This document shows positions 1 through 64,000 of a DNA stretch of 64,000 bases, piece after piece. The DNA lies in NCBI GenBank assembly GCA_001683735.1, contig LUGG01000009.1, forward strand, positions 1,364,001 to 1,428,000. Reading direction: 5' to 3'. This DNA is from Grifola frondosa (lineage: Eukaryota > Basidiomycota > Agaricomycetes > Polyporales > Grifolaceae). Position 1 is the first letter of the stretch, and every line of letters begins with the position of its first letter. The position numbers were made by a program, and so were the translations under genes. The notes below the pieces were generated by a model. It worked only from the letters and a program-made list of their open reading frames with translations, did not search any database and had not been told where the DNA came from.

Positions 1-3000
1 TGGGCATCAAGGTCATTGGTACTAGAGGGGATGGGGGAAGTATCTCTGCCACCAGCAAGACATGTCCCTTCACCATCTGAAGGAGGCTCATCATCATGTC
101 CTGTGATATTCATTGATGTGACGGCCTGAGGATTGACCCAAACAATCTGAGGAATGTCATCATCTTCCAATTCACTATCATAATTAGAATCAGAATGAGT
201 GGAAGGGATGTGTATGTTAGCAAAATCACCCATAGTGGAGTCTGGGCACCACAGCATGTTCTTGTTTCCCTTGAGACTGTGAAACTTCAAGTGGAATGTG
301 TTCTCCCGCATAACCTAAATACAATTCAATACTATGAAAGATGAAATAAACAAGGACTGACCTTGAAAACTTTTATCAGCAAATGGTTGACACAGGCATC
401 CAGAACAGTTGCTGAGGATCCAGAGGTGGCAGTGAACCTGCTTGAAATCACAGCTGAGAGGACCTTGTTGACCATAGCACTGACATCATGATCGAATTAC
501 GTGTGAGCATTCATAACAGCCATTTCAGTGGAAGAAGTGGATTTACCATTGATATGTGATGTGGAGGCCAATATGTCTTTGAAGATGGAATTGTCCCAAA
601 ATGTGAACCACTGTTGAAGTTTGCCATTGTTGGGTGGGGACATCAGATCATGCAACTAAGAGTTTGCACAAAATACATCAGATGGCATGAGAATGGATTG
701 CTGTGAAACATATACAGAGAGCATCCTGCAAATGGCCTTCCAGATGTTGAAGATGATGTCGAACTGATAAATATGCCCAGTAATGATGGTGTATATCATA
801 TATGTCCTTGGTTTGTCATGCAGTGAGCAGAGAGAGTCCTGCAATGCATTCTTTATGATCTTGTTCATAGTCTTGATCGACCCATTGGACCCTGTCAGAA
901 TGAAATTGGCAATCTAATCAACAGTCAACAAATGTCACAATTAGTCATAAATGGCTCACTCTCAACATGGCACATTGAACTTGAGCATCATCTGTGGTGC
1001 CCATCATCATTTGCACTTCAATGGTGAATGATGCATCAACAATATCTGTGTTCTTTCCAGTTGTACAGAGATTGGCCATGGAAATGATCCATTGAGCAAT
1101 TTGAAACAATTGACACATTGTTAGCAACAATGACAACAGGATTGTGGCAGTATAAATATACACTGCAGGTGTGGCACAGAAGCATAATTGCACTCCTGCA
1201 ACATTAGCCACCGTATCTGTATGGATCATGTACCTCTTTTATCTCTTCAAGACTGATCTGAATGCCTTATCCAGGTCGACCATCACAGCCTCAGTAATGA
1301 GAGGTCTAAACAGTATCTGCTTGAGGATGAACCACACCCAGCTCCTCATACCATGTATGACATCATTCTCTGCCCACTCCTTTCTGGCACCCATAGACTT
1401 GACAAATTTGTTGATCACCACCATTACCTTTGCCTCATATGTCTTAATCTGTCCACTGAGCATGCTGCTTGGTTCAAACCACTTGGTATCCAAAGTCTTG
1501 ATCATGCTATTGTATGCTGTATCCAGCTCCTTCAATAAGGGGGATGTCAACACATCTGGACTGGCCAGCAACTTCTTCAGCTTTGTCATAAATCCATTTC
1601 ATTCACTTCACAGGTCACTGAGCATGGTATCCTCTTCTGCAGTTCACTCTGATCCTTTCACCTCCAAGACATCTATCTTCTCAAGATGACTGTCTTGTTC
1701 TTCCGGGCTTGGCAGCATCAATGGATGTATGACCAAATCCATTCTGGTTAGCATGACATTGACTTGATGAATAAAGAACTGGCAGAGGGAGAGAGATAAG
1801 CATGCTCCATTGTTAATATGCAGCAATGTGGCACTCACCATTCCATGCACTCCCCTCATCACTTTCACCAGAAATGGCACAGTCACCTGTTCATGCACCC
1901 TAAAAAATGATATTGATGCAGATGGTGCACCATACAGGTCACATGGTAAATTGATGAGCAGATTGATGTTCTTGTTCGGGCACTCCTTGATTGTCCCCAG
2001 TTGGTCCTGGATTATGGCCCCATAACGCCCTGCCTGCCACTGCTTCTTCAGCTCCTCAACAGGCACCTTTGACATGTATGCAATGTCAGTGACAAGCTTC
2101 TCTTCAGGGGCCTCCAGGTGGATCACAGTGGTGTTGTTCCATGAAAGATACTCGACAAGCATGGTGGCAACATGGGCTATAGGTGCAATTCAATTCCAGG
2201 TTCACATTCTTCTTCAGAATCACTCACCTTCGTTGTATATGGTCACCAGCCAGTAATCAAACTCCTTCCGAGCTGTTGTTAAGTCAGCATAAATTATTGA
2301 CAATGCAGGCACCTTGGCTTCTGCCCACTTCTTGCCTTTCACTACATTCATATGTGCATCATTGTATGCCTTCTTCACCACCTCCAATTGAATATCCATC
2401 ACCTTCACTATTTTCCTCATTGCCTCTTGCCAATGGTGTCCCCCGCCATTTCAACCATCACCTTCTCCCACTTCAGCTCACCTTTCTTCTTCCAATGTAG
2501 AAGCTCTATGTGACTGCCCAGTGTGTCACTCAATGACTCCTGCTTAATTCACTCCTGCAGCATCACCATTGCAATTTCGTTGGTCCACCATTTCAGCATG
2601 CTGTCTGTGAATGAGTTCACCATCTTGTCCACTGTTTGTTTGTCGATCACCCAATCATTCCACTTGCCGAAGTGGAGCTTCACCTCTGACACCTCCACAG
2701 CACCAGGTTGGTCGTCCAAGTACCATTTTGCATAGCCCCAGAAAGCCTGTTTTACTCACTCCCCTTGCTTCTTCACACCTGTGGTCCCACATTGTTTTTG
2801 TGCCTGTTTTTGTCTTAATAGAATTCACATTTCCATTCAATTTGTCACTCACATTCATTTTTACTTGCAATTTCAGCATTGTCTCCTTTTGCAGGGTTGT
2901 CAAGGATTCAGGTATGCAAATGAATTTAAATGTAGGGTTGAGAACACATTGTGAGTTCATGTTCAATTTCTCATCTCCACACCCCATAATATGTTTCCCA

Positions 3001-3011
3001 TGTCTCCACAA
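1..3011 (-). pseudogene. Decayed multi-exon gene of unknown function, running off the left edge
   Basis: I do not recognise this protein. Protein-like stretches on the minus strand follow one another from about 3011 to the left edge: 3011-2655, 2420-2220, 2162-1644, 1589-1239, 1229-945, then a Ser/Asp-rich tail (residues like PSDGEGTCLAGG) reaching base 1. Segments 2420-945 share one reading frame. A 51-nt GT-AG intron near 2230-2180 joins two of them cleanly. The frame is broken by several TGA codons (for example at the end of the 1644-2162 segment and twice just after it) and one TAA; the TGAs sit where Arg would fit, as expected of CGA decay. The whole stretch has very few CG dinucleotides. 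It looks like an old repeated-family gene, not an active one. Confidence 0.45.
973..1034. repeat. 62-bp direct repeat, copy 1
   Basis: This segment recurs at 3176-3237 with one mismatch (CTGTGGTGC here, CTGTGATGC there). It lies inside the decayed gene; the second copy lies about 2.2 kb away beyond the gene's apparent 5' end, so it is probably a partial segmental duplication. Confidence 0.85.
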
Positions 3012-3175
3012 TCATGTGCCCACATCCATTCTGAATCCAACAGTTATATCCATTCATCCTTTTCAGTTCCTCCTTTATACAACCTAATTATGTGGTTCTG
3101 TACAATTTACATCAAATTAAACTACCATCACTTGTTATCTTCCCCACCTTACACCCAATCATGACCTCAAGAACT

Positions 3176-3237
3176 CATTGAACTTGAGCATCATCTGTGA
3201 TGCCCATCATCATTTGCACTTCAATGGTGAATGATGC
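3176..3237. repeat. 62-bp direct repeat, copy 2
   Basis: Second copy of the segment at 973-1034, same orientation, one mismatch. No inverted termini or target duplication are visible, so a mobile element is not indicated. Confidence 0.85.
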
Positions 3238-3239
3238 TT

Positions 3240-4080
3240 ATGCTTCACTATGGTGAACAAGCAGGTGAAACTTGAAAATCAGATATATTATGCTGCCATG
3301 TTTTCAATTGAAGCTATATTCATATTGCAGAAGGTAAGACCAGATATGACAAGACCACTGACAACAATGTCATAAGAAGTAACAACCAAGCTTGTGGAAT
3401 GATGCAACATGCTTGAGAAAAAGAGATAGTTCATATTTACATATCTAAGAACCATTCAGGATTATGTTTATTTTTAATTATATGTACAATACAGGACCCT
3501 TTTAGGGTAACCATCACTTTATTGGTATATCTATGTAAATGCTTGATGAAGTGATAAAGGAACATGTGATTAAATGGTCTGAGTACAGAAGGCGCTGAGG
3601 GAACTATGCTAATGCTCAATATGAAAGGAAATGGGTAAGAGCTTGGCTACGAGCTCTTCGACGTGAGAAAATGCTGGCCATGATTCTGTGGGAATAAAGG
3701 GGAAACCCATATGAGCAGGAGTCCGGGATGGAGGGGCATGAGAATTGAGGGTGTGACATCACTGTTCAATTGTTAAAGGTGAGAAAGAGGAAGAAAGAGT
3801 GGGTACCCTAAATGGAAAGAAGGGTCTGAGATGCAGAATTGTAATGACAGATGGGAAGATGGTGGAAGAGAAGGACTGTGGGCATGGCTAGCAGTGATGG
3901 ATGATGGGTCGAAAAGGCATATGATAACTAACTCTTCTGAGTGCTGATGTGCCTAGGACAAGCGGAGGTGTGTGTGGTGAAGTGTGAGCAACACCGGGAT
4001 ATCTTGTTCAGGATGTGAGGAAAGCGGTGAGGCTGGATGACTGTCCTGTAAAATGAAAGGGGAGTCGCTGGAGTGGGCAG
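3240..4080. other. No recognisable gene
   Basis: AT-rich up to about 3600, then G-rich on the plus strand (C-rich on the minus). Only short open frames occur and none resembles a known domain. The base skew from 3650 continues into the hypothetical minus-strand frame at 4172-4888, so this could be its decayed 3' part. Confidence 0.4.
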
Positions 4081-4171
4081 AAGCTAGATGTGTGAGAGGA
4101 AAGCAGATGTGATCAATGGCATGGAGGGTGGCCTAGTAATGGGGAACACAGAGATAGGCCGAGGAGGTGTG

Positions 4172-4888
4172 TCAGCTGATAACATAAAACTCCAGGCAAT
4201 CAAAGTCCATGGAGCGAACACCATACAACTGCCCTTGGACATGGAGGTTGAGGTTAGGGGCTTCAGTGACTGGTGAGTCAAGTTGAATGTACTGCCCGAT
4301 TGACAGGTAGTGCAGTGGCCCGGAGTATAACATCCAGGTGGAAGGCTTGCCATCGAGGTTTAATGCAACAGCATGAGCATGTAGGATGGTATAGGTGGGA
4401 GTGGTGGCCAGAATGTGAGCAGCACGGGGTGGGAGTGGGCAGATGAGTGCTGGGAAAAGAGGAAGTGTGTTCAACAGGAGGAGAAAGGCAAAGAGGTGGC
4501 ATGTCACATCAACTAGAGAAAGAGAGGCCCAGAGAATGAGAACACAGAGGTGCACTTTGCCGATGGATGGAGCCTCAATGGAGAACTCAACCCAGTGCTG
4601 TTCTAAAGCTCCGGATGGCTCGAACATAGCCCTGGAAGGGGGGCTTGAGTGGGCAGCACTGGCAGCAGGTGTGAGCCTGATGTGAAGGCTGATGGTGATT
4701 GGGACACCAGGCTTTTTGGTCAGGGCCCAGGTAGAGGGAAACACCAAGGAGGGTGTGGTGATGCCTTGCGCAGAGATGAGATGGGGGATTGTAATGCCCC
4801 AGGAGAGAAGACGGGTCTCTAGGGAGAGGAGGGAAGGGGTGAGAATAGTTAAGGGCGAGGGCTGTGACATGATGGGGAGAAAGACCAA
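4172..4888 (-). CDS. Hypothetical protein, 238 aa, uncertain
   Basis: An open minus-strand frame in CpG-poor DNA, rich in Leu, Pro, Ser and Thr. The C-terminal third (residues about 180-238) reads like a compact beta-rich domain: YLSIGQYIQLDSP, then LHVQGQLYGVRSMDFDCLEF. I do not recognise the family. The strong C bias of the strand could by itself open a frame of this length, which is why confidence is low. No intron signal is needed, and no neighbour helps to define a function. Confidence 0.3.
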   Translation of the reverse strand: MVFLPIMSQPSPLTILTPSLLSLETRLLSWGITIPHLISAQGITTPSLVFPSTWALTKKPGVPITISLHIRLTPAASAAHSSPPSRAMFEPSGALEQHWVEFSIEAPSIGKVHLCVLILWASLSLVDVTCHLFAFLLLLNTLPLFPALICPLPPRAAHILATTPTYTILHAHAVALNLDGKPSTWMLYSGPLHYLSIGQYIQLDSPVTEAPNLNLHVQGQLYGVRSMDFDCLEFYVIS

Positions 4889-4889
4889 A

Positions 4890-6358
4890 GGTGAGGGAAG
4901 CTTTGATTAAATAAGAGACATTGCAGGCACGGGCTTGCTTGGGGGGCTAGAGACATGTCTAAATAGGAAAGGTGGCAAGGTAAGCAAATCTTGGCCTTGT
5001 AGCTGTCACCTGACTTGTGATAAGCATTATGGCAGGTGGCATGAGACTAGTGTGGGAGTGTGGGGGATATGAGAGAAGGAAAAGGAAGGGAAAATGTGGC
5101 TTTAAATGAGGGTTCGGCGGGTGGGTTGTAGAAAATGAGAGGATGAGTGGGAACTGAGTGATATGATGAGCAAGACAGTTGATGGATGAGGATGGCAATG
5201 ATCAAGCACTCATCACTACTAATACATAGACCCTACTCTGAGGTTGCACTCGTACCTCGCTTCAACCTCAGAGCCTCAAAACCCTTATTGATATAAATCA
5301 CACCTTTTGGATGGTGCCCTGCACTTCAGAATCTGTCCAGTATTCATTTTTCAAACTGAGAGTTATATTTGCCAGCAAAGCAGAGGGAGATGAAATTTCA
5401 CTATTGTTTGGGGATTCTGTATTGTACATATAATCAAAGAACACATATATAGAATCAAAGAAAACATTAAATTAAGGGAGTCCATAAGGAATTGAGGGAG
5501 GAGGAGGGGAAGGAATTCTGGTGTGGCTGAGCCTGCATGTTACAAACTAGTCAAACTGCCAAGTATGCTTATTTGTGATTGCTATTTGCATATGTTCAAA
5601 TTTCTGAAAAATGAAAGCAAGTTTTTAATGAAATTGAATGAGCTAACATTCCAGGTAGTGGCAGCAATCTTAAATATCATATTTGTTTGTACATGTAATG
5701 TCACTCTCCCACCATTCATCTGACTCATCTGTTCATTAGTCCTTACTAATTGTCTTACTACCTCCTTACTCATTAGCATCATCAACATGCCATAGTTCTA
5801 TTCATTTCATTATCTGACTCTTCATGTGATCAGCACATCAACATCTGACCAGTACCTATGTCTGAAAGGATTATTACAATTGGGCAACAAGGGAAAGTAA
5901 ATTGGTCATAGAAGCAATGCCAAAAAAATTCCTTGGGCTTATTACACTTTTGAAGCATTCTGTTCACCCTATCACACTTCAGATGTAAGTCCAATAGGTC
6001 ATGTTTATTGTTCAACCCTGTTACAATATTAATATTTGTTCATGCATTGTGCTAATATTTCATTATGTGTTGTCTACCCCCAGTTGAATTTGATGAAACA
6101 GTTGGTTGTAATCAATATGATTGAACTAGTGAAATATATTTCTCCTTGTCATTATTTATTTTTTGAGAAATTATATAAGAGATGGTGGCAAAAACTTATG
6201 AATTCTATTATGTGATTGGATTTCATACTTAATAACTTGTAGATAGTCATCTTTATGTTCATCTAGCACATGTCAGCTCATCTTCAGATTTTTGAGTTCT
6301 TCTCAGTACTGCAAGTTTGATTTTAAGAGTATTAATTTAATGAAATATGTCCAACACT
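4890..6358. other. No gene; one short perfect hairpin
   Basis: Non-coding, increasingly AT-rich. The only structure I see is an 11-bp perfect inverted repeat at 5236-5273 (arms CTCTGAGGTTG and CAACCTCAGAG, 16-nt loop). It has no T-tract and no adjacent gene, so no terminator role is claimed. Confidence 0.5.
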
Positions 6359-6363
6359 AAAGC

Positions 6364-6941
6364 TGTTAAGATCCGTCTCCTGTGGCAACCTGTTGAGGGA
6401 GCCTATGGTTCTTGGGTCTCATTCTGGTCTTGAGGCTTGTACTGGTCTGGACTGAGTACGACATGAAAGGCGGTCCTTATCAAAGGACAGCCTTCTGTTT
6501 TAAGTTCGAGGTCAGCAAAGGAAGACTTCTTTCAAGAAGGCTTCGAGGGCATGAATAGAAGAGAGACGAAGCAAGAGTGTGAAGGGAAGGTCACACAGAG
6601 GTGAAGTCTGAGAGGAGATGGTTTAGATTGAATGAAGAGATCGAACTAGCGACCATCTTTGAAGTACTAGCTATTTATACAGAAGTCACTGGTCCATGTG
6701 CAAGTCACCATAACAACATAGCAACCAATCAAAAGAAAGAAAAAGTGGTATCATATGATGTGGCACATGGTCTGTGCACCACAGTAGTATCATGAGAAAA
6801 GGAAACAAAACAGTTTACGAGTCATGTGTACAAAGCATGTAATGAATAAGTACATAACCAAAAGCCCAGCCAAGTGGAAAAAAGGATAACCCTACAATCA
6901 CAATAAGAAGCCAACGATGACAGATACAACCATTTGTAACA
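6364..6941 (+). mobile_element. Solo LTR with 5-bp target-site duplication
   Basis: The 578-bp segment begins TGTTAAGATCC and ends TTTGTAACA, the TG...CA termini of an LTR, here extended to TGTTA...TAACA. It is flanked directly by AAAGC at 6359-6363 and AAAGC at 6942-6946, a 5-bp target duplication. A TATA-like TATTTATACAG lies near 6670, as expected of an LTR promoter. No internal coding region is adjacent, so this is a solo LTR left by LTR-LTR recombination. The family cannot be fixed without an internal domain. It does not match the LTRs of the nested element at 29.9-37.8 kb apart from the shared TGTTA/TAACA ends. Confidence 0.8.
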
Positions 6942-6946
6942 AAAGC

Positions 6947-7900
6947 AAGCATGAAGACAATAGGTCTGAGCCTGTTCAAGCTTGTCAGGTCAGAGAAATA
7001 TTATCCATGAGGCTAAAGTTGTTTGACAAAGTTCACAGCTAAATTTTAACTGGGTCTGATAAAATGATCTGTTTCTTTTGAAAGATGTTCTCAAATTACT
7101 GGTTATCACCTTTTTTAATATAACAATTAATATTATAATCAAAAACGTCAGTTTCCAAAGCAAACCTAGATCAGCTAGATATAATACAATGTGATAATTT
7201 TATTCCATTTTATTTAAATTAGCAGCTTGCAATTTATTCATATTTATAAAAACTCTTCTATATCAATTGAAAACTTTATTTTATTTTAGTAAAATGTTAA
7301 AGTCAACCTAAAAAGGATGTATATTACATATTAGTATTTAGCAATAAAAGCTATCAAAATGTTGCTACATATTCAAGTCAACACTATAAAATGCTACTAT
7401 GTACAATATAAATTATATTAATATATTCAAAATTAGAAGCAGGAACTCAAAAAGCTGATTCAAAGTTAGCTTAAACTGTAATAAACTATAATTATTGAGT
7501 AGTCATGTTGCTAAGCACACTATATCTTGGTTGATTGAATCATGAGTTTAAGTCTAGTTTATAGGCCCAGATTTACACTGAGCTAATCGAATCGAGTTGT
7601 CCCACTTCTGAGTGCGCCCACAGCACCATCTGTGCACTGTCATATTCTCTTGTTCTGCTTTGGTGGACCTCAGCAGCGGGGCACCTTACCTGGTGGTGGG
7701 GTGCAAAAGGGGCATGTTGTCACTCTCAATCACTCATTAGCTAGCCAGGTAAGCGGATGTGCTCATCCCCGCCTGAGTCACTCTACTAACCAACTCATTT
7801 TTCGGTAGGCCAGATATTTCTTCATTGTTTCCTTCACTTCTCCTTGTGCCAAGTATAGCACTTACATCTCTCGAATCAATCTGCTCTTATCCGCTCAATC
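6947..7900. other. AT-rich spacer, no gene
   Basis: Very AT-rich to about 7500, then more mixed leading into the retroelement. The 7560-7900 part may be the untranslated leader or terminal repeat of the retroelement that follows; I cannot find its partner repeat. Confidence 0.4.
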
Positions 7901-7906
7901 TCTGCT

Positions 7907-9110
7907 ATGAGTGATGCCCACTCACAAACCCAACCAATGGCAGAAGAGTCGACTGCTGACCCTATCACACTCTCTGAGCTCATCCAAGTTATTAAGTCCT
8001 ATCATCAGAACAATTTGCCCAAGTCCCAAGCTGTCCACACTCTCTCTGAACAGCACCTTGCTTCAGCTATGTGATTCCCATCCAGATTTGCTGATCAGGC
8101 TCTCGACATCTACTTGGGCATGCTCCAGGATGTTGACACTAAACAAATTGCTAATGCTGAAGTCAGTTCATGAGAGTTATTGCCAGGAATTGAAAGTGGC
8201 CATAGTGCTGCCCCTGCAGCAGAAGGAACGTGAACCCCCTGATGGTGAACAACAAGCTGCTCACAACAATCAACCACTCGTCATTCAAGAAGGTGGCAAT
8301 CCTAGATTGGCTAAGTTCTGAACTCCCTCTTCAGAGCCAGATGAATGACCTGACAAGTGTTGGTGCATTGACATTTCAAAGTTGCATGGGCTTCTAGAAA
8401 CCTCATTGGAAGCATTGCTACACAACCTGAAATCAGAGAAATGATCTGCTTACTGTGAGAATATGCAGTGGACCCCAAACTCATCAAGGTGGACCTTCTC
8501 AGCTTCTATGGGACTCCAGAGTTTCCTGACTCTGAGTGGGTCAGCATTCTCACTAAATGGACAGTTGATCTCGACCATGTATTTGCCAGGCAGTATTCAG
8601 CCAGGATTGATGACAAGCACACCGAAAAACTCGGTGACCTCGAGCTCTTCTACCATCCCATTGCTCCCTCTAAAAATGTCATTACCTTTGAAGATTGGAT
8701 CTTTTCATAGAACAAGGTCATATTGGCCACTGCCTATGCCTTCCCTCATTGGCATGACAAACTTGTTGAGTATGGAGAGTTCATCACCAACCTCTTTGGT
8801 GCACTTACATTTGCCCTCCATTATTAAGTACTCAACTTCAATAAAGCAGTTCAGAAGTGCATCAGCTTATGCCGCAACTTGCTGCTTACCAACTTCAATA
8901 ATTGTTCAGACCTCAAAACCAATTCTTGGATTATGCCAAAGCTAATGTCTACAAATTCATCACTTCAGGAATCAACCTGATGCACTGCCAAAAGGAAGCT
9001 TGCCAATGCTGGAATGCAGGCAATTGCCCCAGCCAAGCATCATCATGTTGATACTGACACATCTGCTCCTCCTGTGGCAGCATTGGTCACACCTTCACCC
9101 AATGCACTAA
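7907..9110 (+). pseudogene. Gag-like ORF of a DIRS/Ngaro-like retroelement, broken
   Basis: Starts at an ATG (MSDAHSQTQPMAEEST) and continues as a helical Gag-like protein (DPITLSELIQVIKSY) with a stop where the frame reads LASAM-stop-FPSRFADQALDIYL. Further conserved-looking blocks follow in shifted frames: KLHGLLETSLEALLHNL near 8380 and LLSFYGTPEFPDSEWVSILT near 8490. At about 9005-9110 a zinc-binding block is readable: CWNAGNCPSQASSC, then CSSCGSIGHTFTQC. This nucleic-acid-binding pattern precedes the reverse transcriptase at 9560-10560, so the two belong to one element. Stops and frameshifts make it inactive. Confidence 0.65.
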
Positions 9111-9559
9111 AGATGGTTCAAAGTGAACTAGTGGATGTGAGGCATCCTTCCTATTTGTGTGGACTTGTGTGGACCTCCATTGGCCACCAACACACAACAA
9201 TGGCTAAAGCATCCTTGTTTCAAGTGCCTCTACCTGATGTGCCTAAACAAGTTTCCACCAACCTGATTGTTCTATCCACACTCCAGATGTGTCCTGATCT
9301 CTTCAGCATCATTGACTCCGATCCACACTGACCATTTTCAGCTTCTACTTTCTGATCATCTGAATCTGGCTTCTACTCTGTCATTTGCAGTCTTCATCAT
9401 GGCTTCCGACCATGGGCATCACCTCTACCAGCTTTTTATCTGCCTACCTAGAATGAAGATAGGCCACCACCAGGTGATGCTGATACATTGCACTTTTTAC
9501 AAGAGCAGTGCGATGAAGAAATTGCCCTTGGACATTATTTGAAGCTGTTCAGACCTGAC

Positions 9560-10560
9560 CTTCTACCAGGAATGTACTGCATGCCTATTCATACAGTACT
9601 CAAACTACATTCGGAGAAACTGTGACTAGTCAATGACCACAGCGCTGGCAAATATTCTCTTAACTTGCTCATTGCCCATGATGACATCAAAGGAGTTGTC
9701 CTAGATGACATTCCTGCTCTTGGTAAAGCACTGCATAGATTCCACCATGAACATGGGAACATCAAGCTAGTGATGTGGAAGTCTGATATATCTCAAGCCT
9801 ACAGATGCCTCCCCATGTCACCCTTCTGGCAGATCAAGCAAGTGGCAACATTTGATTTCAAGTGCTACATCGACCATTGCAACCTGTTCAGTTCATGTGC
9901 AGGACAGTGTAGCTTCACTGCATTCATGTGTCTGGTAGCCTGGATCACTATTGTTTGGCGCACCATTGACTTACTAAACTATGTAGATGATGTCTTTGAT
10001 TTTGAGCAGAAGGGATGCCTTGAGTTCTATCCACCATATCAGTCATTCTTGCCTTTAAAGCAAGCACATCTTCTGCAGTTGTGGGATGAAATAGGTTTAC
10101 CCCATGAATGTCGAAAGCAAGAGCATGGGTCCATTCTCATGATCATTGAATTTAATGTCAACCTGAATGTGATGACTGTTACTCTACCCCTCGAAGGGTG
10201 CAACCACCTTCTCCAGGCCATTCATGACTTCTGTCATCCCTCTTTGGGTTAGCACCGGCATCCTCTACTCAAATTCCAGCAGTTTGCTAGATATGTGAAT
10301 TGGGCATTCAATGTGTTCCTATTACTAAAGCCAGCACTTTGCAACCTGTATGTGAAGATGGCAGGAAATTAGGACATCCATGCAAGTATCTATCTCAATG
10401 CATCCATTTTGTGAGAACTCTCATGGATGGAGCGATGTGTTCAAATTTCAGATGACATCCATTTACTAAAATCCCTGGAATGGGGTTCAGAAAACCTAGT
10501 TGACGGTAGCCACAGTGATATCCCTGCGCACTACCTAGACACCTATAATAATAATAATGA
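9560..10560 (+). pseudogene. Reverse transcriptase relic, DIRS/Ngaro-like
   Basis: The 9665-10252 frame carries reverse-transcriptase landmarks: MWKSDISQAYRCLPMSP (the first catalytic Asp block) and LLNYVDDVFDF, the YVDD active site. Then comes HLLQLWDEIGLPHECRKQ, which I associate with tyrosine-recombinase retroelements (DIRS order, Ngaro type) common in Agaricomycetes. After a stop at 10250 the homology-like text continues (FARYVNWAFNVFLLLKPAL) and fades by about 10560. No tyrosine recombinase or second terminal repeat is visible, so this is a 3'-truncated copy. The assignment to DIRS/Ngaro rests on remembered family resemblance. Confidence 0.7.
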
Positions 10561-10781
10561 TCAGTGACCGATAACACATGAGACTAAGTGTGTAAGTGGG
10601 CCTCAGAGTCTCGAAGCAGCTTCCGACTCGATGCGACAGTCACAATATGGGCACGTAGCGGCACGGGTGTGGTCAGAGAAATATGAGAATATGGAGGATG
10701 AGTATGTGGAAAGCTAAGTATCAATAGAATATGGAGGATGCAGTCGCAAATAAGAGATGAGTCAAGAACTAGGATGAAGTC

Positions 10782-10925
10782 GTGGAAGTCACAGGAGTTG
10801 CAGTAGTAGGAGTTGCAACAGAAGTCACAGTAGAAATTGCAATCAAAGTGAAAGTCACAATCTAGGTTGCAGTCACAGTTGCAGTTGCAGTTGAAGTCGC
10901 AGTCACAATTGCAGTGCTTTGAAGT
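10782..10925. repeat. Degenerate hexanucleotide tract (GTTGCA/GTCACA)
   Basis: Imperfect hexamer units such as GTTGCA, GTCACA and GTCGCA run in tandem for about 140 bp. On the minus strand they keep a frame open that reads CNCDCNFDCNF-like repeats; this is a product of the repeat, not a real cysteine-rich protein. Confidence 0.7.
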
Positions 10926-11394
10926 CAGAACTCTGAGGGGAGAAATCAACTTGTTTTGTAATGAACACATGAGGCTTTTTATATAGGCTACACTACTTTT
11001 GTAGGGGTACCATTAATCAGCAAGGTTTGGAGTAGCTATTAGGCCAGGAAAATGAAAAGGAAGAGAGAGTAACAAATAAAATAAGAGGAATTTGACTAGA
11101 AATGGAAAGTCAGTGCACCAGGTCAGGAGTATGCATGCACTGACCCCGACAATACAAAAGTGGAAAGGTTGGGAAGCAAATGAGAGGTGAGGAGTGTAAG
11201 GGGGAAACCAGAAGAAGCCAGAGAAAGTAGGGATGATCAAGTCTAGGTGAGTTGAGAACATCGGCAAATATTGGGCCGATGCACAGTAACTTGGCACTGG
11301 GTATGTGGGAGACCGGTGGTCAGAGTGTGAATGTTGAAGGGTTGGGCCGGTCAGGCCATGGGGATGTCAGAGAAGTCAGAGTGCCGAGGGAATA

Positions 11395-11775
11395 TAGTGT
11401 TGTCATGGCTTAGTCACACCTGTTTCAGCTTTTTAGATATTCTGACATGAGTTTTGCAGATAATAGCATGATCTTAATTGGAATTAATAGCTAAGATGTA
11501 TATGTTTTTGAATGTTGTACAATCATTTGCTTAATTACTTTTAATATGTTTCAATTTCAGTTACATTGGTAAAAAAAGCTGACTAAAAAGTCGGACTTTG
11601 CAATCGGCTTTTTGATCATTCCCCATCAATACAGAATATAGAATTTTGACCTTTGGCATGCTTATATCGCTATATCTTGGCTACAAAATGAATGTGAGAT
11701 CACTGTGATAGCTGAAAAACTGCACAAGTTATGAGTCATATACCATTTAGGCCTGACTTAGCTGCAGCAACACTG
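11395..11775 (+). mobile_element. hAT-type MITE, copy A (381 bp)
   Basis: Shares sequence end to end with copies at 16481-16861 and 20613-20991. The left end reads TAGTGTTGTCATGGCTTAG; the right end GCTGCAGCAACACTG is the inverted counterpart, with the terminal A changed to G. The flanks (AGGGAATA and ATGAAAAT) do not form a target duplication, so this copy's ends have mutated or the flank was rearranged. It has no coding capacity. It carries the same internal TCGGACTTTGCAATCGG block as the other copies. Confidence 0.8.
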
Positions 11776-12660
11776 ATGAAAATTTGATTCGACAGTTAAC
11801 AATGTGACCTGTGACCAACATGGAAAATTCAACTAAATCAAGGCCTGTGACCTGTGACATGTCAAATTGATTGAAATGGTACAGTATCTCAAAAGTCTGA
11901 TTCATATGTTTATGGCAGGTTAGACAGACAGGTCTTTAATAAGCTAGCAGGTCACAAAGGGACCTTATAATTGTCACTATCTGTATTTTGGCAATATTAG
12001 GCAACATCATTACTGGAAGGCACCAGATATGTCTGGCTAATTACCTACATGGCCAGATGGTTTCCAGCCTGTCACAGGGCTAAAAGGTCGTCATGCGGTC
12101 ACAGTGTTGTTATGGGATTTGGACAATACTATTTGCCAAATGTAGAAATAGCCCCATATAGCAGTGCCATAATGTGTCTGCAATTCCAGATTTGTCTATT
12201 TCTTTAAATTAGAGTATCACAATATGGGATCTATGCCAATGCAGATCTAAATTTCAGCCCCAGTACAATAATTATCTGAAGCATTTGTAACAGCTTTTTA
12301 TGATATCAATATAATATAATGATATCCTTCTCAAATTTCAGTTATGACCTATTATTTAGATATGTTTCCAACATTATTTCAACATCCGAATTTGACCTAG
12401 ATTTTACCTCGAATTGACATTGTGCAAGTATCACATCAGTACTGTTGGGAGGGGTGATTGTAAGCCCTATAATTATAATTTGTGTGCAGTACTGGGCACA
12501 GGTCATTATAGTGTCCCCTTGACCTTCCTTTTTTGGTATTGGTCATGTCACACACAAGTCAAATTCACAGAACACAAATGATATTATAGTGACAACAAGC
12601 AGATAACAGCAATGGGAAAATGCAAGATGAAAGCAAGTAAAACATAGGTTGCATACAGAC
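11776..12660. other. No gene seen
   Basis: AT-rich, CpG-poor spacer between MITE copy A and the companion gene of the decayed transposon. It may be the subterminal part of that transposon; no convincing terminal repeat is present. Confidence 0.4.
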
Positions 12661-12670
12661 AGCATCAAAA

Positions 12671-14640
12671 CTACCAGGTGAACTCCTTCTCGATTGCTCG
12701 CTGCCAGGAGGATGTAACATTACTGGCTACCTGATTCTTCAGCTTGTACAGCTTGAAATCATCCATCAGAATGTTCGTAAATTGCCTGGTAAATGAATTA
12801 GCATTTATCATTGATACTATCAAGTCAAACTTACATTTGGAGATCCTTTTGTACTGCTTCCGCATCCATAAGCCTATCCATTGCCTCCATGTGCATTTCT
12901 ACCAACAAATTGTCGACAAAGTTCCAGAAACAAGATGACAAATACGTCCTCTCTGGGATCTCTTCGGTGCCGGCCGTGGCTATAGCACCAGCCTGTGGAG
13001 TAACGTTGAACACTGCAGTGCCTGCAGCATGATCAGTCATTCCAGCAATGCCAGCCTCCTGCTCCTCATCGTTGCCTTCATTGGGCATTGGGATAGTGCC
13101 TGTCAGTGTTGTCGGGTCAGGGGCACGGGATGGAGTCAGGATAGAATTAGGAAGTGGGAAGTCAGAGGAAGGAGTCAGGTCAGTGAAAGGAGATGGTATC
13201 ATGTCCACAACGGATGATGCGACGTGGGCAGCAAGACTTTTCTTCTTCTTCCTAATCTTGGAGAATGTATCAAGAGCTGAGCACTGTACAGAACATGAAT
13301 ATTGAATCTAAAATTGCTTATACGACTTACCAAAAATGTGATTCTTCCCCAATACGTGAGCGAGGTCTCCACTGTCTGTACCGGACTGATGATTTTGTTC
13401 ACAAGCACAATGATATCTGTGTTAGAGTGTGTGTTATATTTTATCTGTAAGATGCTGAGTATCTGCATCACAGAAATACATATTTCACGGCACCTTTTGT
13501 TTTATTTGGCTATGGATGGTGGTGTTCATATCACCCACTATCTTCGCCAGTTTGGACCGACATTCAGGATCGTCCAATAACCATGACGGTATTTTGAATA
13601 GGTCCGGGTGCTTCTTGATGAAGGCCATACTGCATTCCGCAAGATCAGTAATGTATGCTGGGATATTGGGAGACAACATGCATGCATAAAGATGCATCAT
13701 CAAGATGTTCTGTATGTAATTTTTAGTAAGGTCAAGAGACGGTAAATAGCAACTTACACAGAATGGTACCGATATCAAGAGTTGATCATACTCTTCCACA
13801 TCTTTGGCAAGCTGTGATTTGAGAGAAAGTGCATAGATGGCAGTTAGTTTCTCATGCAAAGAGAACTACAAGAAAGAGAAGTTTAAGTAAACAATGAGTA
13901 TGAAAGTAAAGGGACAAACAGAAATAAATTGGTCCAAGGCGCCTTCAGACAATCCATGCTCATGGACCAAAGAATCCTCACATCTTTTCAGCCACTTCAA
14001 AGCTCATAAGTCAGTAGGATCAAGGTTAGCCTCATCATCCCTGAACCACACAAGGTCAGTCCTGGGTTGTGTTGAAGGCGATGGGGTAAGGCTATGTGTC
14101 GTGCTGCCACCAAGGCCACTGCTAGTGGCCTGACTTCCAGCACTGACATCTGGCATTCCTGCATGAGAGGGTTGAGGATGACACAACCGGAATTGAGCAA
14201 GTGCATGGCCAGCCATGATGATATGTTGGCAGTTCAATGTTGGACATGAACAGGAAGTACGATATCCAAAATAGGCAACCGATGAGCACTGGGCGCTTCG
14301 CACTGTTCAAGCTGAGAAACATATGAGGGGAACATATTATAACATAGATAGAGAATTGGATACGTGTTACAAAAATAAGTATACGTAAATCACAGTGTCC
14401 ATTCTACCGTGTCTGACACACATGCTGCAGGATTCTCATCATGGGTGTAGTTGAGAACCTGAAATGTTGACGACTGTGGATCTTGCAATTGGATGATGTG
14501 GGGCATAGCTGGAGATTGCAGCTATAGTATATTTCATTCAATAAAATAAAATTCGAAGAGACTGGGAATGTACTGATTCTGCATGCAATGGAAGGTATTG
14601 TGTATGGCTCTTCTGACTTGTACCTGATGTCTTCTTCAAT
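12671..14640 (-). pseudogene. Companion gene of the decayed large transposon, unknown function
   Basis: Minus-strand exon-like pieces follow one another with intron-like gaps: around 14640-14400, 14303-14004, 13859-13485, 13208-12831 and 12865-12671. The piece at 13859-13485 is helical (ITDLAECSMAFIKKHPDLFK, then SWLLDDPECRSKL). The last exons end CFWNFVDNLLVEMHMEAM... and WQRAIEKEFTW-stop. I recall similar helical proteins of unknown function beside transposases in mushroom genomes, but cannot name the family. It lies directly downstream of the transposase relic on the same strand, consistent with a two-gene transposon. Exon joins are uncertain, so intactness cannot be judged. Confidence 0.4.
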
Positions 14641-14699
14641 CCCGCTGGCTTTCATTTCTTGCTCTGCCTTTCAAATGCGGGGTGTGTAGAAGATGCACT

Positions 14700-17600
14700 A
14701 CCTGATGCAGCTGGAATAGAAGTGAGAGGAATGGAGGTGCTGGGGTGGAACGTGAGACATTCTGTGTGTTGTCAGAGGTGATGATTGGAAGAGTGTTGCA
14801 CTGATCCGTAGACTGGGGATTGGATACTGCGGGGGAATCTTTGTCATTCCCAGTGTTCTTTTGACTTCAGATGTGTTTTGCAGCTTTTAATTGGACAGAT
14901 TTGACATCCACTACAACTGAAGTCCGTAACTGGAGATGGTCAGGAATTGTTGACAATATAGTAGAATGATTATGCAGAGACAATGTGTTGAGAATATAAC
15001 ACGTTGTGGGCGCATGCTTCACATGGGGCTGTGTTCGGGTTTGTGTTTGTATGTTCCTGCCAAACAACAGTATGCTGAACATTTTGACAGCGAGAAGTTG
15101 AGCAATTGTGTTGTACGTTGGCTATGCAGAGAATGTACTGATAGACAAGTCAATAAATAGAACATTAACAAGCTGCGGCTGCTTACTTTGGGCTCGACAA
15201 CAATGCGTTGCTCGTTCAGGTCAAGACAAGGTAGGCACAGTTTGGAATGCAACTGTCCCGCAAAGCCCAGCTTGGTGAGGGTAATGTACCGAGCAGTATG
15301 GAAATTGACTGGGATGAGAATCTCCTCGATCTTCCCAACCATTGGCTTCTGAGCACTGTTTTCCAAGTAAACAACATATCAAACATTCAAGCATAATCAC
15401 CATCGTGCGTGAGGAAGGATGCAGCAGCATGAAACTGAGTTGAAGAATCTTCTGAGATGGGCTTCTTGGCTGCCACAAGTGTCTCCCTTGAAAGAGTATT
15501 CAACCAAATTACTGGAGGTGGTCATGCACATTTTCTGTCACTCTGTAAGACAGTAGCAATAAGGTGTGCTAATTCTGATATGAATGATTAACCTTGAACT
15601 GAATGCGGGGAGATGAACACACCTGGCTCCTTTTGCTGTTCCACTTGGTGTCCAAGGAGACATGCTTGAGCGGGATGCATCTTGATGAAGCTAATGATTG
15701 CATTGCTGGCACAGGTCCATTTCCTTTGAGCATTGTCAAACAAGAAACCACCAGTAGCCAAGTGTTTAATGATGTCTTGAGCTGCGAAGGCATTGCAGCT
15801 GTCACAGCTGGGAGCTTGTTGGTTGCTGTAAATTGATGAAAGGTGAAACACATGATTGAAGGATTCATAATGCTCGGTTGAGAAAAGCATGGCAGGACCA
15901 AATCATCGGATGTATGCAGGAAGGTGGACTAAGAAATGGAACTTAGGCTTGCTAATTAAGATGCTTAGTGCACAAATAGCGGTGACATTGAGGAAGTCCT
16001 GAATGGCATGAGAAAGTTTGGCCTTGTACAGGTATGTTGAGTGTCGAGATTATAATGTTCAATTAGGACGCACCAAATAGACCTCAGTGTTCTTGATCTT
16101 CATGTGCCATAAGAGGACAACCAGATAGCCCATAGTTATCCAGCCATCAAGAACCGCTTGAGGAACAAGGTCATATATTAGGAAGGGGCATTACCTGTGC
16201 CAAGCTCTTGAAATGCTTTCCAATAAGACTGCCTTTATATCTACAGATGTACTCTGCACCAAGCGTCAGATTGTTAAGCCTGGCAGAGTTGACCAAGGTG
16301 AGCCAAGTTTGAAATGTCGATAAGGACAAGCCATTATCAAGAAGAAAAACTGTTTGGCCCCAAAAGTATTTGACGACACCTAGTAGCATGGTATGTAGGA
16401 TCTCTGTTGGCATATCCAAGTAAATATTGACACCTGGCATGCAATTGAGATGAGCGACAGCGGAGATATGCACCAGGCATTAGTGTTGCTGCAGCTAAGT
16501 CAGACCTAAATGATATATGCCTTATAACTTGTGCAATTCTTCAGCTATCACAGTGATCTTACATTTATTTTGTAGCCTAGATATAGCCGCATACGCTTGA
16601 CAAATATGAAAATGTTATACCTCATATTGATGGAGATATAGCCAAAACGCCGATTGCAAAGTCCGACTTTTTAGTCAGCTTTTTTACCAATGTAACTGAA
16701 ATTGAAACATATTAAAGATAATTATGCAAATGGTGGTGTTATATTCGAATACATATACATCTTAGCTATTAATTTCAATTAAGATCATGTCATTATCTGC
16801 AAAATTCATGTCAGAATATCTAAAAAGCTGAAACAGGTGTGACTAAGCCATGGCAACACTACCAGGCATTCCGAGGAGTGGGTTGATGCAATCTTCAAGT
16901 GCATGCCCTGCAAGTAGAGTCTCCAGTTCATCTTCAAGCTTAGCATGTATATCTTCTTCTGATGTGGCAGTTACTGATCATTCCGAGTCCTGCTTTTGGA
17001 GTTGCTTGCCCATCTCGAGGAGGGTGTTCACAATCCCAACTGAAGCATTGTCACATATCCCAGAGGATGTCACTGAATTCTTGACCTTACCAGTACCACC
17101 GTAGAGCACGGACTGGCACACTTGTTCACATATTTCATTAATTGTTTCTTGCAGCATGTGTGGTCTTCTGGGCTTTCCAATGATGTCAGCATATAAGTAT
17201 CTGAAATATACCATCTGATGAAGAATGTACCTCGAAGATCATCTGATAGCCCTCGTCAGAGCTCTTATAAGCTTTTGTACCCCCAGCATGACAAGTGCGA
17301 CAGAAGTGATTGCACTGAAGGCTGCCTTGGCTGCATTCTTCTGCTTGCATTGGATTATCCTCTTCCCAGAAGAGACTGTAGGGCTGAAGGAGGATTTCTT
17401 CATTTTTCATGCAATCCCATGCGTCTATACCACTATCGGTGGCTTTGCTTTAACCAGTCGCATGATCAGAACACAGTAAATAAACTGAAAAGTGACTTAC
17501 TTGATTGAATCTCATACAGCTTCCATCAATTCCATAGGAGAGGCGTGGGGTGACGAGCTAATGAATCAGATACAAAACTCCTTTCCAGCATTTCATGAGG

Positions 17601-19362
17601 CATGTTTGCATTCGACATGTAGATGACATGGTGTTTATTCCATTGCTTGCTGACATTGCTGGAGACATTGTCCATAAACATGATGAGTGGGACTGAATGC
17701 ACAATCCATCCATTAGCCCTTGCACAGAGATGGTGTGGCATTGCTAGCCCATAAGATGCTGAACATGCTATGAATAGAACAGTAAGGATAAATAACAAAA
17801 CATGGAGATAAAGGTACCTAAGAATCCACAGTCAAGTTCCTGGGATGTCGCCGATATCTTCGAAGCTCCAGTAGAAGCTTAATATTGGTGTGCGTACTAG
17901 CTCCAGTATGACTGCAAAGCCAGTCTGTGAATTATATGAGATTGTGTCAAGCATGAATGTCAATATGTACCTCTGAACATGTCACCAAATGATCTAATGC
18001 ATATAGCTCTCGAGGTAAACTTGCAGCGTCAGATATTTCAGCTTCTGGCTCTGAACATGCATAGAAAAAGTGTTCCAGGATGAAGTACTCAAGGGAGTCA
18101 AGCTGGAGAAGCTCGTTAACAAAATAGATTGCCACATTAACATGGACTGATGGAGACCCCATTTCCGGTGGTAAGTTAAATAGCATTTTGTCACCATGCC
18201 AAACCTGCGACATACACCCTCACCATCAATAGGATAATTGACCATAGAGGATCAAGTTATCGGATTGGCATAATCCTAAGTAGACTAAGTAAATATAAAA
18301 TATTAGAGATCATGAATGGGTCAATGCATACCTTTGCAATTGCTTTACCGATGTTGTTGAGATAAAATACTGTTCTAGCACATGAGCAGACCTTCACCAT
18401 TGGGTCTCTGACAGTTTTGAAGGATCTTCTGTTGGCATCATTTAATTGCTCCCGTAGTCAGAACATTGACTGCTCCAAGGTCTTTTCCCCAGCTGAGAAT
18501 TGCTACCTTCTGTGCCTCAGAAAAGCACAGACAGGGTGAGCTAAAGAGTATATCTGTGAGAAATAACTAATATCAGTTAGCAGGATGTAATATATGGAAC
18601 GAAGATAAGATTACTGCCATGGACAGCCATGGATATGTTGAAGACTGTGGCGAGGCATCTTGTTTATGAGATGAGTCGAGCTCGTCATCTGAGCAGTAAC
18701 CTACAGTGTAAAGAGTCATGATTAAGTAGTTTATAAACATTTCATACACATACCGGGCTCATATATGTCATCGACACCATCGACTTCAAGCTCATCTGAG
18801 TCATCTCGAGTGGAAGGTGTACGTTGATCTTCATCCCAAAGTAAACCAAGAATTTCCTGATAATAATCAATGGAAGGTGAGTCGTCCACTGATTTATCAT
18901 GTTCATCCATATTGGTATCTGCATCCCAAAGGTCGGAGAGAGGTACTGGCGGATCAGTGTCAATGAATTCATCAGAAACAACATTTTGCAAGGTATGGAA
19001 AATTTCCTCCATTTGTGCAGCAGATACGTCTAAGGGTACACTATCTTAACCTCTAAATCATCGTCTTGCTGTCTGAAAAGAGCCTGTGTTGAAGAACCAG
19101 ATGGGACTTGAGCGTTTTGCCACTGTAAATCGTGACCATGCTTGCAGAGATTGTTCTGATGTTTATTTGATTTGAAGTGAGATAGAACATGGGAGGACTT
19201 GATGTCAGTGGTAGTACTGTTAGCCGTGAGGGGGCAAACTGTACATTTGTAGCAGTTTTCGGATATACATTTGAATTCTGTTGCAATTAGACATTATATT
19301 ATTTTTCTAATAATGTAGAACTAACCTGATGGAATTTCTCTTTTTTTAGTTTGCCGTGGCAT
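14700..19362 (-). pseudogene. Decayed large DNA-transposon transposase (Agaricomycete family, superfamily uncertain)
   Basis: Reading from ATG at 19362 (MPRQTKKREIPS), a 49-nt intron leads into a zinc-finger block (ENCYKCTVCPL ... SSHVLSHFKSNKH). An acidic region (19012-18731) follows, then VWHGDKMLFNLPPEMGSP near 18190, VPLIMFMDNVSSNVSKQWNK near 17680 and WEEDNPMQAEECSQGSLQC near 17360. Next come PTEILHTMLLGVVKYFWGQT near 16400, SILISKPKFHFLVHLPAYIR near 15930, and FHTARYITLTKLGFAGQLHS near 15290. I recognise these blocks from a widespread mushroom transposase, possibly Plavaka/CACTA-related. The gene is dead: in-frame TGA where Arg fits (YIR-stop-FGPA at about 15905; two near 17540), another TGA near 16979, a one-base insertion near 16185, and a MITE at 16481-16861. 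Confidence 0.7.
16481..16861 (-). mobile_element. hAT-type MITE, copy B (381 bp), with 8-bp TSD
   Basis: Inverted relative to copies A and C. Ends are TAGTGTTGCTGCAGC and CCATGGCAACACTA, and the 8-bp flank CCAGGCAT at 16473-16480 is repeated exactly at 16862-16869. TAGTG termini plus 8-bp duplications fit the hAT superfamily. The target is an exon-intron junction of the surrounding minus-strand transposase: the duplicated ATGCCTGG holds the exon end and the first base of the intron, so a copy of the splice donor remains on the downstream side. Confidence 0.92.
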
Positions 19363-19930
19363 TGTTGAAACACAGTTGAAGATGCAATAGATGATGAGGA
19401 TGCAGACCTTGAGGAATGCTGTCGTATTTTTCTGGCGATCAGCATGAAACAACACACTTTTCACCAAACAACCAAAAGGCTATTTGACTAGAGTAATATT
19501 TGTTTTATAGTCAAGGGGTTATTTCCCGAATAGGACAGGTGCACTGAGCATAATGGGGTTTCCTACTTTTCCGAATAGAGGCTCAGTCGAGTCCAGTTGC
19601 ATGAAGACACACTATATCACAGAAGACTCTGAAAAGCTCTGTGAAGTATCCTACGGTACTTGGTTACTCGCAGTATACCTGTGGGGAACAAGAAAAGGAC
19701 TAGGCTAGACTCAAATAGTCTGCCTTATTAGTATGCTTCTAACTTCTTTTCAAAGTTACTACCTTCTTGCAGTACTTTGACTTTAATACTGATTCCACTT
19801 GCTGATTAGGAATGCTCCTGGACTTCTTTCCAGAGACTTATACTCCATAATCACTTACAAGATGGACTTCCCAAACCCAATACAAACAACCAATTTCTCA
19901 AACTGGCGGTGCATACCTGATGTCCTTTAT

Positions 19931-20030
19931 GACAGGATTGCCTCCACTGTCCTAACAAAAGTCTACCAATCTTCCTACCTAACCTTGTGCTTCCAGAATC
20001 TCTTGCCTGGACAGTTGACAATTTAGGGAA
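19931..20030 (+). repeat. Tandem direct repeat, unit 1 (about 100 bp)
   Basis: Begins GACAGGATTGCCTCCACTG and ends ACAATTTAGGGAA. A diverged second unit follows at 20049-20145. The stretch GTGCTTCCAGAATCTCTTG is identical in both. Confidence 0.85.
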
Positions 20031-20048
20031 GTGATATGCCCCTTTTGT

Positions 20049-20145
20049 GACAGGATTACTTCACTGTCCTAATAAAGGTCCAATATTTCCTGCCTGAACT
20101 TGTGCTTCCAGAATCTCTTGCCTGGACAGTTGATAATTCAGGGAA
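20049..20145 (+). repeat. Tandem direct repeat, unit 2
   Basis: Begins GACAGGATTACTTCACTG and ends ATAATTCAGGGAA. It differs from unit 1 by substitutions and small gaps, many of them C/T or A/G. Confidence 0.85.
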
Positions 20146-20612
20146 TACTTTACAAATGGGTAAGCCTAGACCACACACTCAAGTGGGCCTTAAAGTCAAA
20201 GAAAGAAAATCTGATTCAAAGCTAAGGCTGGCTGAGGAATGAGAGCTTTGGGGCAATGATCTTTTTCAATAATGAAAAAGGATCCTTGGATTGATTGGAT
20301 GGAAAAAGTCGATGGGGGCCCCTCGTTCGCTCCAGCTTATATACTCTACAGAATGTTTCTGGAAAGTTCTATTCTATGGCTGACTAATGCTCCTTCTGCT
20401 TACCAATCCACTCCAAATGCTTACCAATCCACCATGTTTTTCTGCTGATGAATTGCATTTGAAAGTTGCTGGAAGCTTCCTTGACCTGCTAGCACATTCT
20501 ACACAGGTCTCTCTCCTTCTGGAGAATTCTCCCAGGTTCCATGAGTTCCTAGAGTGTTCTTCATAATTCTATGATACTCTGAAGTCTACTAAAATATTCT
20601 AGCAGTTTCTCC

Positions 20613-20991
20613 TAGTGTTGCCATGGCTTAGTCACACCTGTTTCAGCTTTTTAGATATTCTGACATGAGTTTTGCAGATAAAGATATAATCTTAATTGAA
20701 ATTAATAGCTAAGATGTATATGTATTTGAATGTAACACCACCATTTGCATAATTATCTTTAATATGTTTCAATTTCAGTTACATTGGTAAAAAAGCTGCC
20801 TAAAAAGTCGGACTTTGCAATCGGCGTTTTGGCCATATCTTCATCAATACAAGGTATAACATTTTGATATTTGGCAAGATTATGAGGATATATAGGCTAC
20901 GAAATAAATGTAAGATCACTGTAATATCTGAAAAATTGCAGAATTTATGAGTCATATACTATTTAGGCCTGACTTAGCTGCAGCAACACTA
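20613..20991 (+). mobile_element. hAT-type MITE, copy C (379 bp), with 8-bp TSD
   Basis: Ends TAGTGTTGCCATGGC and GCAGCAACACTA form an imperfect inverted repeat. The 8-bp flank GTTTCTCC at 20605-20612 is repeated exactly at 20992-20999. Closely similar along its length to copies A and B. It has no coding capacity, so it would have depended on an autonomous hAT transposase not present in this window. Confidence 0.93.
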
Positions 20992-21189
20992 GTTTCTCCA
21001 GGTTTCTGTATTCTTCCAGGACAATCTGAAAGGGGAATTTTTGATTAAAGTCTTCTTTTTTAAGATTATAATCTTCTGGGAAATTCCAGGACATTCTGTC
21101 CTTCCAGGATATTCCAGGATATTCATCAGCAAGGAGCCACAAGTCTGCTCAACTAAGCAGAAATGACCATAGTACATCTTTAATTCCAA

Positions 21190-21820
21190 TTACAAGAGGT
21201 GAACTGAGCAAATTGAAATATGCGATGGGAGATGAATGTGACGGATAAGGAAAGGGAAGAAAGGGGATAAGCCATGATATATTATGACCTTGACCTTCTT
21301 GACTGTCCTGCAACTGCTGCTGCCACAATCAAATGTCTCCTGGGAAAATGACTGTGTTTGATCGGAATGCGACATAGTTGTTATCCGGCTTCAATGCTCC
21401 TGCCATCCAGCGCACTGTCTGGGCTGCCCAATTCCACCATCCACCATCTGTAGTGCACAAGCTCATATGGCACTGCTAATCCAACTTCCCACTCTGCTGT
21501 CTCATGTTGACCATGACGATTACACGGCTGGTTTGGTATTCAACCACATGTGACACTTTCCCGATGAAGTTGATATAAAAGCCCACAATTCGAATCGCGC
21601 CCAGGAGTGGTGCAAGATCATAGTGTCCCCGATTCTCTCAGAGTATCAGGATAGAAATGTGAGGGCGACTTTGAACCAAGCAGACCACAATGGGCGATAC
21701 TTGAGGATAGAGTGTGTTGGATATGATGGGAGTGTGTCCGAGACTTGTCCCATCAACACGTAATGTACTGTTAATATATATGTGCAATTGGTGTGATGTT
21801 CACAAGTTGATATTCCAAAT
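21190..21820 (-). pseudogene. Decayed gene, copy 1 of a related pair (possible small beta domain)
   Basis: Minus-strand translation in several frames gives a fragment related to the copy at 21960-22910: a hydrophobic strand pattern (SRVIVMV-like), a WWNWAAQTVRWMAG-like block near 21420, and a C-terminal PGDI-LWQQQL near 21330. The alternating strands suggest an OB-like beta fold, but this is inference. Stops and shifts show it is not functional. Confidence 0.35.
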
Positions 21821-21959
21821 TTGAAATGTACAAGCTTCAGTACATTCCCAAATTATCCCAAACTGTCCTGATAGCCTTCTTCTTCTTCACTAACTTCTTC
21901 ATCATGGAGATTCACAAGGACACATTATCCCGGCAAGGCAATCTTCATCCTAATTTTGG

Positions 21960-22910
21960 GCTACCTTGATACATCATTTTCTGCCATCTCTTCTTTCTCT
22001 AGGGTCCTTGCTTACTGGCTTTGAGGGAGGATCATAAAGACCATCCTCCAATTCTTCATTACTATGCTCCTCTGGCTTCGTGATTGTCTCTTCTTTCTGC
22101 TCCAGATTGCATAAGTCCTCATAGAAAATGGACTGGGAGAGGGGGTGTTCATATAAAGAGCTACTAGGAATCATGATGCAGTATTGTGCTGGCCAGTGGA
22201 TACAGTCTGTAGTATTAACAGATGATGGGTGATGCTAAAATGTGACACATACAAAAATGACGATTGTCTTTCATACATAAGCAAACATGCAATAGCAGGG
22301 ATTTTGGGAGGATAAGTTGTCCCAAACTTAAACTCCCTGTTGCCATAACTGCATATCTCCTGGGAGTACTGCCAGATCTGATGAAAAAGACACAAAATCA
22401 TCATCCGGCTTGAGTGTGCCCATAATTTGGTGTGCACACTGCATGACCCAGTTCCACCATCCGTACCACTGGTATTGAATGCAGTGGTATGGTATTTCTA
22501 CTCCTACTTCCCAATCTCCTAACTAATTCCTCACTAGGACAATAACCCGAGTCTCTTGATACTCAATAATGCGCATAACTCGACCTATAAAATTCACTTG
22601 ACCACCAATCATGCGAATCACACCTGGAATTGGTGCTAGGTCATAATGTCCTTGGTCTGTATCAATAAAGAGGATGGATGCAGAGGGCCTGACTTCAGCC
22701 AAGCAGATGGGAATAGCTGATGTGAAGGTAACAATAAAGGCTCATAATGTTGCCCAATGCATGCTATTGTTCCATTCCCTGCATACTTCAACATGCTGTC
22801 ACATGTGTGGGTAGTGCAGACACTGGTCAATGAAATTGCCATGTCCAAGTACCAATCCAGATTGGTGCACGACAACGCATTCTTTCGCGTTCAAACCATG
22901 TGACTATTAA
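21960..22910 (-). pseudogene. Decayed gene, copy 2 of the related pair
   Basis: The minus strand near 22660-22560 reads GHYDLAPIPGVIRMIGGQVN, then FIGRVMRIIEYQETRVIVLV. WEVGVEIPYHCIQYQWYGWW follows near 22500, and LAVLPGDMQLWQQG near 22350. The acidic tail (KPEEHSNEELEDGLYDPPSK, near 22050) lies downstream. The same order of blocks appears in the copy at 21190-21820, so this is a tandem or dispersed duplicate. The family is unknown to me. Stop codons inside the blocks show decay. Confidence 0.45.
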
Positions 22911-23164
22911 TGCGTTGCACATGGGCTCGGTGGCTCTAGTGACTTAGTAACTACATGACCAACACTTGACTCTCTCTCTCTCTCAATGGCTGCTGTAACA
23001 TCAATTATCTTTCAGGATCTGCTCCAACGCAGTTCCGTCATGTCTTATCCAATTCCTTTCCACATTGCTGTCTCATTTCGAGGATCACTTCTGGCTGGTG
23101 TACCTCATACGATGATTGTAAGTCTTTGTTTATGCTCATATTGGAGCCCATTCAGTCACTTATC

Positions 23165-23233
23165 CTGTTACTCACAGGGAGCCGGGAGTGAAATTAGCCT
23201 GTTGTCACAGGCCAGCCGGTCCCGGCCGGAGCT
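23165..23233 (+). repeat. Left terminal inverted repeat of the KDZ element
   Basis: Core 23171-23232 pairs with the reverse complement of 49537-49598, with seven mismatches in 62. Conserved sub-blocks include AGCCGGGAGTGAA and CCAGCCGGTCCCGGCCGGAGC. The outer CTGTTACTCACAG matches the right side with one mismatch. Confidence 0.9.
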
Positions 23234-24420
23234 CCAGTTTGCTCCGTGATTACAGGTCGGCCGGGGCAAATTCCGGTGCTGTGTTCACAGTCTGGCCGGG
23301 AATATATGGAGCACTATAATTATGGCCTGTCCGGGGCTAATGATAACACTGTGATCACAGTCTAGCTGTTTCTAAATCTTACCCCATGCTCCCTATTTAG
23401 CTGGAGCTATATGACATTTGTGCAGATTTTGCTCCACACTGATTTGCTCTGGATTGATTTGCTCCGGACTGATTTGCTCCGGGCTCATTTGCTCCGGACT
23501 TATATTTACTCTCTGATTATAATATGGCCAGGGGTTGAATCATCATTATAATAATAGTCCAACTCTTGGAGCATTTTTATTTACTAGTCATCTTGTATTC
23601 TAAAAAAGTGCTCCGATATAAATAAAGTGCTCCGGTATAAATAAAGTGCTCCGGTATTGAAAAAACTCCGGAACATGAGCTGATGCTTCAATAATTCTGT
23701 TAATCATGTGAAAGTCAACAGGACAGTTGAAATCAATATTTATAAAGGTTCATTTATGCTCCGGAGTTTCATTTTACACTCAGAGGATTCATTCTTGTCC
23801 CGGACACTCAAATATATTTCAAACATTAAGTGTGCACCCTGAAAGTTCATTTTGTTCCGGAGTTTGCTTTTATATACAGATATTTATTTCATGTATACTC
23901 CCCAGAGCTCCATTTATGTCGTGAAATTTGGTATGCTCCAGAGTTTAAAGGGTCATTTATGCTCCACTCATTTTATGTATGTCCCAGAGCTCCATTTATG
24001 TCCCAGCATTTGATATGCTCCAGACTTTGAGTTCGCACGCTGCTCCACAGATTCATCGGAGCTCCACCTATGTTCTGGAATTTACATTCATACTTTCATG
24101 TGTGTACCCCGGAGCTCCATCAATGTGCCAGAATTTGATATGCTCCGGAGCTTGAAGATTTATTCATGCTCCACTAATTCATGTATGCCTCAGAGCTCCA
24201 TTAATGTCCTGGAGCTCCTTTTATGTCCCGGAATTTCATATGCTCCGGAGTTTGAGTTTGCAACATGAAGGTTCATTCATGCTCCACTGAGTCATGGATG
24301 CCCCAGAGATTTATTTATGTCCCAGAATTTGAATCAACTCTCAAGATTTATCCTAAAGGTGCATACATGCCCCGGAAACTCATCTATGCTCCAGAGTCTG
24401 AGTCAGTGCTCCGGAGTTTA
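23205..24420. repeat. Left subterminal array of GC motifs (TCACAG/CCGGCC and TGCTCCGG)
   Basis: Just inside the left repeat, CACAG-spaced GGCCGGGG blocks recur at roughly 23205-23370. Then TTTGCTCCGGACTGA-like units occur (three within 23455-23505), AAATAAAGTGCTCCGG units (23600-23655), and scattered CTCCGGAGTTT and CCCCGGAGCTCCATT units to 24420. No gene is visible. Arrays of short motifs near transposon ends are known transposase-binding regions in CACTA elements; the same role here is an inference. Confidence 0.75.
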
Positions 24421-25470
24421 GATATGTTGTGAGCATATACCGCTTTGGGTATGTTTTGATTTCAGCCACCATATGTTGGTTTCTTTATTTCATTCTCAAT
24501 TCTTCATGGATTCTCTTCAGTTTAGGCTCATGTGAAATTGTTTCTAAAGTATAATTAGAATATCAAGACAAATCTATGTTTTATTGCAGAAAAAACATAT
24601 CATTCTCATGTAACTTTTCACAATGTTTTGCAAATTGAGAAATCAATAATGGTCCAATCAGTGTATGTAAGACATGCTTGGAATGATGGAATTTATTCAA
24701 ATAAGGTGTAGTTTGCACCGGATTAATCCATCCGATATTAAATTCAGAATTTTAAAAAAACCATTCTGATGGAGAGCTGTAATGTATATTCGGAGCATGT
24801 TTTTTTGTCTTGACAAAGCATGCTCCGAGGAAGATCGGACAAAACCGACGGACAAAAGAGCTGATTGTGCCGGAGCATGATCTTCATGTAGTGATGCTAC
24901 CCTGGTCACTGCTCCACATTCATGTCCCGGTGAGTGAAGTGTATGAGTTGAGCAATAAACAGGCGGCATACATATGCAGAGCAACACAATCCACAGCAAT
25001 GTGCTCCGACAATGCATATCAATCCTGGTACAGAATAAACTTTGAGCTGAACTATAATCACAGCAAGGTTGATATGATCCCGGAGCACAATTGCTTTGAA
25101 GCAGTGCAACCCGGATCATTCAAATTGCCCCACACAAACTCATGCACCGAGTAACGCACGGAGGTGTTAAAGATATTCACCAGTGAAAGGCTTACATGAA
25201 GGCTTACAGGATATGTGAAGTAGTAAGGACACTAAGCATGGAGCTAACTTCAGAGAGCTATATATATTAATACTTTTACTTATGAACAATATCACAAGTT
25301 CAGTGGAGTTGATGTGGAGCAATGAGTTCTGGGACAAGTGCCGGAGCTATAAGTTTATGATGCACAATACCTAAATGGTGAAGACACCCAAACGCATTCA
25401 TTGCACTACAAGGAATACAAATACAACAGACAAGAAGAGGCGGGGCAATACAAGCGATGTACAGATATAC
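24421..25470. other. No convincing gene
   Basis: AT-rich to about 24780, then mixed sequence with scattered CCGGAGCA words. Open frames on both strands at 24697-25154 overlap and look unlike protein (very high Cys/Ser, no domain). Confidence 0.4.
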
Positions 25471-25478
25471 TGCTACTG

Positions 25479-26340
25479 CTACATCTGTCGCTTTCCGATG
25501 TAGACGACCGGGGAAGGGGACAATGCCTCATCACCAGATCCCTCCTCCCCAGACCCCTCCTCAGCAGTCTCATCACCGGAGCTGCCTTCATCAGCGCTTG
25601 GGAGCTCCGGCTCATCTGCGCTGGTCCCGGGTATCACCTCTTGGACCGGCGAACCTTGACTTGCATGGATGGGCTGGCGTGAGCGTGCGCGAGCCAGAGC
25701 AGAATGGTCCGCCGAAGACTGGTGGGGCGTGGTCGAATGGACACCCAGGAGCGCTTGGGTGTTTGAGGCAATTTGCCTGAGGGACCGAGCGGGGAAGCGT
25801 GCGGGTACCACTCGACTCGCTTGCGCTTGTGGAACGTCATCGCTGAGCGCGTCCGTGAGCGCTTCGATGAACTCGTCACTGTCTGAGGACAGGGGAAGCT
25901 ATGAATCACCATGAAGGTGGCACATGCAGGAAGAGTTCCGGGAGAGACTCACTGGAAAGCGTACGGAGCAGACCTCGTGAAGCGATTGGTGGAAGTAGAT
26001 GCGGAAGGTTTCCTCCAGGTCTTCCTCCAGTGTTCCATCAGCAGCGAAACCCCGTGCCACTGCAATCATGTCATGGGCAGTGCGGAGCCTGGTCATCACC
26101 TCCGCGGTGACACTCTCAACTGCAGCAGCGAGCTGAACTGGTGTCAGCCCCCAATGTGTGCCCTGTAGGGGCTGTTACTGGAGCACATGTTAGCAAATGG
26201 CTGGTACAGAGGCGGCACACTCACGGCATGTTGAAGAGGTGGGACACACTCCGGAGCACCCTGCCAAGAAGGTGGGTGTCCCCCACGAGGAACGGCTCGG
26301 AGCAGGGAGTATCAGAGTACTCAGCAGAATCAGATGACAT
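25479..26340 (-). CDS. Small accessory protein with acidic C-terminus, unknown function
   Basis: Three exons fit GT-AG rules. Exon 1 starts at ATG 26340 (MSSDSAEYSDTPCSEP) and ends near 26225. Exon 2 is about 26175-25978 and reads LAAAVESVTAEVMTRLRTAH, then FAADGTLEEDLEETF. Exon 3 runs from about 25902 to the stop at 25479 and contains LPLSSDSDEFIEALTDAL, a basic Ser/Ala linker, then an acidic run (SGDETAEEGSGEEGSGDEAL) before SPSPVVYIGKRQM. I do not recognise the family. It lies between the left terminal array and the 3' end of the KDZ transposase on the same strand, and its exons contain CCGGAGC words, so it belongs to the element. Confidence 0.6.
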
Positions 26341-27002
26341 GAGGGGTGAATGAGTGAAGGATGAAGCTTAGAGGGAAAAAAAACAAATGACTTATATATA
26401 ATGTTCGAGGGTTCTCATCAAAGGGAATCCAGCATCCAAAGAAATGTATTTGATAAGAGTATCTGAGGTCCCTGAGAACCATTCAGTAATATTAGATTTG
26501 TCCGCGCGATCTATCGGAGAGATGATTATAGCCAGATCAGGCATCTCGGTTGGCCATATTCATAACAGCCATCAGATATAGATATATTTTTAGTATGGTA
26601 CAGCCCAGGCACTTGGCAAAATCGGGCGCGCTTACAGACATGCAAACTTATTTGGGGATGGGCATGGGGTGATGGTTAGATGAATCTTGTAATTGCACCA
26701 TGCTCCGTGCAGTGTGGGGTCAAGAATGTTATCGATAAGATATCTTATCAATACAAAGAAGCACCGGAGCATACACCTTCTCTCAGAGGAAGCTCCGGAA
26801 CATATGACTTCTTCTCGCAGAAGCCCCGTGGATGTGTGCTATTGAATTACAATAAGTTCTGGGGTACTAAAGAATCACTTCATTAAACAAATGGAACATC
26901 AAACATGTGAGAGGTTTGGTCACCACATGACCTGGAGCATGATATGCTCCATGTTACACCAGCGGTACAAACATTCTCCCGGAGCAGGTCCTTGTTGCAA
27001 TG

Positions 27003-30000
27003 CTAACTGTAAACATCTCCAAAAGTTACCACCGCATAGTCTGCAAACGACTTCCACATCGCAGCCTGTCTGACTGCATAGCACTGGTGACCTGAATGTC
27101 CCGCCTGTCCTGCTCTTGTTCTCCAAGTTTGCTCCATGTAACAGAAAAATTGAGTGCTCCAGTCCATCTCTGATCGGACTATGACCAGTTCCTCCCTCCA
27201 CCGTTCAGCTCGGGCTTTTGCTCTCAACCAGTTAACCCGGTGAACTATAACAAGTCAGCAACTATTATAGCAATTTTAAACTATACTTACATTCTCTCAT
27301 CCAAGCAGCTCCGTCACTATCACCTGACAAATCCATGGTCCGAACCAAGCGAGGGGCTTATTTCTCAAGCCCCGGGTGTGAGCTTCCACCAGGGCTGTTC
27401 CGACCTTGAAGTCTTCAGGACTCAAGGGCTTATAGCGGTCGAAAAGCTCCTTGCTCCGCATTTGACGGTCAGTGCTCGGAGCATGGATATCCTCCTGATA
27501 AAGAGATTGCAATGCACGCCGGGCATGATTATATATCCGGGACTGGGTGTTGACCTCGTTCTGAACCACCTGGACCTCATCGAAAGAGCGGAGCTTGGTT
27601 CGTTGACTATTTGCTTCCCGGACCCGTGTCCGGAACAGAAATGCCTTGTACCCTAGTGCCAGTCGAATATGGTGCAGGGCGTCATTCATTTGACCAATCC
27701 GGAGTTCGATCTCATGCTCCGCCACATGCTCCAGATGCAGACGTTGACATTTGTCCCACCCAATCGTGGAGGGCATATGGAGCAGCAGCTTCTCTGCTGG
27801 AACATCGTCCTGGAGCTCTACCGCGTCATCGGCATCCCCGCCATTGTCTTCCTGATGATCATGCCATGCAGACTCATGCACCGGATTACACTCATCTTCA
27901 TCGTCAGGGTCATCAACATCTGGGATATCATGCTCCAGGGAATGCACCATATGTGCTCCGCTCCGCTTGTGGAAATTATCGATCCTAGTTTGAAGACATT
28001 GCTGTCGATCCAGAATTTGTAGCCGCTCAGATGCAGTGGGATTCTTGCCTATTTTACGGATCTCTGAGGCCAGTGCCAGTCTGAATACAATCATTTTCAT
28101 TAGCACCATCATCTCAGTCATGGGAATAAATCATACTGGGTCTCTTGAATCTGCATCCCTGAAGCCAGCCAAGATACCGTGCCCCGGGGGAGACCTTTAT
28201 TTTCCTCTGTCTTGGCCAGCCGGAGCTGAATTTCACTCCGCGTCGGTGCTGTGGAGCAGTCCATCACCGGAGCCGTGTATCAGACATTAGCACCGACCTT
28301 CATGTTTTTTGACCTCAAAAATGTCCATGACGTCCACATTTTTGACACGCTCCATCATGGTGATGTTATATTGATCGGTCCATTCTTGAACGTCCCCTGG
28401 ATCTGCATTTCTGTTTGCCTCTTCAAGCACCTCCCGATGAAGCTTTTCACCGTCGACTGCTTTGTGATATTTCCGGAGCAATGTAGGAACTGCTCCGAGA
28501 TTAATGATTGTTAGACAAGGATAGTGCTGGAGAGAACACACCTATTTTGGTAAGCTTTTTCCAGTTAGAGTCATTCATATGGTCGTCTATGACTTCTTTC
28601 CGGTGAGCAGCTGACATGCCCCGAGTACTTCCCGAGATGTGATTCAGCGGGGCCCACAATGTTTCGATGATTTCCCCATCGATTTGCCCCGCACCCTTGA
28701 TGAAATTGGGAGAATATCTTGCGAAGCAAGCATCTTGATGTCCATGGCATGGAACAGTCCGATGCCCCGGAGTATCGTGAGTCCTGCAGGCATCTGGAGA
28801 TAAGGATTACCTGCAAATCTCTCCTTCATCCTCTTTCCATACTGACACATAATGTCGTATAAGAGGAGCACCAGTGTTATACCAAAGAGGGATGCCAATG
28901 CACTGTTGAGAACATAATCCATATTCTTTTGGCTATGTCCTTGTTAATATATGCCGGGACAGAGATGCACCGGAACACTTTACCGTTCTCCCTTTTGAAA
29001 ATCTACTGCTGAGTGGGGAACAAAACACCTGTGTCTTCCACAAGCTGCTGCACCGATCCCTGTGGCTTCCAGATTGTGCCGGTTAGCATTCGCCTGGTTC
29101 ACTGCAGCATGATCATTACAGGTTGATCTCTGTGCTCCGGTGACATATTAGCTCAGACATATTGATACAGATGGATTGTATTTACTTACCTCTTTCGATT
29201 CCTTGGCTACTTTGAGATGGTTTTTGTAGTTCCGGTCCTGGACCATGAATCCTTCCCCATCTCTTAATTTCACATCATCGTCCAGTCGTCTCATCTTCAT
29301 GTGCTCTGCAGAGAAGTTACCATCCATCACAAAGCTCCGAGTATATTTCCACCTGTGCCGGTGAGTTAATCATTGCACCCTGTATTGGCGGGAATCATCT
29401 CACCGGTCATGTTGATCATCCGCCCAATCTGGCGGAAGATTGATGCCAGGCTGGGGACATGCGGCACAAAATAGTGCATGACTTCCAGCTCCCTTGACAC
29501 CCGCTGGATCATGTGCCGCTCCACTCCATTTGGCACTTTTCAGTTCTCTCCATTGTCGGCTCACCCGGAGCAGCTCTCGGTATCTGTCCTGTAAAGTAAT
29601 CATCAATATAGTACCGTGCGAAACAGTGATCACCTACCGGGACAGTGTGTGGGAATGCCGGTGAAGTGACTCTCCGGAGCTTGCTGTAATAATTCAAGGC
29701 GGAAGTCTTGCATTCTTTATTTTCCAATAGAAAGTCGTCAAGCAACCGGAACGTGAATGCAGTCCGGGGACATTTTGAGCTTGCGGGATACAGCCCCATG
29801 TCTAGTAGCTGCATATCCGGAGCACCTGCATTCGGACACCCACACCAGTGAGCTTCGAGATGGTGGACCCCACTGATGTCTACAATGACCAATGTCTGTT
29901 ACAAACGGTCGTAAGCATTATCGCTGGTTGTTGTTTTTACTTGTTGGTTCGATACTTTCTTTATTGTCGGGGACAGTGGGCTACTCCGTTACTCGCTATG

Positions 30001-33000
30001 TGCTTTATGCACGTGACCAGTAACCCGTTTTCCTTTTCTTTTCCACGATACGTTTGTAGCGCACGGACCAAGTGCCACATCGTATGATACCGTTAGTTAC
30101 TTGTTCCGATTAGTTACGAGTTGTTGCGCACGGACCATGGATTCCTGTATAAATAGTCGGTACTTCGAAGATGATCGCTAGTTCGATCTCTTCGTTCAAT
30201 TCTACCGTTTAACCCCGGACTCCGCTACAAGTGTGCCTTTCGGCCCACTTCGCTCCGTCTCCCTTCTATCCGCACCCTCGAAGACTTCTCCCCGTAGAAG
30301 TCCTTCACCTTGAACTTAGGACCTCTAGACCACCTAGACCCCTGGACGCTTGGCACCTCGATAGGTAGCCATCGGCAATGGTCTTAACACTAGATCGAAC
30401 TCTACCTTTTGTCCCACCTCGACAGGTGCAGGACTGACCCCACCGAATCCAGAACAGGAATTTCGAATTGAAGGTCGAGGAGTTCAGAGAACCCCGACAA
30501 CACCCAGAACGAATCAAGGAGCTCAGAGAGCCCTGATACAGACGAATTCTGAGGACCTAATAGGCCCAGAATAGAAGCAACCCTGGAAAGGCAAAGCCTT
30601 TTGACGTTTCCCCCCACCCCTCTTGCACGTATCCTCGAACATTACATCCAGAACGTTCAAGCGATCATCCTCGCCCATAACACCGACCATTCATAGAACC
30701 AGAAGTCCAACTTGATTTAGAAGCCGTTCTATATCATCTGGAAAGAGCCCTTACCTCCCTCGATCGGTTCTCGGGATCATACCAATCCAGAAACGAACTA
30801 GCAGACAGGACGTCGTTGAATTCCCTTCCCCCCACCCCAGATCCTCCTTTCCGGACTATCTTCAGAACCGAATTACCCGTATTCAACGATCCATTCAGAA
30901 CCCCTACCTGCTAGGAGACGAGGAACTTGCTGGACTTACAAATTTCCTAAGAAGACTTTTAGACGCACAGAAAATCTACGAACTCTGGGAAAACCAAGGA
31001 CGGATAGCACAAACTGGCGGAACAAACAGCAATTCGTTCTAACTGCGCCCAACGACCGCATCGCTTCGACCCAGAAGACGAAGTAGACGTACACTACTTC
31101 CCCGGCACTACCTATAACTGGGTAGTGTGTGAAGAACAACCCTGCAGAAATCGATATAACGACATCGCATCTAAAACCAACGCATACGAACCCATCCAAA
31201 CGAACAGAACTACTGTTTGGAAACGAGTCTCCCTTCTATACCCGAAGAAGAACCATTGCCTTCTATCAGTTCCAAGGGAAAAGAGAAACCCCCCTGAAGC
31301 CCAAGCCACTAGCCATGGGAACGCAGACAACGACCCAAACACCTAGCATAGGAACCACTGTAAGCCTTGGTTCGGCCCTCACCCCCTTGCCACCTGCCCA
31401 ACCGGGAGGAACATGGACGGGGGAACTACTGGAGGATTGACTGGACCAGGAGTGCCAGGAGGAGGCGGAGGAGGACCCCCTGGAGGACCTCCTGGTGGAC
31501 TTACCGCTGGACCCCCTGGAGGTACAGGTGGGCCAGGCGGACCTGGAGGAGCACCTGGTGGTGGGCCACCACCAGGACCCCCCCTGGAGGACCAGGTGGA
31601 CCTGGAGGACCTGGAGGGCAGGTGCCGGACCATTGCCCGGTCAGAATCCCCCTGTGATCGGTATTCAATCCAAAGCAAAGGTCAAAGAACCGGATACCTT
31701 CGATGGGGATAGGACCAAAACCACGAAGTTCCTTAATGAACTATATCTCATGTTCAAGAACAGACCCCTGGACTATGCCACCGATGAGGCCAAGATAGTC
31801 ACCGCTATCTCCTACATGAGGGGAAAGAATGCCGAAACGTGGGCACAAGCTGAAGTTACCTTGGCCCAGGAGCCCGACCCCAATAACCCCAATATGGAAA
31901 GGGGGTTTGGGACGTGGATGGCCTTTCAACAACGTATCAGGGATACGTTCGAAGTAGTCGACAAGGATATAATGGCCTCCATTAAATTGGAGGCCCTCTC
32001 ACAGACGGGGCCCATCGATGACTTCGATACCGAGTTTAATCGCCTAGCCAGAGAGGCCAACATCACGCAAGGAGCGGCCCTAGTTGCCATGTACCGCCAA
32101 AAGCTGGCCAAGGGAATCAGAGAAAAGATAATGTACATGGATAACCCCCCCACTACCATAGAGGGATGGCAGGACAAGGCCAAGCAGATTGATCGAGCCT
32201 GGCGTACCAACCGAGCCATCGAAACGGAGAAAGGGAATTATCCAAAAAAGACACGTCAGGAAAAACTATCAAGGCGCGGGAGTCAACAAGCTGACTCAGA
32301 CGAACGCATGAAACTCCTAGAAGAGGAGCGTGCTTCTATTGCAAAGAAGTTGGACATATGGCCAGAGAGTGCCCGAAGAAGAAGACCGAGAAGGACCAGC
32401 CGAAGAAGAAGAGGAAAACCACGAAGAGACGGTCAGAGCGACGTTGAGACGCAGATGACGAAGAAGAAACTCTCCAAGGATCTGATGAAGAGGAAGTGGT
32501 GCCGGCACCCATTCGAGCAACCGAGGAATTGGGATATGGGGAAGTACTTTCCGACGAAATGGATTTTCAGTAGGGCAGCCTGATCCGATGACAGGACTGC
32601 CGCAAGTGTCGATTTCCCTAACTGTATCCACCGAGCGCAGGCGCAATACAATTCGGTTACCCAGTTACGTGGAATTTGACGGAAAAGCCATCGGAATAAA
32701 AGCCCTCATCGACAGCGGGGCAGATGGAACCTTTATATCACAACGACTGTGGAAAGGTTCAAACTCCCCACCGTAAATTCCAAGGGCTATTAAGATCAGC
32801 AATGTCGATGGATCCTCCAATCGCAATGGATATATCACCGAACGAGTCGAAGGAAGCTAATCCTTCAAGGACAAAAAATCCCTACCAGATTCTATGTCAC
32901 CGCTCTTGGACCAGAAGAAGTCATCCTGGGAATCCCTTGGTTAAGAAAGACCAATCCAAGGATCAACTGGGAAACAGGAGACATGGTCATACCTGACCAA

Positions 33001-36000
33001 AACATCCGAGCCATGCAACAGCGCGCCGAATGGATTAAGAAGTTTGCTCCACCGTGAGCCTTCTTTGGGCTACGCACCATTCCGAACCAGAACAGACGGA
33101 CGAAATGATCATAGCCTATCTCCAAGGAGAAAATGCAATTGGGCTGTTCTCCCCGACGAGCTTCACTCACTGCGGAAGAACTTTACTCAAGCCCTCCCTA
33201 CAAAGCAGACAAATGGATAGGCCGAATGCTGTTCCATAAAATGGCAGACGATTCTCATCGCGCGAACCACGCAATCCACACTACTCGCGAAGCAGAGTCA
33301 AAGTTGAAGAAAAAGACAACTTGGACGAATCTCTGCCCCCACAATATGCTGAATACAGGGAGTGTTTGAAAAGAAGCAGCTGAACGATTCCCAGAATCCA
33401 GGTCATGGGACCACGAGATTAATCTCAAAGAAGGATTTGTGCCGAAGAATTGCAAGGTGTATCCCTTATCTCAAAAGGAGAATGAGGCATGGATCAATTT
33501 CTTCAAAGAAAACTCCAGAAGGGATCTCGAATCCCAGTCACCCCAAGCAAGCCCATTCTTCTTCGTCCTCAAAAAGGATGGATCCTCCGCCGTGTCAGGA
33601 CTATCGTTACTCAATGAGAACACGGTCAAGAATGCCTATCCCCTTCCTTAATCGCCGAACTCATGACAAGCTCAAAGGAGCTACATGTTTAGCAAATTTG
33701 ATCTTCGATCCGGATACAACAACGAGGATCAAAGAGGGACACAATGGAAGGCCGCATTCAAAACCAGTAAAGGGTTATATGAACCACCGTCATGTTCTTT
33801 GGCTTGCAACTCCCCGGGACCTTCCAAGCAATGATGAACGACATCTTCCGCGACATGATCGATGAAGGATGGATGTCATATATATGGACGACATCCTCAT
33901 CTTTTCTCAGATATAGAAGAACACGCCGACGAACCCTACGTGTCCTCGAAAGGTAGCGAGAAATGACCTTTACTGAAAATCGAGAAATGCTTTTTCGAGT
34001 CGCCGAAGTCGAATTCCTGGAATGATCATTCGACCCGACGAAGTTGCCATGGACCCGTGAACTCAAAGGCATACGTGACTGGCCGGCGCCCAAGACAATC
34101 AAACAGGTACAAGCCTTTTAGGCTTCGGCAATTTCTACAGACGGTTCATTCGAGAAATACTCTCACATTGTGAGACCTCTCACGGAACTCACCCACAAGG
34201 AAAAAAGTGGGATGGACGCCGCAGCCGAGCAGGCATTTCAACTCTGAAAAGGAAATTTGCTGAAGAACCCGTACTGAAGATGCCGGACCTAACGAAACCC
34301 TTCGTGTCGAATCGATGCATCCAAAGTAGCCACCGGAGCTGTCCTTCGCCAACAAGAGACGCCGGACACTGGCACCCCGTCGCCTACCTCTCCAAAGGAT
34401 TTTCTCCCGCAGACGAAATTACGAGATCTATGATCGAACTCTTGGGCATCATTCGTGCCCTAGAACAATGGCGCACTACCTCGAAGGAGGACCACACCCG
34501 TTACCATTTTTCGACCATAAGAACCTCACCTACTTCCGGACAGCACGACGCTTAAACAGGAGGCAGGCACGATGGAGCCTATTTCTTTCCCAATTCGAGT
34601 AACCCTCCATCACGTGCCAGGAAAACAAATGGTACAGTCGACGCCTTGTCACGAGCCCGGACCACGACCCGGTGATCTGACAATAAGGACATGGTCCTAC
34701 TTCCAGCGAACTTTTCGCCAAAGCATCAATATTGAATTGATAGAACGAATCCGGGACGCCAAAGTAAGGGATTAGTGTGGTGGAAACCATCCAAGCCCTT
34801 AACAACGGCAAAATTCCCCCCTTGAAATCAGCAGTCAAGGACTGGAAGATCGAAGGCGACCTTATCCTTATAAGGATAAATTACTACCTTGCGACCAGGA
34901 ACTACGACGAGAAATAGTCCGACAACATCATGACTTAGCAGTCATGGGACATCCGGGAATCCAGAAGACATATGCTCTAGTAGCGAGGGAATACTATTGG
35001 CCACAGATGCGGGACTTTATTACCAAATACGTCCAGGGCTGCGCAGAATGCCAAGCAAGCAAGGTCAATACACACCCAACGTCTCCCCCGTTACAACCCA
35101 TTCCTGCGGCGCACGACGCACGACCCTTTTCAACCCTTACATGGATTTCTCAGGACCTACCCGAGTCTGAAGGATTTGACTCTCTTCTCGTGGTAGTAGA
35201 CCACGAGTTCACCAAAGGAATCGTCTCACCCCTTGTAACAAGACAATAGATGCAATGGAACAGCCGATCTCCTCCACAGAAATGTCTATCGACGATACGG
35301 ACTTCCGACAGAATCATTTCAGACAGAGGACCCCATTCGCCGCCAGGTATTCCAGGAATGGAATACCATAATAGGCATCAAGTCGTCAATGAGCACGGCT
35401 TATCACCCCCAACCGACGGAGAATCGAACGAGTCAATCAGGAAGTCGAAGCCTCCCTACGAATTCTATGTGGAAACCACCCTGAAACCTGGGTGAAACTG
35501 CTTCCTGAAATCGAATTCGCCCACAATCAAAGACCGCACTCGGTTACCAACGAATCCCCATTCCGGATTCTCATGGGATACGAACCCAGAGCAGTGGGTA
35601 CGCCCAGAATAGAATCAAAGTTCCCCGCAATCAAGGAACGACTGGATGCTCTCACGGAGCTGCGCAAAGAAGCTGCTGCGGCCCACGAGGTAGCTGCGGC
35701 AGCTATGGCCAAACGGGTCAAAGGGAAGTTTCCTAACTTCAAAGTGGGGGACAAAGTCTGGCTAGAAGGAAAGAACCTTCGGCTGAACTATCCACACCGA
35801 AAGCTAGCCCCCAAACGAGAAGGCCCATTTGAAATTCTCAAGGTCCTAGGACCGGTTACATATCAACTACAGCTTCCGAAGACATGGAAAATGCACCCCG
35901 TATTCCACGCTACCCTATTAACACCGTTCCGAACTACGGAAGAACATGGCCCATCGTACCCCAGACCGCCACCTGACTTAATAGAACAAGAACCAGAATA

Positions 36001-38527
36001 CGAAGTCGAAGCCATCATCAACCACCGGCTGTACCATCGCCGACGGCAATACCTCATTGCATGGAAGGGATACCCGGCATCGGAAAATACTTGGGAACCG
36101 GAGTCTGCCCTAAAGAACGCACAGACCATCCTCGCGAACTATAAGAAGAGGCACAAGTTGTGATTCCTCCCCAGTTCCCCGTCTTTCCGCTCCACCACCA
36201 CTTTACCAGATCACTCGCTCAGGACACGCTATGCCTTCCCAATCCACCCCCGGTACCCCCTCCTGGCTTCGCAACCAGGTTGTCACCTACGACCACCTCC
36301 CTCGCTACCCCGTTCGTATTTGGCCCCAAGGCACTCTGGCCGATCGTATTGGCTGGACTATTGTCCACCCCGACCTTCGTGGCAAGGTCGACCAAAGGCT
36401 CGAAACGTGCCCGTCCCAGATGCGTATGGTCCGTATCTACCGTCACCTCGCCAACTCCGCTGCCGCCTACCCTCTCGCCCGTTCCACATTGGTTCGGGCC
36501 TATATGCTTAACCCCTCCCCCGAGACCTGGCGTCCTTACGCCGTTTGCGAATCCTCCCACTACGCCACGTTGGCCGCCGCTGAGGAAGTTATTAACGCCT
36601 TGGCCCACGCCCTCACCCTTCATCGCCTTCAGGGATTGGTGCCCGGGCCTTTGGCCCACTCCCAACGTCCCCTTCCCACTTCTCCTTCCCAAGCCTCTGA
36701 TAAAGAGAACGACCCCCGCTTGGCCGCCGACGTCTGCCCCTTTTGTCACCAATGGGGCTGCGACATCAAGACCAACCCGTGCAACGCCTACAAGTTGTAC
36801 GAAGCCAAACACAAGGAAGTGGCCCAGTTCATGGCCAACCTCGCCACCATGCACGAGCACCTCGGTCTCCCCCCTCCCGTTGTTCCTGCCGAGCCCACCT
36901 GGGACAACTCTCCCGAGCCCGACGAACCAGAGGCCAAGGACCCTGAGGAACAATGGCCCGCAGACGCTCCTACCTGCGTCTATTGTTGGCAGAAGGGATG
37001 CGACACCAATTGCGACGCCTACAAGAACTACGCCGCCGCCAACGCCCCCTCGCCCCTGCTCGCTCCCCTACCCCCGAGTCCTTTCGTGGCCGCTCCCCTT
37101 CCTACCATCCCCAGTCCCTGCCACCCGACACCACGGACGAGGTCAACCACTCCGCCGAATCGGCCGACCTCTTGGACCCCCTACCGTTGGCTCCGTTTAC
37201 ATCGTCCCCACAAATGGAGGATGGCGTAACCCCTTTTGCGCAGGGGCCGAGTCCGATTCCGAGTTTTCTGAGGAGGAGGACACAATGGTGGTCTGAGGAT
37301 GATCATCGGGGCGATGATCGTAGAGAGGGGGGTGGTGTTACAAACGGTCGTAAGCATTATCGCTGGTTGTTGTTTTACTTGTTGGTTCGATACTTTCTTT
37401 ATTGTCGGGGACAGTGGGCTACTCCGTTACTCGCTATGTGCTTTATGCACGTGACCAGTAACCCGTTTTCCTTTTCTTTTCCACGATACGTTTGTAGCGC
37501 ACGGACCAAGTGCCACATCGTATGATACCGTTAGTTACTTGTTCCGATTAGTTACGAGTTGTTGCGCACGGACCATGGATTCCTGTATAAATAGTCGGTA
37601 CTTCGAAGATGATCGCTAGTTCGATCTCTTCGTTCAATTCTACCGTTTAACCCCGGACTCCGCTACAAGTGTGCCTTTCGGCCCACTTCGCTCCGTCTCC
37701 CTTCTATCCGACCCTCGAAGACTTCTCCCGTAGAAGTCCTTCACCTTGAACTTAGGACCTCTAGACCACCTAGACCCCTGGACGCTTGGCACCTCGATAG
37801 GTAGCCATCGGCAACGGTCTTAACAATGTCCGGGAAGTGCGCTCCGGGCGTGCTGAAAGCATGGGGATATCTTCAAAATCATGATCTTTCTCCGTGTCTG
37901 ATTGATCACCAGAATCGAGCTCCGTCCCTGCAATGGGGCAGGGCAGACCATAGTGACCTAAATGCAATTCTACTCCGGCAAATCGCAGCCACCCTGGATG
38001 AAAATATTCTCCACTCCATGATTCCACCCGGTGAAAAGGGAGTCGAGAATGAGTGATCTGGGTGCACTCCAAACATGTAACCGGGTATCCAAGACATTCC
38101 AGACACCTCCAACTCCCCTCCCTGACATGGCATTGAGAACATTGCAGGCCACAGGAGGGAAATTCAGTTTCCACCATCCGGTGCAAGAACTCCTGCTTCC
38201 GGGGCAACCACTCCCGCATAAAATCATTCTGATTCTGTAATGACAGAGTAAATGTTCCGGTAGAGCACATTCTATTCAGGAGCTTCTCACCTTTGTTTTT
38301 CTAGAATGCTTTTCTTTTACTTGATCACCAAGGTCATAGATTGCCGGTGTCCCGGAGTGTGTATCCCCTGTGTCTTGCGATCGTGTGCCCCGGGATGATG
38401 CTCCGCCTTTCGTGGGGTTGGTCACATGTTTTACCTTCAATTTCTTACCTGAAACGTCAGATTCCGCATGTCGTATGCCACTCTTTGATATCACGTTTCT
38501 TCGAGGGATTACTAGCTTTTTGGACAT
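27003..38527 (-). CDS. KDZ transposase (CxC2-type), interrupted by a nested retrotransposon
   Basis: Starts at ATG 38527 ([12 protein letters not shown]). Exons by eye: 38527-38291; 38234-37831, resuming at 29896-29640 past the retrotransposon; 29589-29404; 29352-29190; 29129-28984; 28932-28542; about 28490-28297; about 28244-28138; about 28121-27295; about 27241-27003. That is roughly 1,050 codons, normal for KDZ. Visible landmarks are a Cys cluster ([20 protein letters not shown]), [31 protein letters not shown], the Asp block [75 protein letters not shown], and the C-terminal [13 protein letters not shown]. It would cut and paste the surrounding element. Defects are the nested insertion and one-base losses near 28749 and 27342. 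Intron phases fit exactly. Confidence 0.88.
29897..30389 (+). repeat. Left LTR (493 bp)
   Basis: Begins TGTTACAAACGGTCG and ends GGTCTTAACA. A TATA-like CTGTATAAATAGTCGG lies near 30148. It contains three single-base additions relative to the right LTR, all in short homopolymers or duplets (near 29936, 30270 and 30292), and one substitution (CAATGG versus CAACGG). Confidence 0.95.
30480..32460 (+). pseudogene. Gag polyprotein of the nested Ty3/gypsy element, frameshifted
   Basis: The N-terminal part is readable in pieces from about 30480. A Gly/Pro-rich collagen-like linker occupies 31440-31630. The capsid-like part is the long frame 31650-32270 ([19 protein letters not shown], then [15 protein letters not shown] and [17 protein letters not shown]), typical of Ty3/gypsy Gag. 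The zinc knuckle [14 protein letters not shown] (CX2CX4HX4C) is at 32331-32372 in a different frame, so a frameshift lies near 32270-32330. Gag packages the element RNA. As written it is not a single open frame. Confidence 0.85.
32588..36163 (+). pseudogene. Pol of the nested Ty3/gypsy element: protease, RT, RNase H, integrase, chromodomain; many frame breaks
   Basis: Protease: [17 protein letters not shown] (DSGA active site) near 32700. RT from about 33400: [10 protein letters not shown], then YMDDI in pieces near 33890. RNase [12 protein letters not shown] near 34390. Integrase: [19 protein letters not shown] with GCAECQASK (HHCC finger) at 34944-35070, catalytic core to about 35490. The C-terminal frame 35492-36163 is intact: [42 protein letters not shown], then a chromodomain ([33 protein letters not shown]). 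The chromodomain would direct integration to modified chromatin. At least eight one-base shifts separate these blocks. Confidence 0.9.
36231..37229 (+). CDS. Extra 3' ORF of the nested retrotransposon with duplicated Cys motif, unknown function
   Basis: An intact 332-codon frame starts 68 nt after the pol stop and ends about 100 bp before the right LTR. Two related cysteine motifs are visible: [21 protein letters not shown] (residues about 168-188) and [20 protein letters not shown] (about 249-268), both of the form CX2CX4-5C...C-x-AYK. The middle is Pro/Ala-rich and the N-terminus ([16 protein letters not shown]) is basic. The position is where other retroelements carry env or an accessory gene, but no signal peptide or membrane segment is visible, so an envelope is unlikely. 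A nucleic-acid-binding accessory protein is a guess. Competing open frames on both strands are products of the high GC content. Confidence 0.6.
   Translation: MPSQSTPGTPSWLRNQVVTYDHLPRYPVRIWPQGTLADRIGWTIVHPDLRGKVDQRLETCPSQMRMVRIYRHLANSAAAYPLARSTLVRAYMLNPSPETWRPYAVCESSHYATLAAAEEVINALAHALTLHRLQGLVPGPLAHSQRPLPTSPSQASDKENDPRLAADVCPFCHQWGCDIKTNPCNAYKLYEAKHKEVAQFMANLATMHEHLGLPPPVVPAEPTWDNSPEPDEPEAKDPEEQWPADAPTCVYCWQKGCDTNCDAYKNYAAANAPSPLLAPLPPSPFVAAPLPTIPSPCHPTPRTRSTTPPNRPTSWTPYRWLRLHRPHKWRMA
37336..37825 (+). repeat. Right LTR (490 bp)
   Basis: Same termini and TATA-like box as the left LTR. It is preceded by the purine-rich AGAGAGGGGGGTGG, a plausible polypurine tract for plus-strand priming. 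Confidence 0.95.
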
Positions 38528-38626
38528 CGCTCCAGAGTAGTTAATCAGGGTGCAATGGATGGGATAAACATTGCATAGGAGCACCACATTTATATACCAT
38601 CTATATCAGTCATAATGACATAACAA

Positions 38627-39757
38627 TTACTCCGTACAACGTGTGTAACACCGCATGCCCATCCAATGTGGATACTCCACCCCTGCACGTCCCAGCACCT
38701 CTGTTGATATAAAACATGCATAACACAGCCTCTCACCTGTCACCTTCTTCACTCCATGCCGCACCACTTTCCCACACAGTCCCACCACTGTTCCGGCGGT
38801 GTACTTTGCAGACAGCCCGAAGTTGGTAAACTCCAGCTCTGCATCTTCATATTGACCCAGGGTCACCAGCATATCCATCCACGGTGCACGTCCAGAGTTG
38901 TCCCGGTGTGCTGGTGTTTCGCGATTGGAAATGATTTGAATAGCGGTGAACACTGACGTCCACTGTGCAATCAAAGGATGTAGTCCCGGATCCTGTGCCA
39001 AATGACGGAGCCCTTGGATCCCTGCACTATAAAGCTCCGGGTGCATCACCTGCAGTATTCCACTTAACAGGGCATTGGACTCCCCTGACAAGCGCAGCCA
39101 ATCTCTGCACTCGGGGTGCTTGCGTAGCGATGCTGAAGTCTCCGGAGCATACGGCTCAGTCTGATCTAGTCGGTATCATTCCACTCTCAATAAATGGAAC
39201 TCATACCTTATGACCCATTTGAAGCCAACCTGCAGACAACGAGATGATCCCTGGAGCAATCCAAGTGCACTGCTCCGGTGGTTTGAAGTACTCTGAGCTG
39301 TCCCGCCATGATTTTCCTTTGTTGGGTATCTGGAATAACCGGTTCATTTGCTGGATGGAGACTTCCATAAAATGCTGCACCGATCTTTCAGTCAATACAT
39401 AATATGTTTGTCCCAGAACACACCTGTCGACTTTCTGACAGTGCTCCAGGGAGCACCCAGCACAAAATTCGCCGGTGCTTGTCCACTATCACCGCCGGAT
39501 CGCTGATCGTTCCGGAGCACGTTTTTGGTGGAAACCGGTGTTCTAGCTTTTCCTCCAGCTTCACCCTCCGGCCTGTTGGTTTCTGCCCCAACCGGTCTGC
39601 ATACTGATCCGCGTCCCACTCCACAATGACTTTGACATGCTCCGGTAAGGTCGATAAGTAAATTTGTTAAACATTTGGACTTACTTGGATTTTGATAGGC
39701 CTTCACCAGCAACTCTGCCAAAGCCATGCACTCACACACCATGTCCAGGCACAACAT
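38627..39757 (-). CDS. TET/JBP-family 2-oxoglutarate/Fe(II) DNA dioxygenase carried by the KDZ element
   Basis: Exons by eye: 5' part about 39757-39424 (start uncertain), 39384-39207, and 39118-38627. The first exon holds PPKTCSGTISDPAVIVDKHR and LCWVLPGALSESRQ; the second HFMEVSIQQMNRLFQI. The last carries the catalytic double-stranded beta-helix: HPELYSAGIQGLRHL, IQIISNRETPAHRDNSGR with the HxD pair (HRD at 38908-38900), then VVRHGVKKVTGERLCYACF with the distal His (38758-38756) and the Arg that binds 2-oxoglutarate. Proteins of this family oxidise 5-methylcytosine or thymine in DNA, and fungal members are known to be linked to KDZ transposons. The gene lies 100 bp upstream of the transposase on the same strand. 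No frameshift is seen in the catalytic exon. Confidence 0.85.
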
Positions 39758-40017
39758 GATATTGGCAGTGGCCTAGACATGGTGGTAGGCTTTGCAGGGG
39801 TTCTGGTTTGAATATGGAGGGTATACTTGAACAGTTCTAGCAAATACAGGGACAGGGCTTCTGTATATTCTAAGGTGTAGCCTTGCATACACATGTCCTG
39901 GAGGATGAACAGGTTGGTTTTTAAATCATATGAGACAATGCTGATACCAAAGCCATGCTCACTTCTGTGGTTGGGAACATATCTGGTGAATAGAAGGTGT
40001 AGAAATGAGGATGTCAC
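39703..40017 (-). CDS. Possible exon of an unidentified gene
   Basis: The frame reads RYVPNHRSEHGFGISIVSYD, then LFILQDMCMQGYTLEYTEAL, which resembles a repeated mushroom protein I half-remember but cannot name. It overlaps the uncertain 5' end of the TET/JBP gene. The surrounding 39,770-40,300 bp lacks CCGGAGC words, so this may be a foreign insertion or the decayed tail of another gene. Confidence 0.25.
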   Translation of the reverse strand: MTSSFLHLLFTRYVPNHRSEHGFGISIVSYDLKTNLFILQDMCMQGYTLEYTEALSLYLLELFKYTLHIQTRTPAKPTTMSRPLPISCCAWTWCVSAWLWQSCW

Positions 40018-40546
40018 TGTAAATGGATGACAGCAAAGAGGTCAAGATGACACATCCTGTTGTGATGAAATTCAAAGTTCATGTAGGAACAAATAGCAGC
40101 ATACTGATATACACGAAATCGTGGCTGACCATGAGATGAGAGAAATCAATGGTGTAAATCCAATGTTAATTGACATGAATGTCTTGCCTTAAGGGTTCAT
40201 AAAGCAGGAACAGCTTTGTTCAGCACCCACATAACATAAATCTGAAAGAACAATTATGATATGTCCCCATACATACAGTGCAATGGAGCACCAACTGTCT
40301 GAGACAATATATTTGTTTGTTTTGTTGGGAGAAATCAATGTTGGCTGTAATAGATGCGGAGAAGATGTGCTGTTTCTTGATGGAGCAGCTGATAACCTGA
40401 CATTCGGAACCTTTGCAGAACTCAATATGATTGGTCTGAATGTGGATGATCTGAGATCGAATTTCGGATCAAGTAGGATGAAATATGAACATGTAAGACA
40501 AGGTTGAAGCAGTGCTCCTTCCCCTTTCTCTCTCTGAACCTCCACC

Positions 40547-43340
40547 ATGTCTGGCAACATTGTGTTTACTAAACTGAGCTTGCAGACCTGGCCAATGCTG
40601 CTGAAGATCATTTACATGGCCTGAAATCTGAAAGGAGTGCCCTTCGAAAGGAGTTAGCAAGGAAATTCTGTGAGTCTCGGGAGGAAGGTGGAGAAGAATT
40701 TCGGGAGAAAATAACTCAGGTAAGTGACCAGTGAGTGCTGTGTTGCACGTGGAACTGACAGCTAACAGGAGATTCGGCAATGGTTTATGAAAAAAGAAAA
40801 GTCAAAGAAGCACCGAAAGCAGCTGTCAAAAGAGCGGAACTATCTGCTCCGAAACTGGACTGCGTACCGGGTGTGGCGGGCGGAACATTCTCAAGAGATC
40901 ATCAGTCGAGCGAAAGAGATGAGCGGGGCAGAGCCCGGAGCTGATCGACGGTTCATTGAAGCTTATCAACCAGCAGCCAGCGAGCTATGGAGGAAGGTAG
41001 GGAACCATCGTCAAAAAGAATACTGGAGCACGGCACACAAATGGAATATGATGGGACCTCCAGAGAGGGTTCAGCAAATGTGAGAATGCGCGGTGCATTG
41101 AAAGAGATTTACTGATGTACCGATAGAGTGGCAGATGAACAGCTGTCGGAGATGTGTGCGAAATTTGCACGGTTGATGAAGATGCAGACCGGAGCAAACG
41201 TGTTCATATTAACAGGACATCAAGACTCAGCAGGAGATATGGTGGTGATGCGGTAAGGAAGTTAACGATAGCACTACACTGGAATTCTGACACCGGAGCA
41301 GTCACGACTTTAATGACAAATATAGCACAATAGGACAGAAATTTACGGACACGTTTCCAAAGTGGGCGAACAACATTATTCATGTTGGGTGAATTCTCAC
41401 GCGGAACTGCTTTAGTAAGTGAATCACCGGAGCAACCTTCATTATTAAGCTTGTGTTATATAGATCCAAACCATGATGAGAGCTCCGATGATGACGAGGA
41501 TCTCCAGCCAAAACAAGTGAAAGCGAAACTGGTGCCATATGCATTCAAAGTGGATGGGGCGGGATCCCAATTGTTCCTAGCTCTGTGGAGGGTAACATGT
41601 TGATAATGCAAAACATGATCCGGACATTTATTACGATTCATTGGAGTATGTTGCAGCTTATAAACATATTGCTCCGCTAACATGCTCTTGATTAAAAGAT
41701 CTTGCCTGTGGAACAACGAAAGGACGAGTTCCCTGGGATAGACTAAACAAAGATGGATTGCACCGGTACATTGCACCGGGGTCATTTCCAGATGATGACA
41801 TGATCATCACTGATCCATCGAAAGGTGAAGAGAGAGATGGCACAAGAGCTGCTCCGACACTGGCAGGAGCGACAGATGCGGGCGGACGTGGACTATGTGT
41901 TCCGGTTCACTCATGGGATAGTGAACTCAGAGTGCCGGGTGCATTATACAACAGCCCCGAAGATAGCGATGCAGATGATGAGGCTTCAGGCAAGACCATG
42001 TCCGGAGCACGAGGGACACATGGTGCACACCGAACACGGAAGACTTCAAAGAAGAAGGGCAAGCGTCGAGCTGTGATTCTTTCTGACAGCGAGTCAGATG
42101 GAAGGCCCGGCATGGATGGGGAAAGCAGTGCAACAGTTGAGGCACCTGCTCCGGTGGTGTCACCTGGTGATGTGGCAGACATCCCACAGAGGCAAGCAAG
42201 GTCAGCAAGGAACCAGGCTCCATCGTGGGCAGGAGATTCGACACGGAAGCGTCATCTATTCCTGAAATCGTTGTCAAAGGAGGGGCTCTATAACATTGCT
42301 CCGGGTGATCTTGAGGAATCGGTGCGTGGTTTCATATTATGGATGTAGTACCAATATTCTAAACTAACAACACAGGGGAGTTGAATGTCCCGGTTCAAGA
42401 TGCTCCGGGGAGCTCTGGGGCAACTGGAGCTACCAGTCAGCATGGTTGCCATGAAGATTTCCACCGGAGCTCAAAAGGTCTGTCCCGGATCGTCGACTTC
42501 TGGTCTGATGAAATCATGGAGTATACTGCTGGGACTAAGCCGGTGGTTATCGAGGAGATGGTGCAGGGAGCATTAGTGCTGGGACAGATCCTTCGAGATC
42601 TGCACCAGTCACAGTTCCATCTGGATGATCCAGATGAGCTCCAGGGTAACAATGTTCCGGGATATGTGGCGAGCACGGTGCACACCTTCCGGAGCATATC
42701 CTCGATCACGGAACTCTGTGGCAAACTGGTCTGGGTCTGGGTGGAACACGATACTCTGGATACATATGGTAATATGCCAGGTGGTGTGGCATCTGCAAGA
42801 CCATCGAGGACAAAATCTGCCAATCTGACTGCAGTGTTTACCCCAGAAATCAACAACTCCATCCCCAGGATACCTGCTCCATTCGATATCTCATCGTTCC
42901 AGTCGATCTCCGGTGCACCGCATGATAACATCACTGTCCCAGTCCGACCAACCCTGAAGCACACAGAGCTGCATGACATTGAACTGGGGACTAGTTTCCC
43001 AGCTTTGCAGATAGATCAATCCGGTGCACCTGATGTTGGGATGGAGCAGGAGAATGTTAGCGATGACAATGCACCAGCTAATGATGATGCACCAGTGCTG
43101 GATATTGAGCGGAAAAGGAAAGCGAGGCGGAACATCGAGCCGGGGCAAACGAAGCGGAGCAGGAGGTCTGCGCCACCTCCGTTGACCCGACCTCAGACCA
43201 GGAGCATTGCACGGGAGAGCAGGACAGTGACCCGGAGTATGGCTGCACAACGTGGAGGAAGCCGCGGAGCAAGAGGTGGCACACTGGGTGGTGATGTCCG
43301 GGGCAGAGTAACAAAGCGAAGTACTTTTAAAAAGAGATAG
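40547..43340 (+). CDS. Accessory protein with HMG-like segment and basic tail, multi-exon
   Basis: Exon pieces: about 40590-40720 (LHGLKSERSALRKELARKF), 40770-41080 (KKHRKQLSKERNYLLRNWTA, then YQPAASELWRKVGNHRQKEY), 41127-41253 (DEQLSEMCAKFARLMKMQTG), about 41300-41600, about 41700-42345 and 42381-43340. The 40787-41083 block has the spacing of aromatic and basic residues expected of an HMG-like DNA-binding helix bundle; this is inference. The later part alternates acidic and basic stretches (NSPEDSDADDEASG, RKTSKKKGKRRAV) and ends RGRVTKRSTFKKR. A similar protein accompanies KDZ elements in other mushrooms as I recall. It is divergent from the TET/JBP gene. The first exon and two joins near 41820-41950 are uncertain. 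Confidence 0.6.
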
Positions 43341-43456
43341 TTTATGTTGAACTGAGCTCCACACATTGTATATATCCTGGGGCATACATAAAAGCATAGG
43401 TGCAAACATTGATATGTACATTTTGACAAACCACAAGTAAATATTGTTCCGCCTAA

Positions 43457-44545
43457 GGATACCTCTCAACCTGAACATCCCACTGCTCCAGGCGCTGCTG
43501 GTACCGCCGCCATTCTCACGCAATCATGGGCCAAGTGATGAGCTCCGCCTCCATACCAGGGTCCAGCAACACTGCATGCTCAATGGTGTCAGTGCATGCT
43601 CCACCCACACGGGAGTGGAGCATCTGCTGAATGGTGGTCAGCTCCCCCTCCCAGGCCCTGGACGTTGTGCCGGAACCACTGTAGTGTTCCGGCACGGAAC
43701 GCTAACATGTCTTCCTCCCTCATTGGCACCTGATCCGGTGTGTCGTGGATCAGCCATCCTGGACTGATCTCCTCCGCCCATCTCTCAATCGTGGGCAAAG
43801 GGGCATCACGGGAGTTGGAGAGCACAGGGGGTGGCTCTGTCCATCCCAATCTTCTATCGATGGAAGGCCGTCCAAGGAGACTAGCAAAGTTGGGCTGGAG
43901 CAGGGGATCGTCCCGGCGTAGGTAGATGCTACAATTCTTCTGGGGCAGTGAGCTGGTTGTATGGAACAAAGTGGTCATGGGGCGAGTCGGTCTCCCAGAC
44001 CATAGGTTCATCATCTGAGGAAGCAGGCGGAGCAAAGTGTGAGGGAGGAGAGTCAGACACCCACGGTGCAGGTGGGGATGACATGACAGATGGGGAGGGA
44101 GGAGGGTATTCAGAAAGTGTGTGGGAGTCCCGCGCCATGATGGGAATGTCCGGTGGAGCAGGAGCTCCGCTGCCCTGGTAGTGATCGCGCGGGAGTTGGG
44201 CTCCCAGTTCAGTGGGGAGTCTTCATGCTCTGCATGGGGCACATTGAAGTGCTCCGGAGGGGAATCTGTGTGCCAGATCATGGGGGAGTCCTCCAGATTG
44301 GCCGATGCACGATAATGCCCCGGTGGGGAATTCGGATGCCATACCAGCGTCGCATCCTCAGGATCGAATGACTGCACTTTGTAATGCTCCGGTGGGGCAT
44401 ATGCGAAGACAGTGTCCTGCACACTATGAAGACCGTTCCCCACCTCTAGCTCCGTCAGCTCTGTTGAAATATGTGGTCTGGAGTTATAAATGTCTGCATG
44501 AATAGTCAGCAAGAGGAGAAAGAAGAGATAAATGTTATTGAACAA
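43457..44545 (-). CDS. Accessory repeat protein with DSPPEHF-type units, unknown function
   Basis: The minus-strand frame 44545-43589 contains repeated units around the core W-x-x-(D/N)SPPxHF: YAPPEHYKVQ, VWHPNSPPGHYRA, IWHTDSPPEHFNV, then, in a shifted frame at 44138-43929, WVSDSPPSHFAPP and VWETDSPHDHFVP. The C-terminal part reads RWAEEISPGWLIHDTPDQVP, then MLAFRAGTLQWFRHNVQ. The tail near 43500-43457 reads WRRYQQRLEQWDVQVERYP before a stop. The N-terminus (MFNNIYLFFLLLLTIHA) is hydrophobic, but it may be intron or leader. Unit-to-unit frame changes point to indels. It is not recognised, and lies between two plus-strand accessory genes. Confidence 0.5.
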
Positions 44546-44965
44546 CTACCAGGGTCAACGTCTGTCAAGCCTGGAATGCACATTAAAAATATACTGGGAC
44601 GGGGGACAGGCGGAGCTTACCAAGGGCTGAGTCCTGGGCCGGAGCATCATTAGTAACTAAATGATGTTAGTATGATTGATCTATGTGAATACTACACAAA
44701 AAGATACCTTGTTGCATGTTGTGAGGATAAAATGAGAGAGACGGTCGACACACAGATGGGAGACTTTAACAGAATCCAGGTCCACGGTTACGTTATGTTG
44801 AAATCGAGATTGATGGCAGTTCAGATTTAGCACGTCACGTGATCGGCATTGCGAACAACTCATAAACCCCGCGCTCTCAACGGTATCCCGCTTCTTTGCT
44901 CCCACAGCATCTCAACCTCTGCTTCACTGCATCCCCTAGCTTTGAACTAACTCTTACTTACTGCA

Positions 44966-47953
44966 ATGTCTGAACACACTGCTCCCATTAACGTCCAGGA
45001 CAGATTCAACCAGATGGACGTTTTGGCGGCACAGCTCTGCCTGGACTTTGAGGCCCGCCCTCCTGTCGATGCCCCGGGATATGCGGTGTTCGAGCGTCAT
45101 TGGTTCAAGAGATTGGTAAGTAAATATTTTAATCTCATAATTTTGTTTCAACCATTATTACTTACATTTTATAGAACTGACTTTATAACGATGCGGAGCA
45201 GGTGCGGCAGAAGACCGACAAATTCTGGTCGTTCCCCCGCATCCTGCTCAGCGGAGTGGTCGAATGCTTCCACAAGCAGGTCGAAGATAAACCTCCGAAA
45301 ATGACGTCGCTCAGCAAGACAGATACCCGCATGGTGGTGAGCAAGTGGTTCAAGAACTCGAGGGAGTTTGCACTGCTAGGTAAGTAACATTTGCTCCAGT
45401 CCTTTCACACTACTGACATTGACTTAGGCGTTGAATTTGGGAGCAAACCATCAACTAGTGCACCGGCTGCACCGGCTGTGGTCCAAGGCGGTGGAGCACA
45501 GACTGCTCCACTTGCTGCTCCTGTCAGTGTTCCTGTCCCGCCTGCCATTGTCCCTGCTCCACCTACTGTCTCTGCTCCTGTCCTGGCTTCTACCACTCCC
45601 ATTCCCAGTGTTCCTGCTCCATCCACTGTCCCTCCTCCACATGCTGTCCTTACTCCACAAGTGACTGCTCCACCCGCTCAACCACCTGTCACTCTGGATC
45701 TGGCTACAGTCTCCCCACCAGCATCGCGCCCTCGGCCGCAACCTCGCCCAATCTTCACAGCAAAGCTCGGAAGTGTGGGTGGTGCAATGAAACCTGTACC
45801 GCTCACATCTGTCCCTGTGCCTCGAGCACAGACATCACCACCGGTGCAGAAGTCTGTAGATGTTCCCGGTGCAGGTGTCCCCCTGCACCGGCAACATCTG
45901 CACCAGCTGACACTGCTACGGTGGCAGCTGGAGCAATCACTGCGAAACCAGGTAAAGTCTTTTAAGTTCGATTCAATATTTATAACTTATAATTTATAGT
46001 TTCTCCACCTACACGTCCCGGCGTTGACCCCAATGTCCCCGCCACTCTTGCAGCTGCTGCTGCATTGAGCCGGGACAAGAACCTCAAGCTCGCACGCCAG
46101 ATGGATGTTGACAGAATTGTTGACCAATGTAAGTAGCCTTTATCCATTGATAACGGTGATATTTACTTACTTTCAACAAACCAACAGCGAGCACATCCGG
46201 GAGTGCCAAACGGCCCCGGGACAAGTCTACCCCAGAGCATCCACAGCCGAAGAAGCCCCCCCCAGCTGAGATGGAAGACGTCGAGATGGTGGACGCTGAC
46301 CGAAGCAAAGGCAAGGAGAAGGAGCAAGACGTGGAGATGTCAGATGCACAGGATACGACGGAGGACACGAACATGGCCGACATCGTGGAGGTCGAGACTG
46401 TGCTCACCCCCAAGCAGGGCAAAGGTATATCTCCGGTGCATGCTCATTCGCTTACTAAATCATTGTCTTAGCCAAGCCGAAGAAGGGGAGCAAGAAGGAT
46501 GGCCCGAAATCGCCGGCGCTCATCAAGGATGATGGCGAGTATGTCCCGACCACGGACGTCACGCCGGAGCTGAACATCCCCATTCTCACTGATGCGGAGC
46601 TGGCGGTCAAGTATCCACTGAAGATATCGGTGCGTTCACCTTTCACTAATTTTCTTATCTAACACACTGTCTAGCATGTGCCATGTGAATTCTGCGTCAA
46701 GGAAACCCGGGTCTGTTATTTGGTCGACGGTGCAAAGGCAAAATCTTTGGCATGCGCCTACTGTCGCAGTGTCAAGGACTCATGCAGCATCACTCCTGAT
46801 GCGCGGGGCAAGAAAGGCAGGGAGGAGCAACAGAAAAGCCAGGATGATGCACTCGCGCGTGCGTCTGGCTCAGAAGCTTGACCCCATTGTCCGGAACCCA
46901 GACTGGGAGGTCAAGCTCCGGCGCAAGCTCTATGAAGTTGACACCACCATGTCGATGAAGCGCAGGCAGCGCACCAGTGCAGTGCCCAAGAAGCCTGCAA
47001 AGCCCACGTCCACCGGTAAGCAATATCTTTTTTTTTAAATCTTCCATGTCCTTCATTTCGTAGCTTACGTTCTTGTTCCACCACGCATAGCTTCCAAACC
47101 AGTCACCTCACCCGGCACAGCCAAAGCTGCTCCCTCTACTACTGCTCCGAAGCCTCAGGCACAAACGACTGCACCTGCTCCCCCCCAACAGTCCTCTGCC
47201 ACTGGTCCCTCTCAGAGCTCCGCTGTTCAACCTGCCCCGGAGGTCCTCAAGATCAGACGTGACACGGGGCAAACCAGCACAGATGTTCGCAAGCCTGAGT
47301 TCCTCCTACTTGGTCAGCCAGATGAGGAGTCAGAGAGCGACTCGCCGGAGCTCCCTAGTGACAAGGAGCTCACGTCTGCCCCGGAACCTTCCACCACCCA
47401 GAGTGCCGGCACAATTGTCGTGCCCCCCCGCAACCCCAAGCGATCGTTCAAGAGGGCTGTGAGCCGATTTCTCACTTTTGCTTCCCCAGATGGTGACGTC
47501 GACAAAATCGGTGAACGGTTCCACACCATTCTCGACCTCGCGGAGCAGGCTTGCAACCACCCGGCGGAGATGCAGCTCATCCATCAGCGCCTCGATACCC
47601 TTGCACTGGTCCCGGGACTCATCCAGACCATGTCCACTCAAGTCACGGATATTCAGGGGAATGTCAAGGTCTTGAGTGCGCTACCGGAGCAGGTGGAGCA
47701 GATTGCCAGGGCACAGGCTGTTCAGCATGAGACCAGCATGGTGCAGAAGCAAGTGAATGATGCCAAGTTCACCAAGCTTGAGGCGCGGAACATCTCTGCA
47801 GAAGCACTCCTGGAGTCATTGCGTCTGGAGCTGGTCGCGCTAACAACGGGTGGGGCATCTGGTGCGGGGCAGAGCAGTGGTGGAGCAAATAGTGCTGAGA
47901 ATGCTCCGGGTGGTAAGGATGCACCGGAAGATGCACCAGCTGGTGCAATGTAG
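44966..47953 (+). CDS. Large accessory protein: conserved N-terminus, Pro-rich linker, cysteine cluster, helical C-terminus
   Basis: Starts at 44966 (MSEHTAPINVQDRFNQM). Exon 2 begins near 45203 (VRQKTDKFWSFPRILLSGVV), followed by a long Pro/Ala/Val-rich linker (45430-45930). An acidic/basic region (46190-46430, MEDVEMVDADRSKGKEKE) leads to a cysteine cluster at 46675-46800: CEFCVKETRVC ... CAYCRSVKDSC, two CX2C pairs resembling a compact zinc cluster. The last part, 47420-47953, is helical (AEQACNHPAEMQLIHQRLDT) and ends GGKDAPEDAPAGAM. Seven or so short GT-AG introns are needed. No family name is known to me. DNA or chromatin binding is a reasonable inference from the cysteine cluster, basic patches and context. 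Confidence 0.6.
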
Positions 47954-48258
47954 CCCGGGGCACCAATGGACGCTGCTCTGCTGCTTTCTGTCCCGCTGCT
48001 TGTATCTTTTCTTAGTTGTACTTGTATTCTGTAGTGACTCGCTCCCAAAATGGGAATCTCTTGTTCTTGTTTCAATTGGCTCCTTATATATAAGCCTCAA
48101 GGAAACAATAAATCCCGGAGCACGTTTGTTCCACCTTGTATTCTCTGTCTCTTCACTACATTGTTCTCCATCTCATTGTTCTGCGGAGTTTGAACTGATA
48201 TTGCTTTTAATCCATCGAGTGTCTTCCATTTAACCAACACCATTTTCAGTCGTCACTC

Positions 48259-48979
48259 ATGTCTCAAGCACCACTTACTGATGATGCTGCTGCCCAGAAC
48301 ATCGCCCGGGAGACCTATTTTCGCATCGCCGCCACTGAGATGCAGGTCCGCGAGTGGCGCATTTGGCAAGCCGCAAAAGCCTACCCGGAGCATCCAGATG
48401 AGTTGACCCGCCTACGCTGGGTGCAAGGTCTGGAGCATGAGATGGTAAGCTCCACTTCATTTTTGTTAACAATACTAATCGCCGGAGCAGGTTCACATCA
48501 AGGATATTCTTGGCAAAATGTACATCGCCACCTACAAACCCTACATTCCCCAGATGGTCTCTATCCTCATTCATGCAAGCCTCGCTTGGGTCGACGCCAC
48601 TTACAACATTGACCCAACTGCATTGCCCCGCCCCACCGGTGATCCTCCCTTGCTCCCTAAAGCATTCGAATACATGGGATTACGCTATGCCTGGTGGACC
48701 TGGCTGGAGCATCCTCACCCTAATCCTCCGACTTGGTGGAAAAATCCCCTTCCTAAATATGTGAGTGTCCCGCCTTGCTCCGGATCATGACACTCATCAT
48801 TGTAGCGTGACCCGACACGCGTCATGCGTGCGGATTGTCAGGAGGTCAGTGAGCGTTTAAGCGCTCTTGACGATCATATCCGGGACTACATTGAGATGCA
48901 AGATGAGAAGATCCGGCAGTTGGAGATCACAGTCCGGGACATGGAGGAAGATATGTTGCACCAGGAGGATGAAAACTAA
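48259..48979 (+). CDS. Small accessory protein with C-terminal coiled coil
   Basis: Three exons: 48259-48444 (MSQAPLTDDAAAQNIARETY ... GLEHEM), about 48491-48760 (VHIKDILGKMYIATYKPYIP, then YMGLRYAWWTWLEHPHPNPP) and about 48806-48979. The last encodes a heptad-rich helix (VSERLSALDDHIRDYIEMQD, then EKIRQLEITVRDMEEDM) ending in LHQEDEN-stop. Introns have GT-AG borders, one of which contains a CCGGAGC word. The function is unknown; the coiled coil suggests self-association or binding to another element protein. It is the last gene before the right terminal array and has the same strand as its upstream neighbour. Confidence 0.65.
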
Positions 48980-49379
48980 TTGTAGTCCACTGTACTTTCC
49001 ATTTTGCACTGGCGGTACTTTGCACCGGCTGTGTAATGTAGTTATAATTTGCACCGCTTATGTCAAGATGACATTGCTCCACTCCCTTCTGCTCCAGATA
49101 CCCTTTCTATTCTTAAGATAGGTTCGCTAATAAGATATACAACCAACAATATGTGCCGGTGCATTCATTTCAACAATTATTTATATATATCATCATGCTA
49201 CATAATAGCTATTATTAATCTCACAGTCTGTACACACCGGGACAATATCTAGCATGGAGCATCCCGGTGCTATACCTTCTTGGAGCTGACATGTTCCGCC
49301 ATATAGGAACATCTTCTGGGACTGACACATTTGTGCTGTCCCACTCTCAGAATACACTATCAGGGCACACTACTGAGAA

Positions 49380-49560
49380 AACCACCCTATGTTCATCTAC
49401 CGGCTGGACTGCAATCACAGTCATTGAGTTTGCCCCGGCCAGACTGCAACCACAGTGATGTTACCTGTCCCGGCCGGACTGGAACAACCGCTTCTCATTT
49501 AGCCCCGGCCGGACTGTATTCACGGGGCAAATCATTGCTCCGGCCGGGACCGGCTGGCCT
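49380..49560. repeat. Right subterminal array (CCGGCCGGACTG...CACAG units)
   Basis: Four or five units of the pattern CCCCGGCCGGACTG followed by a short spacer and TCACAG or similar occur about every 35-45 bp. They are the inverted counterpart of the array at 23205-23370, so both ends carry the same motif clusters next to the terminal repeat. Confidence 0.8.
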
Positions 49561-49604
49561 GTGACAACGGGGCAGATTCACTCCCGGCTTGCTGTGAGTG
49601 ACAG
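49537..49604 (-). repeat. Right terminal inverted repeat of the KDZ element
   Basis: Reverse complement of 23171-23232 over 49537-49598, with seven mismatches in 62, plus an outer CTGTGAGTGACAG arm. Beyond 49604 the CCGGAGC word becomes rare. Confidence 0.9.
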
Positions 49605-49669
49605 AGTTGAAGGGCTGAAAGGTGTGCATATTGAAGATGACTGACACAGCATACACCAGCCTTTACAGG

Positions 49670-50300
49670 TTTCCATATCTATTCCGGAGGAGTTTGTGCC
49701 GTATCTTTCCCCCATTATTGAAGCCTCTCCATCAATGCCTGTGGAAGTGGATATGCAGGAGCAATGGAAAGATTGCAATATTGTACGTTTCCCCTTTTAT
49801 TTTTTTGATTTATGTTACTGACTACATACAGAATTCGAGTAACATGCAGTATATCTCATTTCTCCCTCTCCCTGCTGGCTTTGACCACTGCGCCATGTCT
49901 TCCTGGTCAATGCTAATATGGGAGATTGAGGAATGGCTGTTGGACATTGTTGTTGACCGCTCATTGGCGGAATGGACGTGAGGTTCCGAGGTTTTTTGGA
50001 TGGCATACATCTCCACTTTCCCGGCCTTTTCAGCTGGTTCATGGTCCCACTGGAATGCAAAAATTGCTCTGCAGGGCCAATTTATCGAGAAGTGGTTAGT
50101 AGGAGATCATCGGGATGACCTGGAGCATCAGTCAGAGGGTGCAATGACAGTTGTGACACTTGCAGGCAGATTCGTGTGGACATATGGCCTCAATTCACCC
50201 AACTACTGTCTCTTTACTTCCGGGGCCAGCTTCTTGATGATTGATGTAGCTACTATCCGTATTTTTGATTTATGTGCCAACTGTCAGTACATGATGTATC
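49670..50300 (+). CDS. Hypothetical protein, partial, just outside the transposon
   Basis: Exon-like pieces: about 49672-49792 (SIPEEFVPYLSPIIEASPSM), a GT-AG intron, 49831-49980 (FLPLPAGFDHCAMSSWSMLI, then WEIEEWLLDIVVDRSLAEWT) and 49995-50290 (FSAGSWSHWNAKIALQGQFI, then VTLAGRFVWTYGLNSPNYC). The pieces read as one protein family that I think is repeated in mushroom genomes but cannot name. Its 5' end abuts the right terminal repeat, so it may have been truncated by the insertion or be part of a larger element. Confidence 0.4.
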
Positions 50301-50399
50301 CATTTCTGAGATTTCTGTTAAGTGTGATCAATCATTTGAACCAAAGGTTAATATTATATTGATGCTGATTCCACACATAATCAAGCTTGTATTCACAGG

Positions 50400-51340
50400 T
50401 ATACAGAACCACGGTACAGTATATAATGGCATTGAAATAATGAGAAAATAAGGCATCACGCCAGGAATATATTGACCTTAGGTAGCCATATCCTCACAAT
50501 ACTTGACTCAAATGTTGTAAACAGTTGCAGTAGCCATTACAGATGCCCTTGTGCAACACGCTGGGGATATTGGATTTTGGGGTCATTTTTATGCATGTCG
50601 GTGAGGATTGTCATAGCCTAATGACTCCGTACTTGTGGGATGCCATCGCAATATGTAATTCACTCAATATTATGCCGGTAACAGTACTATTCGCTATATA
50701 TCAATTTAACCTAAACCAACTTTGGCCGTGTACTATGGGTTACTATACAATCAGCAGGACCTACATCTCTGTTCACAAAAACGTAATACAAAATTCATGC
50801 AGGCCGAGTCCACTCAGTGCACATATGTGCAGATGGCAAGATGGAGTGCTCTTTCCACACCAGAACTACCAGCAAACGCATATCAAATTCAGCGACATCG
50901 ACGCGGCGTCCTCGCCCGCACATTGCACATTGCAACATATCTTATCCAGTCCACGACGGATTATAAATAAATCAGCATCAGCAGTATCTAGTACACTACG
51001 AATAAGCAAGCGGCTTCGCAAGCCGGGCAGGGTAAAGGTAACGAAGAGCGGCAAATCGCGACTACTGCACGCGTGGCCACAGATGATAGAGTGGGGCTAG
51101 GAAGCACGGGATCGGATTGGGGAAGGCGAAGCGGCATGCCACGGCCACGCATAAGATCATATACAGGAAGGCAAGGAGTGAGTGCGCATGCACTCCAGAT
51201 ATAGCACGGAAACGCTACGTCAAGTGACGTCTAGAAGGGTTCAAGAAGGAGAAGCGGGGTGGTCGGCAAGGGGATGTTGGAAAGACAGAATAACGGCGCA
51301 CACGCACAGCGGGAGCTCCCGCTCGGTCGATTATAAATAG
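50400..51340. other. No convincing gene
   Basis: AT-rich to about 50800, then rising GC towards the gene-dense region. The open frame at 50543-51100 lacks any domain and has unlikely composition. A TATA-like TTATAAATAGTGCG lies at about 51330. Confidence 0.4.
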
Positions 51341-51347
51341 TGCGCCC

Positions 51348-52740
51348 TCAGTGAGGTGCGTTGGTGTTGGAAGGAGGAAGGGGGAACTCGCGGACTTCCC
51401 CGATGTCCGACTCGTCGTCGAGGCCGCTTATCGACGAGATGCCTGAGACGATGGACGGTTGCATTGACACGACGCGGAGACGCTCCTCGACCTCCTCCTG
51501 TGTCAGTTCCAGCGCGGCAATGAGCGAGCGCATCGCACGCGGCGTCGCGAATGCATGCGCGCTGGCGCCGCTCGCAACGGAGGATGGGTCCGGTCGCGAC
51601 GATGTAAACTCTGCCGGGGGGTCGACGAGCTGGTGGGCACGGCGTCCTCGGTGTCGAGGAACGGGTTCTGGCTGGGCATGTATGCGAGTTCGCCCGCGTC
51701 CCTGCTCATGCTCTGGGCGCGGCTGGTTCGGCTGTTGCTGCGGCTACGCGAGTGGCCAACCCGGCTAAGGCGGTTCATATCGTTCGCGTTGAAGAATGGG
51801 TTGCCGCCGCCCGCTCGCCGCTCATCGTGGGCGTCCGTGAACGGGTTCTTTGCTTCTATCTCCTCTGCATGCAGTACCTCCGCAGACTCCCAGCGGTGTA
51901 TTGGGGACGACGTCGCGGGCGGCGTCATCTTCGCCATGACCATCGTGGGTGACATTGTACCTGATTCGACGCGCACCGAGCGCATAGACAGGAACGAATC
52001 ATCGTTCACCGTCGTCCCGCCCCATGACACGCCACTGTCCTCCCTTGCAGCGACTACGAAAGGGTGTGCACGGGGCTGCTCCGAGGCGAGCTCCGCGGCA
52101 AGGCCCGGGTGGTAGGTAGTGAAATTGAGCGGGGGAAGCTCGCCGACGTGGTCGCCTTCGCTCGTGTGCGTCTTCGCAGTGCGGACGCTGGGCGACTTTT
52201 TGAACATGGAGAAGTTCTTCTCGTCGGACTCCTGCTGGTTCGGAGAGGGCGGGGCCGCACTGCCTTCTCGTTTGCATCGAGGCGATTCCAGGCCAGATCG
52301 CGCGCATGCTCCTGTTCCGCCCTGCGTGCGGCGTTGAGATCGCGCGACTTGGACTGGTTGGTCCGCTTGCAACCCCAGAGGAGGAGACAGATAAGGAGGC
52401 CAAGCCCAGCGAATGCACCGACACATGCGCCAACTACAGTCCCGACGGGGATGCTTGAATCATTCGACGAGGAGGCAGCGGCGACAGAGGTAGCGGCTGG
52501 CGGAGTCGATGAGGTGGAGACAGGCAGCGTAATAGTGGGTGAAGCTGGAAGCGATCGGCGGGGCTGTGATATCAGTATTGAGAGGTGCGGACGAGTTGAG
52601 GACGAGTCCGTCTGTAGGAGCAGGGACTGTACTGGATTCAGAGATTACGCCGCTGAATCCTGAGATACTGGGAATGGCGGGGTCTTGACGAACGACATGT
52701 CGGATTCGCATTCGCATGTCGAAGGACGGGATGGGGGTGA
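51348..52740 (-). CDS. Single-pass membrane protein with Ser/Thr-rich ectodomain and cytoplasmic tail
   Basis: Reading down from about 52740: a Ser/Thr/Pro-rich stretch (SESSTVPAPTDGLVLNSSAP, then VSTSSTPPAATSVAAASSSN) and a transmembrane helix (VGACVGAFAGLGLLICLLLW) followed by a basic stop-transfer (GCKRTNQSKSRD). A long polar tail has SFLSMRSVRVESGTMSPTMV and NPF-type motifs (AKNPFTDAHDE, GGNPFFNAN, SQNPFLDTED). The C-terminus is LIAALELTQEEVEERLRVV ... NTNAPH-stop at 51348. The layout is that of fungal surface-sensor or mucin-like membrane proteins; the three NPF motifs could bind EH-domain endocytic proteins (inference). Three single-base frame shifts (near 52570, 52270 and 51615, the last in a run of six G) interrupt it. 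The 5' exon upstream of 52741 is uncertain. Confidence 0.55.
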
Positions 52741-53596
52741 GGTTAAGGAGCGTCGGAGTACACCTGCAAAAAGCAGGGCAGGATTACAGGAGAGTTTGAT
52801 AGAGACAGCGATGGAAGATGGGGCCTGTCGGGGCGCTGCAGATGAGGACTATGAAAAGCCTGCAAAGAGGACGAATACTCACCTGCCAGCCCTGGAGAAT
52901 ACAAAGACAGACCACGGAGCCTGTGGACAGCTGTAGGTAGCAGCCTCGTCTTGAGCAACGGTGAAGAGAGAATGGAAGGGCCGCTTAAGGCGCTCTGGCG
53001 TATGAAGACACACAAGATGAAACGAAGCAGTGGAAACCGCCGAGCCCGGCACTGTCCGGCATCACCCATGCTCACTACCATGACACACGGCCCGCTCATC
53101 CGCCGCAGTCCTCCTCGACGAAACTCGAGACTCCCTACCGCTCGCCCGCTCGTCGGTGCACGCTCACCTGCTCGGAACAGTGAACGTCTTCACGTAACTC
53201 ATGTTGAAGAATGGAAGATTTCGGTGATGGCTCAACGCGAGAGCGCTGTTTATAGCACATGCGCATCCGACGGAGCAGAATGTACAAGACTGCGTGTATC
53301 CTAGGCCTGTGGGGGTTCTATATAGAGAGGGTGATTCCGACAGCTCTACTCAAGGATGTCTTTTATTCACTGAACCAACTCCGCGCGCTGAGCGCTGATT
53401 CCTCTAACTTGACAGGTGGGCTAAAATGATGGTAGTGGTATGTGGAAAACGTCGACCGCAGAAGGACGTTTGACATGTATGACATGGACAGACACAAAGA
53501 AAGACAAGTTTCCCAGAAATTAGCGCGTCTAAAAGGGCAACCATGCTGGAACGTGACGGGGTGCGATGAGTAACTTTTTTGAGGCCTGAGGCCTAA
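52741..53596. other. Probable 5' part and promoter of the membrane-protein gene; no separate gene
   Basis: A 5' exon with a hydrophobic leader may lie at 53099-52870 (minus), joined by a GT-AG intron ending at 52770, but its frame is not certain. 53300-53596 is intergenic. Confidence 0.35.
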
Positions 53597-55053
53597 TTAA
53601 TGTCCATGTGGGTTTAGCTGCTTTTCATCCTGGAGGATTGCATGCAGCTCTGGCTTAATGCTCGCAAGCATATCTTCTGTTGTTTTCACTGGATTCCACC
53701 CTATCGCGCGCGAGTGTTCTGCACGGCAGCGCGAGTTCGCTCCAGTGGAGGATCCAGGCTGTCGATGAAAATCAGAGTGGATCCAAGTCACTGCACACAT
53801 CGCGCTCACTCCGCCAAAGTACTTGTCGAGCTCTTCCGGCGTGAAGCTCGTAGGTTCTGCCAATTTCGCCTTTCCGGCATCGACGAGTGCAACACCGATG
53901 GCCTTGGAGACGTCGACCAGCGTGTGCTCACCGTTCTCGCCGAAATAATATCCATCTCGTCCATGCCCAATCTGCGCCCCATTTATGACGGCGTCAAATA
54001 TGGTCCGGTACAGGTCGGCCACTGCAAGCAACGGCATAAAAATTTGGCGTTTCGACACCATAATATAAAGCCGAGGACGGCATCTGACCTTCGTCGATGT
54101 GCACATTGGGCCAGATATTCTTGCCCTCCCCAATCATCCCGCCTGCCCGCGATCGAGGCTGGCAGTAATGAGCCTTGGGATCTGCATGGAGTACGAGTTC
54201 ATGATTCCCGAGTCGACCAGTGGGCCTGATGCAATCCCGTAGATCGTCGATGGAGGATGATATATGTCTTGACGAATCCTGCGTTACAGGATCTGTGAGT
54301 CAACGGAATTTGGGAGGGTAATGAGGGCAGTGACCTTGCTTATCGGCATCGACGATGGCGAGATCCACATTACGGTGGGGCTGTGTGGGTGCGAGAGTTT
54401 CCATCTGGTCCGGATCCGAGTCGTAATATATGGTCGATGTTGGGAACATTCCAACAGCATTGTCTCTGAGCACGCCTACACATATTTATGTGTGAACATG
54501 CTGCGCGCACTGAAGCCGATAATCTAAACGTACCCGTGCCGGACTATCGGTCAATTTAGCAAACAGAATAACACAGAAGTATTCTACCACTGTAAAACCT
54601 CCGACGTACGGTCTGGATAAAGATGGGTATTTCACCAGTCCGGTAGTGTCTCTTCTTGAGGCCCTTCAGCAGCGCCCGCGCAGCGGTCAAGTCATCCGCA
54701 TTCGCCTGCACGCAAGTCAGCACTCCGCTACATATATGTGCGCGCGAAATAAACTAACGCATGCAACGACCACTTTAGACTGGCTAGCAAGCTCCTCCAG
54801 CTTGTCCGTGTCGCTCAGCGACCCAACGACGGTTCTCACGCCAAACGGCTCTAGTTTCTTGGCTTTCTCCTCCGAGCGCACGAGGACAGTGATATCGAAG
54901 TGGGACGCGTTCGGGTGTTGGATGAAGCGCGTGAGCACGGAGCCTCCGATGTATCCTGTGTATATCGACGTGAGATCATTGGATTGGCGCGCTGCGATCG
55001 AATGATGAATCACCTGTGCCTCCCAACAGGAATATCGCTGTCTTTGCAGACAT
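53597..55053 (-). CDS. NAD(P)-binding Rossmann protein, NmrA/epimerase-like
   Basis: ATG at 55053 (MSAKTAIFLLGGTG), intron 55013-54957, then YIGGSVLTRFIQHPNASHFD. Together they form the GGTGYIGG nucleotide loop at residues about 11-18. Later exons give ITVLVRSEEKAKKLEPFGVR (beta2/alpha2), ASQSKVVVAC, ANADDLTAARALLKGLKKRH, TIYYDSDPDQMETLAP, a PSTIYGIASGPLVDSGIMN block and MIGEGKNIWPNVHIDE. The last exons read VADLYRTIFDAVINGAQIGH and EELDKYFGGVSAMCAVTWIH, ending in LNPHGH-stop at 53597. This is an atypical or extended short-chain dehydrogenase; the substrate is unknown. All splice sites fit GT-AG. A broken tandem paralogue lies immediately upstream (55355-56811, same strand). Confidence 0.8.
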
Positions 55054-55191
55054 TGTGTTGGTAATGTGAAAGTCGGCATAAAGAGGGTGTGGGAAGAACT
55101 TGAAGAACTGCTAATTGAATACCTTCCAGACCGAGCTGGCCGCTGTCACAGATGTGACCAGACGCGTCAAGTTCAGTGATTCGAGGGATAC

Positions 55192-55251
55192 AAAGTTTTG
55201 TCAGCCAAAAATTGTAGTATTCAATACTACAATTTTGTCTGACAAAACTTT
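55192..55251. repeat. 60-bp near-perfect palindrome
   Basis: Arms AAAGTTTTGTCAG and CTGACAAAACTTT, with the inner AAAATTGTAGTATT/AATACTACAATTTT, meet at the centre almost without a loop; one or two mismatches near the CAGCCA/TGTCTG step. It lies between the 5' end of one Rossmann gene and the 3' end of the other. It may be a tiny foldback element or a cruciform-forming site. Confidence 0.9.
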
Positions 55252-55354
55252 TCTGAGATCACCATCCAATCCAGATGTAATTATTCAATACAATGGAGAA
55301 AGAGCACAAATCATATCGTCATGCCGGGAGGCTTTTGCGCCACAAATAACAAAG

Positions 55355-56811
55355 TTAATACCGACCAGTCTCAAGGATCGCCTCTAATTCAGGTTTGATG
55401 CTTGCAATGAGGTCCGCCGTCTTCCTTTCCGGCTTTCACCCAATCGCACGCGAACGCTCTGCGCGGCATCGAGAATTCTGCGCGTTCAGATTCCCGGCTG
55501 TGGCAAAATCGATAAATTATTAGCTTAGTTACGTGTGACGCAAAATGTGTTGTGCAGCGCTCACCCCTCCGAAGAATTTGTCGAGTTCTTCGTCGTTGAA
55601 TGACGAAGGCTCCGCTGTTTTTGATTTTCCTGCGTCTTTCAGAGCCACTCCCACAGCGTCCGCGATGTCGGACAGGACGTATTCGTCGTTCTCGCCGAAG
55701 TAGAAGCCCTCGCGCCCGTGGCCGATGGGTCTCCCTTCCATGACGTTGTCAAAAATTACTCGATACAGATCCGCAGCTGCGGGTGTAATAAGTGGCAGGA
55801 CTTCACCGGATCAAATGTTATAACGTACTGACTTTCGTCGATGTGTACGTCCGGCCAGATATTCTTCCCCTCGCCAATCATGCCAGCCTGCCCACGAGCT
55901 AGACCCGCCTTGATGAGCTGGGGCATTGGGCAGAGTAGGGATTTATGATGCCAGTATCGACGAGCGGACCGGTCGCAATTCCAAAGATCGTCGACGGCAG
56001 TATGATATATGACTTGAGATGACCTGAAGAGGCTTGCAGATTAGCGACTGCTGGATCATCAGGTGTCAAATCGCTTACCTTTTGCATCCGCATCCACGAT
56101 CATAAGGTCTACATTTCGGTGCACCTGCATGGGCGCCAGAGTCTCAATTTGATCAGGGTCCGTGTCATAGTAAATCGCGTCAGAGGCGAACATTCCAGCG
56201 GCATGATCAGTGAGCACCTCTTGCATAAATTTCAGTATTCGGATATTTCACATTATTTACTCCAGTACAGCTTAGCTGTGCCAGACTAGGAATAATTCGC
56301 AAAGGGGAAAGTAAGATCAGATTTTCGTCATTGAAAGACCAACGTGAAAACGTACCGTGTGTATCACAATGGGAGCAAACCCAGATGCATCATGCCGCTT
56401 CTTCATGCCGTTCACAATAGCTGTGATCGCAGGCAGATCATCCGCATCTGCCTATATCGAGCAATGAAACCAACAATCTGCTACTCCCTTTGATTGTCCC
56501 GGTTTGCACTTACGCAAGATATGATCACGTCCGCCTGGCTGGCGAGAGACTCTAGTTGGTCAAGGTCTTGCAGCGAGCCGACGACGGCCTTGAGCCCGAA
56601 CGATTCGAGTTTTTTGGCCTTGTCTGCGGAGCGGACGAGCACTGTGATATCGAAATTGGACGCGTTTGGGTGTTGGATGAAGCGAGTGAGGACGGTGCCC
56701 CCGATATATCCTACATCGAAGTCGTGTCAAGGGTTGTCTATCGAAGTGTTCCTTGTTATTCTCGCACCTGTAGCTCCGGAAAAGAAGATAGTCGTCTTAC
56801 TGTCCGGACAT
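55355..56811 (-). pseudogene. Tandem paralogue of the Rossmann gene, probably broken
   Basis: Same exon order and text as the gene at 53597-55053: SKTTIFFSGATGYIGG, LTRFIQHPNASNFDITVLVR, KKLESFGLKAVVGSLQDLDQ, DADDLPAITAIVNGMKKRHD, IYYDTDPDQIETLAPMQVHR, LKSYIILPSTIFGIATGPLV and GREGFYFGENDEYVLSDIAD. Two lesions are visible. The ATG at 56811 is one base out of frame with the Rossmann strand (ATG TCC GGA CAG TAA). Near the C-terminus the conserved IGW-x-P reads IGG-stop (TGA at 55436-55438) where the neighbour has Trp (TGG). Otherwise conservation is high, so loss was recent or the first defect is a sequence error. Confidence 0.7.
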
Positions 56812-56829
56812 TTTGATGGTAGTATAAAG

Positions 56830-58530
56830 AGTACTGAGAGATATGGGGTTGACTTCGGATGCAGCAAACCGTATCTTTATTCCCATTAAATAGCTGTCGT
56901 TGACGCTGGTATATGCTGAACCTTCGCATTGAGTCCGTTAGTAAGATGTCTCGTTTGTCAGTGCCAAGGAGAGTTGCGTCGTTAGCTGGAGTTTGGTAAG
57001 CCTCTTAGACATCTTGAGCTTAAGATGTTTACATCGATGAATCACCGCCGCTCGCGGGAATAGATGGTCTCCTTGTTTTCAAGAAGAGCACCCACTTGTC
57101 AGTGCCGACAAATGAGACGCGTCGTGTCACAAGCAATGTCACGCCCATCCCTGTGGACGCATTCTGTGAATGCAAAAAGCAGGGCCTTCAATATTCCATA
57201 TTCAATAATGACAGTTGAACTCATGAATTGTAAATTTCGCATTCCCCGAGGCACTGTCCGACAGCAAAATGAAACGCTGTCGCTCTAAGTTTTACCCAAG
57301 CCACCTGGATACAAATAAGACGTGAGAAAAGTTTGGATTCGTTTAAAAGACCATATGAACATGGACGACACCGTTTGTTGACAACAGGACATCAGTGAGA
57401 TCACTGTACTCGCAGCAGTTGCTTCAATATATATAAGTGAGGCGTGCACATTCGTAAACAATCATGCATTTGAAGGTGTGAGCGCACCAATGTATAAAAG
57501 GCTCGCACTGCTGAGCTATTAGCACCGAGTCGCTGAAAGGTTTGAGCCAAAGAGGATCCCCGTCGAACACGAGTTTAAGCCTTGGGGTATCTGTAGGACG
57601 GCGATGAGAAAAGGCCGATGATGAACTCTGGCTTCGGCAAGCCGGCTAGTACCATTGGCAACTTGGTCCTTTCGGATAAGCAATAAGTAGCAGTGATCTG
57701 GAGCAAAGCGTCCCACTTCGCAAACGTCAGTTTATGTTGCAGTGCATCCCAAATCATACTTCGTTCCCTGCTGTTCAAGTTGACTACCTAACACCATCTT
57801 GAGAGGAATGCGGTGGCCCTCCAAGGAGATATGGAGCCGATTAAAGATCATCTGAAGACTTGTACAAAGCAACTAGAACAACACAGCGGCGCGGTTCCAG
57901 TGGCTCTAGTAAATTCAGCAAGAAAGTAGGTGCATCTCTGAACCAGTCCTGAAAAGTTACCACTGAGGATAGTATACTCGCTGGAAATCGGCCATGGCTG
58001 CCGCAGCCATCAGCAAGGCTGACTGATACTGATCGTCGCGACAACAGTCCATTCTTGTCCACTCCGGCGATTGATTCGCGCCACTTCCAGACGTTGACGG
58101 TATTGCAAGCAGTATCGAGACTTCAACGACATCGACGTTCCCAAAGAAAGTGGACCATAGCCACGCGTGCCGACGAGGAAACACGAGCTCACAGCGTCCA
58201 GCGCCAACGGCCAGGTACCAAGCTCTATAGGTAGGTCACCACCACACTGTTCGGGCAGAGCGTACGCAAGAGTTGCGCATACATTTATATGCATGCCTTC
58301 GTTTCTCGTGTGCATAAGTCATCGGACAGGATGTTCCTAACATGTGTTCGAGCAGGTTCGAGGAGAAAGCGCATGCTCGTGGCCATATACGACTATCATA
58401 TAGCCGCAGTCGTGACCTCTTCCAAGGTACGTCGCATTTTTCCATCATTGACTCTTCTCGAGCGCCTGGTCGACCACTAATCACTGTTCATTCCCATGCA
58501 AGCGCTTTCATCTCCTATTCCAACGTCGCT
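56830..58530. other. No confident gene
   Basis: Several small overlapping open frames on both strands (notably minus 57519-57778 and 58010-58315) show no domain and no consistent splicing. The part just before 58530 may be the 5' untranslated region and promoter of the transcription factor. Confidence 0.4.
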
Positions 58531-61500
58531 ATGAACACTGGGTGGTCTCAGTCGCAGCTACCGCCGCAGGCCCCTCAGCTTCAGCTCGAGCACGAATATG
58601 ACATGGATCCTGGACAATTCGACGTTCTCCAAGGCGGCATTAACCAGCATTATGATCGGCGTCCAGCTCAGCAAGCCCAGAATGCTAGATTCCCCACCTA
58701 CTCCCAATCATTCGGCGGAACTCCACAGCAGATATTCTCTTTCGTCAATCCTCAAGTTCCCCAAATTAATCCTTCATTTGCCACCAATCTGTTTTACCCC
58801 GGGAGCAGTAACGATACGACGCGGAATCAGTCTTCTCAGTCATTCCCGGTTTATGGCCGCCCTACAGCTGCCACGCAGCAAACGCCCTCGAATGTAAACT
58901 TCTATGGAGGCGACGATTCTAGGTTACAGTATCCGTCTCTCAGCTCTGATGTTCGCATCAGCCAACAACCCCGTGCAGCGCTGGAATCAAATATAAATCC
59001 GTCAGGTCGCAGTCTTCCGAGGTTTGACAGGAATGGTGGTTCGCAGTCGATCTTCACCCCTGCTTTCGACCCCGCTTTTGCCTCATTAGATGCGCAACGG
59101 GAGGACGTTGCTTTATTCTCCGCAGGCCGCGCCTCTACTAGTGAGCAGTTGACGGGGATGCATGTCGCGAAGAGACCGCGAGGGGATGACGGAGATGGAG
59201 ATGGTGGCGTTGAAAACGATGGAGATGGTCTGTCGGACAATGGAGTGCAAGGCAAGACGGAAGGATCGAAGACTAAGCCGTGAGCACATAGCTTCTTTGA
59301 AATGTATTCGCCAAGCTGATGGATTTATGGAGTCCTGGTGCATGTGCAAGATGCAAGGGATTGAAGGTAATTAGATCTTGTTACGATGAATATGGCTTGT
59401 AGACCTACTTCTGGTGTCTCATACTTCATATAGGTCAGATGCGAGTTCAAAACCGATCCTGATACCTGCAAGCGCTGCCTCAATGGCGGCCATGAATGCA
59501 TTATACCTGGTCGGAAGAAGCGCAGAGCGCCTCCGTGAGTGATTAACAAAATGTCTGTAGTACCGACCTGATGCGCTGGGATGTCCGGTATGTCGAACAG
59601 AAAACGGGAGCTTCTGCTGGGCCAAATCAGAGAGCAAGCTGCGAAGATCGAGACGCTCATACAGCAGCTTGAAGAAGCCAATCGACGGGCCAACCAGGTA
59701 GCTTCCAACCAAGCTAACGCTCCGTCCCCTACGCACTCGAACACCACCACTGACCTCCCGTCTTCGATCTCTATTGCCACTGGCGAACTCACCGCGTCAG
59801 ACATCGGCACGCCCGAGGCACCTCGGAGTACATCACGAAGCCGGACGTCCTTAACTGGATCGCGAAGGCGAAGGAGTCGATTGAGGCGTTCGGCGGGTAT
59901 ATCAACATGGGCGGGCCGGGTGTCACGAAGGAGATGTTGGGGGGAGATTCGATTGGCATCGACGATGTCAGCGATCCGGACGAGACGGAGTACGAGATCT
60001 CTGTGGAGAATGTTGATGGGGAGGTGAGTGAGGCGGACGGCGCGGGACGCGACGAGGGTGTAGAGAGCGAGCGGGCCATGAGCGGGGACGAAGATATTGG
60101 AACTGGCAGCGGATGGACTCGCAGTCATACGTCACGCGGCAGCAGCGGGACACAGAAGTTGGCCTCCCTCCCCTGCGAGGCTACGCCAATCGGCTTAATG
60201 GCGAACCTCAGCCTGAAAAAGAATCGCCGGCGACACTCCAGCAGGAGCCGTAGCGAGGCTAGCGCGGATGAACAGGATGAGCCTGTTGGACTGGCAAATG
60301 ACGATTATTTTAGACCGAGTAAGTGTCACGTACTTCAGGCTAAATGTGTACAAATGAGGTACGACTTTCCTTCCTAGGCCCTAACGCAGAGCATCCTATC
60401 TCATACGCGAAGCATCAAACCCCGTATATCTTGAGAAACGGATTGGTTAGTCCCGCTGACGTAGAGCAATTGTTCAAAATGTGCGTATATCTTTGTTGCT
60501 ATCATCGTCATCAATAGATATTCACCATATTATTCGCCAGATACTTTGATTACATGAATTGTTCGCTGTCCCTGCTAGATCCAGTGCTGTATACTGCGCA
60601 GAAGACATACTGGCGTAGTCCTTTCTTGTTTACTGTTAGTGAGTATCCTGCCCCTTTTTTGCCCTCGGCATGCAATGCTGAATTTCAACCAGTCTGTGCG
60701 ATCGCTTCGAGGCACTATGCTTCGCGACCAGAATTGCATCCGCAAGCTATGAACTGCGCACGGCTGGCTGCGGGTACGGCTCTTATCGGTGGTCAAAAAA
60801 GCGTCGAAGTCGTTCAAGCTTACATCCTTTTGAGCTTGTACCCTGTGCCTGCGCGAAATTGGGAAGATGACCGATGCTGGATTTACTTAGGCTTGGCTAT
60901 TCGGTAAGCACTTGATATGCCGAGCCAACGTTGTCGGTTTGAACCCCCATCTTCGATTATAGGATGGCTACAGACCTCAACCTTCACCACCCGAATACAG
61001 CTCAGTTTGAAAACGAGCTATATGCACGCGAGATGCTGAACCGTACACGCACTTGGTTGAATTGCTTCAATGTTGATCGCTCCATGGCCTCCCAGTATGG
61101 AAAGGCCCCGGTCATCAATAACTTGGACTATATCGCCAATCATTCTGAATTCTGGTGGAATAGTTCCCCATACAATATACCGGGATTCGACGTTCATCTT
61201 TGTGCATACAACGCAGAGCTTAAGGTCATAGCAGACTACCGTTCAAGGATCTTTAACGATCCGAACCACCCGGTCGGTCTGAACAAGGTCGGTCGTGCGA
61301 CTTTACGGAGACCCCCTTCTGATTGCTATGATCATGTAGAGCCTCGATATTGCCCAGCTGGCGAGCGAGGTAGACGATACCCTAGCTCGGCTATGGGAAA
61401 CCTGGAGCGCTCGGATCCGCGAGACGAAAATTGACACACCGCACAGCAGGTTCCGGATGGGTTTGCTGAAGTTGGCGTACAGTTATGCACGGATGACCGT

Positions 61501-62553
61501 GTTGTCTTTTGCATTCCAGCAATCGTTCGGCAAGACTTCCAGTTCAGAAATGGGCCAGGCGTTTTTGTGGCGGGTGCGTTCACCGATGCGCCTTTGAACA
61601 AATTATATCGACTCATGTTTTGCAGTGTTTGCGCGCTGCTACTGACGTAGCGACGGCGGCGTTGCATGATGTTGGAATTCCCAGCCAAAGTAAGGCACTT
61701 GCAGATAGATGATAGTTCTCATCCTGACATTCTTTTGTAGGAATTTTTATGAGTCACGGTCCTGAAGCCCAAAGCGTGTTCATGACTTTTGCATGCGCTT
61801 TCCTCATCAAGGTTGATGACAGTCCTATTTTCCGCGCTGGCATGTGGCTGACACGCCCTCACAGTTGCTATCACCCAAGTTCGCTTCCTATCTTAGCAGG
61901 GAGAAACGTTTAGAAATTCGAAACCTGGTTGAGCAAGTCTCCGATCTTCTTGGCTCCCCAGAAGTGGCTGTCGACGATCGTCATGGTCCGAAGCTATACT
62001 CCCGTTTCCTCAAAGGACTTCTTTCCACTCCATTAGCGAGGATCGATCATTCCCCAGGTGCTGTGAAGCGAGTGCCGAAATCTAATTCGGCATCACGACC
62101 ACCTTCTCGTTCTGATAATGTTCCAGAGACTGCATCTGCCAGGCAGTCATTGTCCCCTCCTCCCGCCCGGCCGAGTCCGCAATCCTTGCCCGCTTCACTT
62201 TCGCCACCTCCCGCGGATCCGCTGGCCCATATACCAATGGGGATGGCTAGATCATTCCCTTCACACATAGGGCTTCCAGACGACAATGTTTCGAACATAG
62301 ATTTCGGCGCATCTGAATTCTATTCGCCTCCCCTACCATTCGACGCTGAATTGTTGCAGTCTATGCAGTCACTCACCGGTTCTGGTTGGCCGGATATGGT
62401 TATACCTGGTAAGCTGAGCATTGATGTTACTCTTACCCATCTTCGTGACCGACACATCCCAATCTAGGATTTAGCTGGATGGAGAATCTACAGCCCGATG
62501 CGGATGTACAAATGCGATTTGACCCGTCTGTGGGGATCAACTCCAGTTCATAG
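58531..62553 (+). CDS. Zn2Cys6 fungal transcription factor
   Basis: ATG 58531 (MNTGWSQSQLPPQAP), chosen because the frame upstream is not protein-like. A Gln/Ser/Pro-rich N-terminus of about 250 residues ends in an acidic Gly/Asp run. The binuclear cluster is split by an intron: ACARCKGLK, then VRCEFKTDPDTCKRCLNGGHEC (CX2CX6C...CX2CX6C). RKKRR follows, then a leucine-rich dimerisation helix (LLLGQIREQAAKIETLIQQL). The fungal regulatory domain follows: VLNWIAKAKESIEAFGGY, ANDDYFRP, SLSLLDPVLYTAQKTYWRSP, RPELHPQAM, WIYLGLAIRMATDLNLHHP and WWNSSPYNIP. The C-terminal Ser/Pro-rich part ends MRFDPSVGINSSS-stop at 62553. About ten short introns are needed. It is nuclear; the target pathway is unknown. 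A frame join near 59790-59830 is uncertain. Confidence 0.85.
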
Positions 62554-62734
62554 AGTCGTTAGAATACGGTGCGCTTCCTCTATCTCGGTCTATCTTCTGT
62601 GGCCTTGTATTATCTTGTTTGTGATCCGCCATGTCGTCTCGAAATGTATTGTTCACTGCTAGTATGTATCTATAGACTAGCTATAATCAGAAGTGTCAAA
62701 AGCCCGTCGTTATTCTGTTCGGATCATCCGTCAT

Positions 62735-64000
62735 CTATTCCACCTGGAAACCGGTCTGTCTTCGGATAGATTTCTGAATCTCCTCTAGTGTAATGCCGCT
62801 TCTTTCACACATCCCGCGGAAGATGCTATTTTCCATGCCGAAAAGATTCAACGGGGTGTCAAATTCCTGCACAGAAGGTCAGCTGTGTTTCGAAGCTCAA
62901 CCAGCATTGAACAGTCTCTTACAGCTATATTCCCCGCCTCTAAAACCAATATTCTGTCATAAGAGACGATGGTACGCAACCGATCTAGATGGGATGAGAC
63001 ATGCAAAATGAATGAAAATTTTAGGAAACCTACGTGCTATACACAGCAGTGTTTTGTGGCTGAATTGGGTCTGAATTGTGTGTTGAATCTTCGCGTCGGT
63101 CTCCAGATCCACAGATGCCCTGTTACAGTGATACTAAGTTGTGTGCGCGATCCACAAAGGTCGTACTAACGTTGCTTCGTCCAAAACTGAGATCCAGATA
63201 TTGTTAAGACAAACAGAGGGTTAAATCGGACAACTACTCACCAACAACTTGACTGTCCTTTACCAGTGCACGCGCAAGACTCAACAAGCTTCTCTCTCCT
63301 ACGCTCAGGTTAGCACCTTCTCCTTCAATGATGGTATCGAGGTTGAAGCGAGCGGTCGGAGTACGTGTTCCATCGAGGGTTTCGTCTTCCTTTGCATCTT
63401 GCGACTCGATCAAGAATGATCGATGGAGAGCATCCCAAAGCTGGGCATCGGTCTACAAGTGAGAACGAACATGCCATCAGGAATTGCACGTCAAAGGAAT
63501 CAAACGACTGACATAAAGATCGAATGGATCTAAGTTAGACCGAATTGTGCCTGTAATGACTACTCAGTGATGATGTCCTGCAAAAAACTGAAGAACAAAT
63601 CATACCACTGAACAGCAGTGGCTAGAGGTAATCGTTCGGTCAGTCGACGACGCATCCATGGAATTCAAGAAAGTACAAACATCTTGGGGAATAATGGAGA
63701 TCTTCGACCGAAGATCTTTGAGTCCAATAGCGGAAATATCGACACTGTCACGACTGCATGAGCATAGAGGAATGACGAGAGTTCGGGCGTTTTACCCATC
63801 AAGATGTATAGAACCTCCTGACAACTCTACGATGCGGAAAAGAGCCAACATCAAAGTAGATTTCCCAGCACCAGTCCTAAGAAGGCCTCAGGAACGGATC
63901 ACAGAAGGATAAGGGTTCGCACACCTTCCAACAACGCCAACTTTCTCGCCGCCTCTGATATTCAAAGACAGACCTTTCAAAACGTAAGGCAAACCTGGTC
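62735..64000 (-). CDS. ABCC (MRP/Yor1-like) ABC transporter, C-terminal nucleotide-binding domain; partial
   Basis: The gene enters from the right edge and ends at TAG 62737-62735. Exons joined by short introns give [19 protein letters not shown] and [20 protein letters not shown] (Walker A). [20 protein letters not shown] (Q-loop) follows, joined across two introns. [20 protein letters not shown] is the ABCC signature with Glu in the LSVGE variant. [20 protein letters not shown] is Walker B with the catalytic Glu, and [20 protein letters not shown] contains the switch His. The end is [10 protein letters not shown]. This is nucleotide-binding domain 2 of a full-length exporter; ABCC proteins move organic anions, conjugates or drugs across plasma or vacuolar membranes. 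Its 3' end faces that of the transcription factor, 182 bp apart. Confidence 0.9.

Follow-up and report, generated by a model that had tools for sequence, protein, structure and literature searches.

Tens of TET genes ride on transposons in basidiomycetes, which raises the questions of why this is so and how a TET enzyme could aid its own element without demethylating that element's competitors. A locus of Grifola frondosa bears on both. The window, meaning the whole stretch of 64,000 nucleotides that was analyzed, holds a complete Kyakuja-type KDZ transposon with a TET/JBP dioxygenase gene (Table 1). New here is the observation that, in each of three sibling subfamilies, a distinct short motif recurs along the full element and stops at its ends. 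Such an element-bounded, subfamily-specific barcode makes the specificity of TET directly testable.

Table 1. Features of the transposon in the window (positions in the window)
Feature	Position	Strand	Remarks
Complete Kyakuja-type KDZ transposon	23144..49626		Termini common to sibling copies with different flanks; exact 7-bp target site duplication (TSD)
Left TSD, CATATTG	23137..23143	+	Exact 7-bp match to right copy
Right TSD, CATATTG	49627..49633	+	Exact 7-bp match to left copy
Left subterminal inverted-repeat arm	23165..23301	+	Pair of 137 nt, 79% complementary
Right subterminal inverted-repeat arm	49468..49604	-	Pair of 137 nt, 79% complementary
GCTCC/GGAGC motif field, KDZ side	23144..29896		Dispersed
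GCTCC/GGAGC motif field, TET side	37826..49626		Dispersed
KDZ transposase, part downstream of the gypsy insertion	27006..29896	-	KDZ core plus the greater part of the CxC2 domain
Nested Ty3/gypsy LTR retrotransposon with chromodomain integrase	29897..37825	+	Own LTRs; 5-bp TSD ATGTC
KDZ transposase, N-terminal part with first cysteine cluster	37826..38527	-	Cut off by gypsy; collinear in tblastx with siblings C3 and C2b
TET/JBP dioxygenase gene, AG type	38627..39900	-	Pfam and CcTet match
HMG-like accessory gene	40547..43340	+	Divergent from TET; siblings lack its in-frame stop and indels
ORF with DSPPEHF-like repeats	43592..44545	-	Doubtful as a conserved gene
Multi-exon Cys6-cluster gene	44967..47953	+	CX2CX6CX12CX2CX6C cluster at 46684; candidate motif reader; exon model approximate
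Small terminal ("tail") gene	48259..48979	+	Supported by siblings

Flank alignment of sibling copies places the left terminus at 23144 with 5'-GAGCCCATTCAGTC and the right terminus at 49626 with 5'-CACACCTTTCAG on the reverse complement. An earlier note on this DNA had described a 26-kb transposon delimited by inverted repeats. The repeat pair is present but subterminal, inside the true ends, and of the 26,483 bp in the interval 7.93 kb belong to a nested retrotransposon, leaving a KDZ element of 18.55 kb. The note had also proposed looking for a short target duplication and an empty allele at 23.1/49.6 kb; the duplication flanks the corrected ends on both sides, and no empty allele was found in this assembly. 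Exact 7-bp duplications accompany five of the six elements with both termini in hand (the window element, C3, C2a, and two 1.3-kb copies). The termini of the families Kyakuja-1/2_LB are given as 5'-CA..TG-3' without terminal inverted repeats (TIRs), a statement made for those two families (Kojima 2025, PMC12730594). The window element runs from GAGCCC to GGTGTG, with CACACC thus at one end and GAGCCC at the other, and for this reason it is termed Kyakuja-type and kept outside both families; from the TSD length and the AG-type TET we infer a Kyakuja lineage.

The transposase, which the earlier note had recognized as KDZ, shows the zinc-chelating CxC clusters and the KDZ domain expected of a KDZ transposon (CxC2, E=1.3e-22; KDZ domain matched in pieces at 28564-29342). 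Its two parts form one continuous open frame in C3, relative to which the window gene has a reading-frame change near 28.75 kb. The Ty3/gypsy element that splits it is young: its LTRs, at 29897-30389 and 37336-37825, differ by one substitution and three one-base gaps. This 7.9-kb retrotransposon is absent from the earlier description. The cysteine cluster at 37.8-38.3 kb was rejected as an accessory gene, as it is the transposase's own N-terminal part severed by gypsy; the "cysteine-cluster protein" of that description could mean either this cluster or the gene at 44967-47953.

The TET/JBP catalytic domain with HxD...H and Arg, likewise noted before, matches Pfam with E=4.8e-21 and the CcTET of Coprinopsis cinerea with E=2.1e-22, the closest solved structure by sequence (PDB 7vpn, 7w5p; related 8jkk). 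The alignment contains HRDNSGRAPWMD and RHG...GER and conserves the catalytic H and D, the distal H, and R. The AG type has Gly/Ser and Asp at the positions of CcTET residues 331 and 337 (numbering from Kojima 2025, PMC12730594), which are Gly and Asp here. The catalytic exon is open; in contrast to CcTET, the window copy is frameshifted upstream of it, in an N-terminal exon, relative to four siblings. Of 22 Tet_JBP matches in the genome, 17 are followed on their own strand by a KDZ gene at 1.1-2.4 kb. The 18th such locus is that of the window, with a distance of 10.1 kb because the 7.9-kb gypsy element lies between. An HMG-like gene stands divergent from TET at 18 of the 22 loci (1.0-5.1 kb).

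The cargo seen in siblings comprises KDZ, TET, the HMG-like gene, the Cys6-cluster/coiled-coil gene, and the small terminal gene, in largely collinear order. Between the window and C3, identities at codon positions 1/2/3 are 0.81/0.86/0.47 for KDZ, 0.73/0.76/0.50 for TET, 0.69/0.73/0.41 for the HMG-like gene, and 0.63/0.72/0.42 for the tail gene, the pattern of selection. The HMG-like protein shows no Pfam match at E<=10 for three sibling pieces or at E<=1 for the window piece, and its single-sequence structure model shows helices, without a PDB match. Among the five accessory genes listed previously, the HMG-like and terminal coiled-coil genes are well supported by siblings, and the Cys6-cluster gene, with its C-terminal coiled-coil-like region, is supported but fast-changing. 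The DSPPEHF ORF is doubtful: it found only itself in the genome search, and its tblastx matches of 35-37% near the matching place in siblings are inconsistent in order in C3. The acidic ORF at 25482..25898 (-) is not supported as a cargo gene: it has no conserved counterpart there in C2b or C3, and although 32 of its codons find a match in C3, this lies at an unrelated position, while C2a gives none. Of the idea of a working cargo with the dioxygenase, the conserved gene set is supported, but "working" is wrong for the window copy, which is dead: the transposase is split, and the KDZ, TET, and HMG-like genes carry frame lesions.

The subfamily motifs are TGCTCC(GG) in the window element, TGCCGG in C3, and TACCG/TGCCG in C2a. 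They are spread over the whole element, exons included. The window element contains 196 GCTCC sites against 39.3 ± 6.4 in 300 dinucleotide shuffles; the corresponding comparisons give 218 against 32.5 for GCCGG in C3 and 113 against 23.2 for TACCG in C2a. The motif profile is step-like at the element ends, near background in the flanks, and drops off in the nested gypsy element, where the count is 1-2 per kb; TGCTCCGG occurs 40 times in the element and not at all in 37.5 kb of window flank. Only 10 of the 196 sites lie in tandem arrays. The enriched words of the subfamilies have CGG as their common core, which in the window only the 95 of 196 GCTCC sites preceding a G can hold.

Protein-coding sequence carries this load as well. 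Window exons aligned with C3 hold 60 GCTCC sites against 23.7 ± 4.2 in synonymous-codon shuffles, in all reading phases and on both strands, with only 3 of the 60 common to C3. C3 exons hold 81 GCCGG sites against 32.2 ± 5.0. The excess of TACCG in C2a exons is modest, 30 against 18.3 ± 3.8 and within the shuffle maximum of 33; a second comparison gives 38 against 21.4 ± 4.0 with a maximum of 35. C3 shares 16-17 of its 72-81 sites with a sibling, and amino acid identity there is undiminished (0.68, 0.64). Near-identical copies differ by about 1% and are therefore too alike to show whether motif sites are kept.

A by-product of mutation or repair bias differing among lineages (for example context-sparing CpG decay, TET-linked repair, or gene conversion) would fit the strong CpG decay around the element, with an observed/expected ratio of 0.28 in the left flank compared to 0.62-1.03 in TET elements, and the CpG inside many motif copies. 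Window motif codons also have lower amino acid identity (0.51 versus 0.66), although those of C3 do not (0.68). This origin is nevertheless improbable: CpG-free parts are enriched too (GGAGCA, 128 against 13), which indicates gain and not only spared CpG, and the word differs among sibling elements of one genome and halts at their ends. CpG retention itself is no proof of protection, since a TET-less KDZ region reaches 0.95.

If the motif had a role in transposition instead, with TET as separate cargo, its many copies would be bound by the KDZ transposase or the HMG-like protein, so that the very long element is folded or tagged for excision and integration, or self is marked at synapsis. The subterminal repeats are rich in CCGGCCGG, six 1.3-kb nonautonomous copies contain 12-14.5 GCCGG per kb, and the CxC2 clusters of the transposase chelate zinc. 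This role is unlikely, as the motif is dense across the whole element and not near the ends alone; moreover, two of three TET-less KDZ regions lack a strong word, and the only strong word of the third belongs to a 63-bp tandem array that does not overlap its KDZ gene.

The explanation preferred, at somewhat less than an even chance, is that the motif is a putative barcode for self-recognition, through which TET would be directed to the element that encodes it. An element-encoded DNA-binding protein, with the Cys6-cluster protein as the best candidate, would read CGG plus a subfamily-specific extension and concentrate the TET dioxygenase on the element, possibly with the HMG-like protein as a partner or DNA bender. 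TET would then oxidize 5-methylcytosine so that the transposon stays unsilenced without demethylation of the genome at large. Once TET and transposase are dead, as in the window copy, the element would turn into ordinary decaying DNA. The fuller proposal is advanced more tentatively: fungal TET-KDZ transposons may run a sequence-addressed anti-silencing system, in which a subfamily rewrites all its DNA, including exons, with a CGG-based barcode of its own, a putative zinc-cluster reader encoded by the element targets TET to self and spares the remaining genome, and barcode and reader have codiverged three times or more within a single genome.

The second half of the Cys6 cluster shows the signature C-x2-C-R-x2-K-x2-C, which in Gal4-type proteins contacts CGG. 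The spacing CX2CX6CX5-16CX2CX6-8C of Zn(II)2Cys6 proteins (PMC2447501), whose typical fungal targets are CGG triplets (PMC5559640), is intact in five elements (window, C3, C2a, C32, and C14), which represent four distinct sequences, C14 being a near-copy of C2a; it is broken in C8b. This spacing is the likeness to the Gal4 type, whereas the placing of the R/K signature in the second cysteine triad is a difference. Pfam Zn_clus stays below the cutoff (best 11.3 bits versus 21, in one of four pieces), and a low-confidence single-sequence model of the cluster gives strands without a PDB match that would confirm a Gal4-like fold. The gene is therefore named Cys6-cluster and not assigned to Zn(II)2Cys6.

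Outside the three subfamilies with a dense, element-confined motif, TET loci have a weak one or none: it is weak in C24, C6, and C32, the last with a Cys6 gene and top words without CGG, and no strong CGG word was found at the C12 locus. A non-TET retroelement-like flank left of C3 shows a dispersed word too (z about 11). The loci without a strong motif would suit a Kyakuja element of the ordinary kind, bearing TET and passenger genes, in which motif and cysteine gene have no targeting role. Kojima (2025, PMC12730594) speculates that TET lacks target specificity in Agaricomycotina, as oxidized cytosines also lie on retrotransposons, which suggests nonspecific action. This account is very doubtful, leaving as it does the barcode statistics of three subfamilies unexplained.

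KDZ transposons are reportedly linked to TET/JBP and HMG-like genes in the work of Iyer et al. (PNAS, 2014), where KDZ, TET, and a divergent HMG-type protein are said to occur in multiple copies in basidiomycetes, as in the window element. To our knowledge, that work describes neither the barcode nor the Cys6-cluster gene, nor defined ends flanked by TSDs. TET genes inside complete KDZ transposons are already published (Kojima 2025, PMC12730594), and the TET-bearing Kyakuja elements share with the window element the KDZ transposase, the 7-bp TSD, and the AG-type TET/JBP (HxD; Gly and Asp at 331/337). The window element differs in its 137-nt subterminal inverted repeat, and searches of the main text of that paper, which reports no TIRs, turned up neither an accessory set nor an element-wide motif. 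The active KDZ1-3 of Cryptococcus neoformans (9-11 kb; TSDs of 8 bp, range 4-8; TIRs of 139-241 bp; CxC1) resemble the window element in a CxC-cluster KDZ transposase and long terminal or near-terminal inverted repeats, and the available text mentions no TET for them, unlike for the window element (PMC12810828).

The proposed mode of action parallels that of plant VANC proteins in demethylation. Like Arabidopsis VANDAL elements, the fungal elements carry a dense, family-specific short motif in their own DNA, and in both cases counter-silencing would be sequence specific and element encoded, which for the fungal case is our inference (Hosaka 2017, PMC5735166; Sasaki 2023, PMC10398659). VANC21 motifs lie mainly in noncoding tandem repeats in one orientation (PMC5735166, PMC10398659), whereas the fungal motif lies on both strands, in exons as well, and largely outside tandem arrays. 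The fungal element also encodes an oxidizing enzyme, and homology is not claimed. If correct, the proposal would mean that self-targeted anti-silencing in the style of VANC was invented a second time and independently, here coupled to an oxidizing enzyme and to a motif load visible in protein-coding sequence.

The extent of the transposon is defined by termini shared with related copies elsewhere in the genome (39.06 Mb in 64 contigs were scanned; the window is C8:1364001-1428000) and by the target site duplication (TSD) on both sides. The inverted repeats that the earlier note had taken for its ends are present, and siblings carry them with the same ends, which rules out a coincidence of GC-rich sequence, but they are not the termini. 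Alignment of 23 genomic repeat matches with their flanks places two unlike termini, GAGCCCATTCAGTC and CACACCTTTCAG, outside the repeats, and beyond these the flanks diverge; three aligned rows of one small-copy type (C13:941708, C45, and C15) have neither terminus. This alignment and the TSD rule out positions 23165 and 49604 as ends. At the corrected termini, the short target duplication anticipated by that note is found, and exact 7-bp TSDs flank five of the six elements with both termini available. The empty allele suggested as a further check has no match in the assembly, nor has any similar site.

Positions of the element, its relatives and neighboring features (plain numbers refer to the window, prefixed ones to other places in the genome)
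Feature	Position	Particulars
Window element	23144-49626	TSD CATATTG
Sibling element C3	C3:2315741-2333260	17,520 bp; TSD AGGATGG
Sibling element C2a	C2:3499546-3516325	16,780 bp; TSD CTTTGGT
Two 1.3-kb non-autonomous copies		TSDs CATGAAG and AACCTAC
1.32-kb copy	C13	TSD absent
Inverted repeats	23165-23301 / 49468-49604	137 nt, 79%
Nested Ty3/gypsy element	29897-37825	LTRs 493 and 490 bp; 5-bp duplication ATGTC
Six-cysteine-cluster (Cys6) gene	44967-47953	CX2CX6CX12CX2CX6C at 46684
Terminal gene	48259-48979	
TET loci without KDZ gene	C13:926030, C2:3214961, C2:3334903, C6:1978575	
TET loci without HMG-like gene	C12:1416827, C13:908853, C2:3334903, C6:1978575	
Left flank	1-23137	CpG observed/expected 0.28
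Right flank	49633-64000	CpG observed/expected 1.03
Stretches resembling intron ends	~23117-23143 and 49627-49665	GTAAGT before, TTTACAG after
Inverted-repeat family	11395-20991	pairs I1-I3, I5, I8; 81-98%
Stretch matching the gypsy LTR	6627-6703	77 nt, 84%, inverted
ORF with YVDD stretch	9626-10252 (+)	
Left flank of C3 (L052)	C3:2309500-2315499	
Tandem array (L053)	C7 ~97.2-100.1 kb	63 bp, ~45 copies

In the window element and in C3, the KDZ gene adjoins the GAGCCC end and the terminal gene the CACACC end. The arrangement is reversed in C2a and is flanked there by a perfect TSD as well. One-ended copies fall into both polarity classes, with C2b and C12 resembling the window element and C13, C14, and C8b resembling C2a. 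Opposite polarities with perfect TSDs therefore indicate at least one inversion of the gene block with respect to the termini, probably through recombination between the subterminal repeats. The non-autonomous copies of ~1.3 kb at L011, L012, L014, L017, L022, and L023 are GCCGG-rich, and three of them (L014, L017, and L023) have one terminus of a different type. The immediate flanks of the window element resemble intron ends, as if it had landed in an intron of a gene. The left flank is CpG-depleted, whereas the right one is not; to judge from its surroundings, the element sits where a decayed region gives way to ordinary sequence. On the left lie a family of related inverted repeats, probably copies of a small repeat, and an ORF that by eye resembles a reverse transcriptase remnant and has no Pfam match at E ≤ 0.01.

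The genome contains 22 Tet_JBP matches, 128 KDZ matches, 79 matches to the terminal-gene exon, 23 to one part of the HMG-like protein and 23 to another, and 6 to the coiled-coil part. The synteny comparison covers all 22 TET, 23 plus 23 HMG-like, and 6 coiled-coil rows and, by eye, 22 of the 128 KDZ and 30 of the 79 terminal-gene rows. A KDZ gene lies just downstream of TET at 17 of the 22 TET loci, with the window as the 18th; for the remaining four, the full KDZ match list was rechecked by eye. The HMG-like gene is divergent from TET at a distance of 1.0 to 5.1 kb in 18 of the 22 loci, and conversely, 19 of the 23 rows for its N-terminal part (18 of 22 loci) adjoin TET in this layout. Several TET loci are near-identical duplicates, so that the 22 represent perhaps eight lineages in an informal, tree-free grouping. 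Among the 30 rows used, the terminal gene lies on the HMG side, 9.5 to 9.9 kb from TET, at seven of the 22 loci, one of them the window, and nine loci have it on the KDZ side; its place is therefore not fixed.

Between the window and C3, identities at codon positions 1/2/3 are 0.81/0.86/0.47 for KDZ, 0.73/0.76/0.50 for TET, 0.69/0.73/0.41 for the HMG-like gene, 0.63/0.72/0.42 for the terminal gene, and 0.56/0.70/0.32 for the Cys6 gene (164 codons). The gene models derive solely from a simple splice search and sibling tblastx, and those of the Cys6 and HMG-like genes are approximate. This pattern defines a conserved set of KDZ, TET, HMG-like, Cys6, and terminal genes. Of the accessory genes claimed previously, the HMG-like gene and a cysteine-cluster gene thus stand and the terminal gene is upheld with them. 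The acidic ORF is rejected, with only 32 codons aligned at an unrelated place in C3, and the DSPPEHF ORF is doubtful (0.48/0.60/0.45 over 126 codons in inconsistent order; its single genome match is itself). None of the accessory proteins scores above a Pfam cut-off, and "HMG-like" is a label taken over from the first reading and from the linkage reportedly noted by Iyer in 2014 rather than from a domain match. When proteins were searched with a spliced model of the HMG-like gene from a sibling, 7997 candidates were scored and none passed E ≤ 0.001. For TET, the search returned one Sparassis crispa protein (45%), with at most 49% identity over at least 100 residues to the TET copies. Viral contigs and structure searches with two single-sequence models yielded no match.

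The proposal of a working cargo does not hold for the window copy, which is dead through a gypsy insertion and lesions in KDZ, TET, and the HMG-like gene. The Ty3/gypsy element, with an integrase C-terminal domain and a chromodomain, is evidently young, its nearly identical LTRs differing by one substitution and three one-base gaps. Its insertion point is an exon of the KDZ gene, because the downstream CxC2 match begins only at profile position 27 and the C3 frame is continuous: in C3, the cysteine-rich part upstream and the part downstream form one open frame, and they are also collinear by tblastx with C2b. The KDZ-to-TET distance is accordingly 10.1 kb in the window against 1.1 to 2.4 kb in 17 other loci. 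Compared with C3, the reading frame of the KDZ core changes near 28.75 kb, and TET carries a frameshift in an N-terminal exon relative to four siblings. A second TET frameshift at 39.42 kb is only apparent, this position being an intron also present in siblings. The HMG-like gene contains an in-frame stop and indels, and its reading frame appears to change close to the start. Open models are available from siblings, for TET in C2a and C3 and for the HMG-like gene in C2a. A short stretch in the left flank that matches the gypsy LTR is perhaps an old LTR remnant.

The element is also marked by a dispersed short word, first noticed as TGCTCC at its left end. GCTCC/GGAGC occurs 196 times in the 18,554 bp of the window element minus gypsy (103 and 93 on the two strands) against 39.3 ± 6.4 in 300 dinucleotide shuffles (maximum 57), and TGCTCCGG occurs 40 times against 0.5 expected. 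The left flank has 0 to 3 sites per kb; the count rises to 22 in the kilobase that holds the element start and is 7 to 20 up to 29 kb, 1 to 2 within gypsy, 4 to 13 in the remainder of the element, and 0 to 6 in the right flank. GCTCC is sparse in C3, C2b, and C2a (1.1 to 1.4 per kb). Here, other words prevail: GCCGG in C3 and C2b (12.4 and 10.5 per kb, more than half as TGCCGG) and TACCG and TGCCG in C2a (6.7 and 9.1 per kb); the borders at the TSDs of C3 and C2a are equally sharp. Much of the motif consists of CGG with differing extensions, namely, CGGAGCA in the window, CGGCA(A/T) in C3, and CGG(C/T)(A/G)A in C2a; 95 of the 196 window sites have G next and hence hold CGG.

The word tables are exploratory and span a large number of words, from which those put to the test were picked on the same sequence; the comparisons with flanks, gypsy, and siblings concern different places. 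The highest z score of any 6-letter word is 26 and 21 in window parts, 18 and 25 in C3 halves, 12 and 10 in C2a halves, and 21 in the C2b part. It is 6.8 and 6.3 in the C24 and C6 parts (CGG/CCG words), 7.1 in the C32 part (top words without CGG), 7.9 at the C12 TET locus (an AT word; 5 of the 20 top words have CGG/CCG), and 4.1 to 5.9 in the window flanks, gypsy, L012, L020, and a C2 flank. Three TET-less KDZ regions give 5.3, 5.0, and 46.8. The last value, at L053, stems from a tandem array outside the KDZ gene, which excludes this region as a motif carrier; the KDZ gene beside the array recurs inverted 25 kb away. The C3 left flank, whose ORFs look retroelement-like, has a maximum of 11.3 with CCGACT (CCGACT/CGACTT) spread across 6 kb; it contains no Tet_JBP match and possibly represents a separate, unrelated instance of word dispersal. 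Genome-wide, a two-motif pattern matches 53 times, including five times within the window element, against 74 for its reversed control; the pattern is therefore not rare, and the evidence is local density. Copies ~1% apart gave a mixed outcome, in that motif sites are not consistently better conserved.

Codon usage could produce such words in coding sequence. In exons aligned with C3, however, the window holds 60 GCTCC sites, in all reading phases, against 23.7 ± 4.2 in 500 synonymous-codon shuffles (maximum 36), which speaks against this cause. GCCGG in C3 exons aligned with the window shows 81 against 32.2 ± 5.0 (maximum 49). For C2a, the TACCG excess is weaker, at 30 against 18.3 ± 3.8 (maximum 33), or 38 against 21.4 ± 4.0 (maximum 35) where the exons are those aligned with C3; TGCCG shows 60 against 27.4 ± 4.3 and 63 against 28.9 ± 4.7. 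Only 3 of the 60 window sites are common to C3, and 16 of the 81 C3 sites are shared with the window. Few shared sites and an excess in exons thus indicate that the motifs were written largely separately into homologous genes. Amino acid identity at window motif codons is 0.51 against 0.66 overall, while C3 motif codons show no loss (0.68); the motif load in the window and of TACCG in C2a (0.54 to 0.56) perhaps costs some protein sequence.

A candidate reader of the motif is the Cys6 protein. Its cluster also occurs in C3, C2a, C14 (a near-copy of C2a), and C32, with a spacer of 9 to 12. None of nine further loci matched it; C8b alone is known to cover the place, and the C27 piece stops short. 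In C8b, also a near-copy of C2a, the gene is present, but a frame change and the loss of one cysteine disrupt its cluster. The second triad, C-x2-C-R-x2-K-x2-C, is found in all four distinct sequences (CAYCRSVKDSC, CGYCRGLKISC, CIGCRVVKQAC, and CTYCRAQKICC). By the spacing in Gal4, its lysine presumably takes the position of Gal4 Lys18. Gal4 Lys18 is described as contacting the guanines of CGG (PMC5559640). Apart from the doubtful DSPPEHF ORF, the Cys6 gene changes fastest of the compared genes, with amino acid identities over alignable codons of 0.47 to C3 and 0.35 to C2a, as expected for a reader tracking a changing barcode. The cluster does not reach the Pfam Zn_clus cut-off, and model-based structure gives the fold no support; a role as motif reader is put forward as a functional proposal, not a family assignment.

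The TET residues H, D, Gly, Asp, distal H, and Arg are conserved in alignment with CcTet. TET of this type should oxidize 5mC and perhaps 6mA, after Kojima (PMC12730594). Alongside the observed anatomy, gene conservation, and barcode in three subfamilies, the Cys6 protein would read the motif on element DNA and thereby concentrate TET on its own element, relieving silencing, with the HMG-like protein, divergent from TET at most loci, as a possible partner. As the best explanation, this sequence of steps is tentative, at a little below an even chance. CpG observed/expected values are 0.28 and 0.22 in neighboring repeat-rich flanks, 0.85 in C3, and 1.03 in C2a; with 0.63 for the dead window copy, they would be consistent with protection lasting only as long as TET is alive. 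Values elsewhere are 0.95 in a TET-less KDZ region, 0.89 in gypsy, and 0.62 and 0.66 at the C12 and C6 TET loci, so age or region may explain the differences. Confidence in TET targeting is lowered by this TET-less value, the modest C2a exon excess, the undiminished identity at C3 motif codons, and the broken C8b cluster.

Linkage of KDZ, TET, and HMG genes was reportedly noted by Iyer in 2014. Complete TET-bearing KDZ transposons, with 7-bp duplications for Kyakuja, are already published (PMC12730594). The main text of that paper has no mention of HMG, accessory, tandem repeat, or subterminal, and it names Vandal elements once. For a barcode of this kind, a literature search limited to openly readable main texts listed that paper and unrelated work. 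The closest working analogue is the plant VANDAL/VANC system, in which the VANC motifs are mainly non-coding and in tandem (PMC5735166 and PMC10398659), whereas about half of the sites in the window element (94 of 196) fall within approximate exons, at 9.4 per kb compared with 11.9 outside exons, and tandem arrays contain only 10.
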